A DNA stretch of 64,000 bases from Macrolepiota albuminosa. Taxonomy: Eukaryota; Basidiomycota; Agaricomycetes; Agaricales; Agaricaceae. Location: positions 62,001 through 126,000 of the forward strand of contig JAMWFC010000031.1 of assembly GCA_027475525.1 (NCBI GenBank), read 5' to 3'. Positions 1 to 64,000 of this stretch are shown piece by piece. The translations under genes were made by a program, and so were the position numbers. Positions within the stretch are counted from its first letter, which is position 1; each line of letters begins with the position of its first letter. Under the pieces are notes generated by a model that did no database searches, had not been told where the DNA came from, and saw only the letters and a program-made list of their open reading frames with translations.

Positions 1-2300
1 CTCCCCTCCATGATTGTCTGGTAGCGTGTGGTGCACTATGCCTTCCTCAAATACAACATCGTGGGACCTGAACATTCAACCCATGTCATGCTTGAGCAGC
101 TTGTAGTCTCCTCGACTGAAATACCCCACCATCACTGCCTTGACCACTCTTGGGTCAAGTTTGCTCATGCCATCTTCCCTGGGGACCTTGGCGTATGTGG
201 TGCAGCCAAACGGTTGGAGATACAAGATGTCTGGTTTTCTTCCTGTTCAGATTTTATGTGGCGTCTTTCCTGGGTGCCTGGTGCTCAGCACTAGATCAAG
301 CATGTACATGGCGGTGGCTGTGGCTTCACCCCAGTAGTGGCCTGGGAGTTGCAAGTCACTCAGCATACTCCTTGCAAGGTCCAGGATCATGCGGTTTTGT
401 CGTTCCACTATGCTGTTGGCTTGGGATAAATGTGGGGCGGTGGTCTCATGTATGATACCATGCTTGCGGCAGTATGCCTCCCACAAGTCATTCCTGAATT
501 CAGTGCCGCCATCTGTGTAGATGCACTTTACTCTCTTGCCCTATTGGATTTTGGCTTGAATGTTGAAGGCTTTGAAGCATACCAGGGTTGTCTCGGCTAA
601 CTTATTAGACAGGTACCATGTAGCACATTTGGCTCCTGCTTGGTCAGTGGCCACCAGCATGAGTGATTTGCCCTCTGTGGTCTGTACTCAGATGGGGCCC
701 CACAAGTCAAAGGCTACATGTTCATACAGCATACATTCAGGCTCACACTTAGTGTTGAACAGTCTGTGCATGTGCTTTCCCAAGATACAGTCCTTGCACT
801 TCCCACTGACTGTTGTTGTCATTACTGCCAGGCCATTGACCATGCCCTTGCATACCATTTCTTGAACAGTAAACTCTCCTATGTGTGCTAATTGACAGTG
901 CCATATCTCCAGGTCAGCTGGCATATTCAATGACCTGGTTGCCATGGCCACTGGGGGCTGGGCAAACAGTACTGTGAACATTGCATCATCCCTTTTGCAT
1001 CACATGAATGGGACTCCATCTGGGTCTTATATAAGTGCTCTGCAGCTTTCAATCTCGATCTTAACGCTCTTTTATATGAGGCACCCCAACAATATCAGGT
1101 TGTGTGTGAGATCTGGAGCATGTAGGGCATCATTAAACGTGATTTCAATCAAGTCATTGTTGTATATGACCCATTTTTGCACATGGCTGCACCCTGCTAC
1201 ATGGAAAGTCTTTCCCTCAGCTGTTATTCTGACAGTGTCATTTGCACATGGTGTGTCGTATATCACAAAGTCTGCCCTGTCTGCGAAGAAGTGTCTGCTT
1301 GCTGCTGAGTCCACATACATCACTATCCCTCTTCCAATGCCCAGAGTTGTGACTGAAAACACTAGGCACCATGGGTTAGATGTGTTGTCAGACAAGGTGA
1401 CCATCACAGAGTTTGCCTGGGAGTTGTTTGGCAATGAGGGGTGGTGTTAAGGGTCGATAACATTGTGCCATTCATGGTTACCCTGCTACTCTTCTTCCAC
1501 CAGTCTGGGAATTGCCCTTCCATTCCTCCTCCTTTCCAGAAGCATTTGTCTTTGGTATGCCTGGTTCTTCCGCAGTTCTTGCACTTGAGGTTCAATTTAT
1601 TGTTGCGAGTAGGACCAATTTGGGTGGCTAATGCATGGACTGAGCTTGGCAGAGTGACTACTGAGGGTCTGTGAAGGAGCATTGCATGGGTTGCTAGTCT
1701 CAGTATCATGTCTGCAGACTTGGCCTGATCAAAGAGTGAGCCAGTCACTGGGGCTCAGGAGCTGGGCATCAATTTGATTATGTATGTTTGGAATCTTTTA
1801 TTGTTGATGCTGGCTCCCTGGTCATTTGCTTTGGCCCACGCCATTCTCAATGCTTGGAAATGGCTCTCAATGTTTGAACTGTCTCAGTACTTTATGGAGT
1901 TCAGTTCCTTCTTGGCTTTTATAAGGCCTAGGTCAGTTTTTGCGTCATGTAGATCTGTAAGTGATTTCCATGCATTGGCTGCACTCCCGTTGAGTTTCAC
2001 CTCTGCATCTACTGGGTTTATGATGTTGAGCACAATCATGCTCTGGGCATATGCATCCTGCTGCTGCCATTCATTGGCTGTCAGGTTTGCTGCACCCCAC
2101 CATGTCGTTTCAGTTGTTGGGACTACTGGGCATCCGCTACTTCTCTCTGTCTTAGTGACTGGGTTTTTTATGGTGCCTTTTAGGTATTCCAAGAGGCCAC
2201 GTCCTTGTGCTGCCTCTGTCAGTGTAGTTATAAATGCTGTCCAGTTTGATCCGTCAAACCTTTCTTCTGCAGGTAGCAGGAAGAGTGCGGGGTTTGACAT
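1..2300 (-). pseudogene. Copia-1 gag-pol polyprotein remnant (gag, PR, IN)
   Basis: Starts at ATG 2300 (MSNPALFLLPAEERFDGSNW), the usual UBN2-type copia Gag opening. Gag continues to about 1684 (SADMILRLATHAML), then a CCHC knuckle, CKNCGRTRHTKDKC, near 1600. The protease near 1290-1330 reads YVDSAASRHFF: the DSG of active enzymes is DSA here, so it is probably inactive. Integrase follows: GAG-pre-integrase WHCQLAH with CKDC, then first Asp in VAFDLWGP, second in YTDGGTEF, and Glu in NSIVERQNR, about 35 residues later. At least four in-frame stops or frame shifts separate the blocks. RT and RNase H lie beyond the window. Family assignment is firm; loss of function is inferred from the lesions. 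Confidence 0.85.
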
Positions 2301-2370
2301 TGTTCTTTATTTTGTGGGTTTGGTCTTAGTTCACAATCAGGTGAGTCGTTTTAATTAACTGAGTTGCATG

Positions 2371-2382
2371 GGGCCCATAATC
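2371..2382 (-). promoter_or_regulatory. Copia-1 primer-binding site
   Basis: Directly next to the LTR edge. The minus strand reads GATTATGGGCCC, complementary (one mismatch) to the anticodon stem-loop GGGCCCAUAACC of eukaryotic initiator tRNA-Met, the half-tRNA primer used by Drosophila copia and yeast Ty5. Copia-2 has the same site. Confidence 0.6.
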
Positions 2383-3169
2383 TGTTAATAGATCATATAC
2401 TCAGTCGGTTTTGGTAAATGACTAATTTATTGTTTTATGTACCTGTTAATAGATCATATACTATCTATAGTATTAGTTCTATGGTATTGGCATTCAGAGC
2501 TAAGTTTATGCACCTCAGTCGGTGATGAGCTCCCATTATAGATGACCACGGATAGCGCCAACACAAGCACCTCACATTGGCACACTGGTACCACCAGGAG
2601 CAGCACGTCTTAGCGCTCCAGGGACTAATTTTTGCATATTTTTATGTTAATAACTCGCAGCTGGAGCCTCTAATTACTCCAGGACCACTCTTTATGGCAC
2701 CATTTATTCTTAGCACTCCTCTTGACACCTTGCCGCACCTTGCCACTCACCCTTCAGGGCCATACACGGACACAGACACTTGGCACCCATGATGCTCTTA
2801 GCCGGTGGCAGCAGGAATGATGAAGTATTTTATGACAGACAGCTTGGAGTTTCACCTTAGCACCTGACGTCGCTTAGCTTCTTGCCGACTCAGACTGACA
2901 GCATGATTGTGGACTTTTTCACCATATAGTTTAATTCAGGGCATTTACTTACATATAAATACTTACTTTTTGTTAGTAGTACATCATCAATTTGGCAGTA
3001 GGGATTGTATCCCACCATTTTCGGTCACCCTACGTAACAGACTACCTTTTGTTGACCGTGTCGGCAAGGGGACTCTGCTTTAGTTCTCTCTCACTCTTTC
3101 AGTCTGCAATCTCTTAGTGCCTTGCAACTACGGCAAGGCATTTGTGCTTAGATCTGCTAAGCAATCTCG

Positions 3170-3316
3170 TCATTTTATCATCTCTTTTAGGTGCTAACAC
3201 TTAGCGCCTCTTAGTGACCCCTTTACAGTGTCTCTTAGCATCTCGTCATTTCATCATCTCTTTTTAGGTGCTAACACTTAGCGCCTCTTAGTGACCCCTT
3301 TACAGTGTCTCTTAGT
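3170..3316 (+). repeat. Imperfect tandem repeat inside copy A
   Basis: Two copies of a roughly 77-bp unit with several differences (caatctc/catctc, tttta/tttca, one T-run change). Only about 54 bp match exactly. The divergence sets it apart from the exact 77-bp duplications, so it is probably a genuine older repeat. Shorter TTAGCGCCTTTCCTTGGCGA units of about 37 bp follow at 3316-3420. Confidence 0.6.
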
Positions 3317-3458
3317 GCCTTTCCTTGGCGACTCTCTCCTGCGCTCCTTAGCGCCTTTCCTTGGCGACTCTCTCCCGCGCTCCTTAGCGCTTTTCCTTGG
3401 CAACTCTTTCCTGCGCCTCTTAGCACCTTTCAGTGGTGATTTTTAGCATACTCTTGCC

Positions 3459-3612
3459 GCATTTTTGGGCCTTACATAAGCGCCAATCTCCCCTTTTCCT
3501 TACCACCAACCTCTTGCCTACTGTGCGTTTTCTGGGCATTTTTGGGCCTTACATAAGCGCCAATCTCCCCTTTTCCTTACCACCAACCTCTTGCCTACTG
3601 TGCGTTTTCTGG
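3459..3612 (+). repeat. Exact 77-bp tandem duplication no. 1
   Basis: Unit 3459-3535 is repeated at 3536-3612 without a mismatch. It lies in the non-coding TGATGA-type copy A. Collapsing it makes that element 1,115 bp. Confidence 0.9.
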
Positions 3613-3882
3613 GACCTGTCCGGGACTCACTCCCATACTTAGCATGCCCAAAGCTATATTGACTAAGTAGCTGTACTAGTGATAGTGCACCTTAGCACAA
3701 TTTGGGCGTCATCATCGGTTTTGGTAAATGACTGAAATTGCATATTCTCTGAGTCTGATCATTATCCCATGGAACTGTATAGTTCCTTTTTTCTCAAAAT
3801 TTCTGTCCCTCTTGTGCTATGGTGTACACATGATCATGGCACATGCACTCTCCCATGAGTACCACGATCCCTCTATCTAACA

Positions 3883-4729
3883 AAGCATGCAATAGAAGTG
3901 TTTGAAAAGCAACACCCAGACTGTCATGATCTATTTATTTTTGATCAATCTTCTGCTCATGGATTTGTCAGGAGACTCCTCATTTCTTTTTGCTTTCACT
4001 CTTCATTTTTTCATTCTCTCTTTATTTATTCTTTTATTTCTGCTGTCATTTTTTTTACTTTACTGCTTCTACTCTTTCAACACTATCTGTTGGTACTATT
4101 CTTAGTTCTTGAGGTGCTCTGATTCTTTAGCTATCATTCAGATAAGTGTGGGCCCTTCAGTACCACTTCCACACTGCTTACATAAGCCAAAGTTTGCCTT
4201 TATAACCTCCAAAGTCCAGAGTTTTCCTGCCTTGTTTGTGCACTTGTTTGTTTAGGCAATTTTCAAGTTTTTAAGGTTTTGTTGTACTGTACAGTTGTTT
4301 TCCATGCTTCAGAGGCCCCAGAAGTGTCCAACCTGGCATAGGGAATCCCTAGACTTGTTCTCTTTGGATTTCCCTCTGCCAGATGAGTAGTTATTGTTGG
4401 ACTACTTCCTATCTGAGTTCTCCACATTTTGCCACCTCACTCATCAGTCACTTTATTTGCAGCCTCAGTTGTTTTCCCCATTGTTGGCATGACACTGAAG
4501 CTGTAAATAACCACTTATTCACTGTCAAAGACATTTACTCATATTAATATTACAATATAGTAATCTTTGTTGTGTCTACTTAGATACAATAATCTCAGTT
4601 GTTTTCCCCATTGTTGGCATGACACTGAGGCTTAATCTCTTTTTTCGTGTCTACTTAGATTCTGTGCTACAGTTATCATGATATTGTCTGTATATATTCT
4701 AATACACTTTGATTCTCCCTCTGCCAGCT
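3883..4729. other. AT-rich non-coding stretch with a spaced direct repeat
   Basis: No gene seen; the open frames are low-complexity phenylalanine/leucine runs. A segment of about 40 bp, starting CTCAGTTGTTTTCCCCATTG, occurs at 4464 and again at 4594, 130 bp apart. It ends next to the Tc1/mariner remnant. Confidence 0.5.
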
Positions 4730-5590
4730 GTGTGATTGAGCCACAGCCTCTAGAGGTTGCCCTTACAACAATGATGTTGTTATCAGAAAACCAGGTTGTT
4801 GTCCATTAGGAGGTGTGTTTTGGATTGTTGTCCTGCTGAAAAATATTGTCCTTCCTCCTCCATTTCCAACTTCTCAAAGCTTTCCACCACTTCCTCATCT
4901 AAAATCTCACAATACTGTGCAGCATCCATCTTTCCCTGAACTTCTATGAGCTTCCCTACTCCATTCCAACCCATGCAGCTCCATACCATCAAATTGTTTC
5001 CTCCTCCATGCTTGGCAGTTGGTGTAGTGATGTGGTCAGATAGTGGTTCCCCTGGAATTTTCCACACATATATCTTCTCATCTGACCCAATGCAATTAAT
5101 CTTTGTCTCATCACCCTTTTCTAGTTCTCCACTGTCCAGTTTGCATGATAAGCAGCCTTGAGCATGGAAACTTTCTTTTTTGTTGCTGAGCAAAAACCTG
5201 CCTCCTTCAATGTATTCCTGACTGTCTGAGGATTGACAGAACTGGAGATAACAGAATTAATGAACTGTGTAGCTTGAACAGCATTATCCAGCTTTCAGTA
5301 GTAATTTGACAAATAATAGACTGTTTGTCATGTGCTGTAAGCTTAGAAGGATGACCTCTAAGATGATTTTCTTTGTTGCTCTCTAGTTATTTGCTGATCC
5401 TCCCTACAGTGCCCTTTTCCAGGCCAGTTTTTGCTTGGATTTGATGCTAAAAATACCCCTCATTGAGGAGAGAAGCAACAGAAGAGCAATTGGCAGCAAA
5501 AACAGGTTGCATGATAATGGTAGAGTGTCAAGAAGGTGATTGATTGAAGTTGAACATGTCAAATTAGTACAAGCAAGGTCACATGACATT
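4730..5590 (-). pseudogene. Tc1/mariner transposase remnant
   Basis: Reads in three frames along the minus strand. The helix-turn-helix part is near 5420-5330 (KGTVGRISK, then SNKENHLRGHPSKLTAHDKQ). The first catalytic Asp is in DETKINCIGSDEKIYVWKIP with the typical GEPLSDH and KHGGGNNLMVW (5100-4990). The second Asp is in FQQDNNPKHTS near 4830. The third acidic residue and the C terminus are absent. Frameshifts fall between the HTH and DETKI blocks and before FQQD. In cut-and-paste transposition this enzyme would bind its inverted repeats; no intact inverted repeats were recognised. Confidence 0.8.
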
Positions 5591-5835
5591 TTTTATACTT
5601 CCCACAAGGTGTTTCCATCTTCAACTGCTGAAAGGTATTGAGAAAATATGAAAATTAAAGTGAGTCAAAAAACTGCCCCAATAATTGAATATTTTGTTTG
5701 ATTTATTAATAAGCAAGTGCATCAAGAAAGTGCAATATAAAGTTGTCTATATGTAAAAATTAGTGATCGAAAGTCCAATCCAACATGCTTGACTGATTGC
5801 CCTTGAAACTTGTTAATAGTCACAGCAAAGGCCAA
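5591..5835. other. Short non-coding gap
   Basis: AT-rich spacer between the Tc1/mariner remnant and the 3' end of the Helitron helicase. Nothing recognised. Confidence 0.4.
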
Positions 5836-7238
5836 TCAAATTGGAAACTGTCTCCTGCATAATGGTATCAGCAAATCCTCTTTAAAGGCATCTAGATTGA
5901 TCTTTGGAATCAAAACAGTTGAATCTGCAAACTTGGCATCTCTACTGATGATACAACATCCAAGGACTCTGATGCTAATATGAGTGACAATCATTCTTGT
6001 TCCATTGCAAAGTCCTTTGGTTGTATCCAGATTTCTGAGGAGCATGACAGAAACTCCAATCTTTAAAGCCAGTTTAATCAAAAACAAACTACTGGCTTTT
6101 AAAGAGTTGAGATATTCCACAGGATATAATACAAGGCCATCAGGATTTTTGTTATCAGAGAGAACAGAATCTGCACTCTGTAAGATCTTTTCTTCTCCTG
6201 GATACCTCTTTAAAACTTCTGCATTGATCTTCTCTATATCAGAGTTCTTGCTAGAGAGAAAAGTCTGGTCCAGGTAAAACTGATCATTCTGAGGATGACC
6301 AATATTAGGATATGTAGAAGAAATCAATTCAGTAATAGAATTGTCATCACAAATCATTCTTTCAAGCAGTTTGACTGTTTTTCCAGGTCTTAAATTTGTT
6401 TCTGCACCAACATCCAACAACCAAGCTGCATGAACAATATTCTCTGCAGTCTGATCCAATCTCATATTTTGGACCAAGTAGTGGACTTGAATGTGATTCC
6501 AAAGTCTGAGCCTATGTGGAATCACTGAAAGAGTTTGCCTAAAGTCTCCTCCAAAAACCACAGTAACTCCACTAAAGGAAATGTTGTTATGTCCCTGAAG
6601 CCACAATCCACAGACTCAATGGCATTTTTGTGTTGCATTGGAACTTCATCCCAAATGACAACTTTGGTGTGAAGTATGAGCTGTGATAACTGGGTTCTTC
6701 TCTTAATATTGGCAATGGATGTGTCAAGAGCAGGAATAGAAATTTTGAAACTTGAATGAGCAGTCCTACACCCTTCCAACAATAATGCAGCAATCCCAGA
6801 TGATGCTACACATAATGTCACATCTCCATTGGAACAAACAGCAGCAGCCAGAATATTGCAGACAAAGATTTTGCCACATCCTCCAGCACTGTGAATGAAT
6901 AACATCCTGCTCAAATTGTTGTTCACTGAGTCTATAATGACATTGAAAGTCTGCAGTTGTTTCACATTGAACTTGGCCTTGTTTTCTTCCACTTTTCACT
7001 TTAATTCCTTAACATCATAATTGATTTCATTTTCCAAAAGCCTATTGCCTAGAAGAATAGTTTGATCAGTATCTAAGTCAATCTTTTATGCAAATGCCAA
7101 TTATCTGGAACTATATTCCAATTTTGTTGAGCTTCTAGCATGTTGGAAAAGTCTTTCAGAATTTTTCCAAAATTCATCAAGATGTCATTGATGAGATAAA
7201 GACTATAATCATAGACATCTTCATTAATAAAGACTTGG
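5836..7238 (-). pseudogene. Helitron Rep/helicase, C-terminal PIF1-like helicase part
   Basis: The minus strand first gives a linker typical of Helitron proteins (LYLINDILMNFGKILKDF, 7200-7140). The PIF1-like SF1 helicase follows. Walker A is SAGGCGKIF near 6890, where the usual GKT/S ends in Ile, so ATP binding is probably lost. Walker B is VVIWDEVPM near 6660, then VFGGDFRQTLSVIP near 6540, QNMRLDQT near 6460, and the late motif NLDTTKGLCNGTRM near 6020. The frame breaks at 6522-6606. Helitron helicase unwinds DNA during rolling-circle transposition. This block is the 3' end of a gene continued at 8300-8695 and 19969-20850. Confidence 0.85.
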
Positions 7239-8299
7239 TGATGACACCAACTGAGGTTGGGTGTGCTGGATGTATATGCAGTACAACACCATCTCCAGCA
7301 CCTGACATGCGTGGTTGTGAGGAGTCCTGACAGGGTTCCGGTGTGCTTGAGCAGATGAGGTAGAATGATGTGCTAGATGATAGCACCTTGGGTGCTACCT
7401 AGCAAATAGTAAGCGCTGTAGTTTAAGCAAAGATAAAGAGAAGAAGACAAGTAGTGCAGTGTAATGTGCCTGTAGGTGGCACCGTAAATGATGAAGATGA
7501 GATAGACAAAGCTAGTGCCTAACTTAGTGATAAAGTCAAGCAGAGCTAGCGCAATTTGAACACTAAGTATAACTGGGTGCTTAAGAGGTTACAATTTGTT
7601 GTTATGTATATGTAAAGTAGCTATCTTATATACTATATGCTACTGTGTTTTTCAAGATAAGTCCATCTGTGGTGCTACCTCTTAGCACCTCTCCTCATGG
7701 TTTCCTTCAACAGTGACCTGTCAACAGCGATCCATAGCACATGGATGATGGCAACCAATGGCATTATGACCCATGGCAACCAATGGCGACTCTAAATTGA
7801 CTTAAAATTATATGGGTCTGCTCACCTCTTAATATAATTCCGATTGGCCAGGCTGTTCTGGAGTATGGTCAGAAAATCCTCGACAGATGCTGTAAGCGCT
7901 AATGTTGGCGCTACTCATTGTATCAATTCCTGACAGGTCCAGATGTTGAGTTTAAGTATATCCTGTGCTGCCATCATTGATTCTTTTAGACTTCTGATTG
8001 AGGTGCCTTATCAAATGGCAGCACCTACTGCTGACCCCTTTTAGAAGTGATTGGAGTTTAGTCAGAGTCCACCTCCCATCATTGTGTTAGCACTATACAT
8101 CTCAAACCTCTCAATTTCTTGAAGTCAGTGAATAGAGGGTGCTGAAGGGCTGATAAATAATGATTAAGGTAGACCTGCAATAGCATGCCCAAGCCCAAGC
8201 TGTTCTGTATCCAATCTGGTTGCTAGAGTCTCCCATATGTCAAGTGTTGGCCAACCTATAATGTTCTTTGATGCACTCAGTCCAAGTAGAAGCCTATCA
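7239..8299 (+). mobile_element. TGATGA-type element, copy B, inside the Helitron gene
   Basis: A 1,061-bp insert from TGATGACACC to AAGCCTATCA, close in sequence to copy C at 26821-28890. Flanks are ttgg (7235-7238) and tcgg (8300-8303), a 4-bp duplication with one C-to-T change at a CpG. When the insert and one flank copy are removed, the Helitron frame reads straight through (RDQVFINEDVYDYSLYL), which independently fixes the duplication at 4 bp. It holds no coding region. It also serves as the empty-site reference for the solo LTR inside copy C. Confidence 0.75.
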
Positions 8300-8695
8300 T
8301 CGGTCCCTGTATTGCCTCATATGTTCTAACCTGTGTTAAAGATCATCACAGATAGAATGCTTGAATTTGTCCCATGGTGCCTCAGGAGTGGCAGGAGCAC
8401 AGTGAAATAGAATAGTGCAAAACAGCTGTCTGAAAGCTGATCCTAGTTGAATTGGAGCAGCTTCAGTGAGATATTATCTCCATTCTGCATCATTCTCCAA
8501 AAGATTTAGAGCCTTGCATGCTTTCTAATAAGTTGGATAGATATAGCTATTGACTGTCCTAAGATCAGCCCATGAAGTTGCATTGGTCACAACAGTCAAG
8601 AGCATCCTGAGATAGAACCTTTCTTTCTGTCTTGGAAAAGCAAAATACATCTCCCAATTGTTGTACTTCTCTGTCTCTTCTTCCAGGTCTATTTA
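8300..8695 (-). pseudogene. Helitron Rep/helicase, middle part
   Basis: The minus strand reads FAFPRQKERFYLRMLLTVV, then TSWADLRTV, then EAAPIQLGSAFRQLFCTIL and FKHSICDDL. These are standard blocks between the Rep and helicase domains of Helitron proteins. Two in-frame stops are present. It is bounded by copy B on the left and by the Gypsy-1 target duplication (8696-8700) on the right, and continues at 19969. Confidence 0.8.
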
Positions 8696-8700
8696 AATGC

Positions 8701-9527
8701 TGTCAGGTTCCGCTGAGTCGGGGGCCTTCCAGGAAAGCAATCGCCCTTACAATGCGGACTTGACCCACAGATACTCAGGTGTCTGGGACTCCGGGGCTAG
8801 GACTCCGGGGTTCAAGACATGGACAGGGAAATCCCGGGAGAGGGGACTTAGTCCAGGGGTTTTGACTCCGGGGCTAGGACTCCGGGGTTCAAGACATGGA
8901 CAGGGAAATCCCGGGAGAGGGGACTTAGTCCAGGGGTTTTGGGTGGTGGGTGACGGGGGAGTTCGGGTGGGGGTCGAGTCGTGAACCGGAGGTTCTAAGA
9001 CGAGACCAAGTTAGTAAGTTAAAGTTGCGAAGTGCGTACCAGTCTTAGAGCACGCAAATATCCAAGCGTGCCAGTCAAGCGTGCCAGTCAATGCGTACCA
9101 GTCAAATAGAGGGCATGCAACAATCTGAGAAATGCAAAGTAACGGTGTATGTAATATCAAGACTGGCGAATACAACAGGGAACTATGCTATAAGTACTAC
9201 GGGGTCGGGTCTCGGGGTTCCGGGATGTCTGGGATGGGTTTCGGGGATTATTGAGTAGCGGCAGGGGCTGCATACTGGGATCGCGCGTGTGGGGCGTGCG
9301 ATCAATTGGCGCAGATGGAGCCGTGATGCGTGATGCGCGATGGCCTGACGAGTCGCGTGATCCGATCGTTGATCGGGGCTGGTGGCGGCTGATGGCGGTC
9401 CTTGATGCGCGTGATGGCGGTGTTGGTGGTCGTGATGGCGGGGCGTGTCCTGTGGGGTCGGAGGGAGGGTCCCAGAGGGTGTTCCGGGGGTGTCCCGGGG
9501 TGGGCCCGGAGGGGAGGGGTCGTGACA
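8701..9527 (-). repeat. Gypsy-1 3' LTR
   Basis: 827 bp as given, 750 bp once duplication 2 (8787-8863) is collapsed, which equals the 5' LTR. It differs from the 5' LTR mostly by C/T and G/A changes. It contains the AATATCAAGACT word (9153-9164) that pairs with the PBS. Confidence 0.92.
8787..8940 (+). repeat. Exact 77-bp tandem duplication no. 2
   Basis: Unit 8787-8863 repeated at 8864-8940, inside the Gypsy-1 3' LTR. The matching place in the 5' LTR (near 19300) has a single copy, so it was not part of the ancestral LTR. Confidence 0.95.
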
Positions 9528-9614
9528 TCACCCCCCCGAGGGAGGGTCCCAGAGGGTGTTCCGGGGGTGTCCCGGGGTGGGCCCGGAGGGGAGGGGTCGT
9601 GACATCACCCCCCC
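9461..9614 (+). repeat. Exact 77-bp tandem duplication no. 3
   Basis: Unit 9461-9537 repeated at 9538-9614. It spans the inner end of the 3' LTR and the polypurine tract, so both appear twice. Confidence 0.95.
9528..9537 (-). promoter_or_regulatory. Gypsy-1 polypurine tract
   Basis: Minus strand GGGGGGGTGA directly before the TGTCA end of the 3' LTR, where plus-strand DNA synthesis is primed. Gypsy-2 has the matching AGGGGGGATGA. It is repeated at 9605-9614 by duplication 3. Confidence 0.75.
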
Positions 9615-9732
9615 CTCAGCACCGAGACCCTCCGAGGCGCGCGTAGTCGGTGGTTCGGACCGAGGTTCGACCGTGGGATCCGGCACCTGACTTGCCACGT
9701 ATCAAAAAAAATTTTTACCGTCAAGTTCAACC

Positions 9733-11328
9733 ATGTCGCGTACGCCAACGCATTCCCCGACGCCCCCGCAAACCAACGAGGTTGTGCCCCTTATGGCCTG
9801 GGAGGCCCGGGACGCGCGGTATCGAGCCCGCTTGGACCGGGAGCACATGGCGGTGCTTGTGCAACAACGTGAGTGTTTTCCATGATGATCCGTTTGCCGC
9901 AGCTGATTTTCCCCTTCAGAACAACGCTCTTCCCCCGCTCCGGAGGCGGGTCCTAGTCGTATCCCGGAGCCTGCCTCTGGCGGTTCCCTGGAGTCGCATC
10001 CTGTTCGCCCCGCGCCTACCTTCGCGCGGATGACCGTCCGCCCCCCGCGCCCACATCCTCCCCCTCGCCCCAGGCTAACTGCCCCTCGTTTTTGCCGCTC
10101 CAGGATGGCGGTGGGGGCCGTTTCCAAAGTCCTGGTGGACCAGCGTGTTGCGTGGGAGGTTGTCTCCCAGGATTCTTTTGGGGAAGCCCTGGAGAGGCCC
10201 CGGGGCTTGCCCACTCATGCCTGGTGTATGAGCAACGGTCCGGTAAGCAACCTCGCACCTCTGGTTTCGTCGCTGACCTCAGCGCAGTGTCTCCACTGCG
10301 CCCGCCGGGGGGTGTTGTGTCTTTTTGAGGTCCCGGACCCCTCGTCCCGCCGGGACACGTCCGTGTGCGAGGCATGCCGCCTCAATCACGAGCGATGTTC
10401 CGTGTTGGCGCTGTGGAGGGCGTGCTGCGTCTCGAGGAAGCAGGGGTGGCCGCTCGGAGGGATCACTCGGAGGATGGGGGTTGAGGAGAGGGATTGGGTG
10501 GTGGAGCCGGAGGGGGAGCCACAGGCGGTGTCTGCAGGGGGTTCAGGGGGAGGGTCGGGGAGCGGGGGAGCCTCTCGGGTGGGGGGCCGGGGCCGGCCCG
10601 TGGTCCTCATCACGCGCCGGGTGACCCGGGCCGGGGGGAGTTGGGAGGGGCGCGGCGGGTGTCGCCAAGCCCGTCCCCCAGGCCTTCCAAGAGGGTGCGT
10701 TTGCCCTCTGAGACCCCACCCCCAGCTTCCCCGCCCCGTTTGTCCCCGGCGGTATTCTCGCCCCTGTCTGGGAGGCCCTTGGGCGTCAGTGTCAGGGACC
10801 TCCAGGAGCGCTTGGGGAGGGCCGAGCGGGAGCGCGAGGAGGAGGCGGCCCTTTGGAGGGGTTTGGAGGAGGGTCGGGAGGTGGCGCTCTGGGATTTGGA
10901 GGAGGTCAGGGTCGCTCGGGGGGAGGCCAAGGCCGAGTTGGAGTCGTTGAGGGGGAGGGTGGGGCAGGGGGCGGGGTTCCCGGAGGGGCTATTGGAGGCG
11001 GTATGCCAGGATGTGGTAGTCGCCCACATGGCGTCGCTTAGTGAGCGTTTCTTTCCCCGGACTTGGCTCCTTACTGACACCCACAGGCTGGGCCCGGGAG
11101 CATTGTTCGCTCCTGGACGGGGCGGCCGCGGCATTCGTGGCGCTGCAGGAGGGGCAGCACCTGGAAGTGACGACCCCCGGGGTGGAGTGGGGCCTCGACT
11201 TGTTGGGGTGGGTGGTGTCGGCCCACCGGCGGAGGAACGTGCCCGCCCCCGGCTCGTGGTTCGAACGAGTCCTGGACAAGGGCGAGTCTCTCCCGTCCTG
11301 GGAGCAGTTGGCGGAGGAGGTACTGTGA
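9733..11328 (+). CDS. Antisense accessory gene of Gypsy-1: Zn2Cys6-like, coiled-coil protein
   Basis: Runs opposite to gag-pol between the chromodomain and the 3' LTR. Proposed exons are 9733-9868, 9920-10242, 10288-11040 and 11087-11328, with introns of 51, 45 and 46 bp (phases 1, 0, 1), all with consensus donors and CAG acceptors. The third exon begins with CX2CX6C-X15-CX2CX6C (CLHCARRGVLC ... CEACRLNHERC), the spacing of a fungal Zn2Cys6 cluster with a long linker. Then come a Gly-rich tract and a coiled coil (LQERLGRAEREREEEAAL), and the C terminus WVVSAHRRRN...AEEVL. Exon 3 is one base out of frame around 10630-10670, in a G-run, so this copy is damaged or mis-sequenced there. The homologue in Gypsy-2 (37775-36110) has the same exon plan. 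The start is the first ATG, followed by a shared SPTPP stretch. Function unknown; DNA binding is inferred from the cysteine pattern only. Confidence 0.65.
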
Positions 11329-14060
11329 GAGCACGGTCCGGAGGGGATGGGGGAGGGGTTCTGAGGCTGGCCGGGGGAGGGGGGCGAGGGCCGGTAGTTT
11401 CTTTTTTCGCTTTTTTTTTTTGTTGTCCTTTTTTCTCATTGTTTGTTCGTCCTGTCCCGACCCCTACTGTAGAATATGTAAAGTAAAAAATGTATATACT
11501 TGGTTTCCCGGAGTAAAGGGTGGTGTAAGGGGCGAAAGAAGACTGAAAAACAGAAGGCACCTTGCCCAGGTTCCGGGACACCACTATGAAATGGTACTAA
11601 AAGAGAGTAAGATCTAGAAAGGGAAAGTAGAAAGCATACATGGGAGTTGAATCCCTACTGAGCCCAGAGGCGGGGGTTACGCCCACTACTGCCGTCTGTG
11701 GGTCCTGCGCCCGGGAGGGTTGTTTCCCGAGTGCCGTTGTTGGAAGTCCCGGAGTTTGTCAAGGGCGCCTTCGAGGTTTCGGCGCGGTTTCCAAGTGTTG
11801 TCTTCCGGGCTGTATCCCTTCCACCGTACAAGGAAGTGGGGTCGTCCACGAATGTCCCGGGAGTCGAGGATGTCCTTGACCTCGTAGTGATATTCGTCCT
11901 CGACCTTGACTGGGGGAGGGGGTTCGGGCCGTTGTTCGGGGAAGGGATCTGGGGGATGTCGTTCCAGGAGGCGGACGTGGAATACCAGGTGTAGGCCTTT
12001 AAGTCCCGGGGGGAGCTCGATCTTGTAGGCGTGGGATGAGACCTTCTTCAAGATCTTGAACGGGCCGAGGCGCTTGTGATCGAGTTTTGGGGAGGGCCGG
12101 CGGGTGCGGAGGTGTCGTCGATCTAACCATACCTTTGTCCCGGAGGTCCAGTTGGGGGTGTCTTCCCGTTTCTGGTCAGCGTGTTTCATGTAGGCCCGGT
12201 TTGCGGTGTCGATCTCTTCCCAGAGAAACTCGTGAAGGGATTGGAGATCCCGGGCGACCTCGTGGGCGGCATGCGACGGGATGTCCTGGAGCAAGAGTGT
12301 CAGTCGAGGGTGGTATCCCTTGTTGGCAAAGAAAGGGGATACCCCGGTGGCAGAGTGCGGCGTGTTGTTGTAGGTGAACTCGGCCAGGAGGAGCTCGGCG
12401 CGCCAGTCGTCCTGCAAGTAGTTGACGTACAGTCGGAGGTACTGCTCGAGAGACTGGTTGACCCTTTCGGTTTGGCCATCGGTTTCGGGGTGGTAGGCGG
12501 TAGAGAGGTTAGTCTTTACTTCAAGTGCCTTACACAGGGAAGTCCAAAACTTGGACACGAAGAGAGGGCCACGGTCAGAGACGATGTCGTCCGGGAGTCC
12601 ATGTTTGGCGAAAACGTGCTCGAGGAACAGCCAGGCGAAGTCCGGGGCGGTGTCCGTGGTGTGGCAGGGTAGGAAGATGCCCTGTTTGGTTAGCCTACAC
12701 ACGACGACGAGAATGGCATCGAACCCTTCAGATTCTGGGAGTTCGACGATGTGGTCCAGGGATATGGAGGACCAGGGGCGTCGTCCGACTGGCAGGGGTT
12801 TCAGGAGTCTGTATGGTCAGTGTCGGGGGACCTTGGCCCGGAGGCAGGGTTCACATGATCGAATGTAGCGGGTCATGTCCTTCTTCAACCCTGGCCAAAA
12901 GTAAGTCCGGGAGATCAGCTGGAGAGTCTTACGTATCCCAGGGTGTCCCCAGAGCTTGTGATCGTGGTGTTGACAGAGGACGTCGTAGCGGAGTCGGGCG
13001 TGATCCGGGACGTAGATGCGGCCGTCCCGGAGGAGGAGTTTTTTGTCGGGGGACAAGGAGAAGGCGGGGTCCCGGTCGGTTCCGTCGGAAGAGTTTCGGG
13101 GGTCGTGATCGGTGAAGTACTTGTTTCGGGGAGCGCTGCGGATCTGGTTCAGGGTTCCTTCGTCGTTTAAAATCAGTACGGCATTCAGATGTTCGGAAGG
13201 GATCACCACACGATGATTGAACGCATTGCGTTCTGCCTCAAACGACTTCTTGAGATAGACATCCGGTCGACGGGTAAGGGCGTCGGGTTTAGCTCCGAGT
13301 CGTCCTGGGCGGTACTGGATCGTGAAGTCGTATTCCGAGAGCACCTCGGACCATCGGGCCTGCCGTCGACTAAGCTGTTTGGTCGTGGTGAAGTACTGCA
13401 GGTTGTTGTGATCCGAGTAGACCTGAATCCGGTGCCGGGCTCCCTCGAGGTAGGCTCACCATTGCTTGAAGGCTTCGACGATGGCGAGGAGTTCCTTGTC
13501 GTAGATGTCGTAGTTGAGCTCGGCGTCGATCATGGACCGGGTGTAGAAGGCAACTGGCCGGGGCTCCCCTCTGTCAGGTTCCATCTGCGAGAGGATCCCG
13601 GCAATGGCGTAGTCGGAGGCGTCGCATTCCAGGATAATCGGGAGGGTCGGGTCGTAGTGCCGGAGTACGGGGGCGGTCATGAAAGCCTCCTTGAGCAGGT
13701 TAAAGACACTCTGGCACTTACTGTCCCAGTTCCAGGCGATGTCCTTGCGCGTGAGCCGGTTGAGGGGTTTCGTGATACCGGAGTAGTTATCTATGAACCT
13801 CCAGTAGAAGTTAGCGAAACCCAAGAAAGACTGTACTTCCTTGACGTTCCGGGGCTGCGGCCAGTTGATGATGGCCTCAACCTTGTGGGGGTCCATGCGA
13901 ACGCCGTTCGGGGATACGATGACGCCAAGATACTCAACCTCTTCCGTATGGAATGAACACTTCTCGGGCTTGGCGTGGAGGTTGTGCTCCCGGAGGCGTT
14001 CGAGGACTTGCCGGACATGCTTCTGGTGATCCTCCGGCGAGTCGGAATAGATGAGGATGT

Positions 14061-14214
14061 CGTCCAGGTAGACGATCACGAAGACGTCGCTCATGTCGTG
14101 GAAGATGTCGTTCATGAAGTATTGGAACGTGGCGGGGCGTCCAGGTAGACGATCACGAAGACGTCGCTCATGTCGTGGAAGATGTCGTTCATGAAGTATT
14201 GGAACGTGGCGGGG
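14061..14214 (+). repeat. Exact 77-bp tandem duplication no. 4
   Basis: Unit 14061-14137 repeated at 14138-14214, in the RT coding part beside YLDD. Even when collapsed, the G-run at its end is one base shorter than the frame needs. Confidence 0.95.
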
Positions 14215-15305
14215 AATTAGTCATTCCGAAAGGCATCACAAGGTACTCAAACAGACCATACCGCGTGCGGAACGCGGTTTTCCACTCGTGTCCCGGGGCG
14301 ATGCGGACGTTGTTGTAACCGGAGCGGAGGTCGATCTTCGTATAAACCTTGGCACTGCGGAGTCGATCGACCAGATCGCCAATGAGCAGGAGCGGGTAGC
14401 GGTTCTTCTTGGTGATCTTATTGAGTCCCCGGTAGTCGACACAGAGTCAGAGCGAGCCGTCCTTCTTCTTGGCGAATAGAACCGGGGCTCCGGCGGCGGA
14501 GGCGGAGGGTCGGATGAATTCCTTACCGAGCATTTCGTCGAGGTAGTCCTTGAAAGCCCGGAGTTCGACCTCTGACATGTTGTAGACCTTGCCGAAAGGG
14601 GGGGTGGCTCCTTCCTCGAGGTCGATGGTGTGATCATAGGGGCGGTGAGGGGGGATCTCCTTGGCGTCTCCTTCGGAGAATACGTCAGCAAACTCGTGAT
14701 ACTCCGGGGGAACTACTTCTCGGAGGATTTGCTCCTCGGTTTTCTGTTCCAGGAGAATAGCGTCCCCTCGTAGGTGTTCTTCCGGGAGAGAGGGCGAGGT
14801 GTGTAGCTGAAACGTGGGAGTTCCATCCCTCATGAGGCGGGCGAAGGGGGTGGCCCCAATGATCCTAATGTCGAGTGCGCTCGGGTCGATCAGGGTCGTG
14901 GAAGCATCGGCCAGAGCGGGTGTGATGCGTGTCTGAGACCGGCAGGGGTAGTTCGGCCCCTTGTACATGTTCCGAGGAATGTTTGGGGGTCGATCGGGGG
15001 CCTTGCGGTCTCGGACGGGCATGGGTAGTGCAGGCGTGGGGGGCGCGGCGGTCGTCCCGGGGGTGTCGGGCGTCGGGTCGCTTCCTAGGGCCCGGAGGTG
15101 CACGGCGGTCAAGGGGTGGTCTTCAGGCCCCGGGAAGGTCATGGTGAGCGTCCTCCAATCGATGTCGGGGTTTGTGTCGCGCAGCCAAAGTAGTCCCAGC
15201 ACCATCGGGGTCGATTCGTGAAGTCGCGTGACCAGGAAGTCGGAAGTGAACTCGTAGTTGTTGTCCAGGGTCACGCGTCCCGAGTGAGACCTTTGAATGG
15301 GGCCA

Positions 15306-15459
15306 GAGGAGGAGGGGGTGCCGTCGAGGCGTTGCAGGCAGAGGGGCTGGTCGAGGGAGTCGTGGGGGAGGTCGAGGGCGTTGAGGAGGAGGGGGTGCCG
15401 TCGAGGCGTTGCAGGCAGAGGGGCTGGTCGAGGGAGTCGTGGGGGAGGTCGAGGGCGTT
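15306..15459 (+). repeat. Exact 77-bp tandem duplication no. 5
   Basis: Unit 15306-15382 repeated at 15383-15459, just downstream of the second protease motif of Gypsy-1. Confidence 0.95.
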
Positions 15460-15622
15460 GCTGATGAAAACCCCGGTGGCTCCGCTGTCGATAAGGGCCG
15501 ATATCGGTCCCGGGGCACCGTCCAGCCTGGCATTAATGACGAGGGATTGGGACAAACGAGACTGGAGTCCGGGAGGTGGTGGGGGCTCGTCTGGGGGGTC
15601 CTTCGGGGTTGGATTTGAGGAG

Positions 15623-15776
15623 TGGGGGATGTCGAAGGGGAGTTGCTGGTCGTCGGGGGTCGGGTCCCAGGTCAGGCGAAGGGTGAGGTGTCGCCAATCT
15701 GGGGGATGTCGAAGGGGAGTTGCTGGTCGTCGGGGGTCGGGTCCCAGGTCAGGCGAAGGGTGAGGTGTCGCCAATC
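15623..15776 (+). repeat. Exact 77-bp tandem duplication no. 6
   Basis: Unit 15623-15699 repeated at 15700-15776, between the two protease domains. Collapsing it joins them in one frame. Confidence 0.95.
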
Positions 15777-15862
15777 GATGCAGGGGTTGGTGTCTCGGAG
15801 CCACGGGAGCCCTAGGACCAGGGGTGCGGAAGGGTGAAGTTTGGTCACCAACATCCGGAGGG

Positions 15863-16015
15863 TGTGAGTCTGTCCGTTGGCGAAGGTAACGGGCATACGC
15901 ACGAAGTGGGTGATGTCCCCCGCCGTAGAGGCGTCTCCTTGTGAGTCTGTCCGTTGGCGAAGGTAACGGGCATACGCACGAAGTGGGTGATGTCCCCCGC
16001 CGTAGAGGCGTCTCC
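15863..16015 (+). repeat. 77-bp-offset tandem duplication no. 7
   Basis: 15863-15938 recurs at 15940-16015, a 76-bp perfect match at an offset of 77 with one unmatched base (T) between copies. It lies inside the first protease domain. Confidence 0.92.
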
Positions 16016-16588
16016 ATCAAAGAGGCAGAGTCGTACCGGGACCGGGAGTCGCTGGGCGGGTTCCGGGGCGAAGGTAGACCATGCTTCATCGATGAAGTTG
16101 TCGGTGGCGCCACTGTCAACGAGGGTGTTGAGGGGAGCTCCTGAGGGGGTGAGGCGGGTTTTGAGGAGGAGGGAGTGCGAAGAGTGAGAGGGTAGATAAG
16201 CCGTGAGGGTGTCCTGTATGAGTGTTGTAGAGCGAAGATGTGAGACCGGGGCGGAGAAGACATCGGGGTCGATTCCGCGATTTAGGGCGTCTTCCGGGTC
16301 TAAATCGCCGGGTTGTTTTCCGAATACTCGTAGGTGGCGTCCTCCCCTTTGAAGGTCCAGGTGGCACGTCCCATGACCTGCCGTTTGGGGCACTCGGAGA
16401 TGAAATGGTCTTTCTCACCACAGAGTATGCAGACACCTTCTCTTCTCCATTGTTCCTGCACATCCGTCGGGACTTCGATCCAGGGTCGTCCCTTCTTTTC
16501 AAGCCGGTTGGCCCGGAGAGCCTCTTTGTCCTGTTCATTGTCGAAGTCGAAGTCTTCGGGGTCTTCCGGGGGTTTCTCGGGGCTTGGC

Positions 16589-16742
16589 GCGTCGCCCGGG
16601 TCGTGGGCGGCCACGGCGGCGTTGAGTTGGGCCTGGGGGCGGGTGCCGCTGCTGGGGTTAGCATTGCGTCGCCCGGGTCGTGGGCGGCCACGGCGGCGTT
16701 GAGTTGGGCCTGGGGGCGGGTGCCGCTGCTGGGGTTAGCATT
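16589..16742 (+). repeat. Exact 77-bp tandem duplication no. 8
   Basis: Unit 16589-16665 repeated at 16666-16742, in gag between the capsid domain and the zinc knuckle. Confidence 0.95.
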
Positions 16743-17465
16743 GGGCGGGCCGCGACTCACCGGGGGTCGGCCGCCCGAGAATGCAGAGGGACCGGGGTTT
16801 CGACCTTGGGGGTTGGGGGCTTCGCCGGAGGGCCAAGGGGGTCCTCCTCTAGGGTTCCAGGGGGGTCGGGAATTCGAATACTCGCTGCGGTCTTCCTAGT
16901 AGCGCTGGTCAATCTGCATGACGAGGGCCTTGTATCCGTCGTAGGAGGGTTGTTTCGGGGCGAGTCGGAGGACGTCCTTGATGCGTTGTGGCAGGGCGCG
17001 GCGGAGGGCGTACCGCAGGGCGCTATAGTTCCAACCTGTTTTGTAAGCTTCCTTCTCAAAACATACGATAAAGGTGGTGAAACGTTCTTCCGAGCGCATC
17101 TGGAGGTTGAAGAGGTTGTCCTCGGCTTTGGCCACGGTGTCATAGATTCCGAACTTCCCGGAAAACTCGTTGACGAAGGCTTGCCAGCGAGCGAGTGCCG
17201 GGTTGTTGGGGTCGAACTGGATGAGGGCCGTGTAGTGATCGAAGGCGATTCCCTGGAGGTACGATGCGGCAAAGGCCACCCAGGAGCTGTCAACCTGAAA
17301 CGTGAGCGGCTTTGCCTGGAACGTATTAAGACACTGAGTGAGGAAGGTACGCCATTTTCAGGGGTCCCAGCCCGTGAAAGCGTTGGGCTTTTGGATGTCC
17401 AGTCGTCCTTCACGGGCGAGGGCGTCGCGAGCGTCGTCCGGTCCGGCAGTGTTGCGGGGAGGGGG

Positions 17466-17619
17466 GCCAGCATTGTAATAGTAGTAGTAGTGATTACCCC
17501 CCCCTCCTTGAGGAGGAAAAGCACCAAGGGCGGGGCCCCACCGCCAGCATTGTAATAGTAGTAGTAGTGATTACCCCCCCCTCCTTGAGGAGGAAAAGCA
17601 CCAAGGGCGGGGCCCCACC
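17466..17619 (+). repeat. Exact 77-bp tandem duplication no. 9
   Basis: Unit 17466-17542 repeated at 17543-17619, in gag upstream of the capsid domain. The unit includes a GTAGTAGTAG run and a C8 tract. Confidence 0.95.
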
Positions 17620-19200
17620 CGCTTGGAGGGCCTCCTCTGGGCGGCTCACCTGGGGGTCCACGCCCAGGGAGTCCGTTATCCCAAGGGGGTTCGTTCCTGC
17701 CAGGAGGAGGCCCGGGTCTCCACGCAGGGGGGGGCGGAGGTGGGGGCCCTGGGAGTCGTCCTCGAGGTTTGGCTGGGGGTGGCGGAGGTGGTCAGGGAGG
17801 GTTTGGCAGTGTCGGGTCGGGCGGAGGGGGGCCAGGTGCTGAGTCGGGTGCCGGGTTGCGCGGGGGACGTTCAACCCGGGAGGGTCGTGCTTGCATTGGG
17901 GGTCGCGGGGGGTTTTGTAGGTCAAAGTGGAGTGGCGGGTCGTGACGGAAGTTGGGTTCCAGAGGGGCCGGGGCGGACGTGGGGGGCGGTGCTGGTGCCG
18001 GGGCGGGCGCAGGCGCGGGACGTTGTTCGTTGTTGTCGCACGTGAGCTCGTCGATGTAGCATAGCGTGTCGTCTGTACTAGGGGTGTCCACCCAGGCTCT
18101 ACCGGGGTTCGCTGGGGGCGGAGGTCGGGCGTTGTCCATTCGCGGGAGGGGTTCCAGGAGTCTCTGGGGCTGCCCCCAGGTCTTGAAGGTACTAGGAACG
18201 GAATTAGCCCTGCGACGAGTTGACAAGCCTACCGTGCGGGCAGCGGGTTGGTCGAAAAGGCCTCCAGTCAGGTTGAGGGACCGTAATATGGCTGAGGCGT
18301 TCTGCCGTTCTTCCCGTTGTCGTTGCTCCGGAGTGGGGGCCGTGGGGGCTGCCGGAACTGCTGGGGCCGGTTCCGGGGATTCCCGTCAAATGTGAATCGA
18401 GCGACCTGGGTCCGTGGGGTTGTTGAGGGGCCGAGGGGAGGGGGACGCGTGGACTTCGTTGAGCAGTTGCTGTAATTCTTCCCGGAGGATCGTATTGCGC
18501 CTATACTTTACCATGGTTTGCTCCGGGAGTTCTCCTCGCGTGAGGCGATCCCCAAATTCGACCAGGCAGTGAGCCCATTCCTCCGGAGTGCCTTCGAAGT
18601 CGTCGTGTCCGAATTCCACGAGCAGCGTCCTTGTCCGTTGCGCGAAGTTCTCTGGCGAGATCCTGAGGGAGCGGAGTACCTCGTCCCGTTGCCGTTCATA
18701 CTCCTCGAGGCGTCGTCGTCCCATTGGCGAGGGAGGGGTTCGAGCGGGTGGGGCGGCGGCCGGGTAATGACGAGGGGGGTAGTCGGGGTAGGGGGGTCCT
18801 CGGGGTTCTCGGGGTTGGGGGACGGGGCGTTGATAACCGTAGTAGGGGGTGGGTGCAAAGGGGCCCTCGCTGGGGGGAATCGGGCGAGGTCCACTAGGTA
18901 CAGGTGGGGTCTCCGGCAGGCCCCCGGGAATGCTCCGGTACGAGGGGACCTTCACGGGTCGTGCCATGGCTAAGTTGGGCAGAGGGGCCCAGCTGGCTGA
19001 GGGCCCCAGGTCGTAGAGGGACGGGTCGGGGGCCCAGTGGCGGTGGAGATATGGAGGTTCGTACGGGAGAGGTGGGTAGACGGGGCGGGGGGTCTGCGCG
19101 GAGTAGTGGTCGGGTACCGGGCGTCCGTAAGGGTCGGTCTGGTACCCCGTGGGGTAGTAAGTGTGAGTATACGTAGCCATCAAGAACGGTGTAAGGAGGG

Positions 19201-19212
19201 AGTCTTGATATT
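19201..19212 (-). promoter_or_regulatory. Gypsy-1 primer-binding site (self-priming type)
   Basis: Minus strand AATATCAAGACT, one base from the LTR edge. It is the perfect 12-nt complement of AGTCTTGATATT in the LTR (plus-strand 19600-19589), which lies about 28 bp after a TATA-like ACTTATAGCA. The 5' end of the transcript could therefore fold back as primer, as in Tf1. Confidence 0.7.
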
Positions 19213-19213
19213 A

Positions 19214-19963
19214 TGTCAGGTTCCGCTGAGTCGGGGGCCTTCCGAGAAAGCAATCGCCCTTACAATGCGGACTTGACCCACAGATACTCAGGTGTCTGGG
19301 ACTCCGGGGCTAGGACTCTGGGGTTCAAGATGTGGACAGGGAAATCCCGGGAGAGGGGACTTAGTCCGGAGGTTTTGGGTGGTGGGTGACAGGGGAGTTC
19401 GGGTGGGGGTCAAGTCATGAACCGGAGGTTCTAAGACGAGATCAAGTTAGTAAGTTAAAGTCGCGAAGTGCGTACCAGTCTTAGAGCACGCAAATATCCA
19501 AGCGTGCCAGTCAAGCGTGCCAGTCAATGTGTACCAGTCAAATAGAGGGCATACAACAATCCGAGAAATGCAAAGTAACGGTGTATGTAATATCAAGACT
19601 GGCGAATACAACAGGGAACTATGCTATAAGTACTACGGGGTTGGGTCTTGGGGTTCCGGGATGTCTGGGATGGGTTCCGGGGGTTATTGAGTAGCGGCAG
19701 GGGCTGCATACCGGGATCGCGCGTGTGGGGCGCACAATCAATTGGCGCGGATGGAGCTGTGATGCGTGATGCGCAATGGCCGGACGAGTCGCATGATCCG
19801 ATCGTTGATCGGGGCTGGTGGCGGCTGATGGCGGTCCTTGATGCGCGTGATGGCGGTGTCAGCGGTCGTGATGGCGGGGCGTGTCCTGTGGGGTCAGAGG
19901 GAGGGTCCCGGAGGGTGTTCTGGGGGTGTCCCGGGGTGGGCCCGGAGGGGAGGGGTCGTGACA
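19214..19963 (-). repeat. Gypsy-1 5' LTR
   Basis: 750 bp, TGTCA...TGACA. It would hold the element's promoter (TATA-like box on the minus strand near 19625). It is the single-copy reference that shows duplication 2 in the other LTR to be extra. Confidence 0.93.
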
Positions 19964-19968
19964 AATGC

Positions 19969-20850
19969 CTTATAAACAAACTTGGTCGAAAGTTCTGATA
20001 AGTGGTGTTATTATTGGGAAATCTGATATTGGCTTCAAACCAAGCTGTGAGTGCAGTCTTGTCTGCATTGAGTCTAGCAGCTACCACCTGTATTGGTTCA
20101 TCATCTGGGAAATAAACTTCATGCTGATTTTCCAAGTGCACAGGCAATCTATATACTGAAGGATATTCAGCATGCATGTTGAATTCAAAAATGTGCCAGC
20201 AAGCTTCAGAGGCAGAAATGTATCTGGCATCTACCCTCTTATTCCTAGCAATCTCCAAAGTTGTCCTATCATGGCCTTTATAGACGTACTTGTGAATGTA
20301 TTTGATCACATCCACTGAAGCACAGACTTTCACATTGATATGACATTGAAATTTGGCTGAGAGATATGGATTGTATAGGATAACATTACAATTGTCATAA
20401 CAACAACCATGCTTTTCAAAAAAGTGACTATTGTTAGGTCTGGCATATTGGGAATAGCCATCATCACCATACTGTGTAGCTACTTGAGATTTCTTGAGAT
20501 ATCTCTTGGAATATTTGCCATTTATCATGCACTTGACATTGGAAAAATCTGCTCCACATGGACCATGAATCATATTGGTAGTAACAACCTAATAACAAAG
20601 GTAAGTCACTGCATTGATATTCAAGCAAAGCCAATACCTGATAAAATTGAGGCTAAGTCACTGGATCAGGGATTTGAGCAGAAACAATAGTATCCACATG
20701 AACTGCATTTTTGATCTTGTTATAATAATGGAAAATGATCAAGATATATATATGTAGAAGTCCTCCCTTTTGGAATTCAATGATATGGACAGATGCCTGA
20801 TATTTCTCAAACAAACCAAAAAAATAGCATTCAAAAATGCACAAATACTA
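19969..20850 (-). pseudogene. Helitron Rep/helicase, N-terminal Rep (HUH) part
   Basis: The minus strand gives VHIIEFQKGGLLHIYILI near 20790. This is the HUH motif (GLPHAHIL in active Helitrons), with the second His changed to Tyr. Then come DTIVSAQIPDPVT, MIHGPCGADFSNVKCMINGK (20573), ARPNNSHFFEKHGC, and the two-tyrosine motif KYIHKYVYKGHD near 20280. These are the nicking and joining residues of Y2 HUH endonucleases. The part after FRPSLFI is LTR sequence: Gypsy-1 cut the gene at 19968. The mutated HUH motif shows the copy was dying or dead before or after the insertion. Confidence 0.85.
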
Positions 20851-21033
20851 TCAAAAAAACTCATGCTCTCGCTTATACTGACCAGACAAACTCCAAAATC
20901 AAGAGCCCTCTTCCACTGCACAGACATACTCATTGTCTCTCTATCACCCACAATAATCAAAGCCAAGCACATGTGAGTTCACATGACATTCAACCTCCTT
21001 TCATCTTGTAAAAATCTAATATCCCTATCTACA

Positions 21034-22343
21034 TTACATTGTACCTGCAGAAAAGATGATAATATCACTTTCACAGCCTTGAAAGGCATTGACCGTTGAG
21101 CAGAAAATGGATCTGGAAAGTTTAGAATGCAGCACTTGGATTTGCTTCCTATACAGAGTGAGAACCGTGATTTTCAAGTCTGTTACAGAGCATGAGCCTT
21201 CCAAAGGAGCAGAAGCAGAAGCAGCCTGAGCCTGCACCTGTGTCTGAGCCCATGCTTCCTTCTGTGTGGTAAGCACTGGAATAATATGTGCAACGACATC
21301 TGCTTGTCCAGTGTTACTCTTTGACATACCACCCATATCTTCCTCCACAGAGCACTGAACAAAAACTGTCAGGACGAGCAATGTGCCACAATAAGGCCAG
21401 GAGAACAAAGATGTTGCAAGCAAGCCCAGAATCTCATAGGTGTTGGTAAGCCCACTCTGCAGCTGGTTGTTGTAGAATTCTCTTGAAGGGAACACCATGA
21501 GTTCTGCAGGAGATCAATATTGCACATTTAACATTGTTTTTTGCATTTGAGGACTCTCCATGTGTAGCCACAGGCACTCCATCAGGGAAACATCAAATTG
21601 TAAGACAGATCCCATCTTTTTGACTGTCAGACAGAGTTGGACACTACAAATGCATACATCCCATGGTCAGAGATGGTTCGGAAAGGATGGTATATTTTTT
21701 TTTGTTGTCATTACTCACTGATCTTCAATGAGCACAGCCTATCTGATCCCTTTCACCAAGGGTATAAGAGTGCCCGGTTCAGTGATCTGGGACACTTCAT
21801 TTATAATTACCATGTCAAAATTTACTTTGTGCAAAGTCTCTAATTCAGCATCTACAAATCAACCTCGTCAATTGGTGGATGGGCAGGCAGATGTGAGACA
21901 CTTCACAACCACAACCACAAGGCAGTCCATAGCATCTTGTCAGGTGAGGATAAACTCCTTAAGAGGGAAGTGGATATTGTAGGATGCTATTTGAGCCTTG
22001 ATGTGGGGCAATGTATCTTGCATGACCTCTGGGAGGAACAGTTGGATAGTGAGAAAGAAAACTGTGATATGCTACTAGTCCTCTATTGTGCATGTTGTAA
22101 TGGGGATATCTTTATCCCATGGAATATTCAGCATCATTGCATATTGTCATACATCTCTCTATTATAAGGATAATACCCTGGGCAACATAGGGAAGTTCTC
22201 ACTGCAGTGCTATGTCCTGGCATATACCTAGGCCCAGAGAATGGCTGAAACTTCAATTTTGAGGCCATGATGCTGTCAACAATGTCTTGCCCAGTCCAAC
22301 TGGAGGTTGGTGGAATTTCCTGGTAGGCAGGGAGGTAGAGCAA
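21034..22343 (-). pseudogene. SF1 (UPF1-like) helicase remnant
   Basis: The minus strand includes FDMVIINEVSQITEPGTLIP near 21800, resembling motif II (DEASQ) and its downstream block in UPF1/Dna2-type helicases. The last motifs are near 21170-21035: ITVLTLYRKQIQVL and STVNAFQGCESDIIIFS, the usual VDAFQGRE arginine-finger motif. The first acidic residue of DEA is Asn and the Arg of QGRE is Cys. Walker A was not found. Stops lie between blocks. It may be a host gene fragment or cargo next to the Helitron. Confidence 0.5.
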
Positions 22344-22633
22344 GATGGATCAGTGGCTGTCAGCAGTCAAATGCACTCAACCATGCACAGCCACATAAAT
22401 GCTGAATACCATCTGACATTTTGATATCACCTTGTACATTCCAGAGTGGACTAAAGGCCTTGAAAGTTCAGCTGAAATGTTATTAGAAGCTCTATAAATG
22501 CTTTTATGCCATTGAATTGAGAACATAATCTTTGTTTAAAAAAGGCAAGACAAAACTAAAAAAACAAGACAGGATTTGGAGAATGCTTTATATCTATGCT
22601 TAACTTAGATTGACCAAGTTACCATTTGTTCTC

Positions 22634-22997
22634 TGTTGGAATCCTTACAGGAGAACTATTGAGTGTGACCAACACCTAGACAACTTGTGTAAGTGTTATA
22701 TCCTCAGAGAAGTATAAACAAGACTGTATTGTGTACCTAGACAACTCATGTAAGTGTTATATCTAGGTACATTTCAGCCTATTATTGTATGAGAATATAA
22801 TTGTGGAATGTACCCTCAGAAACGTATAAACAAGACTGAGGGTATGATTGTAGCTTGCTTGACTATATGTGTATCCACTGACAAAGGAGCTGGTGGCCCA
22901 GTGTCCTTGGCCAGAGTGCATGCAGTACTCTTCACATTGTTTCCTTTCACATTATCACATTTGATGTATGTCCCTTTCATGTCATCACATTCTAACA
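22634..22997 (-). repeat. Copia-2 3' LTR
   Basis: 364 bp. It holds two perfect inverted repeats: GTACCTAGA/TCTAGGTAC (22733-22741, 22762-22770) and TACCCTCAG/CTGAGGGTA (22811-22819, 22836-22844), the second around a GTATAAAC box. A purine-rich tract on the minus strand (22998-23006, AAGGAGGAG) adjoins it. Confidence 0.9.
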
Positions 22998-23059
22998 CTC
23001 CTCCTTACCATGTGCACAACCAGTCAAACTCCTCCTCACGCATGGATCATAGGGTCTTG

Positions 23060-25965
23060 GATTAGTCCCAGCATCTGGCATAGTTGGAGGAATAGAGACT
23101 TTGGTAGGGGCTTGGTGAACATGTTGGCAATGTTGTCACAGGTATTTACATATTTGATGGTTATTTCTCTGTTTTGTGCGCATTCATGAATAAAGTGGTA
23201 CTTGATGTCGAAGTGCTTTACTCATGCATGAGCCGTGGAGTCCTCAGACAGGGAGATTGTGGCCTTGTTATTCCAGAATAGGGTGGTCAGCTTTGCCATG
23301 AAATCCCAGCTGATTGCCTTCAAAAGCATGCATAACCATACACATTCTTAGGTGGATTCATAGGCAGCCATGTACTCAGCCTCACAGGATGATGTTGCTA
23401 CAGTTTTCTGTTTTTAAATGGACCAGGAGATCACTCCAGTACCCAGTGACCAGGTGTAGCTACTTGGGCTCTTCCATGTGTCAAGGCAGCTTGCCCAATC
23501 GGTGTCTGTGAATCCTCGCAATACTATGGACTGTCCTTCTAGACAAAGTTTGAGGTCTCTGGTGCCTTTGAGGTATCTGACTAGCTGTATCCCAGCATTC
23601 CAGTGTGTGTGATCATAGTTGTTGAGGAACTGAGATAGTTGCTGCATGGTGAAGGCAATGTCAGGGTGAGTTGCGACTGCTATATATAATAGACATCTGA
23701 TGAGGGATCTGTAAGGGAGCTTGGCTGTCTCATCCTTCTCATTGCATGTTTGCATGTCCCTATTTGGTCATCTGAGTTTCAAGCCTGGCTCTATGGGCAG
23801 TGCACATCTTTCTGTCCAAATTGAGTTATTACATGGTTAATTAAAGTGGTCTGCAATAGCATCACGGTTCTGGTGGCTCTGTTCCATTCTACCAATACAC
23901 CAACAAGATATTGGGGAGTCTCCAGGTCCGAGATGGTCCAGACTTGGCACAGCTGGGTTTTGAATTGTTCATTCTTGGCTTTAGAGCTGGCGATGGCAAG
24001 GAAGTTGTTCACATATATAGCAGCAATTACTGTGCCTGTGGGGGATTTTCTGTAGTATATGCAAGACTCACATGCCAGTCTCGCAAATCCCCAACTCATC
24101 ATCCTCTTGTTCAGGGTCTGATTCCAGATCCGACCTGCCTGCTTCATTCCATATAGCCTACACACTAACTCGCACATCCAGTCCTCCTTCCCAGATTCTT
24201 CAAAGCCTTCAGGTTGCTCCATGTATTGGACTTCGTCATCAGGTAGCAGGCCATAAAGGAATGCTGTTTTAATGTTGATCTGTGCTGTGTCTCATCTCAT
24301 AGCCACAATGTGCAGCAGTATCTGCCACAATTCCATGCATGCTGTCAGGGACGTGGTCTTGTTGTAGTCTTTGCTGTAAATCTGTAGCCTTTGAATAAGG
24401 TGTACTTTGTACCATATCACGTTGCCGTGCTCATCTCTTTTTATCTTGAAGATAGGTCATCCCTTCCTGATCTTTTGGCCTTGAGGCACATTCTGTCACA
24501 GTATCAGTCAGAAGACTCCCATGTTCTTGAGTGACTTCATCTCTTCTCGATAATCTTCCTTCTATTTTGCGGCATCTGGACTCCTCTTGGCTTCCTCCCA
24601 AGTTCTGGGCTCCTCCTTAGTGCTGGCCGGTAGTGGGTCAATGTCATTGTATTGCATCAGCATGGCCGCCAAAATCCAATCATAATCAACATCAATCTTG
24701 GAATCTGTGGGCATAGGTGCTTGTTCCTCAGTCACAGGTGTTTGTTGGGTTTGATCTCCCATGCTTGACATCTCCTGGTGCGCTGCTGTCCTCCTCTCAG
24801 CTCTCTGGTCTTTTAACCATTGTCCACTCTCTTTAGACTCTTCAACCACCTTTTCTAATCAGGTAGCATGCCTTACTCCCTTGCCTATGGCCTTTTTGGT
24901 TGGTTGCTGAATGCATGTTGATCTTTGGGGCTGTGCATTGTCATTGGGGGGTGGCAAATTGCTGTTGATTGGCAGGTGAGTCATTATCATTGGTTCTGTG
25001 ATGTTGAACTTGCTGAGGTCATTGTCTACCTGCTGCAGTGATAGCAAAGCCAATTTGTCATGATGATGTGCTATCAATGGGTGCTTTGTGATGTTTGACG
25101 AATTTGATGTGGTATGATTAATACACCTTTTTTTTTTCTTGTCTCAACACCAATAAGTCTTTGAGTTGTGTCCATAGCCTATTAGGAAACATTTGATGGA
25201 TCATGGACATGTCTTTGGGTTGTGGCCTTGGACAATCACAAAGGCACGACAGCCTATTTTGTGCATATAGGAGTAGTCTGGGATATGACCGTGCCACTTC
25301 TTGTAGGGTGTTATACCATTAAGTGACTTTGTCAGCATCTTTGAATGGAGGTGTGCTGCTGTGAGGTAAAATTCATCCCACAGGTACTCTGGACAGCCTG
25401 AATCAAGTCTCATAGTTCTGGCCTTCCCAGTCAAGGTCCAATGCATGTGTTTGATGCGGCTGATCTGAGCTGATGTGTATGGTGCGCTATGCTCATTTGT
25501 CACTCCTCTCATCATTAGCCATGTCAACATCTCTCTACTGGTGAGTTCTCCATCAAACCTGGTGTGGTACTTGCCAACTTTCAACCCAGTTTTGTTCTCG
25601 CACGTGAGTTCCCAAGCTTTTAGAGCAGGCAACGCCTCATCCTTAGTTTTAAGGGGGATAGACCAGGGCATATTCATATAGTCATCTACTATGTCTAGTA
25701 CATAGTGATTTCCTGACCATGAGCATACGTTTACAGGTCCAACCATACAATCTCCAGTCTGCATGTCGCCCTATGCTCCTCCTGCCTGACTTTTGATACA
25801 GGAGTTTTTGTCTGTTTTCCCAAAATGCAAGTGTCACATTTTGGTGGAGGGTTGTGGGGGTATAGCGGTGCACCTTTGATCCTGTGGTCGCGAGCTAGCT
25901 GGAGGACTGCCTGATAGTTGGTGTGACTGAGGTGACAATGCCAAGTCACAATGTCTGGTTGTCTG
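23060..25965 (-). pseudogene. Copia-2 pol: integrase, RT, RNase H
   Basis: Begins in the GAG-pre-integrase finger (WHCHLSHTNYQAV ... CDTCILGK). Integrase follows (LDIVDDYMN; TRFDGELTSREM). Its catalytic Glu is replaced in ISRIKHMHWTL (ER to IK). RT reads MEQPEGFEESGKEDWMCELV, LYGMKQAGRIWN, and YVNNFLAIASS in place of YVDD, so both metal-binding Asp are Asn. RNase H has TDTDWASC and SSCEAEYMA but NNKATISLSED, where an Asp is expected. It ends with DNIANMFTKPLPKSL near 23070. These point mutations alone would abolish RT and integrase activity. The N-terminal half lies at 40339-38701. Confidence 0.9.
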
Positions 25966-25970
25966 TGGGC

Positions 25971-26768
25971 TGTCACAACCCGTCACCTCAGCCTGTCACC
26001 CCAGCACACCACACGAACCCCGACGTGCTCCGACTCCTCGCCTGCACCCCGACTCCCTGCCCTCACAGCTCACGTAGTTGCCCACCCAGTCAGGGGACCC
26101 ACCCCGGCGCCTGCACCCTGTACTCCGGGCCCCGTCAATCGCCCGGCATTCCACCCTGCACCATCCAACAGGGCCCGACCAATCCCCCGGCGCCACATCC
26201 GTATCCAGACAATACGCCGCACAGGACTCAACCAGGACAATACAGCGCACAGGACTGGACACGCGAAGCCTAGCCCCGGAACTTACCCAGGCGCCCTGGA
26301 CCTTAACCGCTGAAGGTATATAGCTGGTAGCCAGTAAACCATTATAGTAGTCTTGATATTGCCATAAACTCGTCTCTATACTCTCTTGTCTATTTCGCAC
26401 TTATCTCAATCTATCTGTCTTATCCTCTCAAGTCTCTCGGCCCTCTAAAAGTCTCACTTCAATTCTAACTCAGTCTCCCGGTTCCAATCTCAGTCTCCCG
26501 GTCTTAGTCTCTTTCTCTGATCACCCCTCCTCTCCTCCGCCTAGCAAGGCTCTGCCTACTCCCACCCCGTATTCTGGACTTAGCCCGGGATCCTGCTCTA
26601 CCTCTCCCTACAAACTCCGGCGCTCTGTAGCCACCCCACGCCCCACCCAAAGCCCTGGAACTCATCCTCCATTACCTGGAGACTCTCCGTAGACTTCAAG
26701 TCCGCCTAGTAAGGACCCGCTTGCCCCCGGAGGCCCCCGGAGGCCCCTGTCATCAGCAGAACCTGACA
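25971..26768 (+). repeat. Gypsy-2 5' LTR
   Basis: 798 bp, TGTCACAACCC...GGAACCTGACA. It contains the TATA box and the primer-pairing word described under 26317-26360. Relative to the 3' LTR it has about 20 extra bases, including a short duplicated GTCACC segment near 25985. Confidence 0.93.
26317..26360 (+). promoter_or_regulatory. Gypsy-2 LTR TATA box and predicted transcript start
   Basis: TATATA at 26317-26322. 32 bp downstream is AGTCTTGATATT (26349-26360), the complement of the PBS. The spacing fits a start site at about 26349. Start-site placement is inferred. Confidence 0.6.
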
Positions 26769-26769
26769 T

Positions 26770-26781
26770 AATATCAAGACT
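26770..26781 (+). promoter_or_regulatory. Gypsy-2 primer-binding site (self-priming type)
   Basis: AATATCAAGACT, one base after the LTR edge, is a perfect 12-nt complement of 26349-26360. It is identical to the Gypsy-1 PBS although the LTRs differ. Confidence 0.7.
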
Positions 26782-26958
26782 CCCCCTTACCCTGTTCTCA
26801 ATGTCTACGTACACCTCCGTTGATGACGCCAACTGTAGTTGGGTGCGCTGGACGTATACGCAGTACAACGCTGTCTCCAGTGCCTGGCATACGGGTTTGT
26901 GAGGAGTCCTGGCAGGGTCCCAGTGTGCTTGAGCAGAGGTGATAGGGCGATGCGCTAG

Positions 26959-27112
26959 ATGATAGCGCCTCGGGTGCTATCTAGCAAGTGGTAAGCGTCG
27001 TAGTTTAGGAGAAGTTATAGAGAATAAAACGAATAATGATAGCGCCTCGGGTGCTATCTAGCAAGTGGTAAGCGTCGTAGTTTAGGAGAAGTTATAGAGA
27101 ATAAAACGAATA
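26959..27112 (+). repeat. Exact 77-bp tandem duplication no. 10
   Basis: Unit 26959-27035 repeated at 27036-27112. Copy B (near 7375-7450) has the same sequence once. Confidence 0.95.
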
Positions 27113-27249
27113 GCGCAGCGTAGCGTGCCCATAGGTGGCACCATAAACAACGAAGACAAGATAGACGAAGCTAGCGCTGAACTTGGTGACAAAGTCAGGC
27201 AATGCTAGCGCAATTTGAACGCTAAGTGTAACTGGGTGCTCAAGAGGTT

Positions 27250-27403
27250 ACGATTCGTTGGTATATACATGGCAAGTAGCTAGTTTTTATACTATGCGCT
27301 ACGGTATTTCCAAAATAAGTCCATTGACGATTCGTTGGTATATACATGGCAAGTAGCTAGTTTTTATACTATGCGCTACGGTATTTCCAAAATAAGTCCA
27401 TTG
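27250..27403 (+). repeat. Exact 77-bp tandem duplication no. 11
   Basis: Unit 27250-27326 repeated at 27327-27403. The match runs 3 bases further by chance. Copy B has it once (near 7590-7665). Confidence 0.95.
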
Positions 27404-27573
27404 ACGGCACTACCAATTAGCGCCTCTCTTCGTGGCTGTAGCTAACGGCCACCTGTCAACAGCGACCTGCAGCACATGGGTGACGGCGACCAACAGCGAC
27501 TCTAAAACTACTTAGAAATGGTACGAGTTTGCTCACTTTTTGATGTAATTTAATTGGCCATGCCATCCCAGGG

Positions 27574-28441
27574 TGTCACGACCTCTCCCCCCTGGAACCT
27601 CCCCGGGACACCCCCGGAGCCCCGCCTGGGAACCTCTTCCGTCAATCCCACAGTGCACCCCGCCCCCACAGCTGCCGATGCTGCCATCACACGCATCAAT
27701 GACTGCCATCAGCCGTCAACGATCGCCATCAGCCAGCCCCCCCGGGACCCCTGCATCACGGACCCCAGGATCAACCGCCATCAACGATCAGATCACACGG
27801 CTCGCATCCAGCCATCACGCATCACGCCCCACGCATCACGACTCCCTCCGCGCCAATTGATCGCGCGTCCCCACATGCGCGATCCCGGTATACAGTCCCT
27901 GACCACTACTCAATGACCCCCGGAACTCATCCCAGACACCCCGGAATCCCGAGACACGATCCGTAGTACTTATAGTGTAGTTCTCCGCTGTATTCGCTAG
28001 TCTTGATATTACTTTGGTTATTGCATGCCCACACGATCCGTAGTACTTATAGTGTAGTTCTCCGCTGTATTCGCTAGTCTTGATATTACTTTGGTTATTG
28101 CATGCCCTTTGCTTGACTGGTACGCCTTGATTGGTACGCTTCGACTGGCACGCCTAAGTATTTGCGTGCTCTAAGTTTTGGTACGCACTTTGCGACTCTT
28201 GATTTACTAACTTGGTCTCGTCTTAGAACCTCCGGTTCACGACTCGACCCCCTCTAGCTCTCAGTTACCTCCAACCCAAAACCCCCGGACTCTAGTCCCC
28301 ACTCCCGGGATTACCCCTGTCCTCGTCTTGAACCCCGGAGTCCTAGCCCTGGAGTTCCAGACACCCGAGTATTCGTAGGTCAAGTCCGCATTGTAAGGGC
28401 GTTGCTTTCCTGGAAAGCCCCCGACTCAGCGGAACCTGACA
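27574..28441 (+). repeat. Solo gypsy LTR inside copy C
   Basis: TGTCACGACC...GGAACCTGACA, related to the Gypsy-1 LTR but inverted relative to it. 868 bp as given, 791 bp without duplication 12. Flanks are caggg and cagga (27569-27573, 28442-28446), a 5-bp duplication with one change. Copy B shows the uninterrupted site near 7855-7870. It contains AGTCTTGATATT (27999-28010). It was left by LTR-LTR recombination of a full element. Confidence 0.85.
27954..28107 (+). repeat. Exact 77-bp tandem duplication no. 12
   Basis: Unit 27954-28030 repeated at 28031-28107, inside the solo LTR. It doubles the AGTCTTGATATT word. Confidence 0.95.
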
Positions 28442-31400
28442 CAGGATATGGTTGGGGAATCCTCAACAGACGCCGTGAGCGCTAATTCCGGCGCTAAACA
28501 TTGTACCATCTTTTGATAGATTTAAATGTCGGGTCTGTGTGTATCCTGTCTCGTCGTCATTGATTCCTTTAGACTTCTGATTGAGGTGCCTCGGTGATTG
28601 ACAGCGCCAGTTGCTAACTCCTTTCAGTACTGATCGGGGTTTGGTCAGAGTCACCTCCTGCCGTTGTGCTAGCGCTATGAGTTCTGAGCCTTCTTGGTCT
28701 TCAAAGTAACTGAGTGGAGTGCGCTGAGGGGCTGATACTGGTGATTGAGATGAATGGATAAGTCTTGCCATAGAGCGCCCACGCTAGGGCTGCTCTGTAC
28801 CCAAGGCTGGTCGCTAGAATCTCTAGTGTGTCAAGTGTTGGTCGGCCTATAATGTCCCTTGATGCGCTCAGTCCGAGTAGAAGCCTATCACTGTCTACTA
28901 TCCCGTGGGCTACCAAACCGATGCCTATGGTTGCCCACTATCCGAACAATACAACCACAGCACCTCCCAACCCGTATATCCACCTCCGATCCCCGAAATC
29001 TACCCCGCACTCCGATTCTGAGCCCCCAACCTGAATGGAGCCTACGGCCCCTCGGCCAGCCAGCTCCTGCACCCTCCGGACTGGCAGATGTATGCCAATC
29101 CTCCCGTCAACTCTGGCACCTATAGGATGGTACCCGGGAGACTCCTCAAAACCCTGCGGGGAGCCACTCTACCTCCAGCCAGCAGAGGGCCATTCGCACC
29201 CTGGCTGCAGGTTGCCCAACCCCAACCACCCTCCTCAGATACAGAAACCCTGGAACCGCCCCAGAATTGGCCACGCCCCATGGCGGTCCCGCCGGCCCGC
29301 CCTCTGACCTCTCCCCTGGAACGACAAACGGAGGAGTACCTCCAACAGCGAGACAAAGTGCTGCGCACACTCTGCACCTCCCCCGAGGAGTTCACCCAAT
29401 GCACGTGTGCCCTCTTGGTCACCCTCGGCAACCACGACCTCCAGGGCACGCCGGAAGAATGGGCCAATTGCCTCCTCCGCTTCCACGACCAATTCCTAAA
29501 AGGGACCCTCCCTAATAATACCAAAAGAACGCTGCAAGTGGACCCGACGCTCCAGGACGAACTTCAGAGCCTGATAGATGAAATCCACACCAGCCCCAAC
29601 CCCTGCCGCTTCGAGGACCTCTTGGACCCAGCCTGCTCTTTCCACGTCCAAAGGGACAAACCCCGCTCAGGTACCCAAGAGAACCCCCTGCAACGAGACC
29701 AATGACAGCAGGAGGAGCTCAACGCCACCTCCGCCACCCTACGGTCCCTAAACCTGACTGGGGGCCTCTTCGACCAACCCGCCGCCCACACCGTCGGACT
29801 CTCCACTTGTCCCCGAGCCTACTCAGTGCCCAGCACCTTCAACACGTGGGCACAGGCGGCCAAAGGCAACCTCCGGCCCCCGGAAGGTAAACCCCGCCCT
29901 GAGGGCAACGACACCTCGGACAACACCCTCTCGTACATTGACAAACCTCAGAACCCGGGACTCTCCCCCAACAACCCCGGGAACCCTCCCACTACCACCC
30001 CCGAATTTAACCGCGAACGCCCACCCTACCTGGACCTGTGCCCTCCCTGTGCCCGCAAAGGACCCCCGGGACCACAGAATGACACCCGGCCACAGCCAGC
30101 CCTGCCCCAGCCCCCCTTCGGGCCAGAACCCTCCCAGGCCTTCCCCGACCTGGGACCACCTCGACCCCCTTACAGTCAACCCCCCCAACACCCCAGACAG
30201 GGACCCCACCATCCTCATCCACCCCCACCTCCCCCTCCCCCTCCCCCCCCTAGACGACCTCCTCTCGCTGCCTACCCCCTCAGACCCGCCGGCCCCCCGC
30301 CCCCCCACAGGAGCCCCCCAACCCCCAATGGGCCCCCGGACCCCCACCCGGAGGGCACAGACAGCCCCCCGGAGGAGGCCTGCCAGATGGAGGGCCTCCC
30401 AGAGGATGGGGCGCCGCTGCTGGTGCCTTCCCACCTCAGCAGGGGGAAGAGAACCACTACTACTATTACTACCACGCCGCTCCTCCCCCATGCCTGCAGA
30501 ACCCGCAGGAAGATACCCGGGACGCCCTCGCCTGGGAAGGTAAGCTCGACATACAGAAGCCCGAACCCTTCCACGGACGCAACCCCTGGAAGTGGCGAAC
30601 CTTCCTGATGCAGTGCCTCAACATGTTTCAAGCCAAACCCATCACGTTTCAGCTTGAAGGATCCCGTGTCGCATTCGCTGCCTCGTACCTGCAGGGACTG
30701 GCCTTCAATCACTACATGGCCCTCCTCCGGTTTGACCCCAACAACTCTGTACTGTCCCAGTGGGCGGCCTTCGTGCAGGAATTCTCTGGCCGCTTTGGCA
30801 TCTTCGACACCGTCACGAAAGCCGAGGAAAACCTCTTCAATCTCCGAATGAGGTCTGAAGAGCGCTTTGCCACCTTCATCATTCAATTCGAGAAGGAGGC
30901 CTACAAGACGGGCTGGAACTACAACACCCTCCAGCGAGCACTCCCTCAGCGCATCAAGGACGTCCTCCGCCTTGCACCCAAACAGGCAATATACAACGGC
31001 TACAAGGCACTGGTGACCCAGATCGACCAGAGGTACTGGGAAGATTGCAACGAGTACTCCGGCTCTCGAGGCCAATGGGCCCCTCTGGGAGGGCCCTCTT
31101 GGAAAGCTAACCACTCCGGAGTCTCTAGCCAGGTGCCGCAAGACCCCACCTCGCGTCTGACTCCAGGACGAGGACCCCCTGGACCACCACGACCACCAGC
31201 CACCCTCAATGCAGCTGACGTCAACGACATCCCTGACCCCCTCCCCGGAGACCCCGACGACCCTGACGTTCCAGCTGACAAGCACCCCAAAGACGATGAA
31301 GAGGAAGCTCTCCATGCAAACCGAGTCAGGAACCCCGACTGCCCCTGGATTGATGTTCCCGAAGATGTTCAGGAACAGCAACGCCGGAAGGGCACCTGCC

Positions 31401-31515
31401 TCCTCTGCAGGGAACCTGGACATTTCATTGGCAGCTGTCCAAAACGCCAGACCATGGGTCGGGCCGTCTGGACCATTGATGGAGAAGACTGCGACTTCCA
31501 ATTCACGGAAAATGA

Positions 31516-34500
31516 CCCAGCGATTTAAAAACAGAAGACATTCTGAATTGCAGTCCGGACCCCAACGTCTTCTCTGCCCCGGTTTCCCATCTTCGCGCCA
31601 CGGCTCAACAATCCTCGGACACCCTCCTGACCCACCTCCCTTTGCACTCCCCACAGTCTCTCCTCCTTTGTACTACCCTCGCCTCCTCCCTGGAGCCCGT
31701 CAACACCCTCGTTGACAGCGGCGCCACCAACAACTTCATCGACGAAGCCTGGGTGGCCCTTGCTCCCCAGCCCCCTCAAAGGCTCCCCATCCCCATCCAG
31801 CTCCGGCTCTTTGACGGTAACTCCTCCTCCGCCAGCAACCTCACCTACTTCGTGCAAATGCCCGTGACCTTCGCCTCCAGCCATCATCAGACACTCCGGC
31901 TTCTGGTCACCAAGCTCCACGCTGCCACCCCCCTTGTCCTCAGACTCCCATGGCTGCGTGCCACCAACCCCCAAATCGACTGGAGGACCCTCACGCTTGT
32001 CCTCGACCGAGACGCAACCCAAAAAGCAATCCCCTTCGAAACCCCGCCTTCTCCAACGGGTCCGGAGGACCCCCAGTGCCCCCTGGCCTCCGCTCCCGGA
32101 CCACCCGCTCCTTCGTGATCCATGTCCACCTCAGCGCCGCCACCAAACGTCTCCCCGCCCTCATTGATAGCGGAGCCACCAGAATGTTCATCAGCGACCG
32201 CCTCGCCCTTCTCCACACCCAGCTTGACAAGCCTCTCGGGCTCCGGCTCTTTGATGGGAACGACGCCACTGCTGGACCTATCACAAAGGGACACTCCACT
32301 GCCATAATGCTCGACAATGACCTGACATTCCCGGCCGACTTCCTGGTCACGTGACTCCCCAAAACGACCCCCATCGTCCTAGGCCTCTCTTAGCTCTGAG
32401 AGGTGAACCCCGACATCTGCTGGGAAGATCTCACCATGACCTTCCCTAACCCTGGGGCCTGCCTTGCCACTGCCATCCACCTCTACTCGCAGGCCCCAGA
32501 AGACCCAGGACACCCCAAAATTTCCCGAAGGGAACCCATCAAGTTCCCCCCCAACGTCCCTTGAAATCGTTACAAGGGGCCTCACTACCCTGCCTGGAAC
32601 CACCAACCCCCCAGGCCCAGCTCCAAACCCAACGACCTCCCTGACTCATCCGGAACCCTGGACATCAAGATCATTGGCTGTACCCCCTTCGCGTGAATTC
32701 TCCAGGACGGCACTCCGGCCTACCAGCTCCAGGTATTCCTGACGCTACCTGAGGAACACCTCTGGGCTGAAAGCACCGGCCCCGACGCTAAGACTGAAGA
32801 CCAACTCCTCACTGAAGTTGTTTCCCCCAAGTATCACGAGTTTGCTGACGTCTTCTCTGAAGGTAGCGCCAAGGACCTCCCTCCGCATCAGCCGTACGAC
32901 CACAAGATCGACCTCGAGGATGGCGCGAATCCCCCACTCGGCAAAGTCTACAACATGTCCGAGGTCGAGCTCCGTGCACTCAAGGATTACCTCGATGACA
33001 TGCTGGGAAAGGGGTTTATCCGCGCTTCAATCTTCGCTGCCGGAGCACCAGTCCTCTTCGCTAAAAAGAAAGACGGATTCCTGTGACTATGTGTCAACTA
33101 CCGAGGACTAAACAAGATCACCAAGAAGAACCGATACCCCCTCCCCCTCATCGGAGATCTGGTCGACCACCTCTGCAAGGCCAAGGTCTACTCGAAGATT
33201 GACCTCCGCTCTGGCTATAACAACGTCTGAATAGCCCCGGGACACACGTGAAAAACCGCCTTCCGCACCCGCTATGGCCTCTTCGAGTATCTGGTAATGC
33301 CCTTTGGTATGACTAACTCCCCCACCACTTTCCAGTACTTTATGAACGACATCTTTCATGATATGAATGACGTCTTCGTCATTGTCTACCTGGACAACAT
33401 CCTGATCTATTCGGACTCCCTCGATGAACACTGAATCCATGTCCGACAAGTTCTTGAATGACTCCAAAGTCACAACCTACACGCAAAACCGGAGAAGTGC
33501 TCGTTCCACACTACAGAAGTTGAATACCTTGGCGTCATCGTCACCCCAGACGGAGTTCGCATGGACCCCGCAAAGGTCAAAGCAATCCTCAATTGGCCGC
33601 CTCTGAAGAACGTCAAGGAAGTGCAATCCTTCCTCGGGTTCGCAAACTTCTACCGACACTTCATCGACAACTACTCTGGTATCACCAAGTCCCTCAACTG
33701 GCTAACCTGGAAGGACACCCCCTGGGGGTGGGACAGTAAGTGCCAAAGTGCGTTCACCTTACTCAAGGAAGCTTTCACTTCAGCCCCGATCCTCTGGCAC
33801 TACAACCCCGCCCTCCTGGTTGTCCTGGAGTGCGACGCCTCTGACTACGCCATCGCAGGTATCCTCTCGCAGATGGGACCAGACAACCAGGAACTCTGAC
33901 CCGTGGCTTTTTATACCCGATCAATGATCCCAGCCAAGCTCAATTACGACATCTACGACAAGGAACTCCTTGCAATCGTTGAAGCCTTCAAGCAATGGCA
34001 AGCCTACCTCGAAGAGACCCCCCACCGGATCCAAGTGTACTCAGACCACAACAACCTTCAGTACTTCACGACCACCAAACTTCTCAGCCAAAGACAGGCT
34101 CGGTGGTCTGAAGTTCTATCAGAGTATGACTTTACCATCCACTACTGCCCCAGACGACTCAGAGCCAAGCCCGACGCCCTAACTCGATGTCTGGATGTCT
34201 ATCCCAAGAAGTCCTTCAAGACGGAGCGAAACGCCTTCAACCATCACGTGGTAATCCCCCCCGAACATTTGAATGCAGTACTAATCTTGAACGAGGAAGA
34301 AATCCTGAAGCAGATCTGGGAATCATCCCGAGATGACTATTTCACCTGGCATGAGCCCTGGAGCCCCTCCTCCGATGAACCCCCTCCCGACCTCTCCTTC
34401 ACCCTTTCCCCTGACAGCAAGCTACTCCTCCGCAATGGCCGTATTTACGCCCCGGATCACAAGAACATCCGCCTTGACATCCTCCGACAGCACCACGACT

Positions 34501-35760
34501 ATAAACTCTGGGGACACTCAGGGATACGTAAGATCCTCCAGCTCATCTCACGCACTTACTTTTGGCCAGGGATGAAGAAGGATGTCACCCGATACGTCCA
34601 AGCCTGCAAACCGTGCCTCCAGGCCAAAGTTCCCTGCCACAAGCCCTACGGATTACTCAAGCCCCTGCCCATTGGGAGATGCCCGTGGTCTTCCATCTCC
34701 ATGGACCACATCGTCAAACTCCCCAAGTCGGAGGGCTTTGACGCCGTCCTCGTCATTGTGTGCCAACTCACGAAGCAAGCCATCTTTATCCCCTGTCACA
34801 CCACCAACAACGCCCCAAGTTTCACCCGACTCTTCCTGGAACACGTGTTCTCGAAGCATGGACTCCCAGATGACGTTGTCTCTGACCAGGGCCCCCTCTT
34901 CATTTCCAAGTTCTGGACATCCCTGTGCAAGGCCCTCAGCGTCCGTGTCAACCTCTCCACCGTGTACCACCCGGAAACCGACGGACAAACCGAGCGGGTC
35001 AATCAGACCCTGGAACAGTACCTCCAGATCTACATGAACTACCTCCAAAATGACTGGCGCGCCGAACTCCCCCTCGCCAAGTTCACCTACAACAACACCC
35101 CCCACTCCGCCATGGGAGTATCCCCCTTCTTTGCAAATAAGGGGTACCACCCCCGACTGACCCTGTCCCTCCGGGATATTCCTGCTCATGCCGCCCACAA
35201 AGTCGCCCAGGACCTCGGGGCCCTCCACAAATTCCTCCGGAACAAAATCGACGTCGCCAACCAAGCCTATTCCAAGCACGCCAACCCCCGACTGGAGCCC
35301 TGGTACTCTTGTTTGGCTTGACCAACGCAATCTCCAGACGAGGTGACCATCAGTGAAGCTCGATCATAAGCATTTTGGCCCCTTCAAGATAACCTGAAAG
35401 GTGTCCTCACATGCCTACCGCCTGGACCTCCCTCTGGGATTACGAGGACTCCACCCCGTGTTCCACGTCCAACTCCTTGAAAAGCACAACCCAAAGCCCT
35501 TCCCTGGGCAACGCCCCGACCAACCTCCCCCCTTCGAGGTGGACAACAAGTATCATTACAAAGTTGACCACATCCTCGACTTGTGAGTGATCTGAGGATG
35601 ACTGAACTACCTCGTGCAGTGGGCTGGCTACGGACCAGAGGACAACACCTGGGAGCCCCAGGCAAACCTGAAGAACGCCCCCGGCAAGCTCCGACATTTT
35701 CATGAGGCCCACCCAGACAAGCCCCGATCTCCCGGGGCTGAGGATCCCACAGATGGCTAC
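31516..35760 (+). pseudogene. Gypsy-2 pol (PR-PR-RT-RH-IN-chromodomain)
   Basis: The pol frame (-1 to gag) is open from 31516 just before the gag stop (VFSAPVSHLR shared with Gypsy-1). PR1 is TLVDSGATNNF (31710) with LRLPWLRATNPQIDW. PR2 is ALIDSGATRMF (32163) with VLGLS then a stop, and NPDICW. RT: KVYNMSEVELR (32945), [12 protein letters not shown] after TGA 33084-33086, [10 protein letters not shown] (33390) with the second Asp lost. RNase H: LECDASDYAIAG (33830). Integrase: HHCC finger 34490-34620, [36 protein letters not shown] (34980). Chromodomain remnants run 35540-35700 ([16 protein letters not shown]). Most of the roughly ten in-frame stops are TGA where CGA is expected, so CpG decay is likely. 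A frame change lies at about 31990-32110 between the proteases. Confidence 0.88.
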
Positions 35761-36109
35761 AAGGGCGTAACCCCTGCCTCTGGAAATACCAGGGATTCAA
35801 CTCCCACCAATAAGTTCCTTGTTTCTCTCTCTCTTCTATCTTCCTGCATCACGCGCTTGAGGTCACCAGTATATACAAGCTAAAAAAATACAGTATAGGA
35901 CAAGCGAACAAGAAGAAAAAAATGACTCCGAGACCAAGAAAACTTATACCCCCGACCCTGATGTTCCTGACACCCCCGATGCCCCGCTGGAACCCCCCAT
36001 CGTCAAAGCACCTGACTCCCCTAGGACTCCCGGAATGCTCGCCCCCGACCCTGCCGCCACCACCACCGCCACCCTCTTGTCGTATGAAGGGAGGGGCTCT
36101 CTGGCATCC

Positions 36110-37775
36110 ACTGCTACCTCCACCCAGGTTCCGCCTCCGGTGGGCCGTCAGCAGGCGCCCCAGGTGACTAACGCCCTGAGTCACTTCGCCAGGGGCTGGA
36201 CCGGACACCGAGAATAGCCCCTAGGAGATGGAGGCGTGTGCCAAGGCGCCGCTGTCTAGCAGGAGCCGATGCTCCTGTGCCCAGCCTGGAGCAGTTAGTC
36301 AAGAGCCCAGGGAAAGAGACTACCTACTTACGCATTGCCTTGCCCCGGGTGGCGGCCACGCTCCCTACCAGCCAGCCCCTCCGACAAACCAAACTCGCCT
36401 GCACCCCCTCTACCCTCCCCAACAACTCCCATAGCTCTGCCGCCCTCATCTTCTGCGCCTCAGCCCCCGGCAATCGACTATCCCCTTGCTCCAGTCGAGC
36501 CTGCAAGGCCACGACCTCCTCCTCCAATGCTACTCGAGCCCGGGTCGCCGACTCCCTCTCCACCTCCTGCTTGGCCTGCAGATCCTCCTGTAGCCTCCTC
36601 TCCCGCTGGGCCTCCGAGTATGTCTCCCAAAGCCTCACTGTCAGACGACGCTCCCAGATTTCTGAATCCTCCAGCCAGCGGCGGTACAATGCCATGCTCC
36701 CGACATCAGGCTCGACCTCGGGCTCAGGAACGGCGTCGGGATTGGGTCGGTCCATGTCAGGCAGGGGCACCTCCCCACCGGACCTCGAGAGACCTGCAAC
36801 CAGGGACCCAGGAGACCTTCTCTGGCGACAAGTGGGGGGTTGCTCGTCCTCGTCCAAATGCTCGGGCGAGGCACGTCGCTTGCCTTTGTCCTGATGGGGC
36901 ACCTCCGGCTCTTCGTCCGATGAGTGCACCACGGCCAGACGCTTGGCACGATGCCGACGCACTGGGGCCCCCTCTCCCCCTTGGCCCCCGGACAGCGTGG
37001 TACCTGTCGACGGACCCCTTGCCCTTGTCCTCGTACGAGTCCCTTGGACCCCCCACAGTCGCTCCATCACCCACTCTTCCCCCCAACCCTGCTTCTGCGC
37101 CATGCACCGTGCCCTCCAGGCCAATCCCACCGAACACCGCTCGTGACGCAAACGGCAAGCTGCGCACATCAAGGTGTCTCGATGCGCCCCCACCACCGGC
37201 TCCTCGAACTCGCAGGTCACCCCCCTGCACGCACACATCAAGCACTACGAGAAGTCAGGGGAACTCTGACCAATCCCAGACGACACTCACTGGGCCTGCA
37301 GCCTCGCGCCACCTACGCTCTGGATGCCCATGGAAACGCCCCTGTGCAGCCGCAAATTGCTCTGGTGTCACCTGATCTTGAGGAACGCGCTGCACCTCTG
37401 GGACAGGCCACACCTCCCCTATCTCGAGAAATGGGCGATTGGACTGAGACGACGACCCAGGAGGACGGGAGGGAGACCCCTGCGGTGCCCCAGATGACCC
37501 AGCCAGAGGGATCGAGGGACCGCCCAGGGATGAAGGCCCGGCCAAGGAGAGATGAGGAGCTGGACACGAACTGGAACCCATGGAGCCTGTGACGATTGAA
37601 CAATAAAGTCAGGTAATGACGCCAGATACTCACGGGCCATTTTACTAATCCGCTGACAATCCCGCTGTCGATCATATTCCCCCCAGCGCCAATCATACTC
37701 CTGCCAGGATGACAAGGTGTCATCCTCAGCAGGAGGGGGGGTAGGGGAGCGGAGGGGCATAGAAGGGCATGACAT
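36110..37775 (-). pseudogene. Antisense accessory gene of Gypsy-2: Zn2Cys6-like, coiled-coil protein
   Basis: Minus strand, facing gag-pol tail to tail. Exons are 37775-37634, 37586-37291, 37244-36332 and from 36285 down. Introns are 47, 46 and 46 bp in phases 1, 0 and 1, at the same places as in Gypsy-1; intron 2 in both follows a Gly-Pro and precedes the first Cys. The start MSCPSMPLRSPTPP resembles Gypsy-1. Exon 3 is open over 304 codons: CLMCACRGVTC-X15-CAACRLRHERC, a basic tract with KGKRRASPEHLDEDEQ, then a coiled coil (EAQRERRLQEDLQAKQEVER). Exon 4 gives WAQEHRLLLDSGALAH, then T-A-G at 36221-36223 (CAG expected), then the shared LLTAHRRRN. Apart from that stop the copy looks intact, better preserved than its own element's pol. 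Confidence 0.7.
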
Positions 37776-37908
37776 GACAAATGGGGAGTGGCAAAAAATT
37801 TTTTTCTTTTTCTAGGCCCCAAACTGATGGCATCATGCTTCACGCTTTGACTTCGGGTCCCATGCCAAAGCTGCACAGCCACCACCACCTCGAGGGTCTC
37901 AGCGCTAC

Positions 37909-37919
37909 AGGGGGGATGA
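37909..37919 (+). promoter_or_regulatory. Gypsy-2 polypurine tract
   Basis: AGGGGGGATGA directly before the 3' LTR, matching the Gypsy-1 tract and fixing the element's orientation as plus. Confidence 0.75.
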
Positions 37920-38695
37920 TGTCACGACCCATCACCCCGGCACACCACGCGAACCCTGATGCGCTCTGACTCCTCACCCACACCCCAACTCCCTGCCCTC
38001 ACAGCTCATGCGGTCGCCCATCCAGTCAGGGGACCCACCCCGGCGCCCGCACCCTGTACCCCGGGCCCCATCGATCGCCCAGCATTCTACCCTGCACCAG
38101 CCGACGGGGCCCAACCGATCCCCCGGTGCCACACCCGCACCCGGACAATACGCCGCACAGGACTCAACTGGGACAATACAGCGCACAGGACTGGACATGT
38201 GAAGCCTAGCTCCGGAACTTACCCAGGTGCCCCGGACCTTAACCGCTGAAGGTATATAGCTGGTAGCCAGTAAACCATTATAGTAGTCTTGATATTGCCA
38301 TAAACTCGTCTCTATACTCTCTTGTCTATTTCGCACTTATCTCAATCTATCTGTCTTATCCTCTCAAGTCTCTCGGCCCTCTAAAAGTCTCACTTCAATT
38401 CTAACTCAGTCTCCCAGTTCCAATCTCAGTCTCCTGGTCTTAGTCTCTTTCTCCAATCACCCCTCCTCTCCTCCACCCTAGCAAGGCTCTGCCTACTCTC
38501 GCCCCGTATTCCGGACTTAGCCTGGGATCCTGCTCTACCTCTCCCTACAAACTCTGGCGCTCCGTAGCCATCCCGCGCCCCACCCAAAGCCCTGGAACTC
38601 ATTCTCCGTTACCCGGAGACTCTCCGTAGACTTTGAGTCCACCCAGTAAGGACCTGCTTGCCCCCAGAGGCCCCTGTCATCAGCGGAACCTGACA
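37920..38695 (+). repeat. Gypsy-2 3' LTR
   Basis: 776 bp. Same TATA/AGTCTTGATATT arrangement near 38253-38296. Differences from the 5' LTR are mainly C/T and G/A changes. Confidence 0.93.
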
Positions 38696-38700
38696 TGGGC

Positions 38701-40339
38701 CATGTATGCATGTTCTACGACTGCGCTCAATAGGTCAATTGAATAGAGCCTCTTTCCTTTCATGAGGGGGCCCTTTGCAATGACAGTGTAAGTAGTGGAG
38801 TCAGTAACGTGGACACCCTTGCCATCAAAGCATGAGTATGTGCTGTTCTCAAGAGACATTCTGCTAACAGAAATGAGACAGACGGTCGAGTTAGGGATGT
38901 AGAGGGCATTCTGAAGTACAAGGGTGGTGCCTTCTGCTATGCATAAGTGTATGCAACCCATGCCATGGGCAGATATAGCTGAGCCACCTACGCCTTTGAT
39001 GGCTTTTGGTGTGATGGATGGGAGTGTCAGGAAGTTGGTCTTATAAGGGGATATGTGGACAGTAGCGCTGGAGTCTACAATGAAGGGGCAATCTATTGCA
39101 GCAGTAAGTGTTGTCTTGGTTTTCTGGTTGAGTGGGGTGATTATTGCATGGCCAGGTTGACTGGGTTCTTAGCTATAGTTGGTCCAGTCGATTGTGGCCT
39201 TAGGTCTGCTTTCCTCCTCCTCAATTATTGCCATCCAACCTTCCCATTCAGCATCATTGATCTGGCTCGGTATGTTGTAAGTCATTAGGCCTGCAAAAAG
39301 TACTGACGCTGCGGGATTGTTGCTCAGCGTCTGGAGTTTCTGGAGGTCTCCTGACTCCACCAGGTAAACCTTTTCCTTGGGGCCAGTGAGTTGTGTATAT
39401 GTCTTCACAGAGTTGCTAGATCCTTTTCCTTTTGTAGGAGGAGTAGCTCTGGCAGCACGCACAGCATTCTTAGCAGCCTCAAATCCTTTTTTTGCTATTG
39501 CTCCTCCTGGATGGGCACAGAATGGTGCTTCATGCCTGCCACACAATCTTCCATGGGTGGTGCAGGTTGTACAGCACTTTGCGCCGGTGTGGTGGGTATA
39601 ATCTGGGAGCCATGGTTTTGACGAGCAGAATTGACCACATGTGGCTGCAGCAAGGGCAGTATCAGTGGCTGCTGAGGTGCCAGAGGCTTTCAGAGTAGTG
39701 AGGTTCTGGACGGTCTCAAGGAGCTTTTAAATGTTGTTGGATTTATATGGTGTGCTTACAGTAGCATCAGCAAGGCCTCTCGAGATTTGGGTTTGGAGCA
39801 GTTCATATTGGGGACTGTTCAGGCTATTGAGGAGCACAATGCACTTAAAAAGGTCTTTGTCTAATGTTTGTATTGTGAATATGCGATCAACGATATTACA
39901 GATATGTTTGGCAGTCTTGGGCAGGGGCTCAGCCAGGGAGCATTGGATGTGCAATACTTCCTGGATGAGGGAGACCATGCGGACGGGTCCCTCACCTTCA
40001 GCCCATGCCTTTACCGCAGCATATAGACCAGCCGCTGTCATGGTATTGTCCAGCCCTTTGTACTCAGCATCAAAGCGTGGTAAAGATGACTGCATGAGCT
40101 AAGTCATTGTTTGCTGTTCAGTTCTGGTATGCGATGGGCTCAGTGCTGACTTTTGGTACAGAGACGAGAGGCTGGAACATGTAGGACTTCAGGCCCAGTA
40201 GTGAGAGATAGATCTCGAGGGCCTTGGACCATTGGGTGAAGTTGGCAGTGGGGGAATTATGGTTGAACTTGTCATGCTTTCAATCTGCACCATGGATGGA
40301 AATTGCATGAACAGAGGGGGTGGCAGCATTGTTGGACAT
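38701..40339 (-). pseudogene. Copia-2 gag and protease, N-terminal half
   Basis: ATG at 40339 (MSNNAATPSVHAISIHG). Gag: FTQWSKALEIYLSLLGLKSY near 40230, then WAEGEGPVRMVSLIQEVLHI near 39950 and the LNSLNSPQYELLQTQIS block near 39800. Zinc-knuckle remnants (MCGRHEAPFCAH) are near 39540. The protease/spacer ends with LQNALYIPNSTVCLISVSRM near 38900 and GKRLYSIDLL at 38735, where Gypsy-2 cuts it. Several TGA/TAG codons and frame changes. Its continuation is at 25965. Confidence 0.85.
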
Positions 40340-40569
40340 TGGGGGGATTTACGGTGAGCATATGGGGAAGCAGGGATGGTACTTTCTTATCATACTAGAA
40401 AAACAAGAATCTCCTCCCAGATCAGGACTGTGATAAGAGTGATCAATCAGGCAGTGGCAGCAGTCAGCGCTATCTCCAAACGGGGTAGACCAACGTGATC
40501 AGATCCAAGACAAATATTATAGTAGGGTTCCAATTGAGCAGCAGTACAATGAGTAGCCTGCTCAGTATA

Positions 40570-40580
40570 GGCCCATAACC
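40570..40580 (-). promoter_or_regulatory. Copia-2 primer-binding site
   Basis: Minus strand GGTTATGGGCC, touching the LTR. It is an 11-nt perfect complement of GGCCCAUAACC in the anticodon arm of initiator tRNA-Met (tRNA sequence recalled from well-known eukaryotic examples). This indicates a half-tRNA primer. Confidence 0.65.
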
Positions 40581-40921
40581 TGTTGGAATCCTTACAGGGC
40601 AGCAGTGAACTATTGAGTGTGACCAACACCTAGACAACTCATGTAAGTGTTATATTCTCAGAGATGTATAAATGAGACTGTATTGTGTACCTAGACAACT
40701 CGTGTAAGTGTTATATCTAGGTATGTTTCAGCCTATTATTGTATGAGAATATAATTGTGGAACGTACCCTCAGAGACGTATAAACGAGACTGAGGGTACG
40801 ATTGTAGCTTGCTCGACTATATATGTATCTACTGACAAAGGAGCCGGTGGCCCAGTGTCCCTGGCCAGAGTGCACATGGTACTCTTCACATTGTTCCCTT
40901 TCATGTCATCACATTCTAACA
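40581..40921 (-). repeat. Copia-2 5' LTR
   Basis: 341 bp. The partner lacks a 24-bp stretch present in the left LTR (TTTCCTTTCACATTATCACA region). The same two inverted-repeat modules are present near 40675-40715 and 40767-40800. Confidence 0.9.
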
Positions 40922-40926
40922 TTCTC

Positions 40927-42680
40927 ATCAAATATGGGTCGCCACTGCCTCTATCACACAGATGAAGAGAGAAGAATGTTAGTTAATTTAGAGAATCTAG
41001 ACATACCTTTTTATCCATAATGACAAATCCCCTACATCTATAGAACATGTTCAATGCACTTACCATAGGTGTCCATAGGATCATCATGGGACACAACAGG
41101 TGCTGGAAGAGAATCAGTGAGGCCAGCTGCTTGCCTCTTGAGCAGATCAATCTTGGCCTTCAGCCTCAAAATTTCTTCTTTTCTGCCATATATTTGACAT
41201 AAGTGGTAGTTTTATACTTGTTGCGACATTTTATTGAGCTAGTGAAATGATTACCTTTTCTGCCATATATTTGACATAAGTGGTAGTTTTATACTTGTTG
41301 CGACATTTTATTGAGCTAGTGAAATGATTACCTAGGCCACTAGTTGCAATCTGTTTGAGCATATATGTCACAATTCTTGCAACAAGTCCAAAAACCAAGA
41401 ATTCTCCTAATACATATGTCATGTTCTCCTTTTATTTCTTTTTTTGTTACTTCTCTATTCTATAAATCATTTTTTTGATTTCACAAGTATCATAGTTTCA
41501 GAACTTCCTATTCATTTTCTCCTAATTACTACATATAAAAACCCATGTAATCGTCTACATTTGTTGTACAATTAACAGAGTTGTTCCTCTCTTGTAACTT
41601 GTTCTCTCTTGTTCTGAGTTCTTTGAATTCCTGACCTGGTTTCTCTGACAATGTATTGGTTGCTTGGGTAGAGACATCGTCATAGACAGTGCTAAAGAAA
41701 ATCTAAGTCAATGATTACTAAGCATTTTGGGTGGAGCGGAGGTTGGAGAGGAGGTTGAGAGGTACAGAGGTATGAGGGTATGAAGGTATAAAGGTAGACC
41801 ACGAAGAGGTTGGGCAGTAGATCGGAAATCTTGGAGGTTCTATTTTTGTAAAAAGAAGCCGGACCGTCCAACCTCCCGCTGTCGTAGGGTACTTTTGACA
41901 GCACAAATAACCCCCCTAAGACGCCATCAAGAAGCAGGAAGTGTCCTGCCTTAGGTGACATCTGAGGTGATCATGTTATCCTCTGCCATCTAGGTTACTC
42001 GGACACAGCTTAGCAAGAGGTTTGACAGTAGCTTTGACAGCATGCAGTTTACGATTGAGAAGACGCGACTCAGAAATTTGAGAGCTTGTATGTATGTAAA
42101 CCAAGGTATGGATTCGAGCATAACTTTATTGTTCGGTTGACCTCATACTATCATGTCATCTTGTACGTATTTTCTTTCTGAAATCATACTTTGATCGTAG
42201 TGCTTAATCATCGCTATCTTACAAGTGAAATATGGGTAGTTTGGCCGCTTTACCGAAGTTCGGGTCATGCTTGCCTCGATAACTTCGGGTGTGTTACTAA
42301 TTTACTTCCATGTATACTTACTAAATATATGTATTCTTGGTATCGCATTGGCTTCTAAAAAGAACATGACTTTATTCTACGTTATGCTGCGTCAGGGACT
42401 CTGGCTTCGATGGTACTGATAAACATGTAGTTTGAGGTTTGTAATTGAATATAGCCAATATGGCCTGAAACACAGGACCTTTGTCACGTCAAGACGCGCT
42501 GTCAAATTTGCATGTATTTTGGCAGCACCACTGTGACGACATCTTTTCTAACAAGGAGACAAAGGACACAGTCAAAAGTGAAGTAAACATACAGGTCAAA
42601 GTTTACCAAATATAGAACTTAACTTACATTTTTGCTACCGTAAAATCACGATTTTGGTAACAAACAACCATATGCATTTA
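40927..42680. other. Intergenic stretch right of Copia-2
   Basis: No recognisable gene. The open frames on the minus strand (63 codons at 41231-41422, 89 codons at 41692-41961) have no motif I know, and the first lies across duplication 13. AT content is high up to about 41600. From 41700 on, base composition is more even and resembles host intergenic DNA. Regulatory content not resolved. Confidence 0.4.
41178..41331 (+). repeat. Exact 77-bp tandem duplication no. 13
   Basis: Unit 41178-41254 repeated at 41255-41331, in non-element DNA, so the phenomenon is not tied to any one repeat family. Confidence 0.95.
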
Positions 42681-42821
42681 TACAACCTTGATACCAATGA
42701 GTCTTCTCAAAACATCTCGATGGCTGTTAATCAAACTTCCAGGGCCTTCCATTCTGCATATGACACAGCATTGTCCGTTCGCCTCGGGCCTCATACTTAC
42801 TGGGAACACCGGGAAGGAGGT

Positions 42822-42829
42822 ATATAAAG
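42822..42829 (+). promoter_or_regulatory. TATA box of the small secreted protein gene
   Basis: TATATAAA, 225 bp before the ATG at 43055, or about 170 bp in the mature message if the proposed leader intron is removed. Confidence 0.5.
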
Positions 42830-42998
42830 CTCTCACATTGTGTGCTCCAAACCAAATCTTATTCTCATTCGAAATTGTATGTACTCGGCCATTGTAATAG
42901 CCATCCTTCGACCATCATTGATCGTAGGAAAAAAAATCTAGATCCCGGAATTTACTGTCCATATTCTTCAGCTGACTTAGGGATTCCAACTTGTCACC

Positions 42999-43054
42999 GT
43001 AAGTCTCAGGCATTTCGCTGTGTCCCCCCCGCTGATGCATGTATCATTCTGTAG
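42999..43054 (+). other. Probable 5'-UTR intron
   Basis: GTAAGT donor at 42999 and TGTAG acceptor ending at 43054, directly before the ATG. 56 bp, the usual intron size here, with a GCTGAT branch-like site. Inferred from signals only. Confidence 0.45.
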
Positions 43055-43246
43055 ATGAAGTTCAACGTCTTTGTCATCCTGACTACTATGATTACGGCAT
43101 CCTTTGTAGGCGCCACCAAAGATGAGGAAAATGAATTATGCGACTTTACTTGCTATACGAAACTTCAAGTTTGCCCTACGGGCTGGTATATGGAAGGAGG
43201 GGGTAACTGCTGGTTCTGCTGCAGGAACATTGTCCAAGGTGGGTAG
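43055..43246 (+). CDS. Small cysteine-rich secreted protein
   Basis: 63 codons. Residues 1-20 (MKFNVFVILTTMITASFVGA) look like a cleavable signal peptide. The mature part of about 43 residues has six cysteines in the order CX3CX6CX11CX2CC, with acidic residues first (KDEENELC) and a Gly-rich, Trp-containing end. Six cysteines in a short secreted chain suggest three disulfides, as in fungal small secreted proteins (effector- or defensin-like). No family recognised; activity unknown. Has a TATA box and a likely leader intron, so it is probably a real gene. It ends with TAG at 43244. A GTGGGT at the end could be a splice donor to a further exon that I cannot place. Confidence 0.55.
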   Translation: MKFNVFVILTTMITASFVGATKDEENELCDFTCYTKLQVCPTGWYMEGGGNCWFCCRNIVQGG

Positions 43247-44059
43247 GGCGAGTGATGTGGGTATAGTTGCATGGGGTTAGTTCGGCAAGGTAGGGGAGAT
43301 GGATCTATTGTTAGGTGAAGTTAGGCGGTTGGTCGTTCCCTTGAGTAGGGTATGTATGGATGATAAAATGAAGTGGAACTTTGTTATGAACATCACGGAT
43401 GGCCTGAGGGTTTCTCAGCGCATGGGTTGAAGGATAGAAGAGGTATGACTCAAGACGCAAGACAGCAATAGCACATTCAGGAAAGGAGGAACGGGATGAA
43501 CGGAGCGGGAATGTTGAGACGTTAATGGGCTGTTGTGATCGGTGTTGTGTGATGAGTTTGATAGGATGAAGGTTTCTGTTTGGTAGAAGTTTTGGCGTTT
43601 GGACAAGTCGGCGCGTGGTTGCGGGAAGAGGGTGCGATTCTTTTGAGTCCGAAAGTTCTCGAGTCGACCGCCCGAAAGAGGCCGAACTCAAGCTAACTAC
43701 AGGAGACTAGTTTAGGTAGCGTGGAGTTTTCAGGATAAGATTGTAGTTTGGAAAGTAATGAAACAGACGGTGGGTGGGGCCACGAACGCGCGGTTTGAGT
43801 GTATTAAATTTAATCGACGCGATAACGATGGGAACTGCGAGCGCAATGTGAGACGTGTTGAACAAGACTTCCACGACCGATGACATTTTATTCTTTTATT
43901 TTTGGATACACAGAAAGCCACCCTCAGTCGTACAACATTATATTGGTGTGACTGAGGGTGAGCCGTTTTACTTACACATACTTACTTCTTACTAATTGCA
44001 ACCTGTAGACTAAACTACTGTATTCGTCTACAATTCCCAAAGGTTGTTCCAACATGCCT
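43247..44059. other. Intergenic, with an 11-bp inverted repeat
   Basis: No supported gene; the 126-codon minus frame at 43691-43311 has no known motif. CACCCTCAGTC (43919-43929) pairs with GACTGAGGGTG (43950-43960) across 20 bases. The same CCTCAG/CTGAGG module occurs in the Copia LTRs of this window, so this may be the edge of an old Copia LTR. Confidence 0.4.
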
Positions 44060-44075
44060 TCTCTATATCAACTGC

Positions 44076-44390
44076 ATGCAAGTTTTGCCCCAGACTCACT
44101 GGACTGGACCAAACATAGGATCACCTCCAGCAGTAGCAAAAGATATTGAGTGGTGGAAGGATCAGTTGTCAAACTTGGATTGCTTCTTATACATTGTTCA
44201 ACTACCTAAGCCTCTTGACTTGGTTGTCCATATTGATGCTTCAACAATATGGGGCATCAGAAAATGCTTGGCCTGGAAGTTATAACCAGGATGGAAATCT
44301 GCCAAAAGAGATATTGGTTGGGCTGAGATGGTGGCTATTGATCTGGTGATCCAAACCTTGATTGCAGTAGATTGTTGTCACAACCCACTC
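44076..44390 (+). pseudogene. Retroelement RNase H remnant (DIRS-like?)
   Basis: VAKDIEWWKDQLSN, then LDLVVHIDASTIWGI, then LAWKL-stop-PGWKSAKRDIGWAEMVAIDLVIQTLI. The arrangement DASxxWGIG followed by WKL and RDIGWAE is the RNase H-like part of basidiomycete retroelements I associate with tyrosine-recombinase (DIRS) types. The family assignment is tentative. One TAA interrupts it, and no RT or recombinase is seen nearby. Confidence 0.5.
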
Positions 44391-44977
44391 CATTTTTTCC
44401 CTTCTGACACACTTCCTTGCCATTACCTGTTCCTTCTGCTGGAGAATTGCTAGTACAAATAAGCCCTATCAGTAGATAACGCCCCAGAGCTCTCAGATCA
44501 AGGGGTGCATCGACTTCCTTCCCTGCTGAACTCTCCACCCTCTGCCAAACTACTGAAACCATTTTCAACTCTTTCTAAGCACTTCTAGAGCACCTTCCTG
44601 GGGCACCAGCCACATCTTTGCCTGCTTTGCAATGGCCCATAGCATTATGTAATTTCACTAGAATCTGACTGAAATATGGCTAGAATCTACTGTTAACTTT
44701 AACATTGAATGCATATTCTGAAATCGGAGGATCTAGCTGGAATATGTCAAGAATTTGGTGGTATTCTGCATAAACTGGTGACATTCCGGCTTTTCATAAT
44801 CCCGATGTCCACGCAGTGAAATAATACGATGAAGGTAATTAAATATCAAAATGTGAAAATAATTAGAGTTTGGCAAGACAACAAGAGACGGGCCAAGTGA
44901 ACACTGTAATTTGCAGGATCGTCGCGATCGGTTACCTATTACGAGAGAAGATCACCCTTTTCAGTCGAGAATTTCTC
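44391..44977. other. Intergenic DNA upstream of nitrite reductase
   Basis: No gene seen. AT-rich. A run of GAATCTGACTG/GAATCTACTG-like words near 44660-44770 is not explained. Confidence 0.35.
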
Positions 44978-45031
44978 TTATCTCTAATTTTATCGCTTTT
45001 GAGGAGATACTTGTCTCCCCAGATAAGATAG
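44978..45031. promoter_or_regulatory. Cluster of GATA-factor sites upstream of nitrite reductase
   Basis: Four HGATAR sites in 54 bp: TTATCT (44978-44983), TTATCG (45... reading 44990-44995), AGATAA (45021-45026) and AGATAG (45026-45031). They lie 470-520 bp before the ATG. AreA/NIT2-type GATA activators bind such paired sites to switch on nitrate and nitrite assimilation when preferred nitrogen is absent. Binding here is inferred. Confidence 0.5.
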
Positions 45032-45498
45032 CGCCGTAAATGAACTGCCAAGATTTTAGATGCAATTTACTTGCGCTCTGAAGTTGGTGTTCTGCATGAG
45101 GTTATGTATCAACTGTTCATCAAGCGTTCAGTCGAGCCTTCAAGCCATGACTACGCTTCCTTACGGACATCTCGAAGGACTTCATCCCTCGCTGTCGATC
45201 GCGTCCAAGCGGGGAAAGCCGACCCAAGGCCAATACCGATCCGACTGCTTCCCCTTCCACCCCTGCCTTGGCTTGGGCTTATCGTATGAACAGTGGGAAA
45301 TGATAGTTGGACGAAGAGCGCTATCGCCATGTAATTCCAATTCTTCCAATCTTGGTAACCGGATTCTCGTGCCGCAATTGCCGTTATGTCTTCCAGTTAT
45401 TCTCGGAGTCCAACTGCAAGTCAAAATGTATTGCATTCTAAGTCTGAGCTTCTTGTATCGCCTTGGCACACCACCTCCTCGTCTTCTGCGTGAGAATC

Positions 45499-48400
45499 AT
45501 GTCAGCTCCATCAACCAGCAAGGACGTTGTCATAGACCGTCCTCCTGCACTCAATACAATTGCAACGCTTGATGATGCTGCAGCCACTCAAGTCCCTGAA
45601 GGCCGTGAAGTCATATTCGTTGGTATGTTACCCGTGTAACTTCTGAGTCCTATATGTCCTCACATATCTTCAAGCTGGCCTTGGAATGGTTGGAATTGGT
45701 ACGACTCGAAATTTATCAATCGCTACCGAAAACATCGACAATTATTCTTCTCTCCAGCTTTCATTGAAAAACTGTTGAACTTGGATGTCAACCAGAAGTA
45801 CTTTATCGTCACCTGTGGAGAAGAAAGTCATCTGGCCTATAATCGTGTTGGGTACGTGATGGGTTTGATTTTTCGGGCCGGTTCTAAAGGCATGCATTCG
45901 TAGTTTGACCGAGTACTTCGAACATCGCAATGTAACCTTATGTCACCGAAACTTTCGTTGATTCTGATAACTGATGCCCCACTTTAGGTCGAAGATCTGT
46001 ATCTTAACCCGCCATCTTGGTACGCGCAGCACCATCCTCACAGGCTGATTTATCACCTTCAAGAAACCGTCATCCACCTATCGCCCGAGAAGAACCTCAT
46101 CCACACTAGCAAGAACCGATCCTTCTCTTACAGCAAATGTGTCATTGCCACTGGTTCTCGTGCAGACCTCCCTCCGTACGTCCCACCAGACGTGGCAGAG
46201 AAAACCCAAGGAGTCTTCGTCTATCGCAACATTGCCGACCTAGAAGGTATCATCGCCTACGCAGAACAACCTTCCGTCAAACACGCCGTCGTTGTCGGTG
46301 GTGGCCTGTTAGGTCTAGAAGCTGCAAAAGCAGTATACGATATGCCTTCGTATGTAATTTGACTTATCTCTTGCTAGACTTCATCTCAATGAAGGAATTA
46401 GAATCTCCCGCGTTAGTATCATCAACAGACAAGCCTATCCCTTATCTCGTCAGCTAGACGCTGAAGCCGGTGAAATGGTCCTCCACCAGATCGAGGCCAT
46501 GGGCGTCCAAGTACTTACGCGATGCTCGCCAATTCGTCAAATTACTCGTGCACGCGCTAATGAAGACGGATCGAGTTCCCACCAAGAGATGTTCGCCGGG
46601 TTCGAGTTGCAAGATGGGTCGATACACGAAGCGGATTTGGTTATCTATGCCATCGGTATCCGACCCAGAGATGACGTAGCGAAGGCCAGTGGACTGCAGT
46701 GTCATCCGCGGGGCGGTATAATCGTCAACGATGACTTAAAGACATCCGTTGACAACGTATATGCTATCGGAGAATGCGCAAGCTGGAGGGAAAACAGTTA
46801 TGGTCTAATCGGTCCCGGAGGTACGTGAAGACTTTCACTTTCCACAGGTACATTATGTTCAAGTCGTGCCGTCTAGTCGAAATGGCCGATATCCTCGCCT
46901 TCAACCTAACACAAACGACATCACACGCTCCTCGTATGATGAACGCTCCCGATCTTAGTACGAAACTCAAGTGTGTCTTTTTCCTTCCGTATCCTTCGAG
47001 TTTCCGCCTAATCTCATTCTACGCAGATTAATGGGCGTCGACGTTGCCTCCTTTGGCGACTACTTCGTCGATCGCCGTCTACCACTTGGCAAAACCCACA
47101 CCATCAACCAACCCACACCTAAGCCCAGTAATGACCATGACCGCCCGGCCATCGAAATCTCCATTGAGGACACCAAGGATCCTAAGACTGCCTCTGTATC
47201 CGAGCCCGAGAAAGCTCTTTCAAGCCGCAGAGGCCGCCATGGCGACAACAACTCAAAGAACCAGTCGATTAACTGTCTCGTCTACAAGGACCCCTTCAGT
47301 GCGACGTATAAAAAGTACATTTTTACTGAGGACGGAAAGTACCTCCTTGGAGGGATGATGGTGGGTGATGTGTCGGACTTTGTGAAGCTCGTGGCGATCG
47401 TCAAGAAGAAGGTTAAAACCTCGCTCACCAGAACCTGAAAACATATTGATTTTTACTTTTCCTCTTCTAGAAACCCCTTGATGTTCCTCCTTCCCAATTT
47501 ATTGTCGGCAACAAGAAAGAAGACGACGACGGTGGGGACCTCGACGACGATGCGCAAGTCTGCAGCTGTCATGTAGGTTTCCCTTTCTTCCCCCAGGTTT
47601 ATCTGACTTTCTGCTTGCATTAGAACGTAACAAAAGGCACTATCGTGCAACGAGTCAGAGACGGTACATGTCTTACTATCCCCGATCTCAAAGCGAAAAC
47701 CAAAATCGGCACCGGGTGCGGTGGTTGTATGCCATTGGTAAGTGTCAAGTGCATCGTGGAAACACCTAGTTTATAGTAATGAATAATTCAACTATCCACG
47801 GTGCAGGCGACCAAAATTTTCAATGCCGAGATGAGGAAAGCTGGCCGAACATTGAACAACGACCTCTGTCCTCACTTCGCGATGAGCCGCCAAGACCTCT
47901 TCAATGTCATCAAAGTCAAGAACCTCCGCTCCTTCTCTGAAATCGTGAAGACCATCGGTGTCAACGGATCTGCTGTCGGGTGCGAGATTTGTAAACCCGC
48001 TGTTGCAAGCATTCTTTCCAGTCTGTACGTGTCCCATCTCTGTCCTTCTCATGGATAATTCTGACGAAATGAGGTGATCAGGTACAACGAACATGTGATG
48101 AAGCCTTCACACCACCAAAATCAAGACACTAACGACCGCTTCATGGCCAACATGCAGCGCAACGGAACATTTAGCGTCGTTCCTCGTATCCCGGCAGGAG
48201 AAATCAGCCCCGACGGTCTCATATCTATCGGTAAGGTAGCGAAGAAGTATAGGCTTTATACAAAGGTACAATCCTTCCTGTTATTCTTGGATCATTCTTG
48301 CTGACTATCGCTTAGATTACTGGCGGACAACGCATAGACATGTTCGGCGCGCGGAAGGACGATCTTCCCGCTATCTGGGAGGAGCTTAACGAAGCAGGGT

Positions 48401-49978
48401 TTGAAAGTGGTCATGCTTACGGGAAGAGTCTACGGACCGTCAAGTCTTGTGTCGGTACTACCTGTACGTACCCAGTTCTCGTTTCCTTTCCTCTCATATC
48501 ATTACATTCTTAGGGTGTCGCTATGGCGTTGGTGACTCTGTTGGCTTAGCCGTGCAACTTGAGAACCGTTATAAAGGTGTTCGTAGCCCACACAAGTTCA
48601 AAGGTGGCGTATCGGGATGCGTCCGCGAATGTGCCGAGGCTCAAGGGAAGGACTTTGGCATTATTGCTACTGATAAAGGGTGGAATAGTATGTTTGCTTC
48701 TTTCGAACTTCTCTGCCAATATCTAACGTGTACATGGTAGTTTTCGTAGGAGGAAATGGCGGTGCTAACCCAGTATGTATGCTCCACTTTCTTCAACCAA
48801 TATAAGTTGATGGTACAGTAGCGTCATGCCGACCTCTTTGCCAAAGATGTTCCCCCCTCCAAGGTTGTCCGCATCATCGACCGGTTCCTAGCCTACTACA
48901 TTATGACTGCGGATAGACTTGAACGCACGGCGCGCTGGATCGAGAGGATGGATGGAGGCATCGAAGTCAGTTGTACATGATGGATATTTTTGACGTGCTC
49001 AGCTTCATATCTGTTGCATAGAAACTTCGTAAAGTCATCCTTCAAGACGAACTTGGAATTTGCAAGGACCTGGATGCACTGATGGACAGCCTTGTGAGCA
49101 CATACGAGGATGAGTGGGCTACAGCTGTGAAAGGTACCTCCTTTTCTCATGCCCTTTGTTCACTTCTAAACAGAGTAAACCAGACCCCTCAAAGCGTAAA
49201 CAATTCAAACAATTTGTCAACACAGATGAAAAGCTTCCTCAAAGTGAAGTTATCACTGAACGTGGGCAGCCCCGCCCCGCAGACTGGCCAAAAGCCTACC
49301 CCCCCGTCAAATTCACATACGAAAACGTCGTCACCGCTAAATCGGAGTGGAAGTGGGTGACTGTTGCGAAGACAGCTGACATGTTGGCAAGTGACTCTGG
49401 GACGACAAGTGCCGCTGTCAAATACGGAAATACCAGGCTTGCAATTTTCCATGTCCCAAATAGAGGATACTATGCTACACAGCAAATGTGTCCTCACAAA
49501 AGGTTCGGACTCCCGCATTGACAGTGTTTTCGTGGATTGTAATGAGTCGATAGAGCCTTCGTTCTTGATCATGGTATCATCGGTGATACTACCAACGGCA
49601 ATCTCGTATGTCTTGTCCATCATTCCTCATAGCATGAACTTACCTAATTCTTAGTATGTCTCGTGCCCACTTCACAAGCGTAACTTCACCCTCACTGGCG
49701 GGGAATGCCTAAATGACTCAGACTATCAAATTTTAACGTTCGATGCGCGCGAGAACCCAGACGAGAAGGAAGAAGTTCAGCTCTTACTCCCCCCGGTCGA
49801 AGAGCTCGATAGTGTGATAGGTACTGAGAAGTGGCTTGTCAGACAGGCTGAATCGCAAGCGTTGGGGCTCAATTCAGCGACGCAGATCGAGGTTGTGGGG
49901 CCGAAAGGTCTGACGGCAGACGCTTCGTCGTCTTGTGGGGATGGTTCAAGTTGTAGCAACAGCAAATTGGAATGGTAA
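45499..49978 (+). CDS. niiA: Nitrite reductase [NAD(P)H], assimilatory
   Basis: Reduces nitrite to ammonium with NAD(P)H in the cytosol. 20 exons: 45499-45622, 45675-45698, 45758-45851, 45904-45931, 45988-46349, 46402-46820, 46877-46970, 47027-47411, 47471-47572, 47624-47737, 47807-48024, 48082-48265, 48316-48463, 48514-48687, 48741-48772, 48822-48965, 49022-49126, 49174-49502, 49554-49605, 49655-49978; 1,151 aa, all phases consistent. Residues 37-385: FAD/NAD(P)H domain (AGLGMVGIAFIEKLL; VVGGGLLGLEAAK; IYAIGIRPRDD). About 540-580: [2Fe-2S] BFD-like (CSCH...GCGGC). About 690-910: siroheme/4Fe-4S half (SCVGTTWCRYG; GGVSGCVREC). About 1015-1055: Rieske (CPHKR...CPLHKRNF). Slightly longer than A. 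nidulans NiiA. Exons of 24 and 28 bp are notable. Only the intron at 49127 (GTGAAA donor) is uncertain; GTACCT at 49133 is the alternative. No nitrate reductase or transporter is in the window. Confidence 0.95.
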
Positions 49979-50247
49979 TAACGATATGTCATGAATACTT
50001 AAAGTTGAATTTTTAAGACTCCTCGTCCAATAATGCTGTATTATTAAGAAAAACATAGATCCGTATCGTTAAAGGTTGCCCCATTCATGTGTCTGGGATG
50101 ATTAACTTAATATCCACCTTTTCGGACTCCTCAAGTGGCAACGGTTCCCCTTCCTTCCGTACTAAAATCCCGCAACATGCAACAATGTTGTTGAAGCACA
50201 TGATTTATCCATGCTGACCGCATCCAAAGTCTGTCCCAGTGACACTA
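49979..50247. other. 3' flank of nitrite reductase
   Basis: Short intergenic stretch up to the solo LTR. AATAAT/ATTAAGAAAAA near 50025-50050 could serve polyadenylation. Nothing else recognised. Confidence 0.35.
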
Positions 50248-50751
50248 TGTTAGGAGCTAATAAAATGTGACCAATGTGATACACAAACAATAGTCATTCG
50301 GTGTTCTGTACCTTTCGGTACTGCAACACCTTTCGGTGTAGCTCCCGTTGGGGAGCTACAGGCCAGCGTTAGCTGCCTGTTTGTTTAGTTTGTTACAGTT
50401 TGTAGGTACCACATGGTGGTTACTGTTGAGTGCTGCTGAACACCGTAAGCGCCGAGTTTTTGATACCCGACAAGGGACAACTTTAATTTCACTATATTTC
50501 TCTTTCTATATTAACCCCTGACATACCATATTATAGATATATAAACCTACTATCAGACGTCGTGCATACCCTCAATCAAGTATACGAGACTGAGGGTAAG
50601 CAATCACATATTCAGAATGACGGACATCAGGCTAATAGCTATACCTAGTCGCATTACTTACTCGTGTGATCTAGGTAAGCTTATCTCAGTCAAGTATACG
50701 AGACTGAGGTCGCATTACTTACTCGTGTGATCTAGGCGTTAACTTCTAACA
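50248..50751 (+). repeat. Solo Copia LTR
   Basis: 504 bp with TGTTAG...CTAACA ends. It shares with the Copia-2 LTRs the GTATAC/GTATAAAC box flanked by CCCTCA and TGAGGG (50573-50597) and the ACCTAG/CTAGGT pair (50643-50675). A TATATAAA lies at 50538. It also has a 10-bp perfect hairpin TGTAGCTCCC/GGGAGCTACA (50337-50360) and a duplicated CGCATTACTTACTCGTGTGA segment. No clear 5-bp target duplication (cacta against gttac), so the flanks may have been altered. Strand is not certain. Confidence 0.65.
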
Positions 50752-51044
50752 GTTACCGGTCAAGAGGCCCCCTCAACAGGTGTTTCCTCATGTGTTGCTC
50801 CCATTGAGCGGATGAGGAATAGAAGAAGAGACAAGGGGAATTGCTGCCAAGGAGATTCATCGAGTAAATTTAAAACGATAATCATTGTGCATATTTCAAA
50901 CAAGTAAGGGTGCTGTCGACGAGTCTATCAAATTGAGTTCTACAACATCCGCGTGATTCCATTCCTCAAATAATAGATGGATGATCATGTCATGATCAGG
51001 AATTATGTAGATATTGGCAATAACTTTGCTCCGAGACCCATACC

Positions 51045-52710
51045 TTAAGTAAGTGTGAATCCAGCGTATCCGGCCCGGGCACACTCTTGAATCAGAGTAG
51101 TGTATTGCGGGAGGCCACCATTGAAGTTGAGTGGTTCGACGCGCTTCCCAGGTACATTGGCGCCTGTGTACCATGACTTACTGCGTGTCCAGAGTCCCTT
51201 GGAGAATACGTTGGCTACGCGCTGAACCCATGCATCTGAAGCTTCTCGCGTTGCATCGATGCGGGTGTAGTTATGTTCACGAAGATAGGTGAGACAGTCA
51301 ACAATCCATTCGCCTTCGATTTCCTATTGAGGCATGATTGTTAGCTTCAGTGACGTTGATGAGGAGGAGCAAGCTTACAGCACATGTAGGCCCGTTGCAG
51401 AACGCGGTAGGACCTTGAGGGCCGTATGGAATAAACATATTTGGATAGCCTTCAACTGCTAATCCCAAATAAGTCGAAAGGCCCTTTGCCCACTTCTCGC
51501 CAATAGAAATCCCACTCGTTCCCCGTATATCGATTTGGGAGATACTCCCCGTCAAGGCATCAAAACCCGTAGCGAGCACAAGCACATCGAGTTCATGTAC
51601 CACCCCATCCCGCGTCTTCGGGCCCTTTGAAGTAACCTCAAGGATCGGCGTCTCATTAAGGTCGACGAGAACAACGTTAGGCTGGTTGAATATCTCATAA
51701 TATGATTCTTCTAAGCTGACACGCTTAGCTCCGAATGGATGCGGTGGCTTTTCCGGTGCGAGCTTGCGCTGCATCTCAGAACCCTGGATCCGTTCAAGCA
51801 CCTTCTTCCTCCAAAAGACATAAGCCTCGGTATTCGCCTTCTCGTCAGTGAGTACATCTTCACACGAGCCATGCACGAAGCGGAGACCTCCTTTAAACCA
51901 CAGATCGTCAAATAGGAGATATCGCTCCTCCGGGGACATATCAAATACGCCGCGGGGGATACGGTCGAACTCGAACCCGCCAAAAGTTTGCCGGCGGCGT
52001 TGAAAAATGATAGGATACATTTCCTCCTTCATTTTAGTCTGCACAGCGATGCTAAGGGGACGTTGATTCATCATTGGAACTGCGAGGTTAGGTGTGCGTT
52101 GGAAGACGGTGAGGTGGGCTACGATAGGCCCAGCTGCCTGAATTACCTGCACGCCGCTGCAGCCTGTTCCAATGACACCAACTCGTTTTCCAGTGATGTT
52201 AAATCCATCGGGCCATAATGATGTGTGATGCACAACACCTTGGAAGGTGTCAAGCCCTGGTATATTTGGGTAGAAGGGTTTGGATGCGAAGCCGGTGCAG
52301 AGAATGAAGAAGCGCGGGTTGGCGGTTTCTCCTGTATCGGTGAGGATAGACCATCGATTTGTGCTGGTGTTGAAGGAAGCGGAAGTAACTCGCGTATGGA
52401 AGGAGATGTCGCAACTCAGGTTGAGCTTCCTGTCTACGTGATCGAAGTACTCGATTATTTCCTGGCGGCATGGATACTTCTCCGTCCAGTTCCAGTCCTT
52501 CCATAGCTCTTTAAGAGATAATTGATAAATTGAAAATGCAGAGTCGACACGTAGGCCTGGGTAGCGGTTCCAGTACCAGACGCCACCGAGATCCCCGCCA
52601 GCCTCGAAGAGCTTGACGGAAAATCCAGCATTGCGCAGTCTGTGAAGCTGATATACACCAGTGAATCCCGCACCTACAATAAGAACGTCGAGGCCTTGAA
52701 GTGCTATCAT
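51045..52710 (-). CDS. Flavin-dependent Baeyer-Villiger monooxygenase (type I)
   Basis: Two exons, 52710-51379 and 51323-51045. The intron (55 bp, GTAAGC...AATAG, GCTAAC branch site) is phase 0. 536 aa, the usual length of cyclohexanone-monooxygenase-type enzymes. An in-frame TAG 18 nt upstream supports the ATG at 52710. Seen: FAD site GAGFTG (13-18), GGVWYWNRYPGLRVD (42-56) matching the type I BVMO pattern, the fingerprint FxGxxxHxxxWP (156-167, FQGVVHHTSLWP), the NADP site GTGCSG (181-186), and LATGFDALTG near 410. Known members insert oxygen next to ketones using NADPH and O2; the substrate cannot be told. No stops or shifts. It converges with nitrite reductase, with a solo LTR between them; no pathway partner is visible. 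Confidence 0.93.
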
Positions 52711-53717
52711 GAATTCAATGATTATCTAAATGCACAACCTGTCATATATGGGGAGCCTAAATAGCTAGGCTGTCATGAGGTGTATCTACACATATGAAGT
52801 GATATGAAAGGTGCCATTAGAGCCGAACTTCACCTCGTGAAGAAGATGACGAAGAAGGTTTCGGAGACCAACCAGGTTGAAGTAAAGAGCCATGGGAGGG
52901 ACGATCAATCAAGAACCCCACCGACCGCCGGACCTCGGAGGAAAGTCTGAGAGTTCCGATTTTTATGAAAGAGATCCGTCTAGGGCTGGGTTAAAAATGT
53001 TTCGCCGGCTGTGAGAAATGTGAGATTCTCCGGCCGCCAATGTGAGGTATTTCTCACAATACTGGTGTGAAAAAGTGAGTGAAGGGCCCCACGCAACCTT
53101 CCCATTGGGTGCTTACTTTAGATATTTCGTTATGGTGCGGCGCACTGCTTTACAATTTTTACGAGAGAACAAAATATCTAAGGTGAGAGGTGAGCCCGGC
53201 CCACCGGGTGGCCATGCTAGAGTGAGAGTCTCACCGATGATTTACAGATATAAACAAAATTAACAGAAAATAAGATAAGTGGGATGAAAAACTAGAGAAG
53301 GAAGAATACGCGGTGAGGACTGAGTGGCAATGTGAGAGAGCGCAATAGCGCTCACCTGGGCAGCAGACGAGGAAGGGGGAGGACGGAAGAAAGGCTACCC
53401 GAGATGTCTGAGACTGCGTACCATGCTGACAACGTCACGGCATCTGCCAGACCCTCGCCGTGCCGTGATCGGCACACAATCGGGGGGAAAGAGAGGTGCG
53501 AACGAGATCGGAGAAACTTTTGCGCACGCAGAGGCCTCCGAAAACGCTCACCTTCGGCGCTCGCCTTTACGCCGATTATTAACGTGAAAAATACATTACG
53601 TAATCAGATTTTCTGCTGTCAATTTCTCAACGAAAGTTCAACGAAAGAGCTATTTTTTGGTGTAAATTGAGCATTACGATACATTTAGATGCTAACAATA
53701 CTGTAAATTAAGCTTAA
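52711..53717. other. Intergenic stretch with a possible hAT end
   Basis: No supported gene; frames at 53042-53263 and 53332-53670 look random. CTAGGGCTGGGTTAAAAATG (52981-53000) is the near-inverse of ATTTTTAACCTAGCCCTAG at 61383-61401 and resembles hAT terminal inverted repeats. GTGAGA words at 53010-53240 form several short palindromes with TCTCAC. Confidence 0.4.
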
Positions 53718-56700
53718 CTAGTAATATTCATCCATATCCCAATCTTCTGGAAGGCCAGAGGGGGCTGCCACCTTGGTGGTAGACCCCTGTGTTACACCAC
53801 CAATAATCGTGACATCCTCATTGCCACCAAGGCGACAGATGAGTGAGGCAAGAAGAGGGCTGTCAAGCTTGATAAACTGGCCTATATTCCATTGATTACT
53901 GCAGCGGACAATTGTGGCATCATCCATATTCTCTGTATCAACACAGTTGGTTTCATCAAGATCAAATGGATCAGTTTGCTCAAACCAGAGAGCCTCCAGA
54001 TGTGTTTTGTCAACATTGGCAGGGGAAATGTTATCCTCATTAAACAGGTCCATGAGGGTAGGAGCTGAGTATGTTTGAGTGGCAGTATCAGGGGAGGTAG
54101 TATGTAAGGAAACCATGGGGGTTCATCTTCACTTAGATAGCTAATAACAGAATGGAACAAGTCTTAGTATTTGAGGGACCATGGAAGCGTTGATAGTATT
54201 CATTATGCCAAATCTAATATGTGGGAGAGCTTTCACCCATCCCGTTTGTAATTGGTTGACATGGGAACAAATACATTGAATGATTGTTTTGTTTGATCGC
54301 TCTGATGTGCCATTGGTCTGTGGGTGAAAAGAGGTGGACATCTTGTGTTTCATGCCAGTCAATTTCATAAGAGCTCACCAGAATGCCGATGTAAATAGGG
54401 AGTTGCAATCTGTGATAACTTCATATGGGAGACCATTTTCACAGTACCAGTCTCTAAAAAATATTTCTGCAAAGTCCTCACCAGTCTGAGTCGTTTTGCA
54501 AGGGAAAATTTGAATTTCAGCTTCTGTGCAGCAAGTTATCAAACAAAGTGCATCAAACCCATCGTTGATAGGCAAGGGACCCACAAAGTCTAGGGTTACC
54601 AATCCAAAACAACACTCTGAAATTGGGAGAGGGTGTAGGGGCCCCACCAGCTTTTTGGTACTAGATTTATTGCATTGACATTCCATGCAAGATGGTATAT
54701 AGGCTTTGACAAGGTCCCTTCTTATATTTGGCCAGTAATAAGAATGATGCAAGGACACATACATCTTATCTGCTCCAAAATGGCTAAGTTCGTCATGCAT
54801 GATCTGGAACAAGTTCTCGTAGAGGCCCTTATACTTTGGCATGATTAGTTGGTTCCCAATGTAAAGCAATCCATTTTGCATTTCCACTCCTGGCACCAAC
54901 ATTCCATGATCCCTGTCTTCTAAAATCCTTTTTGTATAGTTGTCAAACCTATATCTCTTCTTAATCAGATTAATTATGCTCTCCTCCACCTCCAACATTA
55001 AGACCATTGCTATTTCCACCTCGTGTTCTGGGAGCCTTGACAGGGCATCTGCAACCATATTTTCTTCCCCTTTGATATAATGTATTATATAATCATATTG
55101 CGCCAAGTACTCCATCCATTGTGCCTGACGTTTCAACAAGTCACACTATGTCTCGAAGTTCTTTAACATTTTGTGATTCATGTATACTTCAAAATGCAAT
55201 CCCAGTAAGTCTGTTCTCTATTTATGTAACACCCATATGATGGCAAGCATCTCATGCTTGTGTGTGGGCTACTTCTTCTCCGCTGCTGTTATTTGTCTCA
55301 AACCAAATGCAATGGGACATGCTGACTCCCATATCTTTCCAAAGAATAATACCGCTCCTGTCCATTGTTTGCTTGCATCACAAGTCATGAAGATTCTGTT
55401 GTCTTTTGGATCTTAATGGTCAATTGTTGTCAGACAGTCCCTGCCCACCACTAATTGCTTAATGCCTTTGAATGCAACCTTGTGTTCTATTGTCCATGGC
55501 AGCAACACCAAATTCAATTCTTTTTTTGTAAGTAGTGTTAAAATCAAAGTGTGTTTTGCCAGTGCAGGCAAAAAGGTGGCGATATATCTGACAAGTCCAA
55601 GAAATTAATGCACATGCTTAGCCCTTCTCAGTTGTGGCTAATTGAGAATCTTTTCAACCTTTGAAACATCGGCCTTGGTCCCTTTCTCTGAAATATGATG
55701 TTCTAAGAAATCAATATCCATACAAAACAGATCACTCTTCTTTAAGAAGCAGAACAATCTGGCTTTCCACAACACATCCAAAATTTTACACACATTTTTT
55801 TCATGCTCCTCAAATGTCTTTGACCAGATAATAATATTGTCAAGATAGACGTGACAGATCTTGCTGATGTAATCTCAAAGTGCTAATGTGACACACCATT
55901 GTTGCATTGTAGGTGCATTCTTCAACCCCATGAGCATTACAACCCACTCTCAGAGACTAAAGAGTGTCAAGGTAGCAATGTATTTAATATCATCAGGGTG
56001 CACGAGAGTTTGGAAAAAGGCATTGGTCAAGTCTATTTTTCTCCAAAAACATGTGCCTGGCCATGTGCAATCCATTAATATGTTGTCAATCCAGGGTAAC
56101 GGAAAATTATTGTGGATTGTGTTTGCATTCAACTGTCAATAATTGTTTACCCATCATGGTAAAACTGAAGGGTCTGCTTTTGGGATCATAAACAATGGAC
56201 TTGCATATTGTGATAATGAGGGGCAAATTTTGCCAGCTTTTATGTGTTGGTCAATCAGGATTTGCTACCCATCATAGTATTTTTGCAGGCATGAGTATGA
56301 ACAAGTGACTGTAATTTTTGCAAGGGGCTTAACCTGAATTCAGTGGTAGACACTAGTAGGCAATTCACTAGCATGCAGAATATCTGGCAGAAATTGATCT
56401 TGATATCGACATTTTATTTTGTCATCCATCTTTTTCAACTGAGCTTTACCTGCCAACACCTCTATCCTTGACCTTATCAAGCCCAACACCAATGAATCAC
56501 TTGTCATTGAATTCTTTTTCAAATAGGCAAAATGATCCACATGTTGAAAAAAGAAGGCATTTAATTCTGCACACACCTTTGTGATTTTGAGTTCTTGATG
56601 CTGCCAGCCTTCTTGCTCTGGGCAGCTTTAATCCTAAATTTCCTCCAGGTTTGCTCATTTCTCAACTTTTCTATCTCCTCTTGGCTGCTCTGAATCTATT

Positions 56701-57993
56701 TTCTCTCTTCACACTTCTTATTCTTTTCCCATCTTCGTCTGACTTGCGGCTCTACTAGGCTCTTACATGAGGAAGGTTGGATTAGAGGGATGGAATAAAT
56801 TGAATTCTATCTTTTTATCAATAACACTATTCTCTTCTGGGTCAATAATCAAGCCATTTTGTTTCGCAAAATCCAATCCCAATATAAGTTCTAAATGCAG
56901 ATTCAGACAGACAATGAAAATTTGAGATTTAAAGTGCTATTGGAAGCATGGCAATATAATTACAAGCTTTATGTATTATGTTAAAAGTTGCAAGTCATTC
57001 TTATTTCCTGAAGTGAAGGTGTCAGAAACTGGAAGCAAACAAGGAAGAGGTCAAGTCAATAGGCCAACGTTATCCATGAGCATCATAGAAATCAATGCTG
57101 GGGGGGCACTGGTGTCAATAAGTGCTTTATCTACTCTGGTCAGAGCAATAGAAAGTCCTGAGATAAAACAAGAGTAAATGAGATGAAAGAGGAGCATGTA
57201 TTTACTACCTGCATCACTACTAGCTTTCTCATCAGATGATTCCTCAAAAACAGCTGCAACCATCACTGAAATAGCTGCTTCTCCTAATCCCACCACTGTT
57301 GCCTTTGTTTTACTTTTCAGAAACTTCTTTTGCACTGCTAACACAAACTCAGGTATCAATCAATGCTTGTTGTATTCATCCAACTTCAGAGCATGCCCCT
57401 TCTCTAGACAGGCAGCTGCCCGATAATCCACATATAAGTGACAGCAAATCAATGTTGAACATCACCCTCTCTACCTGCTTTTCATCCTCTATTCCCTTAT
57501 GACTGAAGTATTGCCTACAGTTATATTTGAACTCCTCCAATTGTCAAGGTCTGATCAATTCTTTACCAATTACTGGTGCGTGACTCAAGGATATCTGCAT
57601 GACTTTTGCTGTATACAAGTTAGTCTTTGATGCTGGCATAGTAGACACATAAGAAGAGGGGCTGCAAAAATCTTCTGAAGAGTCTGAGGAATACAAGGAC
57701 AAGGGTAAGCATAGTGGAGGCAAGGATGGCGTAGTATGTAAGGACAAGACCACAGCAGAGACCATCTCTGATACTGGCATTGGCAAATCTGTGACAAGAT
57801 ATGAACTTTGCAAGGGGACTATAGAGCAAAGGCAAGGACAAGACGTGGAGTGAGAATGAGGGTGTGGTTTACAAAGCTTTTGCAAATGAGTATGAGCCAG
57901 ATTGTCACAATCAACTTCCTCACAGGAGTTGACCACAAGAGGGTGTGAAGAGGCAGCCATCCTGGCCCCCTTCTTATATCCCATCAAAAACAA
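53718..57993 (-). mobile_element. Gypsy-3, strongly decayed Ty3/gypsy remnant
   Basis: Minus strand. Gag remnants at 57990-57440 (EFKYNCRQYFSHKGIEDEKQ). Protease-like KALIDTSAPPALIS near 57130. RT: WRKIDLTNAFFQTLVHPDD (56040) and VYLDNIIIWS (55850; second Asp lost). RNase H: MTCDASKQWTGAVLFF (55380). Then QAQWMEYLAQYDYIIHYIKG (55120), the integrase finger (HHSYYW...CMECQC) and core LVTLDFVGPLPINDGFDAL and EVITDCNSLF. FHPQTNGTSERSNKTI (54330) ends in NTINAS at about 54180, where the coding part breaks off at a 69-bp repeat. 54116-53718 is an open acidic frame (132 codons) with no known motif. Many stops; no chromodomain seen. Distant from Gypsy-1 and Gypsy-2. Confidence 0.8.
54103..54171. repeat. 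69-bp direct repeat, left copy
   Basis: TGTAAGGAAACC...CTTAGTATT, present again at 58169-58237 with about seven differences. It abuts the broken end of the Gypsy-3 integrase, so it may be an LTR piece. Confidence 0.55.
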
Positions 57994-58168
57994 TGAATTA
58001 CTACTAGTGAGACTAATCTCAACCCCTTTTGTAAGTGTAGAGCCTCAGAACATTTGAATGAACAACAGCTGTTGGTTGAGAAGCTCCAAAGAAACTCAAG
58101 GAAAGAAGCCTATGGAAGAAGCCTATGGACCGTATTTCCAAGACCACTTGTTCAATTCAAGAAAAAAG
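57994..58168. other. Leader region of Gypsy-3
   Basis: Short stretch between the first gag block and the right 69-bp repeat. Nothing coding recognised. Confidence 0.3.
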
Positions 58169-58237
58169 TGTAAGGGAACCACAGGGGTTTGTCTTCACTT
58201 AGATAGCTAATAACAGAATGGAACAAGTCTTAGTATT
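58169..58237. repeat. 69-bp direct repeat, right copy
   Basis: Partner of 54103-54171. Beyond it the two flanks differ at once. If these are LTR remnants, the LTR is either very short or cut back on the left side. Confidence 0.55.
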
Positions 58238-59129
58238 CAGGAGAAAGTTGGTCTTGAAAATACAAGCTCATATCTAAATACCCATCTCAAATAAGGTTCT
58301 GTCTTCTATAAGGTTCTGTCTCCTATTTGATCAAGAGGCTCTCCATCAAGCGTGTTCCAAAGTGTTGTGTTCCAAAGTGTTGCGTCAGTCAAAAGTTGTG
58401 TCAGCAGTTGGAGTCAGAAACAATGTTTTTGTAAGCAGCATGCTTACATAGTAGTAGGTTTAATTTCAGGAACATGAATGTGGGCTATATGATCAGACTG
58501 TCTATTGGTGAACCCATGCATATAGAAGTCATGGAGCTTGGCACATTCTACAATCTTCTCTGGCTCATTGAGCTCCAATATGCTGCATTGAACCATCTTA
58601 GCCTTGAGGCAGTCCTTTCATCACAGATTTCTGATAGAAAAATTGAAAACACCTTGATTGCAATGCACTGGATAGCAGATAGAGTCAGCAAGTAGTAGAT
58701 GTCAAAGATCTATCCAATACTTACTGTCAGCTGATGACAATTGGAGTCAGATGAAAGTGCTTTCCAATAGACCAGCAAGCTTATGCCTATGTTTCAGGGA
58801 AAACTATGGAAGAGCTCCATATTATATGCCCATTGTTCAATGTCCCACACAAGTGCATTTGACCCCTCTCTACTACCAACATTCAATCAGACTTGTTTAC
58901 CTTTGAAGATATGAAGAGCTGACTTCAGAAAATGCTTGTAGAGCTCAGATTGACAATCTTTGCCAAGTTTATCATTGTTAAGTGGAGGCATAATAAGCTG
59001 GATGCCTTCATTATAGCAGAATATTGCAATAATTTGTAGTTTTAGTCCATGGAACTCAAATAAGCTGAGATACGTACATAGGTAAAGCTAGTAAGCAAGT
59101 AAAAACACTTTATGAGATGATTTAGCCAT
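58238..59129. other. AT-rich stretch, no gene recognised
   Basis: Includes short tandem words (GTGTTCCAAAGTGTT twice, AAGGTTCTGTCTYCTAT twice, 58290-58385). It may hold the 3' part of the hAT transposase; the 73-codon plus frame at 58474 is not supported by any motif. Confidence 0.3.
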
Positions 59130-60880
59130 TATCTGGTGAAATTGATGGTTGTAAATCTCCATAACATCTGCTCAGAAACAGAGAAGATCACAGCTTGGAC
59201 TACTGAGAAGGTGTTCAAAGTGCCAGGCAATGCATACCCAAGCATAAAATACATCAGCACAAGTAATTGCTTCTTATTCCAAGGTCTTGATTGCATTTGC
59301 ACCAGAGGCAAGTAGTTGTACAAAGGCAGACAGCTCTCCCATGAACTTGAAATGCTCCTGAGAGCTACTTTTGAGTACAGGAATGAGCTTCTTTATCTAA
59401 AAGACCAAAATAATGAGGATTCACAAGATTTGAATAGTAAGATCTCAGATACATACTGCTGCTGTATCAAAAGTAAGAGTTTCCTTGGTCATACAAACAT
59501 AAATGGCAGGCATGCATGCTTGGACAGCTTTTGCCTGCAGATCAAAAGACAAAAACCATGTCTCTGAGACAGTTTTCTTACCTTCATGAATGTTCAAACA
59601 GGACCATTCCTCTGTAAGCTGATATGTTCCATAGTTTGATTTGCCAAAGTAGTTTGAAATACTTGATACTTTTGCCAGAAGCTAGAGAATCTTGCTTGTT
59701 AACTGATGGGATACTCCAGACTAATCTTGACTCACCTTTTTAAAGAGTTTTCCAATGTTTTTGAGAAAAAGATTCAAGTTATAGCATAGATCATAGATCA
59801 CTAGTATCCAGAGATAAAGCTCTTGGATAAGCTTTTTTTGCTAGATGTATATTTGCAACCCCATCTCCTGCCACTGTGCTGAACTGTCTTGGATCAAGAG
59901 AATTTAAGATCTAAATCAGGTTGGTTAACTGGTAGTAATATTCAAGAGGAGTATTGAAAATGCTTTTACCCTATTTGCCTGCTCAAAAATCTTTTGGCCT
60001 GTCACAGAGACATCCTTGAATACATGACCTTTGATAAAAAAGAAACAATCACTCTTTGTTGTGGTGTGAAAGGTATAGATCTTATCCTTAGCTTGGGTAC
60101 TCCATCCATCAAAAGAAAGTGTCAGATGTACATGACCATGAAGAAACTCTTATAGAAATGAGCCATCTCCTCAATAATTTTTTGAGTAAGGAATGTTAAC
60201 TAGTCAGAGTCCACATAGTTCATTGCAAGTGCATTCAAAAGGTCATAGAAAAACTTGTTATTGAGTACAGCAAAAGGAATGCCACAGCAAATGAAGAACT
60301 TAAACAGAAGGAGGTCAATAGTGGCTTGCTGCTAGGCACTAATTTTGAGGATGCCAAAGTGCTCAAGAATAGTGTCTTTTCAACTTTTCATTACATCTTC
60401 TTTGGGCTGTTGAGGTTTCAGGAGGTTTTTTGAGTTTCTAGTTCTGAGTGCATAGAAAGCTAACCTTCTGTTTGCAAGCTCTCTGGCTTGATCTAAGTTG
60501 GGCCAGTGTTTGATTTTTTAATCATTTTCTTCAGTATATTTTGTTAAATACAAACACACTATATTAACTTTGCATTTTATTGTAGCATGCTTAAGCTATT
60601 GTTTCAAATCCTTCCCAGCCATATGTTTATTGCATGCCATGCAATAAGTCATGACATGGTTGTTCTCTTTTTTGGTGATCACTAATTCGTTGAAGAAGGC
60701 ATTACTCTTCCTTTCAGAGCCAGCTGATTTAGCTGATTTGACATTAACCTGATGAGCAGAGCCTACACCTAATGCTTCCTCCCATTGTGACTTTCTATCC
60801 AAGTGTTCATAATTGCAGTCCTCACTATATTCTGGTGGCAGTGATTCTTCGATTTCCAAGTTGTCTTGCTGCTCCTGCAT
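59130..60880 (-). pseudogene. hAT-family transposase remnant
   Basis: The minus strand opens with MQEQQDNLEIEESLPPEYSE (60880) and HVMTYCMACNKHMAGKDLKQ, a BED-like C2 pair (60660-60600). Then FFICCGIPFAVLNNKFFYDLL near 60270, DPRQFSTVAGDGVANIHLAK near 59870, and DLCYNLNLFLKNIGKLFKK near 59770, followed by a GTGAGT that may be an old donor. These blocks follow the order of hAT transposases of Agaricomycetes. Many stops and frame changes. The C-terminal dimerisation (hATC) block was not found. Confidence 0.65.
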
Positions 60881-61379
60881 TCCAGGCAGCTACACAACAT
60901 GTCATTTAATTACAGCAGTTATGCAATATAATGGAAAAGAAAATTCTGATGACACTTATAACAGGCCAGTCAAGGTTTTCTCCTTTTGTACTATGCCACT
61001 TATTCCAAACATTGCCAAGTTTATCTATATGCATTTTCCAATCATCTTAATCCTGACTGTTGTAATTGGAAATCATGTTATTGACAAGTTCAAAGAGTTG
61101 AATGAGTTCTCTTTTGCCATGTTAAACAAATTGGTTATGGGCAGCAAGAAGAGTTTCTTGCTGCTTAGGAGACAGCATAAAACAGGCAATTAGATTACTA
61201 TAGATAGGCTGGAAATTGCTTTATCTCCACACAGGTAGGTGTAGAACTCTTCTGGGAATGTGTTTGGACTGAATTGTAATTTTTCACAAAAGTCATATGG
61301 CATTTTTGAGATTATCATGTTAGAAATGTTAAAAACATGTTAAAAATGTGTGAGAAATAGATTTGTTTTTAACATTTCT
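60881..61379. other. Non-coding 5' flank of the hAT remnant
   Basis: No gene supported; a 126-codon plus frame (60813-61193) is antisense to the hAT start and has no motif. ATGTTAAAAACATGTTAAAAATG near 61327 resembles sub-terminal repeats next to a TIR. Confidence 0.35.
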
Positions 61380-61401
61380 ATTTTTAACCTAGCCCTAGAT
61401 C
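61380..61401 (-). repeat. Possible hAT terminal inverted repeat
   Basis: The minus strand reads CTAGGGCTAGGTTAAAAAT, near-identical to the plus-strand word at 52981-53000. It lies upstream of the hAT transposase, where its 5' end should be. Flanks agatccgt (left end) and agatctgt (right end) match at 7 of 8, but a CT at the left edge does not fit cleanly. Confidence 0.4.
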
Positions 61402-62297
61402 TGTCACACCTGACCTCACAATAGCAATGACTAATTAGCCAAGATAAAAACCCTTATCATGGCTAACAAGCCTGGATCAGCCTAGTTATTGCTAGTACCA
61501 ATACCCATGAATACTGTTCCATTCTGTATAGTAGAGGTTTTAATGCATAACAGAGGACACAGATGTTGACCAATGTAATGCATACATGTTAAAAGTTGAT
61601 GACTAAGAAGTAAGAAGCTCTGGAAAGCTCCTGCAAAAACTTGTCCATAAATTTCCAAAAATCTGGTCTCAAATCTGCCTTGACATCACAGGATCATTGA
61701 TCTAATAGCCTGCCATAGTATTCCTGGTCTGGCAGGTTGGCAGCCAAGGCTTTCACTTTTCCTTGCACAGGCCCAATATTTGCTTAATAATTCTTTCTAA
61801 ATATCTATATAGAAAAGTTCTCCCAGCCGTATAACCTAAGTTCTAGACTTAGTACAGCCATCAATATTGGCTGAAATGTTCTGTTGTTGCCAAGGCCCAT
61901 CAAATGCCTGTTGGCATTGTTTCTGTTGACTGGGAGCACAATAGAGTAGTGGTCTTTATTGTGCATCTGCTATTGCATCTTGGCAAACACTGACAAGGAG
62001 TAAGATGAGTTTGAATCCACTTTCTCTTATCAGCATATTTTCTCTTCTCTACTACCAATGATCTGTGTTCTTATCTTCATGACCATAGATGTCTTCAAAT
62101 CATTGACATTGATTTTTGTCAGCTGGCATGCATCTCATACAACACCATCAGTACATTTCATCAAGACAAGTGGTATTCCCACCTCTCCATGTGATTGACT
62201 CCCATGATGGGGACTTTGCTCCCTCCTATTTATCCAGGTTCCATGGCCAGGGACTTTATCCACTCCTGGTATCTGGAAAGAGCTGGAACCTCAGCTT
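61402..62297. other. AT-rich non-coding stretch
   Basis: No motif recognised on either strand; open frames are below 75 codons and have no family signature. Confidence 0.35.
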
Positions 62298-62451
62298 TGA
62301 ATCACTGCATCATGGACATGTGCCAGAGTAAGTCTTGGCCAGGACAGAAGAAAAAGTGGACAATAAAGCAGAGGTGAATCACTGCATCATGGACATGTGC
62401 CAGAGTAAGTCTTGGCCAGGACAGAAGAAAAAGTGGACAATAAAGCAGAGG
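62298..62451 (+). repeat. Exact 77-bp tandem duplication no. 14
   Basis: Unit 62298-62374 repeated at 62375-62451, in AT-rich DNA with no known gene. It makes the 71- and 92-codon frames there overlap artificially. Confidence 0.95.
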
Positions 62452-62815
62452 ACTCATGATAATGGAATTTGGCTGGATCTGATTTATCACACACACATAT
62501 CAATCAATCACTCTGACAATACTGACATTGGCATGGCAGGAGCTCACATACCACAGGAAGTTATAGACATTTTATATCCACACATCACTGGTCCTGAATT
62601 TACACTATCTTGAATCTGCACTAACTCTAACTTTACTTTTGATCTACTGCAATAAAAACTCACTACAATATATGCTAACACACAATCTATATAAGAAAAG
62701 TTCTACTTTACAAAAAGACATCAACAATACTGCTCTCTGTACATAGTACTGTACATCTAGCCTATCAGCCTGCTTCTTAGCTCTGTATTGTAGCTTGCCA
62801 GCATTAAACAGAAAT

Positions 62816-62825
62816 TATCATCATT

Positions 62826-62866
<41 letters not shown>
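62816..62866 (+). repeat. (ATC)n microsatellite
   Basis: About 15 ATC/TCA units, interrupted twice near the left. It sits where the TCATCA/TGATGA end of a TGATGA-type element would lie, so it may have grown from that terminus. Confidence 0.85.
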
Positions 62867-63620
62867 TTTTTCTGTTGACCATCAGCACTATTCTAAGCAC
62901 CTCTCACTATCAGATGGTGATAGGACCCTACACAGGCTAAGCACACCACTGGCAGGCCATAGCAGCTTGGCACTGGCTCTAGATACCTTGGTGCATGCAT
63001 TTTGAACTTAGCACATACAATTTATCTATTTTAGGCCATATCTAATGGCTATACACAGCAAGGAATAGATCCAATTAGTGATAGCACTGATGGCAGCTGA
63101 AATGACAAGTGACAGATGGCATCAGTCTACTAGCAAATAGTACAGCTAACCAACAGCAGCACTTATGAGTTGGAATGATGGTATTTTTCCATGATTGACA
63201 GCTTAGCATTTTATCTTGGTGTCTGACATTGCTTGGCACCTCTCAGTGATTTAAGTAGACAGCAAGATTGTGGACTTCTTAGTATTTGGTTTAATTCATA
63301 GCATCTTGGACTCATTTTTTTATTATAAATATTTACCATTTACTGTAGTCAGAGAAACAGAGTTTTGTACCTCCCCATCTGCTCAGTTCACCTTATAGTT
63401 CAGATTTCTTTTGAGCTGACTTAGGACAAGTTGCAAATTGTCTGGACATCTAGTCTGCTTGCTACAGTAATTGCTTTACATAGATGACTTTTCTTGCTGA
63501 TGTGTTCTCTGGGTCCTGCCTGGAACTCTCTCAAAACACCTAATGTGCTCAACACATATTTCCCAGGTTAGTAGCTGTAAACTGTGTCTGCTACTAACCA
63601 ACTTTTAGACATCATTAACA
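62867..63620 (+). repeat. Degenerate TGATGA-type relative
   Basis: Shares with copy A the ACCATCAGCAC...CTAAGCACCTC start, an AGATTGTGGAC...TTTAATTCA block (63263-63300; copy A 2903-2940) followed by TATAAATA, and an end ACATCAT near 63617. AGCGCC words of copy A appear here as AGCACC/AGCACT, in line with C-to-T loss of CpG. The ends and target duplication cannot be fixed. Confidence 0.4.
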
Positions 63621-64000
63621 GCTGTTGAGTAAGTGTTTTCTCCATCAAATACCCCTCATCATTATTTCTGACGACCATCAGCACCATTTTAAAGGCTTCC
63701 TGCTATCAGACAACTATTGGTAATAATTAATCAATATCCTCCTTGTCAGAATCTAGATCTCAAACATATACCATGCTTGCAATGGCCCATATCCAATTAT
63801 CATAATAAAAGTGATGAATAAAAAAAGACTACCACAAAAATTCATGAAGTTCAGACTATGAATAGCATCAGAAAAAAACACCTCTGAGACAGTGGGAAAA
63901 TGGAGCAAACTCCAGTGAACCTCATTGATGAATCAGGCAAGTAGGAGGAAGTTTGCTCAAGGTTAATTTGGGCACCAATTAGATAACCACCACTGTTCCC
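63621..64000. other. Right edge, start of a further repeat
   Basis: CATCATTATTTCTGACGACC at 63658 repeats, with changes, the left end of the degenerate TGATGA relative at 62858, about 800 bp away. A second copy may begin here and leave the window. No gene seen. Confidence 0.35.

What the first reader, a model, noticed from the sequence alone, without database searches (positions are those of the whole stretch)
9733..37775. Antisense, intron-containing Zn2Cys6-like gene carried by two different chromoviruses
Seen: Gypsy-1 (9733-11328, plus) and Gypsy-2 (37775-36110, minus) each have, opposite to gag-pol and just inside the 3' LTR, a gene with four exons. The introns are 51/45/46 bp and 47/46/46 bp, in phases 1/0/1 in both. 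Intron 2 in both follows Gly-Pro and precedes the first of six cysteines in CX2CX6C-X15-CX2CX6C. A coiled coil and the C-terminal AHRRRN are also shared. Conserved splice positions on the strand not used for pol are hard to explain by chance and argue for a working cellular-type gene, perhaps captured from the host and kept by the element. Spliced antisense genes near the 3' LTR are rare outside some retroviruses. A role in regulating LTR transcription or targeting is conjecture.
Basis: partly seen in the sequence, partly recalled or inferred. Interest (0 to 1): 0.9.

Follow-up and report, generated by a model that had tools for sequence, protein, structure and literature searches.

The report
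Antisense spliced gene in fungal retrotransposons
A family of jumping genes in a fungus carries, on the strand opposite to its own replication genes, an extra gene with three introns that selection has kept working in many copies and that probably makes a DNA-binding control protein, a little like one known from a human leukaemia virus.

Summary
The gene recurs in one Ty3/chromovirus lineage of this 100-Mb genome (144 and 153 matches in two capped searches). In 22 of 22 loci read it lies tail-to-tail with pol; it starts 111-150 bp inside the 3' LTR in 32 of 33 copies. Its three introns keep GT/AG (94 of 105 donors, 100 of 105 acceptors). It evolves under purifying selection as strong as pol's (omega 0.20 against 0.18, 0.37 against 0.35).
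Corrections: both window copies are broken. Copy 1 changes frame in exon 3; copy 2 has an in-frame TAG before AHRRRN. Four other copies are open through all four exons. The coiled coil is not supported by a periodicity test.
The six-cysteine domain matches Pfam Zn_clus below threshold, with its two halves in swapped order.
[quoted passage not shown] HTLV HBZ is the best-studied analogue. Best reading: a self-encoded nuclear DNA-binding regulator. Transcription, splicing and binding are inferred, not shown.

The parts
9733..9868 (+). copy 1 (Gypsy-1) exon 1
   Evidence: ATG, 136 nt, donor GTGAGT, phase 1; same exon matched in 13 of 13 other E-family loci
9920..10242 (+). copy 1 exon 2, ends in ...SNGP
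   Evidence: intron 2 donor GTAAGC; 45-bp intron 2 in 14 of 14 E-family copies
10288..11040 (+). copy 1 exon 3: six-cysteine domain (10288-10398) and charged helical region; frame break between the two parts
   Evidence: several other copies of the family have both parts in one frame
11087..11328 (+). copy 1 exon 4, with AHRRRN, stop at 11326-11328
37634..37775 (-). copy 2 (Gypsy-2) exon 1
   Evidence: 142 nt, phase 1
37291..37586 (-). copy 2 exon 2, ends in ...EAAGP
36332..37244 (-). copy 2 exon 3, open throughout (304 aa); six-cysteine domain 37244-37134
36221..36285 (-). copy 2 exon 4 as far as the in-frame TAG; recognisable sequence with AHRRRN continues beyond the stop to about 36110
   Evidence: exon 4 of some other copies runs through this point
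9605..9732 (+). copy 1 leader between the end of the 3' LTR/PPT and the ATG: presumed promoter and 5' UTR of the antisense gene; A/T-rich block about 30 bp before ATG (seen in families C, D, E, not A and B)
   Evidence: alignment of 33 copies; LTR-to-start distance 111-150 bp in 32 of 33 copies with a recognised LTR end
37776..37919 (-). copy 2 leader, same arrangement
8701..9604 (-). 3' LTR of Gypsy-1 (holds exact 77-nt duplications that look like assembly artefacts)
   Evidence: BLAST of the two LTRs, 95.2-95.7% identical over the two main pieces
37920..38696 (+). 3' LTR of Gypsy-2 (start read from TGTCACGACC; the BLAST match to the 5' LTR 25996-26769 begins at 37932)
   Evidence: 90.7% identical to the 5' LTR
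11689..12816 (-). C-terminal pol of Gypsy-1: integrase core, Tf2-1-like SH3, chromodomain
   Evidence: Pfam PF24626 and PF00385 above cut-off, PF00665 below it
33900..35318 (+). pol of Gypsy-2: RNase H, integrase H2C2 and core
   Evidence: Pfam PF17917, PF17921, PF00665

Best explanation
The feature is an accessory gene of one Ty3/chromovirus lineage. It sits antisense between pol and the 3' LTR, presumably with its own promoter just inside the 3' LTR, has three short introns and is convergent with pol. It encodes a protein of roughly 500-575 aa: a conserved N-terminal block, a six-cysteine domain that looks like a fungal Zn2Cys6 binuclear cluster with its two halves in swapped order, basic DKGKRRA-type stretches (NLS-like by my reading), a long charged helical region and a conserved C-terminal block. 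Shown: position, exon plan, protein-level purifying selection, and presence beside most pol copies that could be resolved. Inferred: it is transcribed and spliced (from conserved splice sites); introns survive transposition because the genomic RNA carries their complement, which cannot be spliced; the protein enters the nucleus and binds DNA. Conjecture, but the likeliest role: it acts on the element's own LTR/leader region as a regulator of element expression, in the manner of HBZ/APH proteins of deltaretroviruses. My confidence: real selected coding gene 0.95, spliced 0.9, DNA-binding 0.6, regulator of its own element 0.4.
For: Exon plan: all four exons matched in 19 of 20 10-kb loci (L021 lacks exon 1 and most of exon 2; L015 matches exon 1 only in part), in L007, and in 13 of 13 E-family loci other than copy 1's own. 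Splice sites: 94 of 105 donors and 100 of 105 acceptors in 35 copies; the 11 lost donors all read AT; introns less identical than exons in all four groups. Selection: exon 3 omega lowest of the three forward frames in 64 of 66 within-family pairs, shifted frames 0.49-2.83, median 1.02; pooled omega of exons 1+2, 3 and 4 below 0.45 in each set tested; pol of the same families is alike. Stops: 11 in the gene frame against 53-99 in the other frames over 36 copies; 28 of 36 copies open in the gene frame, 0-9 of 36 in the others. Position: pol on the opposite strand in 22 of 22 loci; of 109 pol copies 77 have the gene, 1 has none, 31 unresolved. Co-inheritance: gene and pol distances correlate, Mantel r 0.64, 0 of 2000 permutations. 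Introns retained: 24 of 24 full-length matches to a spliced junction span 35-46 bp more than the query, in a search that scored 40 of 453 candidates. Domain: C1, C4, C11 and C30 invariant, C27 and C37 nearly so, in 17 copies of five families, plus invariant W43, R44, C47; 15 of 17 hit Zn_clus below threshold, in swapped halves; the only PDB matches of the profile up to E 10 are HAP1/CYP1, a Zn2Cys6 protein (recalled), at E 4.1-6.4.
Against: No RNA evidence could be had. Two of 66 pairs (L018-L022, L039-L042) do not have the gene frame lowest of the three forward frames, and a third (L024-L027) is undercut by an antisense frame. Zn_clus scores (best 17.5 bits) stay below the cut-off of 21; structure predictions are poor (mean pLDDT 49.7 and 52.6). 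Heptad periodicity is not significant. No binding site is shown: CGGGGTG near the LTR end occurs in 26 of 33 copies against 4.6 in shuffles, but copies are not independent, the three family D copies printed lack it, and no 8-mer is shared by all family representatives. A related family with 20 listed frames of 1386 aa has, in the one copy looked at, its LTR end 342 bp from the integrase SH3 domain and no such gene, so the gene is not needed for transposition in general. One pol copy has no gene in the 1.4 kb examined (L050). The PDB profile match aligns the first motif to the first half of HAP1, against the half-swap. Half-matrix p values against shuffles are only 0.01-0.16 and 0.07-0.13.
Confidence: 0.55

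Rival explanations
1. Anti-silencing factor, in the manner of Arabidopsis VANC proteins: the protein binds noncoding repeats of its own family and removes or blocks DNA methylation so that the element can be expressed.
For: Copies show CpG-type decay: in 5 of 6 pairs 42-50% of the differences are transitions at CpG, where CpG bases make up 21-24% of the sequence; the 11 lost donors all read AT. The genome holds DNA-methylase matches (4 rows), so the element may face methylation. The gene protein diverges faster than pol between families, as expected of an arms race. VANC binds noncoding regions that form tandem repeats (PMC10398659, abstract); fungal DNA transposons carry TET/JBP, probably for the same purpose (PMC12730594, abstract).
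Against: In the sixth pair (L024-L025) CpG transitions are 19 of 74, no excess. No homology to VANC was tested; no shared LTR 8-mer found; tandem-repeat targets were not searched for apart from the 77-nt artefact.
Confidence: 0.2
2. Replication accessory protein: it helps nuclear entry of the pre-integration complex, integration targeting, or RNA packaging rather than transcription.
For: Basic stretches and a Cys-rich domain; suggested for plant antisense ORFs (PMC7264820 section 7). The C-terminal block is well conserved and unexplained by a simple DNA-binding regulator.
Against: An antisense mRNA made apart from gag-pol is an odd way to supply a structural or packaging factor (inference); the chromodomain in pol already offers targeting.
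Confidence: 0.2
3. The antisense transcript itself (dsRNA or long RNA), not a protein, is what matters.
For: Convergent arrangement with pol; proposed for some plant elements (PMC7264820 passages).
Against: Selection acts on amino acids: low omega and, in most sets, an excess of changes at codon position 3 also outside CpG contexts, few stops in frame, introns less conserved than exons.
Confidence: 0.04
4. Chance or artefact: shadow ORF of a GC-rich strand, or an assembly error.
For: GC-rich region with long ORFs in many frames; the assembly has exact 77-nt tandem duplications.
Against: The gene lies outside pol; exon plan, selection and splice sites recur across families whose gene proteins differ by 28-63%.
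Confidence: 0.01

Closest known systems
aORF-3R genes of plant Ty3/Gypsy elements (maize Grande gene23, rice RIRE2, Silene Retand; TRP28 domain in 97% of Retand clusters)
   Same: Antisense, between pol and 3' LTR, present in most copies, conserved like other element genes, TRP28 predicted DNA-binding (PMC7264820 passages and two sections, PMC11963269 passages)
   Different: Different domain (no PF04195 among Pfam matches of exon 3); Retand is a non-chromovirus lineage (abstract start); the word intron does not occur in the Retand paper's main text, while this gene has three introns; fungal host
brtn, antisense gene of Boty elements of Botrytis cinerea
   Same: Fungal LTR retrotransposon, extra antisense gene (cited in PMC7264820, and PMC8365987, passages; the original paper was not seen)
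HBZ of HTLV-1 and APH-2/3/4
   Same: Antisense gene driven from the 3' LTR, with spliced transcripts; HBZ is a nuclear bZIP factor that lowers 5' LTR expression (PMC10186651, passages)
   Different: Retrovirus; bZIP, not zinc cluster; no homology suggested; expression not shown here
Fungal Zn2Cys6 (GAL4-type) transcription factors, Pfam Zn_clus PF00172
   Same: Six cysteines in CX2CX6C x2, basic residues inside the motifs, sub-threshold Zn_clus matches in 15 of 17
   Different: Halves in swapped order, 15-residue loop, below the curated cut-off, extra invariant W-R-x2-C

Membership tests
Antisense additional ORF between pol and 3' LTR (aORF-3R) | Antisense to gag-pol, between pol and 3' LTR | tested here: met
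   22 of 22 loci read; gene neighbours of pol copies found in the capped lists all on the opposite strand
Antisense additional ORF between pol and 3' LTR (aORF-3R) | Present in most copies, conserved like other element proteins | tested here: met
   77 of 109 pol copies shown with it, 31 unresolved, 1 without; omega like pol's in families A and C
Antisense additional ORF between pol and 3' LTR (aORF-3R) | Transcribed from its own or an LTR antisense promoter | not testable with these tools
   no RNA data
Retand TRP28 (PF04195) | TRP28 domain | tested here: not met
   no PF04195 among Pfam matches up to E 1 of exon 3, nor up to E 10 of its first 75 residues; exons 1, 2 and 4 not scanned
Zn2Cys6 fungal transcription factor (Zn_clus) | Two CX2CX6C half-sites, six cysteines | tested here: met
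   four of the six Cys invariant and two nearly invariant in 17 copies
Zn2Cys6 fungal transcription factor (Zn_clus) | Score above Pfam's gathering cut-off (21 bits) | tested here: not met
   best 17.5 bits, E 0.0047
Zn2Cys6 fungal transcription factor (Zn_clus) | Basic recognition half first, second half after it | tested here: not met
   best stretch: second motif on profile 2-15 in 8 of 10 proteins, first motif on profile 20-36 in the other 2; half-matrices from host domains agree for 6 of 7 first motifs and 7 of 7 second motifs. The PDB profile match goes the other way at E 4-6
Zn2Cys6 fungal transcription factor (Zn_clus) | Coiled-coil dimerisation element | tested here: inconclusive
   helical charged stretch but no significant heptad signal in three copies
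Chromovirus (Ty3 lineage with chromodomain integrase) | Chromodomain at the C-terminus of integrase | tested here: met
   PF00385 in Gypsy-1; Gypsy-2 and 20 loci match that protein by tblastn, several through its C-terminal part; the chromodomain of Gypsy-2 itself was not scanned with Pfam
HBZ-type bZIP antisense factor | bZIP domain | tested here: not met
   no bZIP among Pfam matches up to E 1 of exon 3; exons 1, 2 and 4 not scanned

The most novel reading that the evidence does not exclude
A fungal LTR retrotransposon lineage has evolved its own HBZ-like control system: a multi-intron antisense gene, its introns shielded from loss because the genomic RNA carries them in the unspliceable orientation, encodes a DNA-binding protein whose Zn2Cys6 cluster is circularly permuted, and this protein recognises the element's own LTR end to set its expression or to lift silencing, with each element family evolving its own protein-target pair.
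Probability: 0.3. Interest if true: 0.85.

Novelty: new variant of a known kind. Interest (0 to 1): 0.62.

Why it matters
Antisense genes next to the 3' LTR are known from plants, one ascomycete element and deltaretroviruses, and the function of the plant ones is stated to be unknown (PMC7264820 section 5). Here is a case with several families in one genome, a clear selection signal, a testable zinc-cluster domain and introns that mark true antisense transcripts: reads across a junction can only come from the antisense gene. It makes 'what do antisense retroelement genes do?' directly testable, and the half-swapped zinc cluster, if real, would be a new arrangement of a major fungal DNA-binding fold (one paper search for it found none in the held library).

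Tried and rejected
Structure prediction of the cysteine domain: single sequence and three sequences gave mean pLDDT 49.7 and 52.6, so no fold search was run. Relatives in other species: three protein searches returned only P0001-P0004, of source lgn. By eye P0001, P0002 and P0003 equal translations of L016, L017 and L015; P0004 is 100% in the own genome. So the spread outside this species is unknown. Processed (intronless) copies as indirect proof of splicing: none among 24 full-length junction matches of a capped search. Conserved LTR 8- or 9-mers: none common to all family representatives. Host origin: no close host relative seen. Literature on fungal or basidiomycete cases and on a permuted Zn2Cys6: listings only, empty; led to the papers cited. 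A permuted search string of the domain was considered and not made; half-matrices were used instead.
Full report
What was checked. The two genes were read and modelled. Two faults were missed: copy 1 changes frame inside exon 3, and copy 2 has an in-frame TAG in exon 4 before AHRRRN. Neither copy can make the whole protein as the sequence stands.

The family. The window is G000:C79:62001-126000 of a 100.1-Mb, 129-contig genome. Exon 3 of copy 2 gives 144 matches (some genes counted in pieces), the Zn part of copy 1 gives 153 matches from 932 first-look candidates of which 150 were scored; both searches are capped and some places look like haplotype duplicates. I read 20 loci of 10 kb (L009-L028) and 14 loci of about 3.3 kb (L029-L042, of which L029 is copy 1 itself), and L007. 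They fall by gene sequence into families A, B, C (with copy 2), D and E (with copy 1). A sixth family F, seen in one stretch (L067), also has an intron between Gly-Pro and the first Cys by eye; its context was not established. L009 and L016 hold a second, more distant copy of the gene.

Exon plan. All four exons were matched in 19 of the 20 10-kb loci (L021 lacks exon 1 and most of exon 2), in L007, and in 13 of 13 other E loci. In 35 copies aligned by family (L021 left out), donors are GT in 94 of 105 cases and acceptors AG in 100 of 105. All 11 lost donors read AT. Family D carries most of the losses (9 of 15 donors, 11 of 15 acceptors kept); part of D's intron 1 is probably misaligned. Intron interiors are less identical than exons in all four groups (0.815/0.884, 0.830/0.870, 0.428/0.639, 0.787/0.857). 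Four of the five copies spliced (L016, L025, L038, L039) read through all four exons without a stop (529-577 aa; the C-terminus of L038 runs on past the usual end); L023 does not.

Selection. Nei-Gojobori omega within families for exon 3 is 0.11-0.57 (A), 0.37-0.68 (B), 0.30-0.63 (C), 0.13-0.29 (D) and 0.19-0.75 (E). The gene frame is the lowest of the three forward frames in 64 of 66 pairs and of all six in 63 of 66; the shifted forward frames run from 0.49 to 2.83, median 1.02. The exceptions, L018-L022, L039-L042 and L024-L027, are among the closest pairs; the antisense frame that shares the third position is intermediate. Pooled values: exons 1+2 0.30 (A) and 0.43 (E); exon 3 0.20 (A), 0.37 (C), 0.33 (E); exon 4 0.17 (A) and 0.23 (E). 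Pol (RNase H to H2C2 piece): 0.18 in the same five A copies and 0.35 in four of the six C copies. Outside CpG, TpG and CpA contexts differences concentrate at codon position 3 in most sets; in E exon 4 positions 1 and 3 have equal counts. Stops per frame over 36 copies x 119 codons: 11 in the gene frame, 53-99 in the others; 28 of 36 copies have none in the gene frame, 0-9 of 36 in the others.

Position and inheritance. In 22 of 22 loci pol lies on the other strand, with the integrase/chromodomain end towards the 3' end of the gene; L015 holds another pol piece in the other direction, upstream of the gene. Of 109 copies of pol C-terminus, 55 have a listed gene neighbour, 6 more, 10 more; of 8 fetched stretches where the first list showed none, 7 hold the gene (one of them already among the 10) and one, L050, does not in its 1.4 kb. 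That makes 77 with, 1 without, 31 unresolved. The LTR end TGACA followed by the PPT complement lies 111-150 bp before the start of exon 1 in 32 of 33 copies where it was recognised, 218 bp in one, and was not recognised in two. Gene and pol distances correlate (Mantel r 0.64, 0 of 2000). Mean gene protein distances within and between families are 16-63%, those of pol 6-28% over the compared stretch. A related family shows up with 48 integrase copies of equal score over the 62-residue SH3 domain and 20 listed frames of 1386 aa. In the one copy looked at, the LTR end lies 342 bp from the SH3 match and there is no gene. So the gene belongs to one lineage, gained there or lost in the other.

The domain. 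Across 17 copies C1, C4, C11, C30, A5, F13, E14, P16, D23, T24, E35, V39, W43, R44, C47, Q52 and W54 are invariant and C27 and C37 nearly so. Pfam has no hit above threshold, but with relaxed limits 15 of 17 members hit Zn_clus, best E 0.0047, 17.5 bits against a cut-off of 21. In 8 of 10 proteins the best stretch lays the second cysteine motif on the first half of the profile; in the other 2 it lays the first motif on the second half. Matrices from 15 host Zn_clus loci (9 first and 13 second halves usable) classify host halves correctly in 22 of 22 leave-one-out cases, call the first motif 'second half' in 6 of 7 and the second motif 'first half' in 7 of 7; against shuffles the p values are 0.01-0.16 and 0.07-0.13, so this is a lean, not proof. 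The PDB profile search hits only HAP1/CYP1 (E 4.1-6.4), in the unswapped register. Structure prediction failed to give a confident model.

How it may work. Zn2Cys6 halves are related by a pseudo-twofold axis (recalled), so a swapped order could still form the cluster. An intron-bearing gene in a retroelement must lie antisense to keep its introns through an RNA stage (established logic, as used in transposition reporters; recalled). In keeping with this, 24 of 24 full-length matches to a spliced junction keep the intron (capped). The protein is thus expected from a separate antisense mRNA starting near the 3' LTR. The nearest working model is HBZ/APH of HTLV (PMC10186651, passages); plant aORF-3R proteins are thought regulatory as well (PMC7264820, passages and sections 5 and 7; PMC11963269, passages). 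VANC-type anti-silencing (PMC10398659, abstract) is a serious rival, because copies show CpG decay in 5 of 6 pairs examined and the genome holds DNA-methylase matches. A CGGGGTG motif close to the LTR end in 26 of 33 copies (shuffled mean 4.6) is only a candidate site: copies are related, and the three family D copies printed lack it.

Limits. No RNA, no binding data, no named organism. That the host is a fungus, probably a basidiomycete, is my inference from its Zn_clus genes and short introns. Relatives in other species could not be found with the database at hand. The assembly contains exact 77-nt tandem duplications (14 in the window, 31 in 33 loci, no other offset from 40 to 200 nt) that look like artefacts and break frames falsely; the frame break of copy 1 is not of that kind.

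Verdict. As a kind it is a new variant of the antisense additional genes already known next to 3' LTRs. Its introns and the swapped zinc cluster are what is new, as far as the searches named above can tell.

Noticed in passing
window 3459, 8787, 9461, 14061, 15306, 15623, 15863, 16589, 17466, 26959, 27250, 27954, 41178, 62298; also 31 places in 33 related loci: Exact tandem duplications at an offset of 77 nt (runs of 76-80 nt in the window) and at no other offset from 40 to 200 nt: very likely an assembly artefact of k-mer size 77. They fall inside Gypsy-1 pol, and exon 3 of L030, L035 and L037 is longer by 77 nt with a broken frame.
   Followed up: yes
G000 contigs C81, C114, C59, C126, C27, C92, C39: Matches repeat within one contig at constant offsets (for example C81 +556,397 and C114 +146,109; place lists): probably both haplotypes joined end to end, or large duplications.
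   Followed up: no
G000:C79:461900-463900 (L066) and the copies with a 1386-aa frame: A related, apparently young Tf2-1-type family with 48 equal-scoring SH3 integrase copies; the one read lacks the antisense gene.
   Followed up: partly
window 9619-9638 (+) and 37905-37886 (-): A block like GCGCCGAGACCCTCCGAGGC directly after the PPT is alike in most copies of all families although much of the rest of the leader differs between E and the others (L015, L025 and L032 depart); function unknown.
   Followed up: partly
window 38680-39168 (-): Piece of a pol polyprotein with a Pol_BBD domain, Copia-type by recall, next to the Gypsy-2 3' LTR.
   Followed up: no
window 51301-52725 (-) and 46358-46825 (+): Host-type oxidoreductases: an FMO-like protein and a Pyr_redox_2 protein piece.
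   Followed up: no
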